From assembly GCA_911728435.2 (NCBI GenBank), contig OU452212.1, positions 4,594,563-4,658,562 of the forward strand: a stretch of DNA of 64,000 bases, read 5' to 3'. Both the position numbers and the translations under genes were made by a program. Source of the stretch: Apoderus coryli. Its lineage: Eukaryota; Arthropoda; Insecta; Coleoptera; Attelabidae. This document shows, piece by piece, positions 1 through 64,000 of the stretch; within the stretch, counting starts at the first letter, position 1; each line of letters begins with the position of its first letter. The notes beneath the pieces were generated by a model. It was given only the letters and a program-made list of their open reading frames with translations. It was not told the DNA's origin and did no database searches.

Positions 1-119
1 ATACCGAATTAAAAGTATAACACATGGCAATATTTTAATGTTCTAGTCATGAACGTGCGTATAGCAGTTTATATTCTTGTAAAGGCTTTTATGTACCCTT
101 TATGCAGGCTCTTTAATTT

Positions 120-1620
120 ATCCTTACGTTCGGAAAGGTTTCCGAGCGCTTAGAAGCAAGATTATTCCCATGGTTAATTCGGGCGACAAATCTGATCAAT
201 TTCTATCCTGTCAAACTTTTTCTAAACTGTTTGAAGTCGTATTGTATGGCCGCATATATCTTGTCATTCGAAGTCAAATTATTTTGCACCAACATGGATT
301 TATATCACATAGATCCACTTCAACAAACTTGACTATAATTTTTCAGGAAATATCTGAAGTTTTGAACAGAGGAGGCCGTATGGATGTGGTTTATGCCGAT
401 TTAATTATAAGGCTTTTGACAAAATATCCCATGGAATTCTTATTAGAAAACTTCACCGATATGGTTTCGTCGATAAGCTAAAAATGTTTCTCAAATCCTA
501 TTTGAGCAACCGAGTCCAATATGTTTTTTATAATGGATTTTAATCAAAGGATTACTTGGCATCATCGATTCGATTCCTGAGGTGTTCCTCAGGAATCGAA
601 CCTGGGATCCCTCTTATTGTTTTATATTTCTGAATGATCTTGAGATATAAATATGTTGTTTACACAAAACAAATAGAGCCTTATGGCCTTATGTGGGTCG
701 CAGCCTCCGATTGCACGAGCTAATACTGTTACGGATTTGGGAATCGTCTTTGATTCTAGGTTGGCATTCGCTGAACACATCAATACTAAGATGTTAGAGT
801 CTTATATGGTTTTATTGTCAGAAACTGTCGAAATTGGAATAACATTGACTCTTTACTATTTTTATATAACTCATACGTCCGCACGAAACTTGAGTACTGT
901 TCTCCTGTTTGGCTGTTTGGAGTACTCTATATTCAGTACATAAGAGTTCAGGTGAAAAGATGCAGCGGAAATTTCTCTAGTATATCTTACTTATCAAATA
1001 TATGGTATTTATCCTGAAAGAAGTACTGCTTATGGATCTTTCGTAGTAGGTTTAGTATTTCGAGCTTAGAATGGAGAAGAGTGTTGGTATCTGCACATTT
1101 CTTCTATAATTTAATCCATAATAAAATTGATTGCCCTTCTTTATTAAGTATAAAATTAATTTTTTTATCTCCCGAATGAACAGTCGCCAGAACTTCACTT
1201 TTTATCCTATTTATTACGCGAACGAATGGTTTAACAAAGTCACCTCTTAATGTTTTTTATTCGATAATCAATAACATATCTGCTGAGTGTGATAGTTTCG
1301 CATCTGTTCTCTGGAACAGCTTGATCGGTGTATTTTGGTGAATTTAGTTTAATCGTCTCATTTTGTGTGCCGTTTATTATTATTATTATTAGTGTATTTA
1401 TAGATTTATGAACTGCATAATATCATGTTTATCGTAAAAACATTTTTTTTGATATTTCAATATTTTCTTACTGTTATTGTTAAGTATTATTTGAAATTGT
1501 TAATATGTTATATCAATGCTTATATTTTTGTACATGTTTAATATTTAATTTTATGTGAAGATAATTTGTCCTGTAATTGGTTTCTTGCTGTTGGACAATA
1601 AATGCTATTATCATTATTAT
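120..1620 (+). mobile_element. Decayed Jockey-like LINE fragment (reverse transcriptase relic and 3' tail)
   Basis: Broken reading frames resemble the middle of a non-LTR reverse transcriptase. Around 200-480 the order is a 'SKLFE' element, a QHGF-type motif (read as HQHGF), and then 'DVVYADL', the usual start of the 'DFSKAFD' block. At 560-620 a garbled 'GVPQ..SNLG' block follows. From 683 there is a 'DLGIVFDSRL' segment typical of the region after the RT palm. The right end (1560-1620) has the usual 'ggacaataaatgctatt' tail ending in TTATTATT microsatellite. Several frame changes and stops show it is dead. The family assignment is by motif order only. Confidence 0.7.
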
Positions 1621-4449
1621 TTAAGAGATTTTTCAAATAATGCATAGATTTCCATCGACACATTTGCCTCTCTACAAGATGACGATATTTAATTTCAAAT
1701 CATATATTTCGTCATCGAGTCAGCATCAAAAACTTTATTTTTTTTTAATCTGGTCCCGATTCATATACGTATATCAATTTATTGAAGGCTTTTGACATGT
1801 AGCAGAGTTTAATTTAATAAATCTCTTAAAATAAACTAAAAAAATAGCACGATTTGGCAAAAAATCTGTTTTTGACTGATATTTTCGTCGACAAGTTGCA
1901 TCAAAATTTGCAAATTTTTCCAATTTAACCGGACTTTTATCTTTTCGGTCAATCGATTGTTTTATTTCGATTATTTTTGAGCAGAAAACAATTCAATTCA
2001 ACTACTAATCCTATTTAGCGGCCTGCTGGATGTTACTTATTGAAATTGATACCTGTTAATGAGTGTAATGGATATATATAGGTTTATTTGGAGCACACTG
2101 TATTTTAAAACTATTTACCCAGGTGGTGTGTACCATAGCCTACACACAAGTGTGTAAATGACTGAGTGGTTGGAAAAGTGTGTGAGTAAGAGAGATTGAG
2201 TACTGCATTAATACACGTGTGGCCTCTTCATATAATAATAAATTAATTATCGTATACAACACAATTGTCACCAATTTATACGCATTATAAATTCCTATAA
2301 GTATAATACGCAACAGCCACGCCAGCGCCGCTTTGGGGTCTTTGTTTTATATTATACTGTAGGTAGGTAATAAAGGTGATTGTAGAAATTATTGTATTGT
2401 TTTATGTAAGGTGATAATTTAAATGTGCATTCTTATTATAATACTTATGATTTAATACGTTTTGTTTTTTATTATAATTATATTATAAAGTAAAAAAAAA
2501 TAAAAAAATATCATCACCCGCTACACCTGTAATTATTTTTGACAAATAATCACCTGTGAAATAACAATAAGACCGTGCTTGCGTATGTATTATAGTATAA
2601 TGGATATCTCAATTAAAATAATTGTCAATATGCCACTTTGGTTATATTTGGCGACTGCCAGAATATTCTACTACGAGGTATTTATAGTGGGTATCAGTGG
2701 TAGACTAAGTATAATTAAAAAATATATAAATCGAAAATCTACTTTTCCGACTGGCTGCCATCGGGATTTTTTTTGATATAAGTTTAATTAGGTTTAAAAC
2801 TGGTATTAATATTTTCATAAGTGATAAGTTATAAAGTTTTATTTTCAGTTTTTTTTTTTCTTTTTCAATTAATATTATGTATATGTTTGTAACATTTAGT
2901 TTGATCTTGTTGATTAAGTATCATGTAAGAATTGTTATTTGTCTTATAATTGGGTCATGCTACCTGTTAGACAATAAAGTTATTTTTATATCTATCGGGA
3001 ATTTCCCATTACTTATCACTTGTAACTGACTATAAAAGTATCTTTTGCTTAGGTAAAAAATTTGTAAAAGTAATTTAGTTATACTCGACATTCAAAGAAG
3101 TATACAGTGGTTTTTGATACGATTTCTTCAGTACAAACTAACTCTTTAGCCCGCCCTCAGACATAAAAATCCAATGGTGTCAAGCTCGGGTATCTAGCAG
3201 ACCACATAATTGGTTCATCTCTGCCTATCCACCTATTTGGAAAAATAACATCCAAACATTGTTTTACGTCTAAACTTTTACGTATCTATTTAAAAACTAT
3301 AGCCTTTTGTTCTTTTAGTGATAACAGGAAAAAAAACATATTTTCATACTAAAAATCGAAAATCTCCAATAAGTCGAAATCCGTAAGACTTTGTACTAAG
3401 GTATGTTTGGCTTAAATGATTCTAAATGGTCTGCCCTATCACCTCCTCAAGACTTTCTATCGACTTCCCAAACACCCTGTATTTTCATAAATTCGTTTAA
3501 TTTTTTTGAACGTTTGTTTTGTTACAAAGTTTAATACAAAATATTTTACTAGGTATTCAGTTCTATTATATTGAGACAAACTGAAACTTGGTAATGATAA
3601 ATAACTACTACTATTTAAGCTTAGGATCCATTTTTTTAAATTAGTTAAATCTTTGAGGAATGAGGATCTTGTTGAATGCGCTATATGTAGAAACGGTCAG
3701 TTTAAACAGTTAAATAATTGCTCGAAATGATTTAAGCAGTTTGTTGCATGATAAACGTGAAACGGCACTAAACCCATTAATAAAATAAAAATAAACCTTC
3801 TTATAGACCATCTCTACACTCGCACATTAAGAATACATTTAATTTCTTCCCCCGTTTCAGTTAACACTCGTCTATTGCAAGAATTCAACCAATTATTTCT
3901 CTACCGACCATAGAACACGTTCTATTAAACTACCATTTTTATTGGATATCATACATATATCGGTTTCTCTTTTCCTGACTGTGCTTATGTTCCTTAACAA
4001 CACATATTCACACCTGCTGCTCTTCAATGCTCCGCTAACTAGATAAAAATACACGATACAGACTTAACAGAGTTAAAGTAACGTAATATCGGATATCATT
4101 ACGCAATAAACGTGACATATTGCGTTTTTAATTGGTGTAATATAATAGGTATATTATTATGCTCTACAGGGTTGCTCCATGTGCTAAGCTTTTAAATTAC
4201 TATGCATCATATTTAAATTTTAGATTATAGCCCCCGCAGGATATGGTCTGCTTTGACGGAATTTCACATATAAGGATCTGCTAAAAATACAAATATTCCT
4301 GCTAATCTATCCGACCCTGATAAAATTAATGAATATTTTTCTCAATATCTTCAGAATAGTGGAAATTGTGATTTTCCTATTCAGATATGAGAATACAGAA
4401 TTAGTATTGTGCCGGTTCTTTCAAAAATCTTAGAGAGAATATTATATAG
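1621..4449. other. No gene seen; AT-rich interspersed sequence
   Basis: No exon with coding character or recognisable domain was found on either strand. A second LINE-like 3' tail ('gttagacaataaagtt') sits near 2960-2990. A reverse-oriented LINE tail begins at about 4450 ('aataatcatttattgcctaac'), so part of this stretch is likely old retrotransposon 3' ends. If Sulf1 has exons to the left of this window, the stretch lies in an intron. Confidence 0.5.
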
Positions 4450-4849
4450 TCAAATATAAATAAATAAATAATCATTTATTGCCTAACAGGCGTGAGCCCA
4501 ATTACAAGACAAAAATTACATAGTTTCAATTTATATGAAATAAATCTAACAAACTACAAAAGTACCAGAATGCTGATTATTCATAATACAAAATAACCAG
4601 ATGAAGGAGTACCCATGGGCCATATAACAACACCACAGGTCTTAACAATAACTATATAAAACATAAAAACAACCAAGTAGAACCCAAACAACAATATCGA
4701 ATGTTGAATAAAAATTTCCCATGCATCTCCGCAGGTCAGTCAGGAATCTGCCAATTGTGCCATCGAAAAAATCTAGTTCTATATGTAGATTAAATGTATT
4801 CGTCAATTTGAGTATATAGTACCCTGGGAAAGTGTCACCCAATTATTCA

Positions 4850-6032
4850 ATTAGTTATTAAACTCCTAATTATGACACTCATTGATAAGGCATTTACATT
4901 TTGTTGTAATTTATTCCTAGCTTAGATATTGCTCAAATGTTTATTAAGTTTTGTTTTCTATTTTTGATTTTTAATGGTTTTTAATTAAAATTTTGGTTGT
5001 ATATGTTATGACCAACCTTTGATCTAAGAACTGGAAATGTGAAATCTCCATATTCTCTTCATTTTTAAAAATAACCATAAACAATTATGGGTTACTTGTA
5101 AGTAGACCTGAATATTTTAGGACGTGATAGCAGGAGTCATAAGAAGCCAATTTGACTATATAGTACCCTGGTCCAAAGTGGACCCTTTTCGAGATATTCG
5201 AATTTTTAAAATTTTTTGGGAAAGTATCACCTTGAAGTCGAATATTTATAATATTTTTTTAATTTGTTCTCGTTTTGAAAATTTATTGGTGTTTTTTTGT
5301 TAGAAATAACACACTTAATTAAAAGTAAATTTAAAGTACAAGAAATCTGGTAATTACTGGAGCGGTAGCGCTTTAAATCTACATTAAATGTAAAATATTA
5401 ACAACACTCTTATTTAAATCGACAGATTGTTGAAAAAATAACTACTTGTTTTTAGCTATCCAAACAGATAAAATAGTTGGTTTCAGTAATTACCAGATTT
5501 TTGTTACTTTAAATGTTTCATTTAATCGTCTTATTTTTAACAAAAAAAAAACAAAAAATCTTCAAAACGAGAACAAATTAAAAAAATATTATAAATAATC
5601 GACTTCAAGGTGATACTTTCCCAAAAAATCTTAAAAATTCGAATATCTCGAAAAGGGTCCACTTTGGACCAGGGTACTATATAGTCAAATTGACTTCTTA
5701 TGACTCCTGCTATCACGTCCTAAAATATTCAGGTCTACTTACAATTAATTATTATTAATACAAACCCATAATTGTTTATGGTTATTTTTAAAAATGAAGA
5801 GAATATGGAGATTTCACATTTCCAGTTCTTAGATTAAAGGTTGGTAATAACATGTACAACCAAAACTTTATTTAAAAACCATTAAAAATCAAAAATAGAA
5901 AACAAAACTTAATAAACATTTGAACAATAGATAAATATATCTAGGAATAAATTACAACAAAATGTAAATCCTTAAGTAAAACTAATAGGTACTTTATCAA
6001 TGAGCGTCGTAATTAGCAGTTTAATAACTAAT
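4850..6032. mobile_element. Foldback (inverted-repeat) element, about 1.2 kb
   Basis: Two arms of roughly 500 bp are imperfect reverse complements. The block 'gacgtgatagcaggagtcat' near 5122 matches in reverse near 5700-5720. 'ggtccaaagtggaccctttt' near 5171 matches in reverse near 5650. The outer ends (TTAGTTATTA... and ...TAATAACTAA) also pair. There is no coding frame, so it is a non-autonomous palindromic element. A short partial copy of the inner motif (tatatagtaccctgg) lies just outside the left arm near 4814. No clear target duplication was found. Confidence 0.75.
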
Positions 6033-6863
6033 TCCTCTCTCCATCATCAGCTTTATATTCTTTATTGGTAGGACAAAGAATATAAGGCTAAATATGGAGA
6101 TAATTATCCGAAACATGTAAGCACCAATAAAAATATTTAAATTTAATACCTATATACTGATGGAAACGATATTTGTTGTTCCTTTGCAATTATTAAATTG
6201 TTCAAAATGTCTACCATTTTCATTAGCACATAACCTACACAGTTTCTCAACCCCTCTCAGGTTGCGCCTGTAATTCTGTCTGCTGTTAGAACCAGTTGCA
6301 AAACGTTAAATCATTGGGATGTAGGTGTTGCACAATGTTAACCTTACACAGGCTTAAATTTGTGCTTACGTAATATTTTCTGACCCGTGTTTTGATAGTC
6401 CTACTTCCTGCTCGATCTTTCTACCTGCATTTGAGGACTTATTTCTACACTTGCTAGAACATTTACTTCCGGTACTTTATAATTTTTTTTTATAGTTGTT
6501 ATTTGGAAGCTTAGAAAAATAACCAAAATTGATTGAATTTGATTTCAAATTAAATAATGTTGTCCGGCCTGGTTGGGTGCTTCACTACAAAAAGTTGACC
6601 GAATCGATTTCATGCATCATGGGGGTGTTAGGCCTAGCACCATCTAGTGGGGTTTGCAAAAATATGAAAGATGACCCTCGTAATAAGCACTCACTGTAGC
6701 TGCATATAAAGTATACATTTTGTATGAATGAATTTCATTTAGCTATGTTATAGTCAGGTCAGGAAATGCTACCCACAAATCTTAATTATGAAATCTGTAA
6801 AAATTTATTGTGAACACGATATACATAAATATAATGTGTTTGTATAATAGTGTAATTTTTATA

Positions 6864-7203
6864 CAGGGTGGTCCAACGAAAAGTTTGCACCTAGCTTTTC
6901 TCTTTTTTTTGTAGTCGAATGCGAAAATGCTCGGACACGTCGATTTTGCTTTTGAGGGGGACACATTTTAAACATATTTTTCGATCTGCGCCTTTAACCC
7001 CCTAGCGGGGGTGAGTAACAACCCTAAAATTTTAAATGGAAAGAGGGGTCTAATGACATATCATTTGAAAGGACACAAAATTGTCTTTCTAATGATACCC
7101 TATTTGTCGAATTTTACTAAAACAGTTAATACGAAAACGACTTTAAAGACATTAAGCCGATAATTTTGGTATTAATGAGAAATACAAATAAGTTTTAATT
7201 ATT
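6864..7203. repeat. Left terminal inverted repeat of DD41D copy 1
   Basis: This is the reverse complement of 8611-8950 with very few differences. At 340 bp it is long for Tc1/mariner, whose inverted repeats are often under 100 bp. The preceding TA is the expected target duplication. Confidence 0.9.
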
Positions 7204-7307
7204 GCGAGTGAAAACACCTGCAATCGTTAGTACATTCCAATGTTTGTTAGTTTTAACATTGCTTTGTAAAAAAAGTAAACAAGCTGTTAAATTGATTTAT
7301 TAAAACG

Positions 7308-8420
7308 TTACATTAACAAATGTTGAAAATGTGACCCATTTGATTCCATACAATAATACAGATTTTGTTCAAATCTATTTCTAACATTTTGTAGCATATC
7401 AGGTGTTATGTTTCTGCACTCTTCTGTAATGCGTTGGCGAAGATCTTCTATGGACTCGGGCTTCGTGGCAAAACATTTATTTTTTAAGTGCCCCCAAAGA
7501 AAAAAGTCTAAAGGCGATAAATCCGGTGACCTGGCAGGCCATTCAATTGGGCCCCTCCTTCCAATCCACCGTCCAGGGAACCGGTCATCTAAGAACTGTC
7601 TTACAGGAGCCACATAGTGCGGAGGTGCTCCATCTTGCTGGAAATAAAGCCGATCAGCAGTATGATTTTGGTCATCTTCTATTATTTGTGTTATTAAAGG
7701 ATCAATTGTGTCTTCAAGCATGTTTAGGTACACTTCACCAGTTAAATTTCCAGGAATAAAAAGTGGTCCTATAATATGATTTCCTAATATGCCACACCAG
7801 ACGTTTATTTTTTGAGGATACTGGGTATGAACCTCACGGAATAAATGTGGGTTACTGTCATCCCAGTAACGGCAATTGTGCCTATTTACAGCTCCATTCA
7901 AATAAAATGTGCATTCGTCGGAAAAACAAATGTTAAATAATAATTGCGGATCTTCAATTAAACGCTGGCTCATTGCTTCACAAAATTGCAGCCTTCTATC
8001 AGGATCATCCTCATTTAGTTCCTGTACTAATTTGATTTTGTACGGATGAAATTTGTACGCTTTTAAAATTCGTATTATGGACGAACGGGAGACACCTGAG
8101 GCTTCAGCTAGTTGACGGGTACTTTGACTATGATCCATTTCAACATGCCCTAAAACAGCGACTTCCACAGCTTCATTTCTGATCGGTTTCTGCGGCTGGT
8201 GTTTTACATTACAGACAGATCCGGTATCTACAAACTTTTTAACTAACTTGCCAACGTACACATCATTCACATTTTTATCGGGATGTCTCTCATTAAATAA
8301 GCGAGCCGTAAGTCTAGCACTACTATTATTTTGAAAATAAAGTTTAACAATTTCAACTCGTTCTAGAATGGAATAAATCATTTTGTACGGTAAAAGTAAA
8401 ATAACTTGAGAAGCAACCAA
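7308..8420 (-). CDS. Transposase, Tc1/mariner superfamily (DD41D type), 370 aa, open frame
   Basis: The protein should bind the element's inverted repeats and carry out cut-and-paste transposition at TA sites. Residues about 15-130 hold a two-part helix-turn-helix region; the second helix-turn-helix contains 'QLAEASGVSRSSIIRIL'. The catalytic domain shows 'FSDECTFYLNG' (first Asp), 'YFQQDGAPPHY' (second Asp) and 'WPARSPDLSPLDFFLWGHLK' (third Asp). Counting from the Asp of QQDG to the Asp of SPLD leaves 41 residues between them, which is why I call it DD41D rather than classic mariner DD34D. The frame is uninterrupted and of normal length for the family. The start could instead be the internal Met at residue 14 (MIYSILERVEIV). 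Near-identity to the second copy suggests fairly recent activity. Confidence 0.92.
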   Translation of the reverse strand: MVASQVILLLPYKMIYSILERVEIVKLYFQNNSSARLTARLFNERHPDKNVNDVYVGKLVKKFVDTGSVCNVKHQPQKPIRNEAVEVAVLGHVEMDHSQSTRQLAEASGVSRSSIIRILKAYKFHPYKIKLVQELNEDDPDRRLQFCEAMSQRLIEDPQLLFNICFSDECTFYLNGAVNRHNCRYWDDSNPHLFREVHTQYPQKINVWCGILGNHIIGPLFIPGNLTGEVYLNMLEDTIDPLITQIIEDDQNHTADRLYFQQDGAPPHYVAPVRQFLDDRFPGRWIGRRGPIEWPARSPDLSPLDFFLWGHLKNKCFATKPESIEDLRQRITEECRNITPDMLQNVRNRFEQNLYYCMESNGSHFQHLLM

Positions 8421-8610
8421 ACTGAATCAATGAAAAGACTAAAATAAACGGTGTAAATTCTTTTCCTACACGTATCTGCAGTTTTTATTTCAACAAAAAA
8501 CGCAAACGATTAGTGAGGAATTTAGTTCTGATAAATAAGATAGTGTTTTTGAAATCCCGTTTTTCTTCAAAGTAAATAATTTAGAAATGATTGTAGTTGT
8601 TTTCAGTCGT

Positions 8611-8950
8611 AATAATTAAAACTTATTTGTATTTCTCATTAATACCAAAATTATCGGCTTAATGTCTTTAAAGTCGTTTTCGTATTAACTGTTTTAGTAA
8701 AATTCGACAAATAGGGTATCATTAGAAAGACAATTTTGTGTCCTTTCAAATGATATGTCATTAGACCCCTCTTTCCATTTAAAATTTTAGGGTTGTTACT
8801 CACCCCCGCTAGGGGGTTAAAGGCGCAGATCGAAAAATATGTTTAAAATGTGTCCCCCTCAAAAGCAAAATCGACGTGTCCGAGCATTTTCGCATTCGAC
8901 TACAAAAAAAAGAGAAAAGCTAGGTGCAAACTTTTCGTTGGACCACCCTG
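8611..8950. repeat. Right terminal inverted repeat of DD41D copy 1
   Basis: It pairs with 6864-7203 and ends in the complement of 'cagggtggtcc', followed by TA. It lies upstream of the minus-strand transposase and so should contain its promoter. Confidence 0.9.
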
Positions 8951-9482
8951 TATATTATTATACAGTGTTGTGTATAAGATAAATGTTTTTTTTTTTTGTT
9001 ATTTTCTCCCACGCCGATTTTTGTTTAGAATGAATACAAGCAGATGCCAAATGTCGAACGTAGGTATGTTCGAGTGTGTATATAACGATTTACAAATTAT
9101 TGTTGACCAACATACCGCCACTCCACACTGATTTAATGAATGAACAACACCATAACATCTATGTGAATGAATGAATACTAATGAATGAGAACAGTGGTGT
9201 CTCGATCTTTTAGTGTATTGCTAATTTAGCAGAAGTCAAGAGCGTGAATCAGGTCTAACATATTTGTACTGCATCAAAAATATAGCATTTTTTTTCTCCT
9301 TCGTTATCGTCGTCTGTAGATCTACCAATTATAATAGCTGGCATTGCATATGTACAGAATTTAAAGTGTAATAAAAAACCAAGTGTTATTTGAAAAACAA
9401 AGAATTAATTTTGCAACTAAGACCTAAGACAGTTCTATTTTATATGGTTTTAAAAAGAATGTCGGCCAAATGCTGTCCATCA

Positions 9483-9700
9483 TTATCGGAGCATTGCTGC
9501 AAGCAATTTATAAAGTTTTGCATAAGTCTTGCTAGCATTTCTTCGGCGAATTTCCAAACGGAGTGCCTCCTTCAGTTGTCCTACGGTCGTTGGACAATAT
9601 TTGAAGACTTGAGCTTTAAGGTAACCCGACAGAAAGTATTCGCGCCACGTTAAAATTGTTGTCGCAGGCATATACAGGGTGTTCGGCATGTATTATGACT
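9483..9700 (-). pseudogene. Relic of another mariner-like transposase (C-terminal part)
   Basis: The minus-strand frame contains 'YFLSGYLKAQVFKYCPTTVGQ', which resembles the 'DFFLWGYLK..VY...PTT..EL' stretch just after the third catalytic residue in insect mariner-like transposases, followed by a charged C-terminal helix. The usual 'FLWG' is changed to 'FLSG', and nothing upstream is intact. An adjoining 'tacagggtgttcgg' at 9673 looks like the matching transposon end. It is a short, dead fragment. Confidence 0.6.
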
Positions 9701-10154
9701 TATGACAATCAATTTTAGGAAGAAGAGTTATAATAAACATGGGTTTACCTTGTCTATTGCATCTTTTGGCACACTATTTTCCTTTTCAGAAGATATCGTA
9801 CCTAATTATTCACTATTTATTCACAATCGTTGACACGAGAAAAATAGTTATTTGATGTAAACAAAGAGCGCGCGGTTACGGTGGAAAAGGTTGAGACCTA
9901 TTTGATTTTTATAAAAAAAACTAGGCATTTGCAATTTGCATATGCACACTTAAATTAGATTCTATTAATTATTTTTTCATATGAAAATCATGTACTATAT
10001 TTCTTTGAATTAAAGTGCCGTTCTCTCCCTTGGATTTTGACCAAACCAACCGCAGGAGGGAACTATGCAGTTTCCTCCCTTGGTATACCAATAACTATTC
10101 CATTATTCTCGAAGTTTTATAGCAGAGATTTTGACTTAATGGATATTGTTACAG

Positions 10155-10306
10155 GATACTTTGGAAAATATTTGAATAAATACAATGGATCGTACATACC
10201 ACCAGGCTGGAGGGAATGGGGTGGACTTATTATGAATTCGAAATACTACAATTATTCAATCAATATGAATGGCAAGAAAATAAAGCATGGATTTGATTAT
10301 CATAAG
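10155..10306 (+). CDS. Sulf1: Sulf1 exon a (heparan sulfate 6-O-endosulfatase, sulfatase domain)
   Basis: Extracellular sulfatases of the Sulf family remove 6-O-sulfate from heparan sulfate chains on proteoglycans and so tune growth factor and morphogen signalling. This 152-nt exon lies between 'gttacag' and 'gtttgt'. It enters with two bases of a split codon and leaves in phase 0. Its peptide includes '[21 protein letters not shown]' (here split for length: [11 protein letters not shown], then [10 protein letters not shown]) and '[10 protein letters not shown]', a block that is highly conserved from insects to vertebrates. It follows the Cys/formylglycine active-site region, which must lie on earlier exons not seen here. 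The DD41D copy lies 1.2 kb upstream. Confidence 0.96.
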
Positions 10307-12568
10307 GTTTGTATAAAATTGATTTTTACTTCATTCAATTCTAAAAATAATTAAATATAAGATAGAAAAATGACATCTAGTGTTTAAGCATGCAACATAT
10401 TTTAGTATACAAATATTCCTACTGTAAGATTTAGTTTTCTCCCCTAAATCGGAAATAGCCTTGCTATAATAATTACTATACAATCAAAAATAAAAACTCT
10501 AATTCAAACTGATTGTTGTAGTTTCCAGAACATTTCGTGAATGTTCTGGAAACTAAAAATTGATTCCAACGAGAGCTGTAGCTGAAAGTGAAATATTCTG
10601 TACTGCGGTTGTATAAGTTATAGTAAAACCGTAAACTGCACTCCAACAAAGTAGTAATGAATGGCATATCGTTCTGTCTTGGTGTGTGCCTTTACCACAA
10701 ACTGAGAATTGATTTAAGGATTTTGCTTCCTAACTAGACAAAAAGCTGTTCCCATTAATGTTTTATTCGTGTTCTACGAAATAAAATGGGGTTAGTATGA
10801 GATTTGTTAATGGCATATTGAAAGTGATGTATATCCAACAACAGGATAAGACAGTCAATTTATCTTTGTGAGTTAGTTACAATTAAGTCGTGTTACTGGA
10901 AGCTCATTAAGTACTATTAATCATGGAATGTTATGTTTGTTGTTTGCTGTGATTTGTGCAATACAATAGCTAACTATTTCCACTAAGAAAGGCCAAGAAT
11001 CTACGAAAGTGACTTTTCGATTTTCAACTCTTAAAAACTGCTTTTATAGTTTAATTTTACTAAACCTTTTTTTTATTTTGATACCCAATATGTATCAGAT
11101 TGATTAGGAATTGTAATTTCCGCGTTTTCGCGACAAAAACAAATGACCAACAGACGAGCAAAAAGGAACATAAATATAAAGTAAATTTTTGGAAATGTTA
11201 AATTTGACAAGATCGCGAATTTAAATTCCGCTATTTTATTTCAAATTCTCTTTGATTTCAATCATTTTATGAATTCTTGACAATATATCATGGCCGAATA
11301 AAGGCTGTGGTCTTTAAATATGCAATTGGGGATACAATGACAGGTTATAATACAAAATTGTTCAACTAGATCTAAAACTATCTTTATCAGTGATTCATTT
11401 GTTTTGCTGTTTGTTCCCTGAGGAAGGCAGCAGTTTTACGTTGCCCAAACGTTGTTGAATTAAAAACAATGGTTATGACTTTTAATTATTTACTCTATGA
11501 TTTTGTTTTGTTTGTAAGCCCCATCCAAAGAATTTGTAGAGAAAAATATCGTTTTTTAAGATGGAAAGTATCAGGATTTTTTCGGTTTTTGTAAATTTTG
11601 TCCTGCAGTTTTAAGAATATAAGGGATTACAATTTAGTATACATTTGTTACGCGTCAAAGGCTCAAAATCGGGGACATTGAGAAATCTACAGGGTGGGAT
11701 ATTTTTGGAATTGGGACTGAATATCAATCAGCCTCTCGAAATTGTTTGTGCTCTGCTTTCTATTAAATCTTAATTTAAAATCTCTATTTAATTTAGAAAC
11801 ATTTTGGTCTCTTGTATGTTTTTCGAGAACTGTACTGATTTGGAGAAATTAAATTTATTTGTGCCGATTTTCAAGATTGCGTAGTGATTTTGAGGCCTTT
11901 TGGTCAAAGAGACATATAGAGACTTTTAGTATGTTAAACAGGACGACTAGTACTACCGTTTTTTTGGCGGTCGCAGCTTTATCTAAATTTGTTGGGGGTT
12001 GGCCTGAATCAAAGGCCTGGAGCCTAGATGTGCTGGAGTAAATTCCGTATTTCCATTTTGTTAATTCTGTGTCATAAATGCACATTAAACCGGAGGTGCT
12101 ATTTGGACACAATAAATATTAGAATACCTACCTTTTGTTTGGGTTCCTAATAATAATAAAGAAGTAGACCTTGTTAGAGTGGAGTTGGTGAGTATTGGAT
12201 GACAAATCAAAGTCATTTTCCACAACATAAATTACATAGAATATCAACAAACTTATTCGTTCATCAGTGGCACTAAATTATAATATTAGGCCAGAATTCG
12301 TGTACAATTTATATGTCTTTAATATACATTTATAGCTTTTTAACAATAATCATGAACTGACTACTAAGAAATTGAACTATTAGTTGATCAATATTTTGCG
12401 AAACATGTTTGGCTGAGGGCATTAACTGGTAGAACTTTGAGGATTGTTCTATTAAATTAATTTGATGGAAAAAACGAATTTTATTTCTTCATTAATGATT
12501 TTATATTGTCTCTATAGAAAAAGTAGTGTCATTTTTTGGTAAAAGAATTGAACTATACATTTTTACAG

Positions 12569-12738
12569 GATTACTATCCAGACCTGATTGCCAACGATTC
12601 AGTGGCATTTTTGCGACATTCTAAGAGGCAATATCCTCACAAACCAGTTATGCTGACAATGTCATTTCCTGCACCCCATGGACCTGAAGATTCAGCACCG
12701 CAATATTCACATTTGTTCTTTAATGTGACGACACATCA
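12569..12738 (+). CDS. Sulf1: Sulf1 exon b (sulfatase domain)
   Basis: A 170-nt exon with acceptor 'tttttacag' and donor 'gtaagt'. It starts in phase 0 and ends two bases into a codon. The peptide begins 'DYYPDLIANDSVAFLRHSK' and continues to 'SFPAPHGPEDSAPQYSHLF'. The 'PHGPEDSAP' stretch is a Sulf-family signature within the sulfatase fold. The downstream intron (12739-20417) is the longest of the gene in this window and holds a hAT element and the second DD41D copy. Confidence 0.97.
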
Positions 12739-13861
12739 GTAAGTAATTAATTATTAATACGTTCTCAACCTATTTGACTTATTTTTTTGCCTTTTTGGAA
12801 TAATAACAACCCAGTATGCCAATATTCTAAACATACAAAATTACTCAGTTTAATGCTGCGTCAATTCGTATTACACTTTTCAAACACATACGCATTACAC
12901 GCAAATATTGAGTCACTTTGACGAACACATAAAAATAACCGACTCAGTTATGAGATGTTCTGAAAAAAATTTAATATCTTTAAAAATAACTGAGAAATGT
13001 ACACCCGAATTTCCTTTGAGCTTCAAAAAAACTTTTGTGTGGAATCTATTGAAATAATGGCTTATGAGAACGAGCGTATGGATATGACACAAATAAAAGA
13101 ATGCCACAAGAGCGAAGCGATTGAATAATAACGAGCACAGTAACACAGATGTGCGGTTTATGATCAAAGAAAATCCTTATTGTAAATTGTTGGTTGATTT
13201 CTTGAAATTTGTGTTTAGAAAATTAGAGTCAAAAATTTGAGTATGACTCGCATATTATGTGCAAAATTTATTCTAAAATTGTTTACCATAATTAATGAAA
13301 TGAAATGGTTACCACCAAGCAAAACTCTAGTCTTCACAGAGGAAGTTTCCATCCCAGTCTATGTTATTTTTTTTTTTTTGATTGGTAGACAAAGACGTCC
13401 GACAATCAATAAATAGTTTTATCTTGAAATTCTTAAAATATTGCGTGACACAATGAAAAATTTTTTTGGACTATTGGCGGCAGGATTCCTCACTCCAATA
13501 AAGCACCAGCGCATTCATCGAACATTGTGCAACAGTTTTTGACAAAGCACTAAATTAGTCAAATTCCGTACAGGCCCTACTACTTGGCTCCCAGTAGCTT
13601 TTAGCGATTAAAAATTCCGCTCAAAGAAACTGATTCGACAAAATAAAGACTATGGAAGAAAATGCAAAGCACCGATGGGACCATACTATTCAGTTAGATG
13701 GGGATTACTTGGAGGGATGCTGTAAACCGTATAACTAAGATTAATACCAGAGCGAACTTATGAACCCAGATCGGATATTTATGGGACAGACTATAATTGA
13801 CAATCCCATTATGACTTTTCTTTCTGTTACTTCTCTGCGGGTCAGCGTCCCAGGCGCCACA
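12739..13861 (+). other. Sulf1 intron segment before the hAT element; no gene
   Basis: Intronic DNA. Short frames occur on the minus strand, but none shows a recognised domain or splice structure. A poly-T run lies near 13369. Confidence 0.5.
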
Positions 13862-13869
13862 CCGTCACT

Positions 13870-14621
13870 CAGTGGCGAAGCGTCCCTGTAACCACTGTTA
13901 CCATTGGTAACAGTTAAAAATCTTGAAAATAAATATTTTATGACTACTAACTGTAAAATAATTTTATTTATTTATTTTACCAACAACAATATGTAATAAT
14001 TCAGTAATTAATCAATGAAATTAACCAAATCCACGAAAATAATTCGCTGTATACTGTCTGGGTTATGCATTTCCTATATATATTTATAATAAACAAAATG
14101 CGTATACAACCAACACCGTCTCGCGAGACGATGTTGATATAACACGATAAATCTGCATAGCTTAGACTAGATTGAATGTTACTTTCGTTTATGGATACAC
14201 GTGATAGTTCGTGTCTGGTCGGGAGAGCGTGGGGGCGTCGCGATATTATGTACGCTTGTTACCATTTTTTGTTTTGGTTACTCGTTAGTCGTTACACAGA
14301 ATAGGCTGCGGGATACAGTGTACGTGCAATTAAATAAATAAACATGGATGAGTGCTGCTGCGTAATCGATAAACTACTTGAAAAGTCCTTCTCCTTGTAT
14401 AATTTTGAAGAAAAAAATCATTGGAAATGGAAGACCAACAACTATTTTAAATAATTTAAAAAAGGAATCAAAAAAGTTAAATAATTTAAAAAAAGTTTAA
14501 CCTAATACCTAAAATAAGCAAAAAAATATATTTGGGAGGTTTAAAATAAACTTTTTTTTAAGATAAGATTTTTCACATCCGGTTTTGGTAACCCTTTAGA
14601 AAAAGTCACGCGTCGCCACTG
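13870..14621. mobile_element. Non-autonomous hAT transposon with 8-bp target duplication
   Basis: A 752-bp element that begins 'cagtggcgaagcg' and ends 'cgcgtcgccactg', the short CAGTGGCG-type inverted ends of hAT elements. It is flanked on both sides by the same 8 bp, CCGTCACT (13862-13869 and 14622-14629). Eight-base duplications are the hallmark of hAT insertion. No transposase frame lies inside, so it would need a transposase in trans. The perfect duplication suggests the insertion is not very old. It sits in the Sulf1 intron after exon b. Confidence 0.9.
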
Positions 14622-15591
14622 CCGTCACTGCACATAGCTCTTCATCGACAGACCACTTTCAGTATTGTTGTTTTCAAATGGTTTTCAGATTTTACATTAT
14701 GCGAAAAATGACATTATGAAAGCTTAAGGGTAGTCGTGACCCTAGTTTTAGTACAACTTATTTGAGATTTGGCAAGATTGTGAATTCATCTAATATGTTA
14801 GTATAAAAGTGTAGAAACCATGAATGTGTAAACATGAAGATGTCTAGCTTCCTGCTCCTGTGCATCTAACTGATCATATCTCCTATTTTGTTTTAAAGAT
14901 TTTTTTGGAAGGATTGCCGAAGGCACACCAGTAAAATACAAAAAAATTGGTTAATTTACCATAAACAAAACACTTTTAAATTAATTACGAAGCTGATATG
15001 AGGATTATAAAACTAAAAGAATAATTTCATGGTGTTTGATTCTTTTACTATACCGAGTAATGGCATAAACTTTAACATACCTAAGAATTGTTTTGTTTCG
15101 TGACCAAGTACATGTTTTGTCTATCTAATAAAATTGAATAGAACGCATGGCATGAAAATGGGCTCTTTGTTACAATCAGTTTAGTTGCAGGCTATAATAT
15201 ACTACTTTTAGTTTGAATAAGTTGTAAAATTTAATTAGAAAACAGAAGGCATGTTAGACACGCGAATCTACTTATTGCTTTTGTGTAGTGTTATTGGCTA
15301 TTATGAATCACTTACTTAATCACTCTTTTATAAAATTATAATTTGCATGAATTGTGAAAGAGACATTTATACAATGTACTACGCATTAATCAACGTTCGC
15401 GTGAAAATGTGCTTAAAATTCTCCCACGTTTTAACAATAAGATGCGTCCAAACATAGTTCCTGATAAAAACAATCTCTCTTATTACCTTGAAACAACCTC
15501 ACCGAGAGCTGAAAATCTCGAACGATCTAATTCAGATTCATAGCGACGAATATTGATTTTTTCGAACTTTCTTCTTCTTTTCGACCCTATA

Positions 15592-17681
15592 CAGGGTGGT
15601 CCAACGAAAAGTTTGCACCTAGCTTTTCTCTTTTTTTTTGTAGTCGAATGCGAAAATGCTCGGACACGTCGATTTTGCTTTTGAGGGGGACACATTTTAA
15701 ACATATTTTTCGATCTGCGCCTTTAACCCCCTAGCGGGGGTGAGTAACAACCCTAAAATTTTAAATGGAAAGAGGGGTCTAATGACATATCATTTGAAAG
15801 GACACAAAATTGTGTTTCTAATGATACCCTATTTGTCGAATTTTACTAAAACAGTTAATACGAAAACGACTTTAAAGACATTAAGCCGATAATTTTGGTA
15901 TTAATGAGAAATACAAATAAGTTTTAATTATTACGACTGAAAACAACTACAATCATTTCTAAATTATTTACTTTGAAGAAAAACGGGATTTCAAAAACAC
16001 TATCTTATTTATCAGAACTAAATTCCTCACTAATCGTTTGCGTTTTTTGTTGAAATAAAAACTGCAGATACGTGTAGGAAAAGAATTTACACCGTTTATT
16101 TTAGTCTTTTCATTGATTCAGTTTGGTTGCTTCTCAAGTTATTTTACTTTTACCGTACAAAATGATTTATTCCATTCTAGAACGAGTTGAAATTGTTAAA
16201 CTTTATTTTCAAAATAATAGTAGTGCTAGACTTACGGCTCGCTTATTTAATGAGAGACATCCCGATAAAAATGTGAATGATGTGTACGTTGGCAAGTTAG
16301 TTAAAAAGTTTGTAGATACCGGATCTGTCTGTAATGTAAAACACCAGCCGCAGAAACCGATCAGAAATGAAGCTGTGGAAGTCGCTGTTTTAGGGCATGT
16401 TGAAATGGATCATAGTCAAAGTACCCGTCAACTAGCTGGAGCCTCAGGTGTCTCCCGTTCGTCCATAATACGAATTTTAAAAGCGTACAAATTTCATCCG
16501 TACAAAATCAAATTAGTACAGGAACTAAATGAGGATGATCCTGATAGAAGGCTGCAATTTTGTGAAGCAATGAGCCAGCGTTTAATTGAAGATCCGCAAT
16601 TATTATTTAACATTTGTTTTTCCGACGAATGCACATTTTATTTGAATGGAGCTGTAAATAGGCACAATTGCCGTTACTGGGATGACAGTAACCCACATTT
16701 ATTCCGTGAGGTTCATACCCAGTATCCTCAAAAAATAAACGTCTGGTGTGGCATATTAGGAAATCATATTATAGGACCACTTTTTATTCCTGGAAATTTA
16801 ACTGGTGAAGTGTACCTAAACATGCTTGAAGACACAATTGATCCTTTAATAACACAAATAATAGAAGATGACCAAAATCATACTGCTGATCGGCTTTATT
16901 TCCAGCAAGATGGAGCACCTCCGCACTATGTGGCTCCTGTAAGACAGTTCTTAGATGACCGGTTCCCTGGACGGTGGATATTGGAAGGAGGGGCCCAATT
17001 GAATGGCCTGCCAGGTCACCGGATTTATCGCCTTTAGACTTTTTTCTTTGGGGGCACTTAAAAAATAAATGTTTTGCCACGAAGCCCGAGTCCATAGAAG
17101 ATCTTCGCCAACGCATTACAGAAGAGTGCAGAAACATAACACCTGATATGCTACAAAATGTTAGAAATAGATTTGAACAAAATCTGTATTATTGTATGGA
17201 ATCAAATGGGTCACATTTTCAACATTTGTTAATGTAACGTTTTAATAAATCAATTTAACAGCTTGTTTACTTTTTTTACAAAGCAATGTTAAAACTAACA
17301 AACATTGGAATGTACTAACGATTGCAGGTGTTTTCACTCGCAATAATTAAAACTTATTTGTATTTCTCATTAATACCAAAATTATCGGCTTAATGTCTTT
17401 AAAGTCGTTTTCGTATTAACTGTTTTAGTAAAATTCGACAAATAGGGTATCATTAGAAAGACAATTTTGTGTCCTTTCAAATGATATGTCATTAGACCCC
17501 TCTTTCCATTTAAAATTTTAGGGTTGTTACTCACCCCCGCTAGGGGGTTAAAGGCGCAGATCGAAAAATATGTTTAAAATGTGTCCCCCTCAAAAGCAAA
17601 ATCGACGTGTCCGAGCATTTTCGCATTCGACTACAAAAAAAAGAGAAAAGCTAGGTGCAAACTTTTCGTTGGACCACCCTG
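15592..17681 (+). mobile_element. Tc1/mariner-type transposon, DD41D-like, copy 2
   Basis: A 2090-bp near-identical copy of the element at 6864-8950, in the opposite orientation. It is flanked by TA (15590-15591 and 17682-17683) and has the same 340-bp inverted repeats (about 15592-15931 and 17342-17681). It lies in the Sulf1 intron between exons b and c. The two copies form a widely spaced inverted pair about 6.6 kb apart, which could pair in a transcript or promote inversion. Confidence 0.93.
16123..17237 (+). pseudogene. DD41D transposase, copy 2, frameshifted
   Basis: It matches copy 1 except for a two-base gain close to 16978, just before the third catalytic motif. The first frame therefore stops at 17037 after 304 residues and the remaining 87 residues sit in another frame. 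One further substitution is visible (Glu to Gly in the second helix-turn-helix). The product would lack the last catalytic Asp and should be inactive. The inverted repeats look intact, so the copy could still be moved by copy 1's transposase. Confidence 0.93.
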
Positions 17682-17683
17682 TA

Positions 17684-18240
17684 TATAGGGAAACGTCCAC
17701 TCCGCATCATTATCATCATTTTCGAAACCACAGTGCATATCAGAATCATCATCTAATTCTACATTTATATCGGAGACATCGGAGACTCACATGAGCTTCT
17801 ATCACCTTCCTCTTGTTTACGTATTTATTTTTATTTTTTGGTTGGTCTTTGCTTCCACAAAACCTAGGTTTCCTTTTTTACTGTTTTTTTCTTATTTTCA
17901 AGTCCACTTTTGCATAGTTTGTAATTGTTTGCTTTTGGAAGGACCAGATAGAGATTCTTCTAGAGATGCTTTCTTATAATTATTTTTCTTTTTGTTTACA
18001 TCTGCAATACTTATGCTTATGCTTCACATATGCCTGGTATCAGTCTTGCTGGTCCTGTTCTAGGCTTATTTAGAGGCTTGAGAACTGCACTATATGAAGG
18101 TGAAGTAGTAGTACTGAAGCCATATCTGTAGGAGAAGTCTGGGAAGTTATAATTACAGATTACTGAGCTTTACCAGAAATGGTTTACTTAAGAGCGATAT
18201 TACTTTCCTGTACTTTACTAGACTCCAAAATTGCTATCTT
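17684..18240 (-). pseudogene. Possible transposase-tail relic
   Basis: On the minus strand, a run with many stops reads like the low-complexity, Ser/Lys/Asp-rich C-terminal tail of pogo/Tigger-type transposases. No catalytic motif was seen. The call is weak and rests on composition only. Confidence 0.25.
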
Positions 18241-20417
18241 GAGTTTCTTACTCAACTCTGTGAAATAATATCAAAAAAGGAGGTTTAGAAGAACAGATCG
18301 TGAAATTTAGCATGTGAAACAGAATTACAACAAATCGGTAACTCAAAATGTCCTATCAGTAAAGGGTTGAAGGCCCCTAAAACGAAACTTAGAAATGCTT
18401 AATTTTCTTCAAATAAATTTAAATCGTGCAAGAGATGCTCACGACTTAGCAATGACAACACCAGTAAACAAATATAGACAATATTGCAATGTGGTAAGTG
18501 AATCTAATAAGAAATTGATGGCCAAACCCGGTTGCATTTTTTTCAAATAGTCAGTGAAATCTATAGCAGTGTTTATAGATGGGTTTATAGTCGTGATTTT
18601 TGAAATTATAATGTGTGAATTAAAAATTAACTACTAATTTTTAAGCTTGAAAAACGTCGCTTACTCTGACTTGAATGTATTTTTTATTTTGCTCTATACA
18701 ACCCACGAATCCTTATTCCAGTATAATCATAAAGGCCACGAACTTCTCAACATGAACTACTAACTATATGTAAATTCATAAAATGAAAAACTCCCTCCCG
18801 ACGTGCGCCCGTTCTTGATCATTGACTAAACCCACCAACCCGTTGAAAAAGTTTGTCACACTTAAGATTCTGTATAGAAACGTCTTAGTAGGTACTTATT
18901 TAATATGCACTGAATGCTCTAAATATTAAGCGGCTCTAATTATCAAAGGATAAAAATAGCCCACCCAAAAATAATGCCTCGAAAAAAGCTGCTCGCATTT
19001 TCTATTCAAAAATGCAAAATCTTATTTAGGTTACGTGGAATAATGAATATTTTTGTGCATAAAAAGAAAATAACAAAAAATGGGACCGTGTCAAGTATGA
19101 ACCGAGAATTCAATCTTGGCTAAGTACTTTAGCTTGTATAAGTGCAGCATACAGAGACTCGGGTCTAAACTAGAATTGAGCGACAACAAAACCGAAATAG
19201 AGCAGCGAATGCGGAAGGGAAAAGAGAGCGAATTGGTGCCCGTATTATACCCAGAGAAATATTTCTTTGTAAAAGTTTTGGGAATATTTTTAAGTAGATG
19301 AAGTTTTTTGGTAATAAAAGTTTCCCATGTACTCCGTTCTAAAAGCTAAAAATGTAGTTTAACGATTACAACAACAAGATGTGTGAATTTTAGGAATTAT
19401 GAATTTTAAATAGATGAATTCGTTGGTGGAATACTATACAAGTTGTCAGTGTAGGGCGGTTATATTTATTTATTTTTAAGAACCTGCATACGGGGTGCTC
19501 AGAACTCGACGGCATGTCTAACAATTTGCCGTTAAGAAACTTTTTTTTTTGAGGTTTTAAGATTTAAAAAAAAACAAAAAATTTAAAATTTTCGTTTTTA
19601 TTTTTTAATTATTTTACTAAAGAAGCTATGAAAAGAAAAACTGAAAGAATTTTCTGCCCTACAAGATGCTGGCTCCAGATTTAAAATGCGACGTTTCGTC
19701 TCTTGACAACCATCATGAACTTTATTTTTTCTTATGACGGCCATTATCTAAATGAAATGCGCTGTCTGATGAGTTCTAAATCATAAATGGCCGCAGCCAT
19801 ATAAAAAAGTTGATGATGGTTGTCCACAGACAAAAAGTCGGATTTCAATTCTAGAACCAGCAACTTGTAGGGCAGAAAAATTGATAGAGCTGATTCTTAG
19901 AGCTCTATCAGTTTATTTAACAAAATAATAGTAGATTATGAAACGTATCTTCATTTCATTTTGACATGAGAATGGCGTTTTTAACAATTGGCAACCCAAT
20001 CAATTTTTTTAACTGGTACCTAGTTTACGAGGTCGATTTCAAAAATATAAATGCCATTCTTAATGGACCAGCCATCTTTGACAAGACGTCATTTTGTTTG
20101 AGAAAGTGACAGGGATTTGAAACTTGGGCATCGCAATGAGCATAAAATCTTCTCCAAAATGAGGTATCACCCGACCCCTATTTCCATTTAAAATTTCATT
20201 TTAAAATAGCGCTTGACCGCCATTTTAAAAGTTAGAACTGTCCATTACACGTCAAAAAGTGACCCCTCAAAAAAATCTAAAACCGTTTTCCAGAAATCGC
20301 ATAATATGGCCGAGTGCCATTCTTAAAAAAGCACCCGCTACAAACTATTTGTTTTCGGACATAAAATGCCTCCCGTTTGTCAACGTGTTAATTAATTTTT
20401 TGTTTATATCTCTCTAG
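18241..20417 (+). other. Sulf1 intron; no gene, one decayed inverted repeat
   Basis: No exon seen. Between about 19640 and 19910 two short arms pair imperfectly. Both hold a damaged hammerhead-like core: on the minus strand near 19695-19730 'gttgtcaagagacgaaacgtc', and on the plus strand near 19811-19845 'gttgatgatggttgtcc'. This looks like an old, decayed member of the hammerhead-bearing repeats seen elsewhere in the window. Confidence 0.4.
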
Positions 20418-20667
20418 CACACCATCATACGATTTCGCTCCAAATCTAGATAAACAGTGGATACTTCAAGTGACGCAGAAAATGAAACCGATACATCGAG
20501 AGTTTACAGATTTACTTATGACTAAAAGACTGCAAACATTGCAATCTGTCGATACGGCTGTTGAACGGGTGGTAGCAGAATTAGAAGCATTAGGAGAATT
20601 AGACAATACCTACGTAGTATATACTAGCGATCATGGATATCATTTAGGACAATTTGGACTAATAAAG
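20418..20667 (+). CDS. Sulf1: Sulf1 exon c (sulfatase domain)
   Basis: A 250-nt exon with acceptor 'ctctctag' and donor 'gtgaga'. It completes a codon split after exon b (CA+C, His) and ends in phase 0. The peptide begins '[16 protein letters not shown]', continues with '[19 protein letters not shown]', and ends '[16 protein letters not shown]'. The '[11 protein letters not shown]' motif is the conserved Asp-His-Gly metal and substrate region of the sulfatase C-terminal half. The match to insect Sulf1 is very close. Confidence 0.97.
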
Positions 20668-21156
20668 GTGAGAGAGTGGTTATAGAGTAAGTAAGTATGA
20701 CATTGTTTTAATGGAGTTCTCTGAAGAGGGAAATTTATAATTAAGTCTATATTTCAACTACTTTATTGTATTTTCTCATGTTTAACTTGGTTCACAGTTC
20801 GGTCCAGTATTGTAAATGTTAAATTACTGTTATGTACTGTTTCTTTACCATCGTTGCACTGAAAATATAGCTGGAGGATTAAATAATCGTCAGCTAGAGA
20901 AAGCTTGTGACAAGATTTATAACTGGATTCCTAATTTAAGAAATAAGATAACTGTTCCTAATTCTTAACAACAGAAAAGACAAAGGATTTTTGCTGTAAT
21001 AGAAATCGATTAGCTAATATATTTGAAAATGCGAAAAAATTCCCATCGCGATCGGTGTGAAGCTGACACAAAATATAAGCCGCTTGCTGAAGTTAAGAGG
21101 CTTAGTACAAAATGTCATTTTTTAATTTGATATTAAATTTGTTACTTTTTTTTCAG

Positions 21157-21392
21157 GGTAAATCATTTCCATTTGAATTTGATGTACGAGTTCCATTTTT
21201 GGTTCGAGGTCCAGGTGTTGAACCTGGTGCTGTAGTCAATGATATTGTTCTAAATATTGACCTAGCACCTACATTTTTGGATATGGCAGGAGTAGATGCT
21301 CCATCTCATATGGATGGACGTTCAGTATTACCATTATTTCTGAACTCGAAGAGAAAGAAAATGAAATGGCCAGATACCTTCCTTATTGAAAG
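21157..21392 (+). CDS. Sulf1: Sulf1 exon d (end of sulfatase domain)
   Basis: A 236-nt exon with acceptor 'tttttttcag' and donor 'gtactg'. It starts in phase 0 with '[20 protein letters not shown]', continues '[19 protein letters not shown]' and '[11 protein letters not shown]', and ends in 'DTFLIER' with a split Ser codon. This closes the catalytic domain. The donor has C at +4 and T at +6, weaker than the consensus gtaagt used by most exons here. Confidence 0.96.
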
Positions 21393-21465
21393 GTACTGCT
21401 CCTGTGAATTATCAATAGTTAAATAAATATCTTGTTTTGACAAAACGTTTTTTGATATAATATAG

Positions 21466-21710
21466 TTCTGGTCGTCGTGAGAATCCGTTTGATCCTAAAT
21501 TTATGAGAAACCATGGAAATAAATATTCAGCACAAGCTAATATGCCTAGAGCTGTTAATTTCTCTACGGAAGCTCCATCTATTAGTACAACTCAATCTAC
21601 AACTATGGGCAATAATAGCACCATTATGATGGCAACAACTGAAGGTTTAAAATTATCTCTAACAGAATTACCACCATTTTTACCGCAATTCGGGATCAAT
21701 ACAGAATCGG
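21466..21710 (+). CDS. Sulf1: Sulf1 exon e (start of hydrophilic domain)
   Basis: A 245-nt exon separated from exon d by a 73-bp intron. Acceptor 'atatag', donor 'gtaagt', leaving in phase 1. It opens 'SSGRRENPFDPKFMRN', matching the insect 'SSGRRE' join, then becomes Ser/Thr-rich ('STTQSTTMGNNSTIMM') and ends 'LPQFGINTESG'. This low-conservation stretch belongs to the hydrophilic region that anchors Sulf enzymes to the cell surface and heparan sulfate. Confidence 0.93.
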
Positions 21711-21834
21711 GTAAGTCTACAAATAAATAATATAAATTTATGAAGTAAGTAAGAAAAAACGTCGATCTCCACACAACCTAATCTTTATTGAAGTCCAATA
21801 AAGTTGTAAAATTAAGTTCATCGAAAGCTGGTTA

Positions 21835-21875
21835 ATTAGACATATTTCGAGACTCCTAGTCTCATCATCAATAAT
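21835..21875 (-). ncRNA. Hammerhead ribozyme-like motif, probably weakened
   Basis: On the minus strand the core reads UUGAUGA, then a stem GAGACU-AGG-AGUCUC, then GAAA, then AUAUGUC. The first core base is U instead of the invariant C, so cleavage is likely impaired. The flanking stem I (AUUA with UAAU) pairs. Confidence 0.5.
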
Positions 21876-22278
21876 GAATAAAAATAATGTGAGAAAAATA
21901 GAAATAGGCTTAATTAGTAAATATTATGGAAGTTCCAATAAGCCTGAAAAAATATCGATACAAGTAAAAAAAAATCGGTTGTAACGTCCCTTATACTTTC
22001 CCGACAAGATAGGTATAATTTATTCTGAAATATTTATATGACCTGCGCAAAAGAATTTTTTATCTCAATTTTGTTTTTAACGCGGGAATGTAATAGATGT
22101 CATATTCTTCTTTTTAGAAAATCAATATCTACAAATTTCAATTTATATATAGGGACATAATTTTGTTGACTTATAGAGCTTTCTTGCAAATAATATAATT
22201 TCTAACGAGTTGCTTGAAATAACAGATGTCCCCTTTTTAAACAATCATTCTTTTAATATTTAATATTTTCTTAAACTA

Positions 22279-22320
22279 ATATCTGATGATCAGACTAGGA
22301 GTCTCGAAACATGTCTAATT
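22279..22320 (+). ncRNA. Hammerhead ribozyme-like motif
   Basis: The core CUGAUGA is intact, followed by a stem around an AGG loop (AGACU...AGUCU), GAAA, and a minimal stem III (AC-AU-GU) with C at the cleavage site. Stem I is poor here (AAUAU against UAAUU), unlike the matching left arm. Helix III of two pairs is the minimal form known from Penelope-like elements. Confidence 0.55.
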
Positions 22321-22673
22321 AACCATTAAATGTTAACTCTTTTCTAAAATAAGTGTAAATTGACAAATTGTTTACGAAACTTCGTAAAAAGTTTGTGAAT
22401 TTACAAGTTTAATACAAAAATACGTAAAAAATTGTAAGAGTTAGTTGAAATTCAATTTCCGATCATATTGGACTCCAATAAAGATTAGTTTTGGGAAAAT
22501 CGACTTTTTTCTTTACTCCACTATAATGGACTACATATTTAAAATAAATTCGTTGAATATATAATTTCTAAAATATCGTCATCGTCAGTCAAATTGTTAG
22601 GCAATAGTGACGCCGCCATTAAACATATATAATAATTATATTTATCATTATAAATAAAAATTATTATTAATAG

Positions 22674-22862
22674 GTGAAGAGCTTGATATATCTAGAGTCG
22701 ATCGTCTGGAAGACGATAACGAAAGTGATGATGAGAACATAGGTGATGATGATGAACTATTACCTACTGAAGAAGAAGAAAATGTTGATGATATTCGAAT
22801 GAATGATGAACTTGAAGTTACTAACAGTGGTGATGGTAATACTAACAATTTTCCTTTGGAGG
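22674..22862 (+). CDS. Sulf1: Sulf1 exon f (acidic hydrophilic segment)
   Basis: A 189-nt, phase 1 to phase 1 exon with acceptor 'attaatag' and donor 'gtgagt'. The peptide is strongly acidic: 'GEELDISRVDRLEDDNESDD', then 'NIGDDDELLPTEEEENVDD', ending 'NTNNFPLEG'. It extends the hydrophilic domain. Because it is symmetric in phase, it could be skipped without a frame change. Phase continuity with both neighbours supports it. Confidence 0.88.
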
Positions 22863-23129
22863 GTGAGTGGTATCAATGTGTTGATTAGCTTGCCGTATGG
22901 AAAAATGCTCGGTATTGCAGAATTACGGAGACATAGAATGACCACAAATGAAGATAGTTAAAATAAAGTTACCTTTTTATATTACTAAAAAAATATTCAA
23001 GATATTCGTAATATCTTACACTAATCCTGTATCCTATATCAATAAAGGAATCGTCGGTATAAGACTAAACGCAAACGCTTCAGGGCCTATTAAATAAATA
23101 TAGCAAATAATTATTAAACTATAGAACAA

Positions 23130-23985
23130 CATATTCATAAATCAATAGAGTCACTAACAAAATACAACATAATTTAGTAAAAAGTTCAATTTACAATTTT
23201 CATACGAAATTTCGTAAAAAAGTGTAAATGGTAACGCGTTTGTAAAATGAGTGTAAATTGACAAATTGTTTACGAAACTTCATAAAAAGTTTGTGAATGC
23301 ACACATTTTTTTACGAAATTAAGGAAAAATTTTGTGAATTCACAGTTTTTCTACGAAATTTAATAAAAATGTGTAAATGTTAACTCTTGTGGAAAATAAG
23401 TGTAAATTAACAAATTGTTAAAGAAACATCGTAAAAAGTTCGTGAATTCACACATTTTTTTACGAAATTTAGTAAAAAGTTTAAAAATTTACAGTTTTGC
23501 TACGAAATTTCGTAAAAAAATGTAAATGGTAACGCTTTTGTAAAATAAGTGACAAATTTTTTACGAAGCATTATTTTTTATAAATTCACACATTTTATTA
23601 CGGAATTTAGGAAATAGTTTGTGGATTTATAGTTTTCCTGCAAAATTTTGTAAAAAAGTGTAAAGGTGAACTCTTTTGGAAAATTATCGTAAATTGACAA
23701 AATAAGTGTAAATAAACTCAAACTATTTAACGAAATTTAGTAAAAAGTTGAATTTACAGTTTTCTTACGAAATTTCGTAAAAAAGTGTAAATGGTAACGC
23801 TGTTGTAAAGTAAGTGTAAATTGACAAATTGTTTACGAAACTTCGTAAGAAGTTTGTGAATTCACACATTTTTTTACGAAATTTAGTAAAAAGTTTATGG
23901 ATTTACAGTTTTCTTACGAAATTCCGTAATTTTTTTTAAAGGATAACGCTTTAAGCGTAAATTGACAAATTGTGTAGGAAATATG
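23130..23985. repeat. Degenerate tandem repeat, about 145-bp unit, roughly 6 copies
   Basis: Anchors such as 'gtaaattgacaaattgttt' recur near 23252, 23402, 23545, 23690, 23815 and 23955. Each unit contains short palindromes of the form 'acgaaatttcgt' and the phrases 'gtgtaaatggtaacgc' and 'gtgaattcacacattttt'. One or two further units lie at 22330-22440. Copies are diverged and contain no frame. It lies in the Sulf1 intron between exons f and g. Confidence 0.85.
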
Positions 23986-24432
23986 ATTTATTTTAGTTTT
24001 TAACCCCTTGTAACACTCTTTTCAAACGCCAATGTGATATTATTTTTTTAGTGATAGCAAAAGAAAGGTTCATTTTTGAAGGTCATTTACTAGCTAACGA
24101 ATGGACTTGGTATTAAGCTAAGTATATTTATATCTGTGGTTGCGCTATGTTCTGTTCTATATTTTTGCCAAGTGTTTTAATTTAATTCCAAAACAGTTTT
24201 TCTTTGGAGATTTGTATTTCATTCATCAATTAATAATAATAATAATATAATTAATTGTTAGATATCGTAATTTTTAAAACTATAACTTTAATTCAACCAG
24301 CTTGGCGGTCAGTTTTTTCATTAACTATCTCGTGTTGTCTCTGTAACTGAATAGAAGCTGCTTAGGTCTGTCTTACCTCACTTGTTGAATATTTTTTGCA
24401 AATTTGTTATACATTTTTTACCATTTAAACAG

Positions 24433-24701
24433 ATATTCAACTAGACAATCAACTACTACCAATAATACCTTCCCTGCATATGTCGAAAGTAGAGCGACTA
24501 TCTGTCGAGTGTCTTCAGGACGATATGAAACTGCCCTGCAAACGTGGTCAAAAATGGTTCTGTCATAATGATGATAGTCGGTGGAGGAAACATAAATGTA
24601 GAAGCAGCTTCATGCATGGTAACATACCGTTACCATCGGAAAGAGGGTACAAGAAATGTGCATGTTTTACACCGGATGGATTGGTTTACAAAAAGTTACC
24701 G
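24433..24701 (+). CDS. Sulf1: Sulf1 exon g (cysteine-containing segment of hydrophilic domain)
   Basis: A 269-nt exon with acceptor 'tttaaacag' and donor 'gtaaga'. It enters in phase 1 and leaves in phase 0. The peptide includes 'MSKVERLSVECLQDD', 'KLPCKRGQKWFCHND' and 'KKCACFTPDG'. The spacing 'C...G.Q.KW.C' matches the vertebrate Sulf 'CEQPGQKWQC' segment, which anchors the family assignment outside the catalytic domain. Confidence 0.95.
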
Positions 24702-25617
24702 GTAAGAAAAAATTACTTCTTATATTTATTGAAATCATAAATTTACTCTATAATGCCAGTTCTACTTGGCCCAAAATCATCGAATACATTACCATGTTCA
24801 GGGGATTATCTAAGAGTTTCTGCGAATTTGGATCATGAGCAAGTGCTAGCTGCGCTCGAAAACTAATTATGAACATTATATTAATACGTGGATTGACTCA
24901 GAAATAATAATAAGAAAATAAATTTGTAACAACCCCTGAAAAAAAACAATCCTGGGCGCAGGGGGTGGAATTGCAGGAGCAACTAGTAATACAATCCATT
25001 TATATACTGCAATAAACGAACTGTCTATGTTGCTAGCAACGCTCCTTACGCGATTGATCTTAGATGCTTGCTTGTTTTCTTCTCAAAACTCCATCATTCT
25101 TCATTTGCTGAAATCCGACCCAACAGTCTCGTGTGTTTTCGATTTTTTTCGCATTTTCCTCACGACCATATAATACCAGCCTGTCTTAGGATTTTAAGCT
25201 ACACACCGAAGCACGATCAGCTGTATACGTTGCCTACAACACTCACTTAAATAAAATTGCTCAACCGATAAAATTTTCCAAAAGTTTGGTTGGATTAGAC
25301 GGCAAGCGCTGACTTAATTATGAAGTCTGAAAGAACGAAATGTTCAGAACAAATTCGCCGTAAAACAATTAGTAATAACAAAAAGGACTACAGGTTATCG
25401 TGCCAAAAAATATCTGCAATTATAGCCAGAGAAAATATAAAAAGTGCTGCAAGCATAATTTGGCAAAAAAATAACAATTTACAATGAAAAATCAACCAAA
25501 ACGAGTCAGTAAATTAGCTATTGAATAATTGGAGGATAATTATTATTATTGAGGAGTGTATTATTTTTTGGTTTAAAAAATTTTAGGAATTTTATTAATT
25601 AGAGTATTTTATTTCAG

Positions 25618-25794
25618 ATTCAGAATATTGCAAAACGGTTCTCTTCACGTATAAAAAGAGATGTGGATATCAGCCATATTTTGTTCGACCAGCTCAATGA
25701 ACATAAAACTTTATCAAGACGTCAGAAAAGAGATACATTATCACATGTGGAGAAAAAAATGGAAGACGTTCGCGATAAAATTCAAGGACTTAAG
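25618..25794 (+). CDS. Sulf1: Sulf1 exon h (segment with two furin-type sites)
   Basis: A 177-nt exon, phase 0 at both ends, with acceptor 'atttcag' and donor 'gttaat'. The peptide contains two basic cleavage-type sites, 'SSRIKRDVD' and 'SRRQKRDTL', followed by a charged helical stretch 'HVEKKMEDVRDKIQGLK'. Sulf proteins are cut by furin-type proteases within the hydrophilic domain into two disulfide-linked chains, so these R-x-K-R sites are the probable insect equivalents. The cleavage itself is inferred. Confidence 0.9.
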
Positions 25795-26259
25795 GTTAAT
25801 ATTAGTTAATAATAATAAAAACAAATTAGCGTTGTCCAGAATAACTGCAATGAATATAGTTACATTTTAATTGTGTCTATAGATTTGTATCTTTGAATAA
25901 AAGGAAACAACTTAAAGAAAGAACAGATTTACTCCTAAATTTATTAAACCATTTACAAGCAATTCGATTCGATTGTAAGTCTCACAAATGTAGGTAATAC
26001 TCAATGGTTTAATTTTGCTTTAAGGTTGTTTTAAAATGACATAGTTGTAATTATGCAGTCAAATATAAATGATGTCACCGGATAAGATAAATATATTTAG
26101 AGTACAACTCAAAAACTCCACGCCTGACTTTGCTAAGAATGTTTTTGTACTGTTTGTGCCTAATAGGACAACAAAATAAAATTTCTTTCTTCTGTTAAAG
26201 CAACTGGCTCTTCCCAAATTTTAATGAAACATTATATTAACAAGATATTAATATTCCAG

Positions 26260-27057
26260 GTCGTAAACAAAACATTGTCAGAAGGCAACATATCACCTCA
26301 CACTGCGAATAACAATCTCGATTCAAATTCAATAACCAACAGTAACTCAGCCGGTTGTGTCATTGAGGCCGGCAGAGTGAATTGTTCAAATATGATATTT
26401 CAAGACAAAAAGACGTGGCGTAGATCACGGCACAAAATTGAAAATGAAATACAAATGTTGAAACAAAAATTGGAAACTTTAAAAGAGATTAGAAGGCATT
26501 TGAAATTCACGAAACCATTTGATCAAAACAGTGGTAATGAAGAAGATAATATTACAAGCAATAACACAAATGAAGAAGATTTTGAGGATGATGATGATGA
26601 CGATTTTGCTGAAGGAGATGAAGAAAATGAAGATATTGAAGATAATAGTAATACTCACGGTAATATTGACACAATTAATAAGACATATGATGAAATTAAA
26701 ATAGCTAGCTTAACACCGGTTAGAACTACTTTATCAGAATTAAGTCGAAATAATACAACACATAAATATGAAGATAACCAATTTACAACTACCAAATCTT
26801 CGATTACAACAACTAGTGCTTCGTCATCCAGTACCCTCGCGCCGCCACTCGTGACAAATACCATTACGAATCCACATAGACATCAACACCATCATTCAAT
26901 CCCGCATAAACAGAAGATTGATGCTGTAGTAACGACTACAGCTCCATTTGGTATGGGTAATGGTACAAGTAAAGCCAGAAGTAGTGGTAGCTCATTTGGT
27001 TCTACATTAACGTCAAATAGAAGAAAAGCTACTGGTGGGACATCTAACGTCCAAAAG
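26260..27057 (+). CDS. Sulf1: Sulf1 exon i (large hydrophilic/acidic exon)
   Basis: A 798-nt exon, phase 0 at both ends, with acceptor 'tattccag' and donor 'gtgagt'. Conserved pieces are 'CVIEAGRVNCSNMIFQDKK', 'TWRRSRHKIENEIQMLKQKL' and 'ETLKEIRRHLKF', equivalent to the vertebrate helix that follows 'CFILPNDSIHC'. After it comes an acidic run (EEDFEDDDDDDFAEGDE...) and a long Ser/Thr/His-rich tail. The frame runs past the donor to a stop at 27130, but a strong donor and the absence of the family's terminal Cys-rich domain argue that splicing occurs at 27057. Confidence 0.92.
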
Positions 27058-28690
27058 GTGAGTGATACTTTCAATATTGCTCGCAACTTTTCTGAGAACT
27101 CAATGTATTTTACCATTAAAATGAGAGTTTGAATTGTTAGTTAATTAATACAAAGGGTTATTGTGATGAAGATATTTTGGTCGCATCTCCTCAACAGAAT
27201 TTGATTATTATTTCTGTGAAGGTGCAAGAAGCAAGCTAACAATATTCTCTTTTATGGGAATACTTTACTAAGAATAGGAATAATCTATATAGGGTGTCCT
27301 AGAAGTCGACGGTCAAACTCCAAAGGGGGAAGGGGGAGGCAATTTGAAATTAAAATATCCATATATGCGGTTATCAAATTGTTGATGGTTAAAAAGTTAT
27401 TTAATTTTTGTGGAATCAGCACAATATGAAGAACAAATCACTTTGGTATCTGCCTATTCAAAAATATAATAATAATAAAGGCTTTATTGTAAAATGTATA
27501 TATCTTACAAATGGCGAAGTTGAAGCCAATGCTTCTTCACTTAACCTAACTAAGTTTAACAAAGTTAACCAAAAACATATAATATTCTCTCGTATCAAGT
27601 ATCCAATTAAAGCTAAATATATCGCAAGAATTTTTATTTTTCATCCTTCCAATGGTATGCCGACTATCAACAGTCAGTTGCTGAAGATGTAGTCTTTCAG
27701 TAGGGAAAAACTATTTCAGCTTCATCAAAATATAAACGAAATCTTTAACGAATTGCCTGTTTCATAATGTAACAAGACTTCCGTTATGTTGGAGATTTGC
27801 TTCACATTACCATGCTTTCACCAATTGGGCTTTATCCACAACTCATCAGTGTTGATCGGCAGGATATGTGATCCCAAATTTCCAACATTTACGAAGAGCT
27901 TATACTAGTACGAGATACCGAATGACAATTAGATGTATGTGGCGACATCTAGTGTGACCAGGCAATAATGCCCGATGAAACAAAGTTCACAACCGATGGC
28001 CGGACATCTCTATTAAATCCTATTGCTAAAACTAGATACGCCCAAATTCCCTAGCAGGAGGCTTTATTTAGGAATTGCTTGTTACATAATGTAACAAGAC
28101 TTTAAAGTTCACCGGACATATTCCCTGGTCACGCAGATGTCGCCACATTCGTCTTATTGTCAACGGACTCTTTGTCTGCGCCGGAAATTCACTGTCTCAA
28201 TAGCGGTTAAAATTACTCAGTGTAATAATTAAATTGTGCTACCCCCACTTTCTAGGGCAAAAGCAAATCAAATTGATTCAAAAATGTCAGGACTATATCG
28301 AGGGTGTAACTACCAAAAACTAATTTTACAGGAGCAACGAAAAATATGTTAACAATCTAAAAATATAATTACAAAATTATTTCTTCTGCATTTTGCAATG
28401 ATTTTAACTTTTAACATAGTTTGCAGAGTTTAGTATCATTTTGGTGTTTTCTAGTGACTTAGAAGAATTTTAGTAGATACTCCCTTATGATTAGTTACCA
28501 ACAAGGGGCGTATATATAAAAAAATGATCGAAATCGATTTATCGGTTCGCGAGAAAATCAACTTTGAAGTTGAGCATAATTTTTGGTTGTGCATTATTTT
28601 TGCGGCTAAGTGTATTTTTAGTTTAAGAAGGGAAACTATTTATGATTTGTGAAACATCTTTATTAATCAAAATCTACATCAAAATTATAG
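27058..28690. other. No further Sulf1 exon seen; repeat fragments
   Basis: The expected C-terminal Sulf exon (the Trp/Cys-rich 'FC.C..ANNNTY' block) was not found here on the plus strand. Instead there is a mariner-type end 'tatagggtgtcctagaagtc' at 27289, a reverse-oriented LINE tail at 27466-27560 ('aaaggctttattgt'), and short inverted repeats around 'tgtggcgacatct' (27940 and, reversed, 28130) and 'cataatgtaacaagactt' (27763 and 28085). Confidence 0.55.
28659..28664 (-). terminator. Probable polyadenylation signal of gene B
   Basis: AATAAA on the minus strand, about 34 nt after the gene B stop codon. Spacing and motif fit a short 3' UTR. Confidence 0.6.
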
Positions 28691-28697
28691 ATATTAT

Positions 28698-29044
28698 TTA
28701 TTTGACCACAAAACAACAATATCGTTTTCCAAGATGTTCCAAGGGCTTAAATTTGAGTTTTCCATAAATATCGCCTTCTATTACTTCTGTACTGTTTTTA
28801 TGGTTGTATTTTTGCCATTCCACCTGACCACCTGATTTTTGGTTAGTGTGGTGTTTTCTCGAATAACCACGACTCACTTCATAACTTGCTGCAAAAGGGT
28901 CAATGTTTTCATAATCATCCTCATTAGCCCAGTTTTTACGATCACTATCATCATGTTGTAACTCATTAAAATCTTTCGTGCCTCCTCTAGCTAGATCTTC
29001 GGTATCTTCGGCACTGATAGTGTCTATTACATGTGGTGCCTGAT
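28698..29044 (-). CDS. Gene B exon 3 (C-terminal), unrecognised secreted protein
   Basis: A 347-nt terminal exon with acceptor 'ctgttaacag'-like sequence (read on the minus strand as 'ttaacag'), entered in phase 1. The peptide starts 'DQAPHVIDTISAEDTED', is hydrophilic and acidic with 'DDYENIDPFAASYEVSRGY', and ends 'LEHLGKRYCCFVVK' before TAA. The final GKR plus a Cys-Cys heptapeptide resembles a dibasic processing or amidation context, but this is only suggestive. No known domain is recognised. The frame is clean and a polyadenylation signal follows. Confidence 0.82.
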
Positions 29045-30141
29045 CTGTTAAATAAATATATTAATAAATAAAATATACCGGATGTATAATAAGAAGAGAA
29101 ACTACTGACTGTTGAAACCTAACGTAATCTAAACCTTTAACTACCAAGACGCTTCTTTATTCTTTAGAAAATCCTAATTTTAATAACTTTAGCGTATATT
29201 ATTTCTTAGATATTAAACAATGTTGTGAAATATATTTAGTTTACAATGATTTAAATGTTTTATATAATAAGCCTGAAAGTTTAAGGTTTACAGGAAAAAT
29301 GAAGCTGTGTTGACTAAGATTACAATTCAATAGGGCGATCATAAGGAGAACTGTAATTTAGGGTGTTTTTTTGTGAACGATTTTCTGCAACGAAACGCAA
29401 CAGTACATCGGTAAATTGTTCTGTGTACATAGATATTCTAAAAGACCTCCGATGTAGAGTTTGCCATGTTAGAGGCAGCCTGATACTAATAGTCTTGAAA
29501 CATGACAACGCTGGTCCTCACGCCTTGTGCGTTGTTAAATGATCAGACTGAAAAAACTATAAAATAAATACGGACAATTACTGTACAATAATTTTTAAGT
29601 GCTTACTTGCAAAATTCTTCATGTAATGTGATACTATTTACCACTGTTTACGAGAATTAAATTACTTAAATAAAACGCAAACTTTCTGACAGTATGTTCT
29701 ATATTTTAGCCATATTGGAGTTATTTGGAGTACCACAAGTATATTTCACTTTGTGTCATTAGATTTTTAAAAGGAACACAGTTATTATTGTTAGTAACCA
29801 GAGGTAATTTTCGGATTCTTTTCACAGATTATCATCGGTATTCACAAGTTATTTTCTAGAAGTATTTGATCATAGGAAAATTTGCCTTCATAACACCAGG
29901 TCTATGATTTTAATTACTGGCCTGATATTAAACAGCATAAAAATTGTTTCTACAATGACTTGGCTACGCCCCTGCCGCAAGGGCCAGCTATCAAGTCCTG
30001 GAAAAATATTTCACTGGCGGAATGAAAAACTGTGTTATAATTTGTGAAAAAATGTGTTTGCCTATTCAAGCGCGCATTCACGTTTAACGTTTGAAATGGT
30101 TCTTGAATTTGAAATACCCTGTATATTTTGCATTTACATAC

Positions 30142-30411
30142 CAGGTTCGTCCTCTGCTGCTGGTAGTCTTGCTGGAATGTTGACCTTTTCTAAAATTGTA
30201 TTAGCATCATCGCTGAACGAAAATTTCTCATCGCTATTAAAGTGTGTTCCATCCAAGATGCGTCCCAATTCATCAGAATCCGTTTCAATATCTTTGGTCT
30301 TATGTTCTAAGTTTTTAATTGTTTTGCCAACTAATTTGTTTTGGGGGTCGTGGAAGACGCGCTTTTCATCATATCGCATTACTTTTCTGTGGTAGGAGCC
30401 TCTTGGAGAGT
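30142..30411 (-). CDS. Gene B exon 2
   Basis: A 270-nt exon (90 codons), phase 1 at both ends, with acceptor 'cacttcag' and donor 'gtatgt'. The peptide starts 'DSPRGSYHRKVMRYDEKRV', has a charged middle 'KNLEHKTKDIETDSDELGR', and ends 'NIPARLPAAEDEPG'. It is rich in Asp, Glu and Lys with no Cys, no membrane segment and no recognised domain. It is symmetric in phase and so could be skipped. The first split codon is G+AC (Asp), the same class of junction as the microexon array upstream. Confidence 0.85.
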
Positions 30412-31687
30412 CTGAAGTGAACAATAAATTAACACACTAAATAAATAAATAAAAATAACAGTCTTAAAAAAAATTTAATGAACAATTTGTTTAGTATTAT
30501 TTTTAGATAAAACAAATTTTAAAAAATTATTTTTATGGCGCTCCCTAAAATCGCTGCTTTGCGTAAAATTTTCGGCCTACTCCCTAAACGTTTTATAAGT
30601 AACTTTTGCAGACTATTTTAAATTATTGAATAGATCATATTTTAATCATTGTTGTTTCGTGACAAAAATACAATGAGAAAATTAATAAATAAACAAAACA
30701 GAATACTTGTTATATTGCAAGATTCTAAATTTTCTCGTTCTAAACTACTTTTTTCGAATAATTATTATTGAGATTTCGAATATATGGATTAGGTATTCTC
30801 GAAAATGTTTGAGAACTATTACAAAAAGCTATTGTTTGTAAGAACGTAATAGCTAGAGGAAAACTAAGTAACAAGTCACGTTCTATTTTTGTGAATTCAA
30901 GTTATTAAAGGCAATCAATATAGGGTGATTTTCATTTTTTGCCATTTTCTTTTTTTATTTATATTTCCGTTACTATTACAGTTAGCTACAAATGGTTTTA
31001 ATAAAAGAGAAAATTTTACGTAGAATTTTATATGTTTAATTTTGCAAGTTAGCACTACTAACTTTGTTGTTTTAAATGTGACATCTTGTATACTATGTAA
31101 TATTTACAAATTAATCTGATAAATAAAAATACCAAATTATACTCAAAAAAACGACATTTAAATAGTTTAATAAAAAGGCAAAAATGTTTATATTTTGTAA
31201 TATTTTATTCAACTAACAATTACAATGTTATGTGTAAATATTGTGATATATTTTTGTGTGGTATTGGAGAAATTATAAATTCTCAAATGTCTCAAGTTGA
31301 TTAGTATTAGCAGACTATATCTGGTCTATTACAATTCTTATTTTTCAATTGATTGTTCGGTTATTAGAATAATTATTATTTTTATATATTTTGTTCTGTA
31401 ATTGGTTCTGCTATTGGACAATAATTATTATTATTATTATAACATAGTAAAGATACTGAAGTTGCATCTTCAACATACTACAATTATTATTCTCACACAG
31501 AATGAAGAATCACAGAAAGAGGGGGTTGGTAGAAATATATTTGTAAGTTTAAAAGAAATCCTTATTAATTATCATTGATTTCAATTAAATATAAACAAAA
31601 AAATATCTTATAATTAATAAATTAATCTTAAAATAAATATTCTTTCTTATACACAAATCACATCTTTTACCAGCATTATAAATATAC
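30412..31687 (-). other. Gene B intron 1, distal part; no exon seen
   Basis: Very AT-rich. A LINE-like tail 'gttctgtaattggttctgc' followed by TTATTATTATTA lies at 31395-31440, and a 'tatagggtgattttc' transposon-end-like motif at 30920. No microexon of the type found at 43-63 kb was seen between gene B exons 1 and 2. Confidence 0.5.
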
Positions 31688-32324
31688 ACTGTCCAAAATA
31701 ATAATCGGATAGCATTGGAATCTTGGAAAAGGTAGGAATTACAATGTCGGTTAAATTAGAGAAAAATATACAATTTAAACACCTTTTAAATGGTGTTTTC
31801 AAAAGTAAACTAACTCTAGCCGTTTACGAGAATTTTAGAAAAAACGATTTTTTGCGATTTTAGTTTTTATTTATTTTTGACATTATTTTTACAGATATAA
31901 AAAAATTAAAAGCATTTCCTTGTTACTTTTTGAAGAGAAAAAGATAGTGTTCGTTTTTGAAAAACCGTTCATCAACTTTCTCATTGTTACTTTTTGAGGA
32001 GGGTGAGATTAATTAAGATTAATGGTTTCAACAATATGTCAGTATTTTTAGCTGTTATTTAAACTTATTCAAGAAAAATCGCCATAATTCAAAAATTAAA
32101 ACCTACTACTCTGAATGCAGAGTAGTAGGTTTTGCAATAACATTATTTCGTCGTTACTCACAATTATTTATTATTGTTTGCCAATTTATTTCTCTCTCAG
32201 TACCAGATTTTATTCGGTACGCGGTTTTTTAAAGTTAGTTTAAATTTTTGTTAAATATTCTTGAAATAAAAGTCGACCTCCACACCATAAATTTAATAAA
32301 TATCCTCAACAAATTACATTTGTC

Positions 32325-32362
32325 ACCATACATGTTTCGCAGCTCCGGGCCGCATCTATCCT
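32325..32362 (-). ncRNA. Damaged hammerhead-like motif (left arm)
   Basis: The minus-strand reading keeps the stem II (GCGGC...GCUGC), GAAA and CAUGUAUGGU, but the CUGAUGA box has become GGAUAGA. It is presumably inactive. Confidence 0.45.
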
Positions 32363-32763
32363 ACATATATACAAAATCTAGCTTTTGAGAATTTTAAAAC
32401 GCCATTGTCGTGTGAACGTGCAGTCAATTAAGAACCTAAAATATTATCAAAGAGAAAATTAATCTTCGATGATTTACAAAAAGAAACACAGCATGAAACT
32501 TACATTAGAAATAATGTGAATTTTAGATTTTTTAGTTTAATTTTTAAATGTTTAGTAACACAAATTCAATTTCAAAAACTTTTTTATTTTATGACTTGAG
32601 AGAATAAAAAATTTTTTCACACAATGGTAAGTTTAAAAGTTAAAATCATTTTGGTGCAATTGAAAATAATATATACAATCTTACTTCTAGAGTTAATAAA
32701 TAAATTCCCAAAAATAATATGTACTAACTAGTATAACATAGCTTTTCGTAAGAATCTCATATA

Positions 32764-32804
32764 ACCACTGATGATGCGGCCCGGAGCTGCGAAACATGTA
32801 TGGT
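32764..32804 (+). ncRNA. Hammerhead ribozyme motif (right arm), core intact
   Basis: Order: ACCA (stem I), CUGAUGA, U, GCGGC-CCGGA-GCUGC (stem II), GAAA, C-AU-G-U (two-pair stem III), A at the cleavage position, UGGU (stem I partner). All invariant core positions of a type I hammerhead are present. The cleavage base A is allowed (H rule). Confidence 0.75.
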
Positions 32805-33796
32805 AACAAATGTAATTTGTTGAGGATATTTATTAAATTTATTGTGTGTAGGTCGACTTTTATTTCAAGAATATTTAACTATTCTACTCCACTTCGATAT
32901 GGACTACTTCTTTCGAATTAAATTTTTGTGTTTTTTGAGTATATTAAAAAAACGCCGTTCTCAGATAAATGTTTTACGCAAAATAACTATGGCGATTTTT
33001 TTTACTAATTTTAAATATAACAGCTGAAAAATTGTTTCAACCATTACGTGTGATATACACCACCTATTTTTGAATTGAAAATGGCTTTAAATTTAACAAT
33101 AAAAAATCCATGGCCGTATTTATAAAAACAAGTTTGATGATGGGTTTTCAAAAACGAAACTTCGTAGTGAAAATTTGTAAACGCTATCTTACCCTCCTCA
33201 AAAAGTAACAATGAGAAAGTTCTTTTGATGTTTTGATGTCTGTAAAAATAATGTCAGAAATAAAAACTAAAATCACACGTTTTTTGAAAAATTCGGGGAA
33301 ACGGCTACAGTTACTTTACTTTTACCCATTTAAAATGTGTTTAAATTGTACAACTAATTTAACCGACATTGTAACGCCTACCGTTCCCAAGATTCCAATG
33401 CTATCCCATTCTTATCCTGGACACAGACTCCAGTTTAATTGTAAACATGTTTTAAGAAACGAATATTATTTTCATTATTTGTTCTCAATGACAGAAGCCT
33501 GAAACTGAAATTTGGTGATACAAATATTTTTTTTCTTATTTTGACTGGGTTGGATTAAATAGATAGGCATTTTGCATATGGATTTGTAAAGAGAAAAAAG
33601 TATGTAAACAAGTAGTGACATAATGTAAAGGGTACCCATAAGTATGTAGTAATAACTTGCAATATTAAATATATAAAAACAATTCTACGCCACTGTATTC
33701 TAACGTGTATTAAGACTATTTTTACCAAACTTTTATTTTAATTTGGATTGGGTTTTTCTCTATTTTTGTCAATGTGTGATTTTATTATTATTAATG

Positions 33797-34170
33797 GATT
33801 TTGATATTTTTATAGCACCTCTTTTGACGTTTTAGCCGCATCTGGACGTCATCGATGTTCCGGATATGACGTCTTCAATATTTAAAAAAAAACCCATATT
33901 TTTGCCAAAAAAAGAGCGTTATTTAAAAAGAGCATAATTCTTAGAAACAAAAATTGGTCATGTTACATCAGGAAATTAATAGATTTTGATATTTTTATAG
34001 CACCTCTTTTGACGTGTTAGCCGCATCTGAACGTCATCGATGTTCCGGATATGACGTCTTCAATATTTAGAAAAAAAAAACCCATATTTTTGCCAAAAAA
34101 AGAGCGTAATTTAAAAAGAGCATAATTTTTAGAAACAAAAATTGGTCATGTTACATCAGGAAATTTTTGA
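33797..34170. repeat. Tandem duplication, 185-bp unit, two copies
   Basis: 'gattttgatatttttatagc' starts at 33797 and again at 33982. The units agree almost base for base through 'cgtcatcgatgttccgg' and 'catgttacatcaggaaatt'. Differences include ctggacg/ctgaacg and the length of an A run. There is no coding frame. It lies in gene B intron 1. Confidence 0.9.
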
Positions 34171-34604
34171 GTAACCTAATGTTTAAATTTTATTTAGTAT
34201 ATTCAGTTCATTTAACAAACTAATTAATTAAGTGTTCGATTCAGGGTTATTTTTCTTTATATGAAGGACCCTTTAGTGTTTGGTGTCTATTCGCTTAAGG
34301 AAAATAATTGCAGGGATTTAAATGTTAAATAAACATGTTAACTTTATTTTTATTTGTACTACAACACCTAAATTCATTAAAAATGAGCGTAGAAGTGTCT
34401 ATAATTGACAAATTATCGAACAAATAGACTTTTTGTGTTTAACATGCCTTGAAGTTAGTAAATGTTTTGGAAAATTTTCAACTTTTAGGCAAGGAGTGAA
34501 TCAACCCTCATCACGGTAAAAATAGCTGAGTTCCGAAAATTTTGAGGCGGAAATATTCTTCTGTAACTTCATCTTCTATAATGAAAATTTAAGGACAGTG
34601 TTAT

Positions 34605-35400
34605 ACAGGGTGTTTCTCAATTCGACCGACAACGCTGTACCACAGAAACCTCTAGCTAATTCATGCATTTTGATGTAGGGACATATACCCTTAAAGAGCT
34701 TAGTTGTCTAGATACAAGGTGTCATAGGTTCAAATTTAAAATAAAAATTTTTAACATAATTCAAAAAAGCCTCTAAATATTTTTTTAAAATTTCGTGAGC
34801 GATATGTTCTTTAACAAATTCATATTTTCACGTCAACAATATTTTTAAAAAATGAACCAGTGGGTTAGTGTCAATTTTTATACCCCTAATTTCTACGCCA
34901 CTAGAACAAATAAATTTAAAAAAAATTTTTAAATTCCCTGTTCATTTTTTCTTAAAAAAATAATAACTTTTTATGGGTCTAAAGTTTTGCAGGAATTTGG
35001 CTCTAAACAAGAGTCTGCAAGTAAAGGGTGTACAACATACCTAATTTTTTAAAAAAGTTTCTACTTTCAACTTTACTTGCAGACTTTTGTTTAGAGGCAA
35101 ATTCCTGCTAAATCGCTTACTTTAGACCCATGAAAAGTTATTACTGTTTTTAGCAAAAATTAACAGCAATTTAAAGAAGAAATAAAAATATATATTTATT
35201 CCAATGCAATGGCGTAAAAAATAAGGTATAAAATGTGTACTAACGCCTATAGCATGCCCCTCAAAATATGACTTTTTTAAAGAACATAGCGCTCACGAAA
35301 TTTTAAAAAAATATTTATAGGTGTTTTTGAATTATGGCAAATTTTCGATTTTAAATTTGAACCTTTGATACCCTGTATATTTGATGAATATATTAATCTC
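34605..35400. mobile_element. Large palindromic element in gene B intron 1
   Basis: It begins 'tacagggtgtttctcaattcg'. The two halves pair around a centre near 35050: 'gtctgcaagtaaag' with 'ctttacttgcagac', 'gcaggaatttggctcta' with 'agaggcaaattcctgc', and 'aaaatttcgtgagcgatatg' with 'catagcgctcacgaaatttt'. The matching right end 'ataccctgtatatttg' is at 35369. No frame. The cagggtgt end resembles mariner-type termini, so it is probably a foldback derivative. Confidence 0.7.
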
Positions 35401-35737
35401 CCAAGATATAGGTTGTGAGGCATATAACTAAAGGCAAGGGTACAACCGATTTTATGCCGTATTAAAGATTTGTAAGAAAAATGTGTGGTTTCGCTTTTGG
35501 CTAAAAAATACAAAAATAGGGGACCTCCATTGTATTCGATACGAATTTTAAAATGACTCTTTTAAAATTAAACAAAAGTTGGGAATTGGGAAGGAGAATA
35601 AAGACGAACTAATAAAACCTACGTACACAAAAAACCAGATGAACAATGTTATATGAAAATATAAAAGTGCTTTCTTCGAGTTCGAAGTCCATTAAAACAT
35701 TATATATTGATTTTAACGGTACTTTAAACGTTCTTAC

Positions 35738-35879
35738 CTTCACTATCCGGATTTAAAGTGGGTCCAGCACCTCGGGGTTGCTCTAAAGCAGCAGGAGTCT
35801 GAGAATAACTATGGTCAATTAGAACGCAAGCCAGAAAAATAAAGGATAGAACTATCCTTGTCATGCTTGTAGTGACCAT
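35738..35879 (-). CDS. Gene B exon 1: start codon and signal peptide
   Basis: A 142-nt coding part from ATG to donor 'gtaaga', leaving in phase 1. The peptide opens 'MVTTSMTRIVLSFIFLACVL' (then IDHSYSQTPA), a classic signal peptide with a basic n-region, a hydrophobic core, and a probable cut after 'SYS' or nearby. It continues 'LEQPRGAGPTLNPDSE'. The second Met at residue 6 is an alternative start. The full three-exon protein is 252 residues, secreted, hydrophilic and not recognised. A minus-strand TATATATATA run lies about 75 nt upstream of the ATG. The exon lies between the microexon array and the rest of gene B, so it may be an internal promoter of a larger locus. Confidence 0.85.
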
Positions 35880-35948
35880 TTTAGTTCAAAATCGGTACTG
35901 ATCGTCTGTGAATGTGTATCACTTAAAGCTTTTTTCTGATGCAAAAAA

Positions 35949-35962
35949 ATATATATATAAAG
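35949..35962 (-). promoter_or_regulatory. Possible TATA box of gene B
   Basis: A TATATATATA run about 75 nt upstream of the gene B ATG on the minus strand. The distance fits a TATA promoter with a short 5' UTR, but the region is AT-rich and this may be chance. Confidence 0.35.
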
Positions 35963-36489
35963 TTATTATTATTATAAAATAATAAATTTATTATAAACAA
36001 AAAATATTACATTTACATGATTTAGTGGAACTGCTATAATTGAAAAATTTTATATGGATTATTTATTATTCAATTTTATATTGAGTGTGGGTTTATTTTA
36101 ATTTAACTTTCATATGCTGCAACAAATTATATACGAATGGGAAAAAATGTTACATTAATTATATACAATTGCTTTGTTGACGTTTGTAAGCTATACAAAA
36201 TATCTTATTCAATTTTAATGTTAGTGAAACAATTTCATACAAAGAAGGTTCTGACAATTCCCCATATCGATGTCCTAGTGACAATCAACATTTTTAAAGA
36301 TTTTGGCAAATCGAGAAAAACGTGTATTCGACCTCTCAATTAAAATACAATCGATTTTTGGATTACGAGTATATACAAGCAAATTATGATTATAAACGGC
36401 AACCTATAAATTGAAAAATTAAAAACCATTGTATTTAAAAAAATAGTTTGATACGTGTTTTCGTGGGGGTTATTTAATTAATTTGAACG

Positions 36490-37496
36490 CCCACAAAATC
36501 TTTGTTTAATTTTATTCATTATTTATAAATTTCTATTCTTGAGGCAGAGCCGAATGAAATAAGTTTTTTAATTTTTTAGAATTTGCGAATTAATTTTATT
36601 TTATTTATTAATTTTATTTATATTTTTTTAGTAACAACAAATTTGCAACAATATATCAATACAACAAATAATACAATACAATAACGTGTGAACTGAAAAT
36701 ACACATATTAAATTTTTTATGATCTTTGTTTAATTTAACTTATTATTTATAAATTTCTATTCTTGAGGCAAAACCGAATGAAATGAGTTTTTTAATTTTT
36801 TAGAATTTGCTAATTAATTTTATTTATATTTTTTCTATAGTAACAACAAAATTTCAATAATATATCAATACAACAAATCATACAATACAAAAACGTGTAA
36901 ACTAAAAATAAACATATTAAATTTTTTATGATCTTTGTTTAATTTAATTTATTATTTATAAATTTCTATTTTTGAGGCAGAGCCGAATGAAATGAGTTTT
37001 TCTATTTTTTAGAATTTGCTAATTAATTTTATTTATATTATTTCTATAGTAACAACAAATTTGCAACAATATATCAATACAACAAATAATACAATACAAT
37101 AACGTGTGAACTAAAAATACACATATTAAATTTTTTATGATCTTTGTTTAATTTAATTTATTGTTTATAAATTTCTATTCTTGAGGCAGAGCCGAATGAA
37201 ATGAGTTTTTTAATTTTTTAGAATTTGCTAATTAATTTTATTTGTATTTTTTCTATAGTAACAACAAATTTGCAACAATATATCAATATAACAAATAATA
37301 CAATACCATAACGTGTGAACTAAAAATACACATTTTAAATTTTTTATGATCTTTGTTTAATTTAATTTATTATTTATAAATTTCGATTCTTGAGGCAGAG
37401 CCGAATGAAATGAGTTTTTTAATTTTTTAGAATTTGCGAATTAATTTTATTTATATTTTTTATATAGTAACAACAAATTTGCAACAATATATCATA
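36490..37496. repeat. Tandem repeat, about 209-bp unit, five copies
   Basis: The phrase 'gaggcagagccgaatgaaat' recurs at 36541, 36765 (as gaggcaaaaccgaatgaaat), 36974, 37183 and 37392. The last four are spaced 209 bp. Each unit also has 'agtaacaacaaatttgcaac' and 'aataacgtgtgaactaaa'. Copies are highly similar, so the array is young or homogenised. It ends abruptly at an inverted reverse transcriptase fragment. The array could be a satellite or the monomer region of a retroelement. Confidence 0.9.
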
Positions 37497-37725
37497 GGTT
37501 TTTCATATCTGCCGTCCAATTTCCGAGGAGCTATCTGTGTGACCGGGAGCAATATGTAAATTAAAAATATCAGAGGCCCCAGAATTGAACCCTGTGGGAC
37601 ACCAGATGTAAGATCCAAGACCGTCGAAAACTGATTATTATGATAAACTTTTTGTTTTCTCTAGATGAACATGAATTAAACAAGGACAAAGACGCACCAT
37701 TAAAACCGTCAGTCATTTTTACCTT
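37497..37725 (-). mobile_element. LINE reverse transcriptase fragment, inverted
   Basis: Read on the minus strand, it contains 'GVPQGSILGPL', the RT block 4 motif, followed by a shortened frame. The same sequence, on the plus strand, starts the fragment at 37735, so the two form a head-to-head inverted pair around 37730. Confidence 0.7.
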
Positions 37726-37734
37726 TTACCGTTT

Positions 37735-39005
37735 TAATGGTGCGTCTTTATCTTTGTTTAATTCATATTCATCTTTAAGAAAACAAAAAGTTTATCATAA
37801 TGATTAGTTTTCAACGGTCTTGCATCTTACAACTGGTGTGCCACAGGGTTCAATTCTGGGGCCTCTGTTATTATTAATTTATACCTCAGAAATGTTGAGT
37901 TCGTTAAATCATTGTAGCTACAGGCCTTTACGGATGATACACAGTTTTATTACTCTTTTAACACAAATGATTGTGTCGAGGCCTACCAGAGAGTCAATGT
38001 TGACCTTGATATTCTATACACACTTTCCACCAATCATAAATTTAAATTTAAATCCATTAAAATCGCATATGTTGCTGTTGAGCAATAGAAGTGATCCTGA
38101 CTTTCAGTGTTGTCCAGTGTGTTTCTTCTGCAAGAAACCTAGGTATTATCACTGACACTGATTTGAGATGTCGTGAGCATGTAAAGAACATGCTGCGAAA
38201 GTCATTTTCCACTTTGAAACTTTTGTATTCGCATAGACATGTTTTGAACGTGAAGCTCAAACGTGAATCACTAATTTTATCCAATTTTAATTACTGTGAT
38301 TTTGTTTACAGTCCCATGTTGAACGTCTTTGATAGAAGACGTATTCAGGGAATTCAGAATTGTTGTAATAGGTTTGTTGTAGGTCTTAGGAAGTAGGAAG
38401 TCATGTTTCTCAAGCGATTCATGATATGAATTGGTTCAGAATGGAAGACCGTCGTCCCCATTACCTGCTCCTTTTGATATTAAAAATAACTTTGTGTCTA
38501 GGAGAGATTTACATGACATTAATGTTCGCCATTTTGATAGACTTACAATGCCACATCATAGTACTTCACTTTTTCAGAGAAGTTTTACTTATAATGAGAT
38601 TTTATAATAAGATTCTCAATGAGTTCAGGAGGATGAGACCTAATACATTTAAAAGTCGTTTTAAGTTATACCTTTTAAATGAACTGTGAAATGTAAGATA
38701 TATCCAGTGATTTCAAATTTGATTGCGTTATTATTTTTTTTTTCTCTTTTGCTACTGTCCATGGAGGGGTGGAGTTGCGGGGGTGGTGCTTTATATATCG
38801 TATTAATCAAATGTATATATTTTTTTTTCTCTTTTTGTATTTTTCATGCTTTTGCTGTTAAGTTGTTTTGGCTACTGGCTACTTCTAAGGTTAGCTAGAC
38901 TCCGTCTTTTTTAGTGGTCGTGTGTGTTTTTTGCTTGGGTACTTCCAAAGATGTATATTTATTTATTTTGCAAATAAAGACGTTTGATTATTATCATTAT
39001 AAAAT
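37735..39005 (+). mobile_element. Decayed LINE (CR1/Jockey-like) reverse transcriptase and 3' end
   Basis: Frames with interruptions give 'GVPQGSILGPLLLLIYTSEM', a garbled catalytic block, 'SSARNLGIITDTDLRC', 'FNYCDFVYSPMLNVFDRRR', and a C-terminal 'MRPNTFKSRFKLYLLNEL'. The order matches the RT palm through thumb and C-terminus of Jockey/CR1-type elements. The tail 'gcaaataaagacgtttg' plus TTATTATCATTAT marks the 3' end near 39000. It is 5'-truncated and dead. Confidence 0.8.
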
Positions 39006-39759
39006 GAACAATAAATTTTATGGTGAACAAAATAAATGGTGTTTATTGCTAAAGTGTATCTACAAGTACTTCAGTACTGTTGGTATTTTTCACAATTACA
39101 CGTTGCAACATTCAAAACCTGTTCAAAAATTCATTTTTGAAAATGCCTAAGGACAGATGGTGCATTCTACACAATATAGCAAAATGTAAACATGCCGCCA
39201 TTTATATGGCGTCGTTTTGCGGAAATTTTTAAGTGTGATATTTGGAAAATTAATTGACCAAATTTTTTTTGAATATGTAGGAGCTCTATTTTAAGATAGA
39301 CTGCTAATGCACAACAGTGATTTTAACGAATATAAATTATTGGACATATCCTACGTTTGAAATTGCTTTATAATAATAATAATATTAATAACCTTTATTG
39401 TCTAACATTCATATCATATAGAAAGAATAATCATAATTACTAAAGTAAAAAATAATAATTTCTATCAATTAGAAGAGTTTTTCAATAATGAGAAAATATA
39501 TAACGAAATTAATGTAATTTTTCAAACAAAAACATTATGAGAGGCGTTTGTGCTACAAATAATAAATAACACTGGGTTATAAATTATCTTCTTCAACTTT
39601 TCGACATTTTACCGATTTTGTGTCTATTCGAACTCAATAGGTATAGGTCGATCCGGACAACGTACCTATCTTTTTCATTAAGAGATGCATAGTCACTTTA
39701 TCGATTACACTTCGTAAATTCTACCTATAATATTTCAAAGGCAAAAAAAAAATTCCCAA

Positions 39760-41085
39760 CAACTAGAAAACGAGTTATGTTGTACCTATTCATAAATCTG
39801 CTAGCACTGAAGATGTTTCAAATTACAGAGGAGTTTGCCATCAGTCGGCGATAGCGAAAATACTAGATAGTGATAGTAGAAGTGTAAGGGCCTTATTACT
39901 CAAAATCAACTCGGATTTTGCAAAAATAGGTCTACGATTACAATTTTGGCTTCGTATGAACTTGAATTAATGGAAGCTGTGGGTCAGGGATGTCAGACGG
40001 ATTCGGTCTATACCGATTTCGCAAAAGCGTTTGATAGGGTAAACTTCGATATTTTGTTAGCAAAGCTGCGAGCTTTTGGATTTTCTGACACCTCTGTAAT
40101 ATGGTTGAAGAGTTTTTTAAAGGGACGCACTCAAATGGTGAAAATTATGAACTATAAATCCCATGAATTTCGAGTGACGTCTGGCGTTCCCCAGGAGTCT
40201 CATTGTGCTCCACTTCTCTTCAATATTTTTATAAATGACATTACTGACACCTTAAGATTTTCAACGCCTAGTTTTTTTGCAGATGATTTGAACCTATACA
40301 GAAAAATTACTTGTGAAGGAGAAGTTAATTAATTGCAGAATGATCTGGATGCTCTCTGGTAATGGTCTGTCTCTAATAACTTGACATTTAATACAGAAAA
40401 GTGTTGTTATATCAGTTTTTGTCGTGCTAAATCTAGATTTCCTATAGTCAGTATGTAATGGGTGGTGTTCAATTGAAATATGGTAATAGAATTAAAGACT
40501 TAGGAGTACATTTTTCAGAGAATGTTAGCTTTAACGACCACATACATACAATATCTCAGAATGCACATAAAATACTGGGATTTGTACTGCGAAACTGTGG
40601 AGATTTCTCTGTCACCAGCTGAAAACTATTGTATGTGAGTATTGTCCGTTCTTCGCTGGAATACGCTACCGTGATATGGTCGCCTTACTATCAGAGTTGC
40701 GGGAGTGTGGTCGAGAGAGTTCAGGATAAGTTTTTGCGATATGCTGCATTCAGACTGGGGATACAAATGACTGAGTAGCAAGTTGAATACTCTCGCCAAG
40801 CGTAGAGTGTTAAAAGATTTATGTTTTATTTTTAATACATTAAATGCTACTATTGATTGTGCTGCAATTCTGCAAAGGATATCATTTAATGTTCCAGCGC
40901 GTAATTTGCGACACTCTGATACTTTCTTTTTACCTACAAGAAGAAATAACTACATATTTTTCACCAGTGGATAGAACTCTTCGCATTCTAAATAAAAATG
41001 ATGGTATTGATATTTTTTGTGGTTCAATTTTGAAGTTTAACCGTCAATTTAATTGTATTGAATGGAATATGTGATGTTTTTACTT
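39760..41085 (+). mobile_element. Decayed Jockey-like LINE, 5'-truncated
   Basis: It starts with a 'SNYRGVCHQSAIAKIL' block. The best frame (39946-40332) then gives 'VYTDFAKAFDRVNFDILLAK', 'SGVPQESHCAPLLFNIFIND' and 'PSFFADDLNLY', in which FADD is the catalytic box. Later frames give 'VKDLGVHFSENVSFNDHI'-type and thumb regions up to about 41070. Several frameshifts and stops make it inactive. A separate reverse-oriented LINE tail sits at 39370-39410. Confidence 0.82.
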
Positions 41086-43180
41086 GAAATTTTATCATGT
41101 GAAATTTTCTGTCATTTAACATTAATCGATTTGTTGTTAATATAACTGGTTCTATTGCGGCTCATACCTAGCCATATTTCATCCAGCAGCTAAATCTTCG
41201 ATTATTTCCCTGGGTGACCTTTCTTTTAGCTACAGCGGGATAGGAACACAATGTTCCACAGTCTTAGTATCCTCAAAAACACAAACGAGAATCGGAATAA
41301 TTTTCCGAAAGGTCCAACCTTGAAAGATGATTCAAATTACACTGCCAGTATATATTTTTAGGTGCTGAAGGCTGTGCCAATTGCCCGATCTGATAAGTTC
41401 TGTTATATCATTATTGAGCCAGAATGGTATAAAAACTACAATATTTCATTACATTATATTTTATTAAGATTTTTTATTATAAAGTAATGTGTAATAGACA
41501 CAACAAACATAATGACGGTAGAAATTCAATAAAAATAATAATAATTAGATTTTAGATTAATAATAATTGCTAATAGTACTATGGTGTCCAAGTGGAAATG
41601 GATCATTTGAAGACTAGGTATGTGGAAACTGTAAAAAAAAAATTAAAAAATAAATCTTGTGTTTCATTGGCATCGAGAATTCTGTAGCTGCAGGCCCCTC
41701 TATCTTGTTTTATAATATTTAGTATTTAACTTGTCCAGTGAGTACAAATTGTATTGAATATAGATATAGTATTCAAGGTGTTTATTTTAGATAATTAGAT
41801 TCCGTAATAGGAACTTTAAAAACCCTTTTTATGAATGTACAAATAATTTATTTATTCCAATTTTTCTGTCAAAAATATGATATAAGACTACAAAATTGAA
41901 TTTTCTCCTATTAAAGTTAAAATGGATTTTTCGGGGTAACAAATATTTATTATTATTATATTTTAAGAACAGCGAATAAGTATGTTGAATACCAAACTAA
42001 TAAAGTATTCAGTTTAATTCCCTTTCCCATTCAACCTGTATCCAAATTAGTTAAACAAAAATGAACACAGGTGATGTAGTACAAGACGCTTCATACTCAA
42101 TGAAAGTTAGTAAAGATACTTTAATAAATACACAAATTGCGTAGGTCAAAAAATACTTTGCTGATAAGATATATGGTGATAAAAATAGCATATCTCATGC
42201 TTTTCTTGAAATAAAATAAGCTCATTAACAGTACTCTGGAATTTAAGAGAGAGATTAGATACTAAAGGGGAGTTTAATTAAAAAAACTTGCTCACTGGGT
42301 CGGTTGAATTTTGCTACTTGACTGAATTAAGATCAAATTATGATTTCTTACCATATATTAGTCCGTTGTTTATCATCATCGAGCTGAAAATAATTTATTA
42401 CATTATTTGGAGTAAAAACTAAATAGTTATAATAAGTTTTTTAAATACACTACATGGTAAAGCCACTAAGAATATAGCCACTCGATATTGTTGTTTACTA
42501 GTTTATAGGTAACAATAGAAAATATTACGTATCATAAAATGGCATCAACATTAATTCAATGAATTTTAAAGGCAGTTTTCGTCCTCCTGTCGATTACTCC
42601 TTAACCAGTTGAAAAAATTAGAAAAATTAAAAAAAAAACAAACCCACCCATGTTGGGATGGAATAAATTGAATTCAGAACTGACTTGGATTCTGACATTT
42701 TACGTCACGTTTATACGTTTATCTTTTGAGTCTAGAAAAGCTCAGAAAATTTGAAGTCCATTGCTGCCAAAGTTGAGTCATCTAATTAAGGATGCAATCG
42801 TAAGGCGATAGATACAATGGAGATTTACTTTATTCTTTTGCATTCTTACTCAGAAAACCCATTAATGTATGACAATCGTCTGTTTCTCAGTGATATATTT
42901 TGAAGTAGGTAGTGGTACAATCAAATTGTTAATGACTTTAAAGGAGTATATTCCAAGTGTATGTAATTTCTATGTACTTATTTGTCAGATAGCTTTAGCA
43001 TTTCTCCTGCACGTATTGAGTTTTATAAGGAGAATTGTCCAACGAAATAGTTGGGTTGGGTTGGATTGTCCAACGAAATTTTGTTGGACAATTCTTACCG
43101 CCACCACTAGTCAAAACTCGCTCGGGAACATGGTTAACTACTGCCATAATTTATGCAGAAAATTACAACTTAATTGAAGA
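41086..43180 (-). other. Region between the LINE and the microexon array; one candidate exon
   Basis: Mostly AT-rich and without domains. The only splice-like island is the 32-nt candidate at 42352-42383. A short inverted repeat (gttggattgtccaacgaa / ttttgttggacaattct) lies at 43054-43095. Confidence 0.45.
42352..42383 (-). CDS. Candidate last coding microexon of gene C (uncertain)
   Basis: Bounded by acceptor 'attattttcag' and donor 'gtaagaaatc', the same splice-site style as the array. It is 32 nt, not a multiple of three. If entered in phase 1 it reads Ala-Arg-stop, which would end gene C with the donor only about 24 nt after the stop, close enough to escape nonsense-mediated decay. In phase 0 it would read 'LDDDKQRTNI', open, which would require an unseen phase-changing exon. 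It could also be a decayed exon. Confidence 0.4.
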
Positions 43181-43185
43181 TGTTA

Positions 43186-43433
43186 TTGAGCAACTAAATG
43201 ACTTGTCTTACGCTGCACAGTGAAATCTAAGCATCTTCTCAGTAATCCAATTTTATAGAACAATTTAGTATTCATAAAGTCATATAATTCATTTGTTCCT
43301 ACAGCACTAATGAAATTGTAAAAGATATCAGTTCCTTTAACAGAATCAATAGTGTTAATAAATAATTTTGATTTAGACTGTCCAAAGGTTTCAGCTATAC
43401 CTATAATGTTTTTCCAGTTAGATATTGAAACCA
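43186..43433 (-). other. Unrecognised open frame of about 82 codons
   Basis: A minus-strand frame with protein-like composition: 'VSISNWKNIIGIAETFGQSK', 'DSVKGTDIFYNFISAVGTNE', and the end 'DFTVQRKTSHLVAQ' before TAA. It has no ATG at its start; a stop precedes it and a weak 'aag' acceptor is possible. It lies just downstream of the last clear array exon but its frame does not follow phase 1. It could be a captured fragment of another gene or an element. Confidence 0.3.
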
Positions 43434-43620
43434 ATTGTGGCCTTCAAATTTTAAAATGTTTTATTGGGGATTTTACAAAGCAAGTTTTAATTTAGTAGTA
43501 GTATAGTTGGTTTTGTATAAAATAAATCAAGTAAATGGTTCTTATATTTTGAGACATTTATAGTGGCAAGTTAATTTAAAGACCCATGATTCTAATAGTT
43601 AAGTAGTTTTCATTACGTAC

Positions 43621-43665
43621 CAAATGCGGGTTTTTTCTCGTCCGCTGCATATTTCTTCTCAACAT
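43621..43665 (-). CDS. Gene C microexon, 45 nt: DVEKKYAADEKKPAFG
   Basis: Acceptor 'cgttttag', donor 'gtacgt'. It is the most 3' clear array exon and belongs to the KKYAADEKK subfamily, whose junction codon is Asp (G+AT) instead of Gly. Confidence 0.88.
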
Positions 43666-43935
43666 CTAAAACGAAATTCTTATATTAGAAAATAACTATA
43701 TTAAAAACTTAATAGTAACATAGTAACGTCTTTTAAAATAGAAATTTCTTTTTATAAAAAACACACGCCTATACCGGTGGACAAAGCTCCCACAACCACA
43801 AAGATGTTGATCTTCTATCTGAGAATTATTAGCAACATAAGTACTTTATTTTCTAATCAAGAAATAAATAAATAAAAGAAAACAAACAAAAACTTTCAAA
43901 GTCAACTCCACAAAAAACTTTTAATTTAGTTATGT

Positions 43936-43980
43936 AAAGGAAACCAGTTTCGGCTTAACAAGCCATCATCAGTCCTACAA
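43936..43980 (-). ncRNA. Hammerhead ribozyme motif (left arm, minus strand)
   Basis: The exact reverse complement of the motif at 44739-44783: CUGAUGA, stem II GGCUU-GUU-AAGCC, GAAA, minimal stem III AC-UG-GU, U at the cleavage site. Core complete. Confidence 0.75.
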
Positions 43981-44738
43981 TAAAGATCAAAACGAACGCA
44001 TAAGAGAAAAAATAAATAAATAAAAAATATTCTTGAAACAAAAGTCGTCAAGAATCTTTAGTTATTTTATTCTACTCCACTTCGATATGGACTACTTCTT
44101 TCGAATAAATAAATAAATAAATAAAACGTACAACGGGCAACAAATCTATACATAAGTTCATAAGGTAAAAAACTTACCATTCTTACAAAAACATCTGTGT
44201 AGGTACAGAAAAAATAATAAATAGGTGTAATAAGGGCTCCCGTTTAAATTATTTGGAAATTTTGGAGATCACGAAGGCTGAGTCAAATAATAGTGTCACT
44301 TGCTTGAAGGACCAAACATCTTTCATTGAGTCCCCTATTATTAATTCACTCTTTAATTTGTAACGTGTTCATTTTTTGTGCCCCTCTTTAATTTTTTTTT
44401 TATTTTTTTTTTTGCTTGCCTCATTTAAATTTACTATTTTTACGTTTCTTTAGCATTTCAGTCCAGCTAGAAAAAGGTTAAACGTTTTTCGTTTTATTCC
44501 TTTTGATATATTTGAATCTGGTCTTGGATGCATTAAAATTCTTATTTTATGTATTTACTTAACACAGGTGTTTGTTTGTTTTCGTGTAATGTCATTCATG
44601 TTTGATATTTTTTCTGTAGCTACACAGATGTTTTTGTAAGAATGGTAAGTTTTTTACCTTATGAACTTATGTATAGATTTGTTACCCGTTGTACGTTTTA
44701 TTTATTTTTTCTCTTATGCGTTCGTTTTTATCTTTATT

Positions 44739-44783
44739 GTAGGACTGATGATGGCTTGTTAAGCCGAAACTGGTTTCCTTTAC
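44739..44783 (+). ncRNA. Hammerhead ribozyme motif (right arm, plus strand)
   Basis: Order: GUAGGA (stem I), CUGAUGA, U, GGCUU-GUU-AAGCC (perfect stem II), GAAA, C-UG-GU (stem III), U, then UCCUUUAC pairing back to GUAGGA with a small bulge. All invariant bases are present. The two-pair stem III suggests it cleaves best as a dimer, as reported for Penelope-type hammerheads. Confidence 0.78.
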
Positions 44784-45436
44784 ATAACTAAATTAAAAGT
44801 TTTTTGTGGAGTTGACTTTGAAAGTTTTTGTTTGTTTTCTTTTATTTGAAACTGACACTGATAATTTATTTCGTTTAAATAAATATTTAAAAACATAAAA
44901 ATATAAACTAATATTTTTCAATAGTTTTTTATTTTTAAAGTGACAAAATGCATTTTAAAATTTATTATCATGAACCGCTGGCGCAACAGTTTTCTTCCAT
45001 TAACAAAGAACATTAATTAAAAACATATAAACCACTGGCACGAGAGGCTCTCCGCCTCCAAATTCGAGTATATTGCAAACGAAAAAAAACTGACATAAGA
45101 AAATTGGGAGACAGATGGCAAAATTATGTCGTTAACAAGATAAATGTATCCGATATAAAATTATAAAACAATTATAAAAGCTCTTGTGTTTTTACTAATG
45201 ATAAAAGCTAAAACGGCGACTTATCCGTTTTTTCTTCCCTGCACTACACCTCTTGTTCAACCTGCAAGCCGCCACTGTTTCCAATATGTTTAAAAAAATA
45301 ATTCTCAACGTATTTTTTTATGGATATAATTGGTGATGTATAAAATAAACCAAGTAAATAGTTCTTATATTGGAAGACACTTGGAGTTGCAAGTTAATTT
45401 AAAGATTCTTATAGTTAAGTAGTTCTCTTTACGTAC

Positions 45437-45475
45437 CGAATTTTTTCTCGTCCGCTGCATATTTCTTTTCAGGAT
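45437..45475 (-). CDS. Gene C microexon, 39 nt: DPEKKYAADEKKFG
   Basis: Acceptor 'atcctgaa' preceded by 'ttttag', donor 'gtacgt'. KKYAADEKK subfamily, shortened by two codons at its 3' end. Confidence 0.88.
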
Positions 45476-45835
45476 CTAAAATGAAATTGTTATAAGTATT
45501 GCAAAATGACTATATTATTTAAGGATGTAAATGCAGCAGGTTTCCGATGCTTTCAAGTGGCACGTACGCATCAAAACGTACCGTTATCGGGAAATTTAAT
45601 AAAGCAAAAGGCTCTACAATTTGCTAAAGAATTTAACTGCGTTAATTTTCAAGGTGGTTGAGTGCCTGGAAGGCACGCAATGAACTGTTTCATTTGGACT
45701 GAAACTGTTTAGAAAAATGCATTGAAAATCTACGAGCCAAAAAACGTGTTCAATCGTGATTAAACCGGTTTGTTTTTTAAATGTTTGCCAAAGAAAACTT
45801 TCGCTTTTAAAAGTGAATAATGTTTTGGTACGTAC

Positions 45836-45880
45836 CAGCTGCGTGTTTTTTCTCGTCCGCTGCATATTTCTTATCACCAT
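45836..45880 (-). CDS. Gene C microexon, 45 nt: DGDKKYAADEKKHAAG
   Basis: Acceptor 'ctttttag', donor 'gtacgt'. Differs by one residue from the exon at 46528, and the flanking introns are also alike ('tttgccaaa.aaaactttcgc'), showing block duplication. Confidence 0.9.
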
Positions 45881-46527
45881 CTAAAAAGAAATTGTTATAT
45901 TAGAAAAAGACTATATTATTTAAATGTAATATTGTAAAATTTTTGACCAAACAAAGTAAAATTACTACTGTCATTATTAGAATTTTCTAAAACGTTTCAT
46001 AGAATACGAATTTATTTTTGTAAAAAACACGCCTTTACCGGTTGACTAGGCTCTCACAACCATTAAGATGTTGGATCTTCTATCTGACAATTATTAGCAA
46101 CATAATTTCTTTATTTTCTTATATGTTTAAAAAAATTCTTCTCAAAGTCTTTTTTTATAGATATACAGTCGACACTGTTTATAGTGAAACTCTATATAGT
46201 TTAATAAAATTTAATGTAGAAAGCCCTGCATATAGTGAATCTTTAAAATTAGTAGCACTCTATATAATGAAATTTTTCCGGGCTTTTATGTATACATTTT
46301 TATGCATTTATTGAAATCTTGGCCTTTTTGGGTTTCCCATTTACATTTTTATATCGCATTCTTTTGAAAATGTTCTTAACGCGTTCATAACGCCTAATGG
46401 TAGGCAATAAAGCAGGTAGATTTCTGTGAGACACTTGCCAAAAAACGTTTTCAATTGTGATGAAACCGGTTGTTTTTTAAATGTTTGCCAAATAAAACTT
46501 TCGCTTTTAAAAATGTTTTGGTACGTA

Positions 46528-46572
46528 CCAGCTGCGTGTTTTTTCTCGTCCGCTGCATATTTCTTGTCAGCA
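46528..46572 (-). CDS. Gene C microexon, 45 nt: DADKKYAADEKKHAAG
   Basis: Acceptor 'ctttttag', donor 'gtacgt'. First exon (5'-most) of the Asp-junction subfamily, next to the YAGDE-type units. Confidence 0.9.
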
Positions 46573-47203
46573 TCTAAAAAGAAATTGATATATTAGAAAA
46601 AGACTATATCATTTAAAAGTAGCATAGTAAAATTTTTGACAAAACAAAGTAAAATTAAAACTGTCATTATTAGAATTTTCTAAAACGTTTCATAGAATAC
46701 AAATTTATTTTTGTAAAAATCACCGGTTGACTTAAGGATTATGGATAATTTGTGTGGGGCAGGTTAAGCAGATAGTTTATGCGGAAAGAATTCTCAACGA
46801 TATTGGAGAATTTTAAAATGCAATTCTAAACGCCGCAGAAACAAGAAATATGGAAGAAGTTCTAGCTGCCTATGAAGAATTTATCACGAATTGAATACTG
46901 TGCAAGTTTAGGAGGTGCCTTAATAGAATAAATTAAAAATGTAGTAATAGTAAGTCAGATGTAATTTGTTTGATGTTTGTTGTAATTCTGGTAATTATTA
47001 TTATAAAAAATTGGCTCAGAGATCTAAAATTTCAAACAGTCCGAGATAACTTTCAATTCTAAATAACTTTTCTTAATAGCATTTTATAATACCTTTTCCT
47101 AAAGGTCACTTTTTGCACAGTTCAATAAAAAAATGGGTACATATTTTATTATTGTAAATAATAGTTAATAAATTAGTTTAAGTTAACTGTATAACATTCT
47201 TAC

Positions 47204-47260
47204 CTAAGTTATGTCCATGTTTCTTTTCATCGGCTGCGTAGTGTTGGCCTAAATGTTGGC
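47204..47260 (-). CDS. Gene C microexon, 57 or 45 nt: (GQHL)GQHYAADEKKHGHNLG
   Basis: Donor 'gtaaga'. Two in-frame acceptors lie 12 nt apart ('gttttag' at the 47260 end and 'catttag' at the 47248 end), so the exon can be 57 or 45 nt, adding or dropping GQHL. The near one gives the length typical of the array. The copy at 48589 has the same arrangement. Confidence 0.87.
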
Positions 47261-48280
47261 CTAAAACATAATAAAATTACATTATATTAAATTTAATAAG
47301 AATGAAAACAAATTCTACTAAAAATAAAGCACAAAATATTTCAGTAGAACAGTATATATTGATAATTTTGATTTTGAATGCAATCATCAATTTCTTTTTG
47401 TAAATCATTGGAATCGAAGGATTCAATTTTTAATTTGTATCAAAAACGTCTCTAAGATTACAGCATGTATAACCAGAAAATCTTGTTCTGGAAGAAAAAT
47501 TAGTGGATGCGACAGCGTTTAATTTCCCAATGCAAGAATACAATTTTATAGGTTGTGTTTGAGCTGCATTATTTATATTATTTAGCAGCATAAGGTAAGC
47601 TTATTTTTAAGATTTCTTTAGGAAATATAGTAGGTATTAATAAACTGTGATTTAAAATTCCTTGATATTTTTTTAAATAAACATATATAGAAAAATATGC
47701 ATTAAAAGGTTTAATAATTGTTTTTTATTCCAGAAATAATTAGATATGTGGTTGTGAACGCAGGTTAAGTTCACCAATTACATCTACAAAACTAAAAAAA
47801 CGATTAATATTAGGGACGAATAAGATTCGATATATTCAAAAGTTTAACGTTCGCTTTTTTATGGTGCATTGGAATTACCTCTTAGGGGTCATGATGAAAT
47901 CCGAAAAGCCGACGATTTTTCGTGGTGTAATAAATTTTACAATTTAATTGATTAAAACACTTACTAAACATTTAGATAAGTCAACATAACAGTTCACACG
48001 AACGTATAAAGATATTCGACCGATTTATTATAATTTATGTTAGAGGTATATCATGTAATTATTACAAAATACTGAGCATTTTGGCAATAATAGCGGATGA
48101 AATGACAGGTTTTTCTGTCAAGTATGAGTTAGTGGTATTATGTAGGTAAAGCTTCTCTAGTTCTTAGCAGCATGAGCCGCCACTGGTCTTAACTAAATAT
48201 TGCAACTTATAATATTGTCAACAACAGCAGTCAAATGTTTGAGAAGTACAATATAAATTGCTAATATTCTTATTTCTTAC

Positions 48281-48322
48281 CTGGAGGAGATAAATGCTTT
48301 TGATCGCCTGCGTAGTTGTGAC
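48281..48322 (-). CDS. Gene C microexon, 42 nt: GHNYAGDQKHLSPPG
   Basis: Acceptor 'tttttag', donor 'gtaaga'. Same peptide as the exon at 49089; the pair (48589 + 48281) repeats as (49414 + 49089). Confidence 0.9.
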
Positions 48323-48588
48323 CTAAAAAAATAGTTAATTAATTATACTGAACACTGGTTCAAGATTCTTAAATGAATTTTTAAAAATTTGCGTAAATAT
48401 TTGAGAATGGTATTATAAACCAATAGTTGTGTTTAATTCAATTCTAAATAACTTTTCTTAATACCATTTTATAATACCTTTTCCTAAAGGTCACTTTTTG
48501 CACTGTTCAATAAAAAAATGGGTACATGTTTTATTATTGTAAATAATAGTTAATAAATTAGTGTAAGTTAACTGTATAACATCCTTAC

Positions 48589-48645
48589 CTAAGTTATGTC
48601 CATGTTTCTTTTCATCGCCTGCGTAGTGTTGGCCTAAATGTTGGC
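48589..48645 (-). CDS. Gene C microexon, 57 or 45 nt: (GQHL)GQHYAGDEKKHGHNLG
   Basis: Donor 'gtaagg'. Tandem acceptors at the 48645 and 48633 ends, 12 nt apart, both in frame. The flanking intron matches that of the exon at 47204 almost exactly. Confidence 0.88.
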
Positions 48646-49088
48646 CTAAAACATAATAAAATTACATTCTATTAAATTTAATAGGAATGAAAACAAATTC
48701 TACTAAAAATAAAGCACAAAATATTTCAGTAGAACAGTATATATTGCTAATTTTGAATGCAATCATCAATTTCTTTTTGTAAATAATTGGAATCGAAGGT
48801 TTAAATTTTTAATTTGTATCAAAAACGTCTCTAAGATTGCATGTATAACCAGAAAATCTTGTTCTGGAATAAAAAATAGTGGATGCGACAGCGTTTAATT
48901 TCCCAATGTAAGGATACAATTTTATAATTTGTGTTTGAGCTGCGTTATTTATATTATACAGCAGCATAAGGTAAGCTTATTTTTAAGATTTCTTAACCAA
49001 CAGTTGTGTTTCATTTTTGATTTTGGTAAATAGCAGCATGAAGTGTTTCAGTAGTACAGTATAAATTGCTAATATTCTTATTTCTTAC

Positions 49089-49130
49089 CTGGAGGAGATA
49101 AATGCTTTTGATCGCCTGCGTAGTTGTGCC
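49089..49130 (-). CDS. Gene C microexon, 42 nt: GHNYAGDQKHLSPPG
   Basis: Acceptor 'tttttag', donor 'gtaaga'. Identical in peptide to the exon at 48281; the only base change is at the junction codon (GGG for GGT context). Confidence 0.9.
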
Positions 49131-49413
49131 CTAAAAAAATAGTTAATTAATTCTACTGAACACGGTACTTTCAAACCAGGCAGGGATGAACCTTAGAACC
49201 TTAAATTTCAACTCGAAATTTTTTGTCATTTACAATCCAGGGACACACTGTATGTTAGAAATTTTGACTTGGTTCACACTATTTTGGATACATTTCTGAA
49301 ATGCACCTTTTGCAGTGGAATTAAATTGTATAAAAAAACAACTCAGTTACATATTTTATTATTGTAAATAATAGTTAATAAATTAGTTTAAGTTAACTGT
49401 ATAACATCCTTAC

Positions 49414-49458
49414 CTAAGTTATGTCCATGTTTCTTTTCATCGCCTGCGTAGTGTGGGC
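49414..49458 (-). CDS. Gene C microexon, 45 nt: GPHYAGDEKKHGHNLG
   Basis: Acceptor 'gttttag', donor 'gtaagg'. Third member of the HYAxDEKKHGHNL group; it lacks the extra 12-nt acceptor seen in the other two. Confidence 0.9.
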   Translation of the reverse strand, partial: AHTTQAMKRNMDIT

Positions 49459-49848
49459 CTAAAACATAATTAATAAAATTACATTCTATTAAATTTAATA
49501 AGAATGAAAACAAATTATACTAAAAATAAAGCACAAAATATTTCAGTAGAACAGTATATATTGGTAATTTTGAATGCAATCATCAATTTCTTTTTGTAAG
49601 TCATTGTATGTAAGTATCACGCTAATTCTCATTAGTTTTCAAATCGAATATTTATATTACCAAAATATGAAATAGTTTATACTGAACTCTGGTTCAGGCT
49701 TTTTATAGGAATTTTTAATAATACTATAGTTGTTCTTGCGAAAATTTTTCAAAATCGTTTTTTAAAACAATAAATTTAACATCATTAAAAAACAGCAATG
49801 AAATATTTCACTAGAACAATATAAATTGAAAATATTTGTATTTCTTAC

Positions 49849-49887
49849 CAGGATAGATATGTTTTTCATCGCCTGCGTAGTTGTTGC
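49849..49887 (-). CDS. Gene C microexon, 39 nt: GNNYAGDEKHIYPG
   Basis: Acceptor 'tttttag', donor 'gtaaga'. A two-codon-shorter form of the NNYAGDEKHIYAHP group. Confidence 0.9.
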
Positions 49888-49999
49888 CTAAAAAATCATT
49901 ACAATAAAATTAAATAAATATTTTCTATTTTGGACAAAAAAAAATAATAAATAAAAAGTGATACAACATACCGGACAATAGTTTCCATCAATAAATAAA

Positions 50000-50290
50000 T
50001 ATGTATTTTATTATATTTAAATGTTATAAATGTGTTCGTAAATAGAATGAAAATTGTTTGTCCTTTTTTGACATTGACGAATTGGAATTTGTGTTAGAAG
50101 GAAATGTTTTAACCTGAGGAAGTTACTAATTAGTAACGAAACGTCGTTTAATTTATGTTCAGTGTGATCGTGACGAAAATAAACATGAATTTTGCTATGT
50201 AAAATAAAGAAGAATTTTTTTATAAGAACCGAACACCCCAAGAAAGTAAACTGAAAAGAATAAAAGGTGATACGAAATGTATGCAAAATA
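50000..50290 (+). mobile_element. Hammerhead-bearing repeat fragment, copy 1
   Basis: The sequence from 'aaataaatatgtattttatt' through 'cattgacgaattggaatttg' and 'cctgaggaagttactaatta' to 'aagaaccgaacaccccaaga' recurs at 51205-51475. It is inserted in a gene C intron. No coding frame of note. Confidence 0.7.
50109..50150 (+). ncRNA. Hammerhead ribozyme motif
   Basis: UUAAC (stem I), CUGAGGA (the variable fifth base is G), A, GUUACUAAUUAGUAAC (perfectly palindromic stem II), GAAA, CGU, C, then GUUUAA pairing with stem I. Stem III is the self-complementary ACGU with no loop, so cleavage would need a dimer. Confidence 0.65.
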
Positions 50291-50659
50291 TTTCATATAA
50301 TATTATACGGTACCACAACATAGTTATTGCCTAGATTTGTTTATTAAAATCTTTCACAATTTTGTAAAATAGACATTTTCATCACCATAATTGTTTTTTT
50401 TAAATAAAGCTGTATGTATCACGCTAATTCTCATTAGTTTTCAAGTCGAATATTTACATTACCAAAATATGAAATAGTTTATACTGAACTCTGGTTCAAG
50501 CTTTTTAAGGGAATTTTTAATGATAGGTACTATAGTTGTTCTTGCGAAAATTTTTCAAGCTCGTTTTTTAAAACAATAAATTTAACATTTTTAAAAAACA
50601 GCAATGAAATATTTTAGTATAGAACACTGTAGTAAATTGCAAATATTTGTATTTCTTAC

Positions 50660-50704
50660 CAGGACGAGAATGGAGATGCTTTTGATCGCCTGCGTAGTTG
50701 TGGC
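50660..50704 (-). CDS. Gene C microexon, 45 nt: GHNYAGDQKHLHSRPG
   Basis: Acceptor 'atttttag', donor 'gtaaga'. Combines the HNYAGDQKHL start of the 48-49 kb exons with an RPG end like those at 52-53 kb. Confidence 0.9.
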
Positions 50705-51034
50705 CTAAAAATAGTTACATTAAAAAAATTAAATAAATATTTTCTATTTTGAACAAAAAAAATAATAAACAAAATGTATACAGAATGTATGCCAAATATT
50801 TCGTATAACAATTTTATGCCTAAATGTATTATTAGATAACGTATGAAATATCATTGTAAAATAGTTAAATTTCTATTTTAAACAAAATGTGTTAAATAGT
50901 TAAAATATTAAACATTTCTTGTTGCAGTATATGGTAGCACAACATAGCTGCCTAAATTTGTTTATTAAAATCTTTCACAATTTGGTAAAATAGACATTTT
51001 CACATCCGTATTTGCTTTTTTTTTTGTTAATTTT

Positions 51035-51480
51035 CATTTTTTCATTTCCTTTTCTTTCTAACACAAATTCCAATACGTCAATATCAATAAAAGAACAAAC
51101 AATTTTCATTATATTTACAAACACATTTAAAACATTCAAATATAATAAAATACATATTTATTTAAATAATACAACATATCAGGCAATATTTTTCCTATCT
51201 TTTTAAATAAATATGTATTTTATTATATTTGAATGTTTTAAATGTGTTTGTAAATATAATGAAAATTGTTTGTTCTTTTATTGATATTGACGTATTGGAA
51301 TTTGTGTTAGAAAGAAAAGGAAAAAAAAATGTTTCAACCTGAGGAAGTTACTAATTAGTAACGAAACGTCGTTTGTTTTGATTTCTGTGTGACAAAAATA
51401 AATATGAATATTTTTATGTAGAATAAAGAGGAATTTTTATAAGAACCGAACACCCCAAGAAAAAAGTAAAACTGAAAAAA
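51035..51480. mobile_element. Foldback built from the hammerhead-bearing repeat, copy 2
   Basis: 51205-51475 matches 50000-50290. Directly before it, 51035-51190 is the inverted complement of its first part ('ctaacacaaattccaatacg' with 'cgtattggaatttgtgttag'; 'catttaaaacattcaaatat' with 'atatttgaatgttttaaatg'). The result is a hairpin with one hammerhead. Confidence 0.75.
51334..51375 (+). ncRNA. Hammerhead ribozyme motif
   Basis: Same core as at 50109 (CUGAGGA, palindromic GUUACUAAUUAGUAAC, GAAAC, GUC). Stem I pairs CAAC with GUUUG through one bulge. Confidence 0.65.
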
Positions 51481-51534
51481 GCAATGAAATATTTCACTAG
51501 AACAATATCAATTAAAAATATTTGTATTTCTTAC

Positions 51535-51579
51535 CAGGATGAGCATAGATATATTGTTCATCGCGTGCGTAGTTGTTGC
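51535..51579 (-). CDS. Gene C microexon, 45 nt: GNNYARDEQYIYAHPG
   Basis: Acceptor 'tttttag', donor 'gtaaga'. A diverged NNYAGDEKHIYAHP unit with G to R, K to Q and H to Y changes, all base substitutions without frame loss, which argues for coding constraint. Confidence 0.9.
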
Positions 51580-52121
51580 CTAAAAAATCATTACAATAAA
51601 ATTAAATAAATATTTTCTATTTTCGACAAAATAATAAAAAATAAAAAGTTATACGGAATGTATGCAAAATATTTAGTATATTATACCTAAAAGTATTATT
51701 AGTTAACGTATGAAATATCATAGTAAAATATTTACAGTTCTATTTTAAACAAATGTGTTAAATACTTAAAATATTAAACGGTACCACAACATAGTTGTTG
51801 CCTAAATTTGTTTATTAAAATGTTTCACAATTTTGTAAAATAGATATTTTTAATTATTAAATATGTCGAAATATTTAAAAACAATTTAAAGCTGTATGTA
51901 CTCGTATCACACTAATTCTCATTAGCTTTCAAGTTGAATATTTACATTACCAAAATATGAAATAGTTTATACTGAACTCTGGTTCAAGCTTTTTATGGGA
52001 ATTTTTAATAATACTATATTTCTTGCGAACATTTTTCAAAATCGTTTTTTAAAACAACAAATTTAACATTTTTAAAAAAAACAGAAGAACAATATAAATT
52101 GCAAATATTTGTATTTCTTAC

Positions 52122-52169
52122 CACCAGGACGAGCATTGGGATGCTTTTGATCCAATGCGTACTTGTTGC
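52122..52169 (-). CDS. Gene C microexon, 48 nt: GNKYALDQKHPNARPGG
   Basis: Acceptor 'tttttcag', donor 'gtaaga'. An alternative donor three bases earlier (CCTG|gtggta) would give 45 nt. Identical to the exon at 53357; part of a duplicated 1235-bp block. Confidence 0.9.
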
Positions 52170-52758
52170 CTGAAAAATCGTTACATTAAAATTAAATAAA
52201 TATTTTATATTTTAGACAAAAAAAAATAAAAAGTTATACGTAATGTATGCAAAATATTTCGTATGACAATTTTATACCTAAAAGTATTATTTATAACGTA
52301 TGAAATATCCTAGTAAAATAGTTGCATTTCTATTTTAAATAAAATGTGTTAAATAGCTAAAATATTAAACGTTTCTTGTTGCATTACATACGGTACCACA
52401 ACATAGTTGTTGCCTAAATTTGTTTATTAAAATCTTTCATACTTTTGTTAAATAGACATTGTCACCAACATATGTGTTTTTTTTTTTATTTATTAAATAT
52501 GGCGGAATATTTTTAAAAAATTTAAAGCTTCACGTTAATTCTCATTAGTTTTCAAGTCGAATATTTACATTACCAAAATATGAAATTTTATACTGAACTC
52601 TGGCTGAAGCTTTTATGAAAATTTTTAATAATACTATAGTTGTTCTTGCGAAAATTTTTCAAAATCGTTTTTCAAAACAATACATTTAACATTTTTAAAA
52701 AACAGCAATGAAATATTCCACTAGAACAATATAAATTGAAAATATTTGTATTTCTTAC

Positions 52759-52803
52759 CAGGATGAGCATAGATATGTTTTTCATCGCCTGCGTAGTTGT
52801 TGC
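52759..52803 (-). CDS. Gene C microexon, 45 nt: GNNYAGDEKHIYAHPG
   Basis: Acceptor 'tttttag', donor 'gtaaga'. Identical to the exon at 53993; the two lie 1234 bp apart. Confidence 0.92.
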
Positions 52804-53356
52804 CTAAAAAATCGTTACAATAAAATTAAATAAATATTTTCTATTTTCGACAAAATAAAATAATAAAAAATAAAAAGTTATACGGAATGTATGCAAAATA
52901 TTTAGTATAACAATTTTATACCTAAAAGTATTATTAGTTAACGTATGAAATATCATAGTAAAAAATTTACATTTCTATTTTAAACAAATGTGTTAAATAC
53001 TTAAAATATTAAACGGTACCACAACATAGTTGTTGCCTAAATTTGTTTATTAAAATGTTTCACAATTTTGTAAAATAGACATTTTTAATTATTAAATATG
53101 TCGAAATATTTAAAAACAATTTAAAGCTGTATGTACTCGTATCACACTAATTCTCATTAGCTTTCAAGTTGAATGTTTACATTACCAAAATATGAAATAG
53201 TTTATACTGAACTCTGGTTCAAGCTTTTTATGGGAATTTTTAATAATACTATATTTCTTGCGAACATTTTTCAAAATCATTTTTTAAAACAACAAATTTA
53301 ACATTTTTAAAAAAAACAGAAGAACAATATAAATTGCAAATATTTGTATTTCTTAC

Positions 53357-53404
53357 CACCAGGACGAGCATTGGGATGCTTTTGATCCAATGCGTACTTG
53401 TTGC
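53357..53404 (-). CDS. Gene C microexon, 48 nt: GNKYALDQKHPNARPGG
   Basis: Acceptor 'tttttcag', donor 'gtaaga'. Copy of the exon at 52122 together with its introns. Confidence 0.9.
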
Positions 53405-53992
53405 CTGAAAAATCGTTACATTAAAATTAAATAAATATTTTATATTTTAGACAAAAAAAAATAAAAAGTTATACGTAATGTATGCAAAATATTTCGTATG
53501 ACAATTTTATACCTAAAAGTATTATTGATAACGTATGAAATATCATAGTAATATAGTTGCATTTCTATTTTAAACAAAATGTGTTAAATTGCTAAAATAT
53601 TAAACGTTTCTTGTTGCATTATATACGGTACCACAACATAGTTGTTGCCTAAATTTGTTTATTAAAATCTTTCATACTTTTGTTAAATAGACATTGTCAC
53701 CAACATATTTGTTTTTTTTTTATTTATTAAATATGGCGGAATATTTTTAAAAAATTTAAAGCTTCACGTTAATTCTCATTAGTTTTCAAGTCGAATATTT
53801 ACATTACCAAAATATGAAATTTTATACTGAACTCTGGCTGAAGCTTTTATGAAAATTTTTAATAATACTATAGTTGTTCTTGCGAAAATTTTTCAAAATC
53901 GTTTTTCAAAACAATACATTTAACAATTTTAAAAAACAGCAATGAAATATTCCACTAGAACAATATAAATTGAAAATATTTGTATTTCTTAC

Positions 53993-54037
53993 CAGGATGA
54001 GCATAGATATGTTTTTCATCGCCTGCGTAGTTGTTGC
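53993..54037 (-). CDS. Gene C microexon, 45 nt: GNNYAGDEKHIYAHPG
   Basis: Acceptor 'tttttag', donor 'gtaaga'. Copy of the exon at 52759 together with its introns. Confidence 0.92.
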
Positions 54038-54574
54038 CTAAAAAATCGTTACAATAAAATTAAATAAATATTTTCTATTTTGGACAACGAAAAAATAATC
54101 AAAAATAAAAAATTATACGGAATGTATGGAAAATATTTCGTATAACAATTTTATACCTAAAAGTATTATTAGGTAACGTATGAAATATCATACTAAAATA
54201 GTTACATTTCTATTTTAAACAAAATGTGTTAAATAGCTAAAATATTAAACGTTTCTTGTTGCATTATACAGTACCACAACACAGTTGTTGCCTAAATTTG
54301 TTTGACAATTTTGTAAAATAGATATTTTCACGACCATATTTGTTTTTTTTTTAATTATTAAATATGTATAAATATTTAAAACTTTTTTTCATATAATTTA
54401 CCGTTCGTGATATATTGAGTGGTTTCCATACTTTTTGCTAACCCGGTATTAATTATACTGAACACTGGTTCAAGATTTTAAAATAATGAATTTTTAATAA
54501 TGCTATAGGTAACGTTTAATTTTTGTAAATGTTTGAGTAATACAATATACATTGAAAAATATTTTATTTCTTAC

Positions 54575-54613
54575 CACGACGGAAATGCTTTTCATCGCCT
54601 GCGTGGTGGTGGC
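54575..54613 (-). CDS. Gene C microexon, 39 nt: GHHHAGDEKHFRRG
   Basis: Acceptor 'tttttag', donor 'gtaaga'. The Tyr of YAGDEKH is replaced by His, giving three His in a row. Confidence 0.88.
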
Positions 54614-55083
54614 CTAAAAAACAGTTACATTCAAATTAAATAAATATTTTCTATTCTGGACAAAAAAAATAATAAATAAAAAGGTATTTAAAATATTTCG
54701 CATAACAATTTGATACCTAAAAATATTATTAGAAGAAGAAGTTGCCATTGCGTAAATATTTCAGAATCGTTTTATAAAACAATAGTTTAATTATCACTTT
54801 TTGTAAATAACATCATGAAATGTAAATATGTCGAAATATTAAAAAACTGTATGTATCACACTAATTTTCATTCATTTCAAATCGAATATTTCCATTACCA
54901 AAAGATGAAATAGTTTAATAATTATTGGTTCAAATTTGATGGGAATTTTTAATAATGCTCTTGTGTAAATTTTTCTGGATCGTTCTTTACAATAATAGGT
55001 GGATATAAATTTTACTTTTTAAAAAAACAGCAATGAAATATTTCAGTAGAAAAATATAAATTGCAAATATTTATATGTCTTAC

Positions 55084-55128
55084 CAGCGGGAGGAAGGAGA
55101 TGCTTTTCATCGCCTGCGTACTTGTGGC
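55084..55128 (-). CDS. Gene C microexon, 45 nt: GHKYAGDEKHLLPPAG
   Basis: Acceptor 'tttttag', donor 'gtaaga'. It is the 5'-most unit of the YAGDE/QKH subfamily. Confidence 0.9.
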
Positions 55129-55443
55129 CTAAAAAATAGTTACGTTAAATATATTATATATTTTCTTCTATTTTGGACAAAAAAATAATTCAAAAAAACA
55201 AAATAATTGATGAATGAAAAAGTTACATATTTCGTATCTCAATTTTATTGTTGATAGATAACATATGAAATATCAGAAAAATAGTTGCTATAATAATAGC
55301 CTCTATCTAATTATTGCAGAATCGTTTTATCTGTCGACCAACAGCAAGCTTCAAAAAATACTTGTTATCAATGAAGAATTTTTTTAATGAATTAAATTAC
55401 TTCAAAAATTTAATATCAAAGTATTGTGGCCCTAATTCCTTAC

Positions 55444-55470
55444 CTTCATCTATTGCCGATTTGTCGGGAC
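55444..55470 (-). CDS. Gene C microexon, 27 nt: GPDKSAIDEG
   Basis: Acceptor 'aattttag', donor 'gtaagg'. The shortest exon of the array, and single-copy; it marks the boundary between the two halves. Confidence 0.82.
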
Positions 55471-56426
55471 CTAAAATTACATAAAAAAATTAATTAGTTG
55501 ATAACTAAACTAAATTATTATCATCAAAATTTTGAGAAGTATTAGGTTTTACCTGTGACGAATTATTTAAATCAAAAATAAATGGATAGGCAAGAGCTTT
55601 TGTGGAGGTATTTTAAAAATTGTTTTATAATGCCTACACCCCCAACTACGCTACGCTATTTTCAATAAAGTTGAAAAATTGTTTAAAGATACAATTTTTT
55701 GATATCTGATTTAGTGGTTGTCTCGAAAATATTATTCTAAATTAAAATATCTATGCCCAAGCTTTATTCATGATTTCGAAGGGACCAAGAACATGCAATT
55801 GTATATGTAAATAGTTTTAAGTGAGCTCTGCGAGTAAGGATACTAAAAAATCATTTCTCAATAGAAAAACTTAAATTCTTCGAAAGTAACATCGAATTTT
55901 GTAAATATGATTGAACATAGATTGATCAAATGCAATTTACAACATTTGCACAAATTCGCATCGTAGGTGTATAAGTAAAATACGGGGTCATTCAGTAATT
56001 CACAAAAGAAATTGTTGTAGCTGAAAAATTGTTTATTCAATTAGCTACTTTTCAATATATATGTCTTATATGCAGTTGTCCCATCATTCCTCTAATTTTC
56101 TTATTCTCTTGGCATGAAATTCTTTTGTAAATCTTCAAACGGTTAAATAATTTGTTTCCGTACACTTTTAACATCCTTGCATGTATCTCACCTCCGTTAT
56201 CAACTTCTGTTACTTATTCTTCCGCGATATAAATCGTAATCGTACTTGACTTTTTCAACTAACAGGATATTTTTACAAAATCTTATTAAACAGCGGGTCA
56301 GATCTCATTGTAAGGATGTTAACATGAAATTCTGAAAGTTTCGTATTGATTTATGGAACCATTGTTCACCTACATCAATTTGCTTCGATAATTACGGAAT
56401 GATCCTTGTAAATAATGATTGCTTAC

Positions 56427-56471
56427 CAAAGTGCCTTGGGTGTTGAACGGATCTTTTAGGTTTTTGTTGTT
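56427..56471 (-). CDS. Gene C microexon, 45 nt: EQQKPKRSVQHPRHFG
   Basis: Acceptor 'ttctatag', donor 'gtaagc'. Contains a dibasic KR. Paired by duplication with the exon at 58236, which lacks one Gln codon. The junction codon is Glu (G+AA). Confidence 0.87.
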
Positions 56472-57687
56472 CTATAGAATAGAAAAATATGCATATTAAT
56501 TTATTGTAAGGATCCAATTTAAATAACTATCCAAAGTGAATGGCTTATTATAAAAACATAATATACGATGTGCATATAATCTTAAAATAAATACCAAAAG
56601 TTTCTTGGATAAACATCTGAGTTAATATTTAATTTTTCAAATTTAATACATAATGGCTTATACCTAATAACAATAATTTGACTTTCAGTAGTTTGATAAA
56701 GATCAAATAAATGATCGAAACGTCACGTCAATAATAATATTGACCGAATACCAAGAAAATAAAAAATTAAAATTATTATAACAATAATTCACGTATGTAA
56801 GGTATCTGCCCACATTTCTGTGTTAATTTTTTATTATTATTTATACATAAGAAGAAGAATATTCCAGTACTATTCCTTAATATAATTATACCTTTCATCA
56901 AGGCCAATAATAAGGTTCTGAAATTACTGAACGTAGCATTTTTATATTTTGAGAAAAAAACAGGTTAGTCTCTCAATGTCCCAACTGCACATACTCGTCT
57001 TTTTTGTATTCTGACGTTGACATTCAACATGATTTTGTTTCGTTCTTATACCACCTGAAACTCTCTTGGAGCCTTTGCGAACACGTCCAAAATTGAAAAT
57101 TCAACATCAGGAATTATTAAAATTAAAATGAATCTGTTGTCTTCTCTTTTGATTTTTTTTTTCAAATATTTTTAGGATTATTTTATTTTGCGATAATCAA
57201 TCAATATGTAATAAAGATATTGTATTAATTTAAATTTGAAAAGGCTAAAGAACTTCGGTCAATGGCCTTTTGGAGTTTTGTACCAATAAATTACGTTTTA
57301 TTATTATTATTATTTTAAGTAATACCATTGTAAAGACAATATCATCCAACTACCGATAGAACTAAAAAACTCATCAAATTTTTTTTCAATTTCCACAAAA
57401 TGGCAAGTGATTGATTGAAAAGTTCTTAGAGTTTAATATTGTCAATGTACCTATATATTAGCCCTTTTCAGTATGAATTACTTGAATAGCTGTTCAAAAT
57501 AGAGATTTCTAAATAATTATTAACATGAATGGTACCCTTTGTTGATTAATCCAACACTACGACAATTATAAGATATATTTTTGGAGCAGACGTCTTTCAT
57601 GTCAAATTCTATGCACCCCTCGTAATTATGGACTATTTCATGATAATAAATTATTGCTTTAGATAAGTTATATTTTTAGTTTCTTAC

Positions 57688-57726
57688 CATTGTCATCTCT
57701 CTTTACTTTCTTTGCTTCATCGGCAG
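57688..57726 (-). CDS. Gene C microexon, 39 nt: AADEAKKVKRDDNG
   Basis: Acceptor 'attttcag', donor 'gtaaga'. Contains VKRD. Duplicated as the exon at 59237. Confidence 0.88.
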
Positions 57727-58235
57727 CTGAAAATTTTTGTGTAGTTAGTAACAGTCCTATTTTATTATTTACAAGATTTGTACAAATTCGCACCGTAGAT
57801 GTATAAGTGAAATACGGGGGTCATTCAATAATTCACGAGACAAATTGGTGTAGCTGAACAACTGTGTATTCAATTAGTACAAAATTCCAGCAGGTTTTCA
57901 ATACAATCCATGTGCATATGTTCTAATTTTCTTATTCTCTTTTTTGTAAATCTTGTTTCCGTACACCTTTAACATCCTTGTATGGATCTCACCTCCGTTA
58001 ACACCTACTGCTACTTATTCTTTCGCGCTGATATTCGTAATCGTACTTGACTTCTTCAACTAACTGAATTACAGGTTATGTTCACAAAATCTTATTAAGC
58101 AGCGGATCAGATGGCATTGCAAAGATGTCAACATGAAATTCTGAAAGTTTCGTATTGATTTATGGAACCATTGTTCACCTACATCAATTTGCCTCGATAA
58201 TTACTGACTGATCCTTGTAAATAATGAGTGCTTAC

Positions 58236-58277
58236 CAAAGAACCTTGGTTGTTGAGCGGATCTTTTAGGTTTTTGCT
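58236..58277 (-). CDS. Gene C microexon, 42 nt: EQKPKRSAQQPRFFG
   Basis: Acceptor 'tgtatag', donor 'gtaagc'. Its 5' neighbour is 59237; the pair repeats the 57688 + 56427 pair. Confidence 0.87.
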
Positions 58278-59038
58278 CTATACAATAGAAAAATATGGAT
58301 ATTAATTTCTTGTAAGGATCCAATTTAAATAACTATGCAAGGTGAATAGTTTATTATAAAAATATATACGATGTACATATAATCTTAAAATAAATACCAA
58401 AAACGAGGCTAGTTTCTCGGAATTAATATTTAATTTTTAAAATTTAATACACGTAATAACAATTATTCAGGTATGTAGGTATTTGCCCAAATTTCTGTGT
58501 TAATTTTTTATTATTATTTATAATATTCCATTACTATTCGTAAATTCAATTCTATCTATCATAAAGACCAATAATAAGGTTCTGAGATTTCCGCACGTAG
58601 CATTTTTATATTTTGAAAAAAAAAACAGGTTAGTCTCTCAATGTCCCTAATGCACATACTCAGTCTTTTTCTGTATGCTGACGTTGACATTCAAGATGAT
58701 TTTGTTTTGTTCTTATAATTTAAATAATACCATTTCAAAGTTTTCAATGCATCATCCAACGACTGATAGATAGAACAATCACTTGTCATTTTGTAGAAAT
58801 TGGAAACAATTTTTTATGAGTTTTTTAGTTCTATCAGTAGTTGGATGATATAGGAATATTGTCTTTATAATGGTATTTTACTTAAAATAATAATAATAAC
58901 AATAAAACGTAATTTATTGGTATACAAAACTCCAAAAGGCCATTGACCGAAGTCGTATGTTATATATATATTAGCCATTTTCAGTATGAATTACTTCAAT
59001 AGCTATTTAAAATTGAGATTTCTAAATAATTATCATGC

Positions 59039-59080
59039 AACACTGATGATGATATATGCGTAAATCGAAACATGTATGTC
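59039..59080 (+). ncRNA. Hammerhead ribozyme motif
   Basis: ACA (stem I), CUGAUGA, U, a weak stem II (GAU...AUC around a ten-base loop), GAAA, C-AU-GU, A, UGU. The matching block near 57525 has lost the whole core. Core complete, but stems are short. Confidence 0.5.
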
Positions 59081-59236
59081 CCTTTGTTAATTAATCCCAC
59101 ACTGTACAAAAATTATAAGATATACATTTTTGGAGCAAACGTCTTTAATTTCAAATTATATGCACTCCTCGTAATTATGGACTATTTCATGATAATAAAT
59201 TATTGCTTTGCATAAGTTATATTTTTAGTTTCTTAC

Positions 59237-59272
59237 CAGCATCTCTCTTTACTCTCTTTGATTCTGCGGTAG
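59237..59272 (-). CDS. Gene C microexon, 36 nt: ATAESKRVKRDAG
   Basis: Acceptor 'attttcag', donor 'gtaaga'. Contains two dibasic KR pairs (SKR and VKR). Confidence 0.88.
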
Positions 59273-59475
59273 CTGAAAATGTTTGTGTAGTTAGTAACAG
59301 TCCTATTCTATTAATTCTTTTCAGTCAATTGCCAGATTTTTGAAGATTATCAAAATTATACTATATAGCTCCACAAATTATTTTATTGTATTTAGTATTT
59401 TGTGGAGCTAACGTTGTATCATTTAAAAATATTAATAAATTATTGTTTTGCACAAGTTAGTTTTTAGTTTCTTAC

Positions 59476-59520
59476 CAGCATGTTTGACACCTCCCCTTAG
59501 ATGCTTTGCTTCTGTGGCAG
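59476..59520 (-). CDS. Gene C microexon, 45 nt: AATEAKHLRGGVKHAG
   Basis: Acceptor 'attttcag', donor 'gtaaga'. One of four TEAKHLRG units with nearly identical flanks ('aaagttagtttttagtttcttac'). Confidence 0.92.
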
Positions 59521-60215
59521 CTGAAAATGTTTGTGTAGTTAGTAACAGTCCTATTTTATTAATTTTTTTTAGTCAATTACCAATTAAAAAACACAAAGAA
59601 GACAGCACTCAATAGTCTATAAATCTAGCCCCAAAAGAATTCTATGGTCTATCGGAGGGTTAGGTTGTGTAGTGGTTTTCGTGCTATATTCATATAAGAG
59701 TCCATTCCGTATGGTAATATTATATACCAAGAAACACATGATTATAATAAAATATTGTCAAGTTCATATCTAAACCACAGCATAATAAGTACAGCATTCC
59801 GAGTCCACGTTGGCACTTTGAACTAATAATTTCAAACTGTGACGTATGACGCCGCCATTTTGGGTTAAAAGGCAGTGCCTGACTAAAAATAATTATAGTT
59901 TTCGATTTCTAACCACAGTACTGTATTTTTGTAAAAATATTTAAGTACATATCTAATAATATCGCTGTCAATTTCAGAAATATTTGTGGTATGTCATAGT
60001 GATTGAAAACAGTCTTGAGTGGTGTTATCAGGTAAATGTTGACATGATTGTGTGATTTTTAATAATAATAAAGACTTTATTAGTAAAAAAAAGACATTTT
60101 TACAAAAGTTGAAGCAGTGCTTCCTAACTTAACCTAAATTTAACTTATATTTTAGCTTAAACCTATTATTAACTTATAAATTATTTTTTGCAAAAGTTAG
60201 TTTTTAGTTTCTTAC

Positions 60216-60260
60216 CAGCATGTTTGATATCTCCCCTTAGATGCTTTGCTTCTGTGCCAG
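60216..60260 (-). CDS. Gene C microexon, 45 nt: AGTEAKHLRGDIKHAG
   Basis: Acceptor 'attttcag', donor 'gtaaga'. Second TEAKHLRG unit. Between it and the unit at 59476 lies a reverse-oriented LINE tail (60058-60180). Confidence 0.92.
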
Positions 60261-60589
60261 CTGAAAATGTTTGTATAGTTAGTAACACTCCTATTTCATT
60301 AATTATTTTTAGATAATTACCAGATTTTTGAAGATTATCAAAACTATACACTTAGCTACAACCACAAAACGAAGTTTGAAAAACTAAAAAACACGAAGAA
60401 GACAGCACTCAATAGTCCGTTACTATAAATCTAGCCACAAATGAATTTTATGCTCTATCGGAGGGTTAGGTTGTGTAGTGGTTTACGTGCTATATTCATA
60501 TAAAACTCCATTCCGTATGGTAATATTATATACCAAAAAACACATGCTTATAATAAAATGTTGTCAAGTTCATATCTAAACAAATTATT

Positions 60590-61747
60590 TATAATCAAGT
60601 CAAAAACTCCATTGTTACCGAACAGCATGGCATTTTCCGAAAGCTCAGTTTTTACAAACAATATAACCCGCTGTTGGAGGAGGTCTGCAAGTCGACACAA
60701 TATATTTATACAGATTTCTCGAAGGCCTTTGATAAGTTAAACCATTCCACCATTATCCAAAAAATTAATATTACCGGAATCAATAATCATCTGTTAAGGT
60801 TCTTTAGATCTTATCTAACTGATTGTCGACTTTTCGTGGAATACAATGGAATTAGATCCCAAGAATTTGTGACGACCAGCGGCGCGCCCCAAGGAAGTAA
60901 TCTGTCCCCTTTGATTTTCTCGATATATGTTAACGATATTGGGGAGACTTTGTCTAGTCATTTTCTATTATTCGCGGATGATTTCACATTGTTTCGCGCG
61001 ACCCAGTGTGAGTCCGACTGCCAGGAGTTGCAGAAGGATTTAGGAACTGTTGGGAACTGGTGTACTATAAACAGACTACCACTAAACATTAACAAATGCA
61101 AACTTCTGAGTTTCAGTAAGAGGCAGGTGTCAATTCGGTACAATTATACTCTGAATGGGTCTGTATTGGAACTGCACAATGTCGCCAGGGACCTTGGGAT
61201 TCTCGTTGACAGCGATCTGACTTTTAACCAACATATATTGGAAGTAACACAGAGTACACTTCGCACTTTGGGATTCATATTTAGAAATACATTTGAATTT
61301 CAAAACGTCAAATGTCTTAAGTCTCTGTATACAGCACTGGTAAGATCCAAATTAGAGTATGCTTCAATTTTATGGTCACCAGTTTATCAGGTTCATGTCG
61401 AGAGAATCGAGAGGGTACAGAGAAAATTTTTAAAATATTTATTCTCCAAGGTTAGTGTTCACTTCTCTGTGAGGGGTTTTGATCATAGTATACTTCTCCG
61501 GACCCTCGACTTGCAATCGCTCCTCACTCGCAGAGTTTGCGCGGGTCAGATATTTGTTTTCAAGTTGCTGAATACATTAATTGATTGTCCTCATCTTCTG
61601 GCGACAATAAACATTCGAGTCCCGCAATATAATTCTTGCAATAGTTACTTATTCGAGGTTCAATTTCATCGAACCAACTATGAAGGAAGGGCACCTGTCG
61701 ACGTAGCATGCCGTTGGACCAATTTTAAGAGAATTGAATTTTTTTGA
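60590..61747 (+). CDS. Reverse transcriptase, C-terminal two-thirds (truncated LINE)
   Basis: The enzyme copies element RNA into DNA at a nicked target. The frame is open from a 'TEQHGIFRKLSF' block (the QHGF-type motif) through 'YTDFSKAFDKLNH' (first catalytic Asp), 'TSGAPQGSNLSPLIFSIYVND', and 'FLLFADDFTLF' (FADD catalytic box), then 'ARDLGILVDSDLTFNQH', the thumb ('LYTALVRSKLEYASILWSP') and the C-terminus. The endonuclease, ORF1 and N-terminal RT blocks are missing, so it cannot move by itself. GAPQ replaces the usual GVPQ. Confidence 0.88.
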   Translation, partial: YNQVKNSIVTEQHGIFRKLSFYKQYNPLLEEVCKSTQYIYTDFSKAFDKLNHSTIIQKINITGINNHLLRFFRSYLTDCRLFVEYNGIRSQEFVTTSGAPQGSNLSPLIFSIYVNDIGETLSSHFLLFADDFTLFRATQCESDCQELQKDLGTVGNWCTINRLPLNINKCKLLSFSKRQVSIRYNYTLNGSVLELHNVARDLGILVDSDLTFNQHILEVTQSTLRTLGFIFRNTFEFQNVKCLKSLYTALVRSKLEYASILWSPVYQVHVERIERVQRKFLKYLFSKVSVHFSVRGFDHSILLRTLDLQSLLTRRVCAGQIFVFKLLNTLIDCPHLLATINIRVPQYNSCNSYLFEVQFHRTNYEGRAPVDVACRWTNFKRIEFF

Positions 61748-61870
61748 CGAAGATATTGATAAGTTTAGGAATGGGTTGCGGAGTTTCATGGATAGAGTTG
61801 TTGATCATTGACGGCCTTTGCTTTGCTTTTCTGTTAAACGCTTGTTTTATGTATTTATACTAAATTGTTA
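60590..61870 (+). mobile_element. 5'-truncated Jockey-like LINE inserted in gene C intron
   Basis: It interrupts the sequence 'caagttcatatctaaa' found uninterrupted in sister introns near 59760 and 62278. It is antisense to gene C. It carries one long open RT frame and ends near 61870 before the next microexon's flank. Because its frame is intact it is younger than the other LINEs in the window. Confidence 0.85.
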
Positions 61871-61945
61871 AATTGGGGGTACATGTGGCTATTTAAAAAT
61901 ATTAATAAATTATTGTTTTGCAAAAGTTAGTTTTTAGTTTCTTAC

Positions 61946-61990
61946 CAGCATGTTTCGCACCTCCCCTTAGATGCTTTGCTTCTGTGCCAG
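61946..61990 (-). CDS. Gene C microexon, 45 nt: AGTEAKHLRGGAKHAG
   Basis: Acceptor 'attttcag', donor 'gtaaga'. Third TEAKHLRG unit, next to the inserted LINE. Confidence 0.92.
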
Positions 61991-62505
61991 CTGAAAATGT
62001 TTGTGTAGTTAGTAACAGTCCTATTTTGTTAATTCTTTTTAGTCAATTACCAGATTTTTGAAGATTATAAAAATTATACACTTAGCTACAACCACAAAAC
62101 GAAGTTTGAAAAACTAAAAAACAAGAAGAAGACAGCACTCAATAGTCCGTTACTATAAATCTAGCCACAAATGAATTCTATGCTCTATCGGAGGGTTAGG
62201 TTGTGTAGTGGTTTACGTGCTATATTCATATAAAACTCCATTCCGTACCAAAAAACACATGATTATAATAAAATGTTGTCAAGTTCATATCTAAAAGTCA
62301 TTCATTTTGACTTGGTTGAGTAAATTACTAGATTATACCTACCTACAGTTAATTGTCACCATCAATATAATATACAACAAGTAGAAGCCAAGAAGTTAGA
62401 TTTTGGTCTGTGACTAGATAGCCTTTTTGATTGTATCAAGATAGCATAAAAGCATATATTAACTTATAAATTATTTTTTGCCAAAGTTAGTTTTTAGTTT
62501 CTTAC

Positions 62506-62550
62506 CAGCATGTTTGACACCTCCCCTTAGATGCTTTGCTTCTGTGCCAG
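62506..62550 (-). CDS. Gene C microexon, 45 nt: AGTEAKHLRGGVKHAG
   Basis: Acceptor 'ttattttcag', donor 'gtaaga'. Fourth TEAKHLRG unit, 560 bp from the third. Confidence 0.92.
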
Positions 62551-62674
62551 CTGAAAATAATATTTTTTTTTTCTGAAGTAATCCATCTATCGAGGAGTGA
62601 ATATTACTATTGAATAAAAGGCGTCTACTCCACAAAATGATTTATATATACGTTGAAATTTCTTATTTTCATCT

Positions 62675-62714
62675 GCCAGACATGTTTGGGACACATACGT
62701 CCATCATCAGTGGC
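62675..62714 (-). ncRNA. Hammerhead-like motif with mutated core (left arm)
   Basis: The same as the right arm motif, but the GAAA box is CAAA (G to C), which should abolish cleavage. Confidence 0.6.
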
Positions 62715-63038
62715 TTAAGGAACCTTATACATTTGATTTGTAATCCTTCAGCAGCCGTAGTATTGTAGGCTCTTACCATTTAATTATTTAATTATTAAAA
62801 ATTCAACTTGTTCATCGAAGATGATTAAAAAGAAAAAGTCAAGGATACAAATAACAAAAATTTACAAATGTTCAACAATATTTTAACTTCAATTATATCT
62901 TAATTTTATTAATTTGACCAAAAAATTTTTTCCATCAGAGTGCTTGTATAAACGTTTAAATCGAAACCCATGTAAATCTCTCTGTTTAATTGTATGAAGT
63001 ATACCCTCACATGTAACAAATTGTATAAGGTTCCTTAA

Positions 63039-63078
63039 GCCACTGATGATGGACGTATGTGTCCGAAACATGTCTGGC
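63039..63078 (+). ncRNA. Hammerhead ribozyme motif (right arm), core intact
   Basis: GCCA (stem I), CUGAUGA, U, GGAC-GUAUGU-GUCC (stem II), GAAA, C-AU-GU (stem III), C at the cleavage site, UGGC (perfect stem I partner). The cleanest hammerhead in the window. Confidence 0.8.
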
Positions 63079-63189
63079 AGATGAAAATAAGAAATTTCAA
63101 CGTATATATAAATCATTTTGTGGAGTAGACGCCTTTTATTCAATAGTAATAAATTTTTGTTTTGCAAAAGTTAGTTTTTTGTTTCTTAC

Positions 63190-63234
63190 CAGCATGTTTG
63201 AGATCTCTCTTAACTTTCTTTGGTCGATGGCCTC
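63190..63234 (-). CDS. Gene C microexon, 45 nt: GGHRPKKVKRDLKHAG
   Basis: Acceptor 'ctttgcag', donor 'gtaaga'. It joins a VKRD core (as at 57688 and 59237) to a KHAG end (as in the TEAKHLRG units), so it looks like the common ancestor type or a recombinant. Confidence 0.9.
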
Positions 63235-63326
63235 CTGCAAAGTTTGGTTTTATTAGTAATCGTCGTATTTAATATTAAAAATTTTTATTTATTAATAAAA
63301 TATATATTATTATGCATTTGTCATAC

Positions 63327-63365
63327 CAAAAGACTTCTTTCCTCCTAGCGCCTTCTTTTCTGTAG
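63327..63365 (-). CDS. Gene C microexon, 39 nt: ATEKKALGGKKSFG
   Basis: Acceptor 'attttcag', donor 'gtatga'. Only a 61-bp intron separates it from the exon at 63425, much shorter than others in the array. Confidence 0.85.
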
Positions 63366-63424
63366 CTGAAAATTTAAATTTGTTGATTAATATTGTTCAA
63401 AAATATATAAAAATTTCCTCATAC

Positions 63425-63460
63425 CATATTTCTTGTCACCCTTCTTTGCATGATCGGAGG
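63425..63460 (-). CDS. Gene C microexon, 36 nt: ASDHAKKGDKKYG
   Basis: Acceptor 'tattttag', donor 'gtatga'. It is the 5'-most array exon visible. Its phase-1 entry means an earlier exon, presumably with the start codon, lies beyond the window or past the transposon at 63.5 kb. Confidence 0.85.
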
Positions 63461-63526
63461 CTAAAATAAAACGATATTTCGTAAAAACGCTTAATTTATC
63501 AGTCAGGTTTTAGTTACAGCCTTATA

Positions 63527-64000
63527 TAGGGTGTCCGAAAATTAACGCAAGATTTGATTTAAATAGAAAACACAGTTTTTAGTCTTTTGCTTCTAAGTTT
63601 TTACACATACGCACTCGTTTCTCGAAATTTTCAATGACGATGCTGCATAAATGTAGCTGAATTTCGTTGATGCAGCCTTGAATGAAGTTTAAATAACCCC
63701 CTAAAAAGAAACCTAATGGTGTTAAATCTCACGATCTAGGGGGCCAATTCTGATCACCTAAACGTGTGTTTCACGGGCTGTATCGCATGTGGCACCATCT
63801 TGTTGAAACCACATATTGGCCACATCAATATCATCCAATTTCGGCAAAAAGAACTGTGTTATCATGTCGCGATATCGAGCACTAGTAACAGTCACTGCTT
63901 GACCAAAAAAATATGGTCCAATTATGCATCCAGCAGTACAAGTGACGCTGAACGTTCAGGTCGTCCAAAAGAAGTCGTTACGTCAGAAATCGTTGATAAA
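63527..64000 (-). pseudogene. Mariner-like transposase relic with one end, cut by window edge
   Basis: The end 'tagggtgtccgaaaattaac' at 63527 is a typical transposon terminus. On the minus strand a decayed frame reads 'GCIIGPYFFGQAVTVTSARY', then 'FFLPKLDDIDVANMWFQQDG' followed by ATCDTAR, which matches the second catalytic Asp region of insect mariner-like transposases. Further on, stops appear ('RIGPLDREI' in place of the PPRS.DL motif). It is a different family from the DD41D copies. Confidence 0.75.

Follow-up and report, generated by a model that had tools for sequence, protein, structure and literature searches.

A symmetric microexon array in a weevil genome and the secreted modular repeat protein that it probably encodes

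Long runs of small symmetric exons, all in the same phase, code for the repeat modules of vertebrate elastin and of the PEVK region of titin; these runs grew by duplication, and their vertebrate products are hydrophobic elastomers or muscle springs. Bicycle proteins have little sequence in common with one another. In the bicycle genes of aphids (Hormaphis cornu and relatives), a signal exon precedes numerous small internal exons, nearly all of which begin at codon position 2 (PMC9168663; PMC13041983). The same sources report that some bicycle proteins lack Cys and that megacycle genes are mostly single-copy and repetitive with no obvious CYC motif; the homologues reported there come from aphids, phylloxerans and scale insects, with none in three more basal outgroups (PMC9168663; PMC13041983). 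A bicycle classifier based on gene structure, trained on one aphid, is used there with a cut-off of 0.72 (PMC9168663; PMC13041983). Schistosome microexon genes (MEGs) hold about 80% of their coding sequence in short symmetric exons, the exons measure 6-36 bp and splice variants are proven (PMC5825161).

The host considered here lies outside aphids, phylloxerans and scale insects: COX1 at 98% to Apoderus jekelii and the telomere motif TTGGG, also reported for A. coryli, indicate Apoderus coryli, a leaf-rolling weevil. COX1 excludes Hemiptera, suggested by the likeness to bicycle genes, and Neuroptera, suggested by the TTGGG motif. In the window (the whole stretch of DNA analysed, 64,000 nt), the minus strand of 43621-63460 contains 30 coding islands of 27-48 nt, each a multiple of 3, totalling 1281 nt or 427 codons. 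A sequence-only reading had proposed a 30-microexon gene with all islands in one phase and an assembled protein of 427 residues. All borders could be located exactly, and the 30 exons, their phase and the protein length are confirmed, but the gene is larger than was thought: the model has 35 microexons plus a signal exon (537 aa) and starts near 72013, past the window edge at 64000 in continued numbering. The exons are small, although at 27-69 nt over all 35 the label microexon applies in a loose sense only. The features are, from 5′ to 3′ on the minus strand:

72013-71938, minus strand, signal-peptide exon (first exon), MGVKFVLTTLAVACVLIANAYGDDE, phase-1 donor GTAAGT
70719-70678, minus strand, upstream microexon, weak acceptor score (-0.4)
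69902-69855, minus strand, upstream microexon
69793-69725, minus strand, upstream microexon
68091-68053, minus strand, upstream microexon
66480-66424, minus strand, upstream microexon, weak acceptor score (0.1)
63425-63460, minus strand, microexon of 36 nt, SDHAKKGDKKY, first inside the window
63327-63365, minus strand, microexon of 39 nt, TEKKALGGKKSF
63190-63234, minus strand, microexon of 45 nt, GHRPKKVKRDLKHA
62506-62550, minus strand, microexon of 45 nt, GTEAKHLRGGVKHA, copies found
61946-61990, minus strand, microexon of 45 nt, GTEAKHLRGGAKHA
60216-60260, minus strand, microexon of 45 nt, GTEAKHLRGDIKHA
59476-59520, minus strand, microexon of 45 nt, ATEAKHLRGGVKHA
59237-59272, minus strand, microexon of 36 nt, TAESKRVKRDA
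58236-58277, minus strand, microexon of 42 nt, QKPKRSAQQPRFF
57688-57726, minus strand, microexon of 39 nt, ADEAKKVKRDDN
56427-56471, minus strand, microexon of 45 nt, QQKPKRSVQHPRHF
55444-55470, minus strand, microexon of 27 nt, PDKSAIDE
55084-55128, minus strand, microexon of 45 nt, HKYAGDEKHLLPPA
54575-54613, minus strand, microexon of 39 nt, HHHAGDEKHFRR
53993-54037, minus strand, microexon of 45 nt, NNYAGDEKHIYAHP
53357-53404, minus strand, microexon of 48 nt, NKYALDQKHPNARPG
52759-52803, minus strand, microexon of 45 nt, NNYAGDEKHIYAHP
52122-52169, minus strand, microexon of 48 nt, NKYALDQKHPNARPG
51535-51579, minus strand, microexon of 45 nt, NNYARDEQYIYAHP
50660-50704, minus strand, microexon of 45 nt, HNYAGDQKHLHSRP
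49849-49887, minus strand, microexon of 39 nt, NNYAGDEKHIYP
49414-49458, minus strand, microexon of 45 nt, PHYAGDEKKHGHNL
49089-49130, minus strand, microexon of 42 nt, HNYAGDQKHLSPP
48589-48633, minus strand, microexon of 45 nt, QHYAGDEKKHGHNL, 57 nt with the alternative acceptor 12 nt upstream
48281-48322, minus strand, microexon of 42 nt, HNYAGDQKHLSPP
47204-47248, minus strand, microexon of 45 nt, QHYAADEKKHGHNL, 57 nt with the alternative acceptor 12 nt upstream
46529-46573, minus strand, microexon of 45 nt, ADKKYAADEKKHAA, donor GTACGT
45836-45880, minus strand, microexon of 45 nt, GDKKYAADEKKHAA, donor GTACGT
45437-45475, minus strand, microexon of 39 nt, PEKKYAADEKKF, donor GTACGT
43621-43665, minus strand, microexon of 45 nt, VEKKYAADEKKPAF, donor GTACGT, last clear array member
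42352-42383, minus strand, weak last-exon candidate of 32 nt, strong acceptor followed in phase 1 by Arg and a stop codon

An AG acceptor and a GT donor border each of the 35 microexons (30 in the window and 5 upstream). Intron phase 1 leaves 35/35 of them open, phase 0 leaves 22/35 and phase 2 14/35. The donor reads GTAAG in 27/35, the final base is G in 33/35, and GC content is 46.8% in exons vs 26.6% in introns. Scanning the minus strand of 43600-63480 with a splice consensus that was fixed without fitting, but picked once the exons had already been seen, returned 23 candidates, 23/23 symmetric and phase-1 open; 21 are exact matches to listed exons, nine listed exons are missed, and the two extra candidates (62249-62290 and 45582-45623) are symmetric, open stretches not counted as exons. 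The chance level in 200 first-order Markov sequences is a mean of 0.285 such sites with a maximum of 2, the plus strand of the same interval gives 5 candidates with 0 symmetric, and 20-kb bins outside the gene hold 0-6 candidates per strand. First and terminal exons were scored with splice matrices trained on the 30 window exons, for which such scores are therefore circular; the chance test used the fixed consensus. The array is a real symmetric microexon array coding for related short peptides, as the sequence-only reading had it.

At the 5′ end, a signal peptide is predicted from a hydropathy scan of the first exon, and a TATATAAAT box (TATA box) lies upstream of it. This signal-like exon beyond the window makes the earlier idea of a secreted product probable. 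Another minus-strand signal exon, 35879-35738, was rejected as the gene start: it lies downstream of the array and heads a separate three-exon gene. The terminal exon is not secure in either candidate position. A candidate exon at 67722-67616 terminates in a stop codon, but no AATAAA or ATTAAA occurs within 400 nt. The candidate at 42352-42383 has a consensus donor and reads Ala-Arg-stop from 42383; instead of the last exon, it may be a frame-shifted dead microexon.

Read from its repeated units, the array has grown by tandem duplication, for example of a 2.1 kb unit (88% identity, offset 1224) and of a 567 bp unit (94.7%, offset 1385), and such recent units, 88-95% identical, allow a stepwise tracing of array growth. 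In 12 exon pairs picked by the analyst, related exons of unequal length differ by a multiple of 3 in 5/5 cases, vs 1/13 gaps in the nearby introns. The comparison of exon with intron substitutions proposed earlier does separate the two: in 11 chosen exon pairs (28 pairs had been compared beforehand, one without alignment), pN is 0.072 and pS 0.085 vs 0.201 in near introns (Fisher 3e-10 and 0.003), the contrast being small in the five least diverged pairs (11/216 exon vs 72/783 intron differences). Since pN and pS are close (Fisher 0.67), constraint on the protein would be weak or diversifying, or the exon DNA would be conserved for splicing. Near equality of pN and pS also suits a decaying relic, a dead gene whose exons are kept only through recent duplication, as do the 32-nt out-of-frame exon-like remnant at 42352-42383 and a retrotransposon reverse transcriptase located in the intron at 60557-61747. 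Such a relic is nevertheless highly improbable given 35/35 open frames with AG/GT borders, the 5/5 exon length differences in whole codons and the lower divergence of exons than of introns.

The predicted mature protein has a pI of 9.7, a charge of +41 and a GRAVY of -1.43; its repeats of about 14 residues are rich in His, Lys and Gly, and also in Tyr. The product is probably a secreted, basic, hydrophilic, disordered repeat protein. We consider it probable that the locus is one gene of about 35 microexons, duplicated in tandem, that encodes a secreted modular repeat protein with the number of repeats tuned by splicing. Short exon-plus-intron units would have been duplicated in tandem repeatedly inside the gene; because the units are whole codons with an exon-final G in almost all cases, they could be added, lost and presumably skipped with the frame and the junction codon intact. 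Splicing would then set the repeat number of what is most likely a gland or epithelial secretion, whose Lys/His/Tyr-rich repeats may act through many weak contacts, for example in binding plant polyphenols or polyanions, in a matrix or as an adhesive. One gene could in principle yield many versions of a secreted protein.

Tandem duplication alone would account for the shared phase and size of the exons, and Lys-, Tyr- and His-rich repeats suit cross-linking or adhesion. An ordinary secreted structural or adhesive protein with an elastin- or PEVK-like layout, spliced constitutively through donors that are mostly strong (27/35 GTAAG), is a possible though less likely account, in which the layout records duplication history and yields no variants. 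The locus does share with elastin and PEVK the runs of small symmetric same-phase exons, and differs from them in composition and origin. A GRAVY of -1.43 and a charge of +41 argue against this account, elastin and resilin being unlike very hydrophilic, basic proteins. So does the second in-frame acceptor 12 nt upstream of microexons 47204-47248 and 48589-48633, a duplicated feature and a possible source of variants.

The model contains nine KR sites vs 4.2 expected and five K/R-x-K-R sites. None lies beyond residue 242 of the 515-residue mature protein, and this set of sites could point to a proprotein cut at K-x-K-R into short hormone-like or antimicrobial peptides, with microexons as peptide cassettes. 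That scenario is distinctly improbable: the last 273 residues are without KR, several of the sites fall in duplicated exons and are therefore not independent, and a Pfam search of the predicted protein gave no match.

The absence of a known relative, as first suggested, held in the protein and Pfam searches: no protein homologue was found at E<=0.01 among 7998 candidates listed or at E<=5 among 4424 candidates, in sets that include nr and UniRef entries. When the genome was probed with the signal exon and with three of the microexons, by which only close relatives are detectable, this locus alone was matched, so that the undescribed family of the sequence-only reading seems to be a single gene whose exons form a family among themselves. 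A blastn-short search of the surrounding 264 kb with 38 exon queries gave no more exon copies, bar one inverted match adjoining the 67616 candidate exon.

The gene was initially set apart from bicycle genes for its lack of Cys-Tyr-Cys motifs. The 537-residue model indeed has no CYC motif and a single Cys, located in the signal peptide, but its internal exons start at codon position 2 in 35/35 cases, as in bicycle genes, and bicycle proteins without Cys exist. Both systems have a signal exon, small same-phase exons and internal repeats; as with the mostly single-copy megacycle genes, one locus was found here, and neither has an obvious CYC motif. The weevil gene is single vs hundreds of bicycle genes, has repeats of about 14 residues rich in His, Lys and Gly where bicycle proteins have saposin-like helical units, and shows no sequence match to members.

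True descent from the bicycle/megacycle family, by common ancestry or transfer, would fit the shared exon phase and size, the signal exon, the mostly single-copy, repetitive megacycle pattern with no obvious CYC motif, the occurrence of Cys-free bicycle proteins and a structure-only classifier value of p=0.9999. This value was obtained when the 30 exons of the window were completed by assumed end exons; the gene model with an 8-nt last exon scores 0.99996, and a short form whose end is at 67616 reaches 0.59, below the cut-off of 0.72. The classifier, however, rewards numerous small exons of such phase in whatever gene they occur, and a score close to 1 in a beetle, far from the aphids, calls for caution in its use. 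With a beetle host beyond the reported range of homologues, no sequence match among the protein candidates listed and the only Cys in the signal peptide, there is very little chance of such descent. Because of the beetle host, the lack of common sequence and the lack of Cys-Tyr-Cys, we read the likeness as convergence.

If the gene is transcribed as predicted, a beetle joins the few lineages with secreted microexon-array genes, which would suggest that the design arises by convergence; our search of open-licence literature found no beetle gene of comparable microexon design. A stronger version, in which the weevil independently evolved a single-copy "lexicon" gene like bicycle genes or MEGs, with phase-1 microexons recombined by splicing into a secreted repertoire for feeding or for the leaf roll that houses the young, is unlikely. 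MEGs belong to another phylum, with no sequence link found, and their splice variants are proven, whereas those of the weevil gene are putative. Weevil exons measure 27-69 nt (3/35 at <=36) against the 6-36 bp given for MEGs; shared with MEGs are a secreted product, predicted in the weevil, and a coding sequence made mostly of short symmetric exons, which account for 1536/1612 nt of the weevil gene model.

On the minus strand between 43621 and 63460, all 30 of the exon islands proposed by the sequence-only reading are present, 27-48 nt long and each a multiple of three, and they sum to 1281 nt, i.e., exactly the 427 codons of the 427-residue protein it had assembled. They make up 6.5% of the array span and differ in GC content from the introns (46.8% vs 26.6%). 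Scanning this strand for a pyrimidine-rich YAG acceptor and a GTAAG or GTACG donor spaced 24-75 nt apart, a consensus fixed without fitting yet picked once the exons were already known, returned 23 candidates, every one symmetric and stop-free in intron phase 1; 21 are identical to listed exons, and nine of the 30 listed exons fail this strict consensus. Chance yields a mean of 0.285 symmetric phase-1 sites (maximum 2 in 200 composition-matched first-order Markov sequences), and none of the five consensus candidates on the opposite strand is symmetric. The two remaining candidates, either chance occurrences or overlooked exons, are:

62249-62290, minus strand, symmetric phase-1-open stretch with consensus splice borders, not like other microexons
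45582-45623, minus strand, symmetric phase-1-open stretch with consensus splice borders, not like other microexons

The limits 43621-63460 hold for these 30 islands but not for the whole gene, which the window truncates: the flank (numbering continued past 64000) contains further exons, and two alternative ends can be proposed.

72013-71938, minus strand, signal-peptide-like first exon, preceded by a TATA box and ending in a phase-1 donor
70719-70678, minus strand, microexon, weak acceptor score
69902-69855, minus strand, microexon
69793-69725, minus strand, microexon
68091-68053, minus strand, microexon
67722-67616, minus strand, candidate last exon of a short form
66480-66424, minus strand, microexon, weak acceptor score
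perhaps ending at 42383, minus strand, candidate last exon of a long form, two codons past the junction

The exons at 70678 and 66424 are the least certain of the model, which splices to 1612 nt and 537 aa. Each of the 35 internal exons has AG and GT borders, a length divisible by three and an open phase 1, whereas phase 0 is open in 22 and phase 2 in 14. No poly-A signal was found within 400 nt of the short-form candidate.

Self-comparison reveals nested tandem duplications of exon-plus-intron units, both more diverged ones (about 70-83% identity) and the following:

2.1 kb, 88% identity, offset 1224
567 bp, 94.7% identity, offset 1385
406 bp, 92% identity, offset 1729
295 bp, 91.5% identity, offset 701

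Many exon peptides have in common a core near Y-A-A/G-D-E-K-K/H, and T/D-E-A-K-K/H and K-P-K-R-S groups occupy the upstream part. In 33 of the 35 microexons the final base is G, the junction residue after G being G (19), A (9), D (4), E (2) or V (1). The downstream exon alone thus fixes the split codon in nearly any exon order, which makes the units exchangeable in principle. Exons may also be skipped.

Length differences between related exons (3, 3, 6, 6 and 6) are multiples of three in all five cases, as compared with one of 13 gap runs in well-aligned neighbouring intron sequence. Equal exon and intron substitution, which the sequence-only reading had named as evidence against a gene, is not what we see over 11 exon pairs, hand-picked by the author out of 28 compared: nonsynonymous (26.8/371.7 = 0.072) and synonymous differences (8.2/96.3 = 0.085) are both significantly below the near-intron value (340/1693 = 0.201; 3e-10 and 0.003, respectively), a comparison in which introns of distant pairs may be misaligned. 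The contrast is smaller in the five least diverged pairs (exon 11/216 vs intron 72/783). We read the exons as probably maintained as coding units. Since pN and pS do not differ significantly over the 11 pairs (0.67), constraint on the protein appears loose or diversifying, and synonymous sites may be held as well, perhaps for splicing of such tiny exons.

The gene would be transcribed, and its predicted mature protein (515 aa, pI 9.7, charge +41, GRAVY -1.43) would be secreted and probably disordered. The full 537 aa are 14.5% Lys, 14.5% Ala and 8.8% His, with a single Cys, located in the signal peptide. Nine KR and five K/R-x-K-R sites all fall within the first 242 mature residues, and no KR follows. 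We found no Pfam domain, no PDB sequence match and, among 5.8 billion proteins including UniRef and nr entries, no relative at E<=0.01 (best 7998 candidates by shared words); a less redundant 374-aa version gave none at E<=5 (4424 candidates, same set). This search requires exact shared five-residue words, so that distant or badly annotated orthologues may escape. Across the whole genome (428.06 Mb), exon probes for TEAKH, NNYAGDEKH and YAADEKK returned 7, 11 and 4 matches, all within the microexon gene, and the signal exon returned only itself, once as DNA and once as protein (E<=10). To these probes, which diverged paralogues would escape, the locus is a single gene whose exons form a family among themselves, not the undescribed gene family initially suspected. 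The product of the microexon gene may, with a probability clearly below even, be a multivalent secreted polycation of saliva or oviposition secretion that binds plant polyphenols or polyanions or forms a matrix.

Descent from aphid bicycle genes has structural arguments in its favour. Their internal exons, as described in PMC9168663, begin at codon position 2, termed exon phase 2 there, which is the same phase that the sequence-only reading called phase 1 in the weevil; with the coefficients printed in that paper (cut-off 0.72), the structure classifier scores the long form 0.99996 and the short form 0.59, below the cut-off. Bicycle proteins without Cys exist (PMC13041983), so the lack of Cys alone is not decisive. 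The homologues given in PMC9168663, however, are confined to aphids, phylloxerans and scale insects; the beetle host, the different repeats and the lack of shared sequence favour convergence, which we consider the better reading of the likeness. Schistosome microexon genes (PMC5825161) have secretion and short symmetric exons in common with the weevil prediction, but their exons are smaller (6-36 bp) and their protein variants are proven.

Other features of the window are:

60557-61747, plus strand, retroelement reverse transcriptase frame within an intron of the microexon gene
36607-37494, tandem array of a 209-bp unit, 4.3 copies, 94% matches
35879-35738, 30411-30142 and 29044-28698, minus strand, separate three-exon gene with phase-1 introns
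20392-27132, plus strand, exons for the Sulfatase and DUF3740 domains of a Sulf1-like extracellular sulfatase
16117-17037, plus strand, transposase frame
7308-8426, minus strand, transposase frame matching DUF4817

The three-exon gene would encode a protein of 252 aa that has a signal-like N-terminus and ends in HLGKRYCCFVVK, in which GKR looks like a processing site; frames over its two larger exons gave no Pfam match. The two transposase frames lie in opposite orientation and differ little along most of their extent, suggesting an inverted duplication or a composite element.

Elsewhere in the assembly, an AT-rich satellite of ~148 bp units lies at the far end of the contig bearing the window and in a 53.6-kb contig (C128). 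The mitochondrial contig is 21,016 bp long; an 8-kb piece has ND2, COX1 and COX2 in series, with no recognisable mitochondrial gene among the matches listed for the ~3.8 kb beyond ND2 and tRNA-Gln to its end. The mitochondrial COX1 shares 98% identity with Apoderus jekelii; another Apoderinae follows at 91%, and the others among the 120 matches listed stay at <=88%. Together with the telomere repeat, this points to the hazel leaf-roller weevil, Apoderus coryli, as the source. The window's contig starts with CCCAA repeats (seen in its stretch 1-1500), i.e., the TTGGG telomere repeat instead of TTAGG, a type reported in Apoderus coryli among other insects (PMC12564400).
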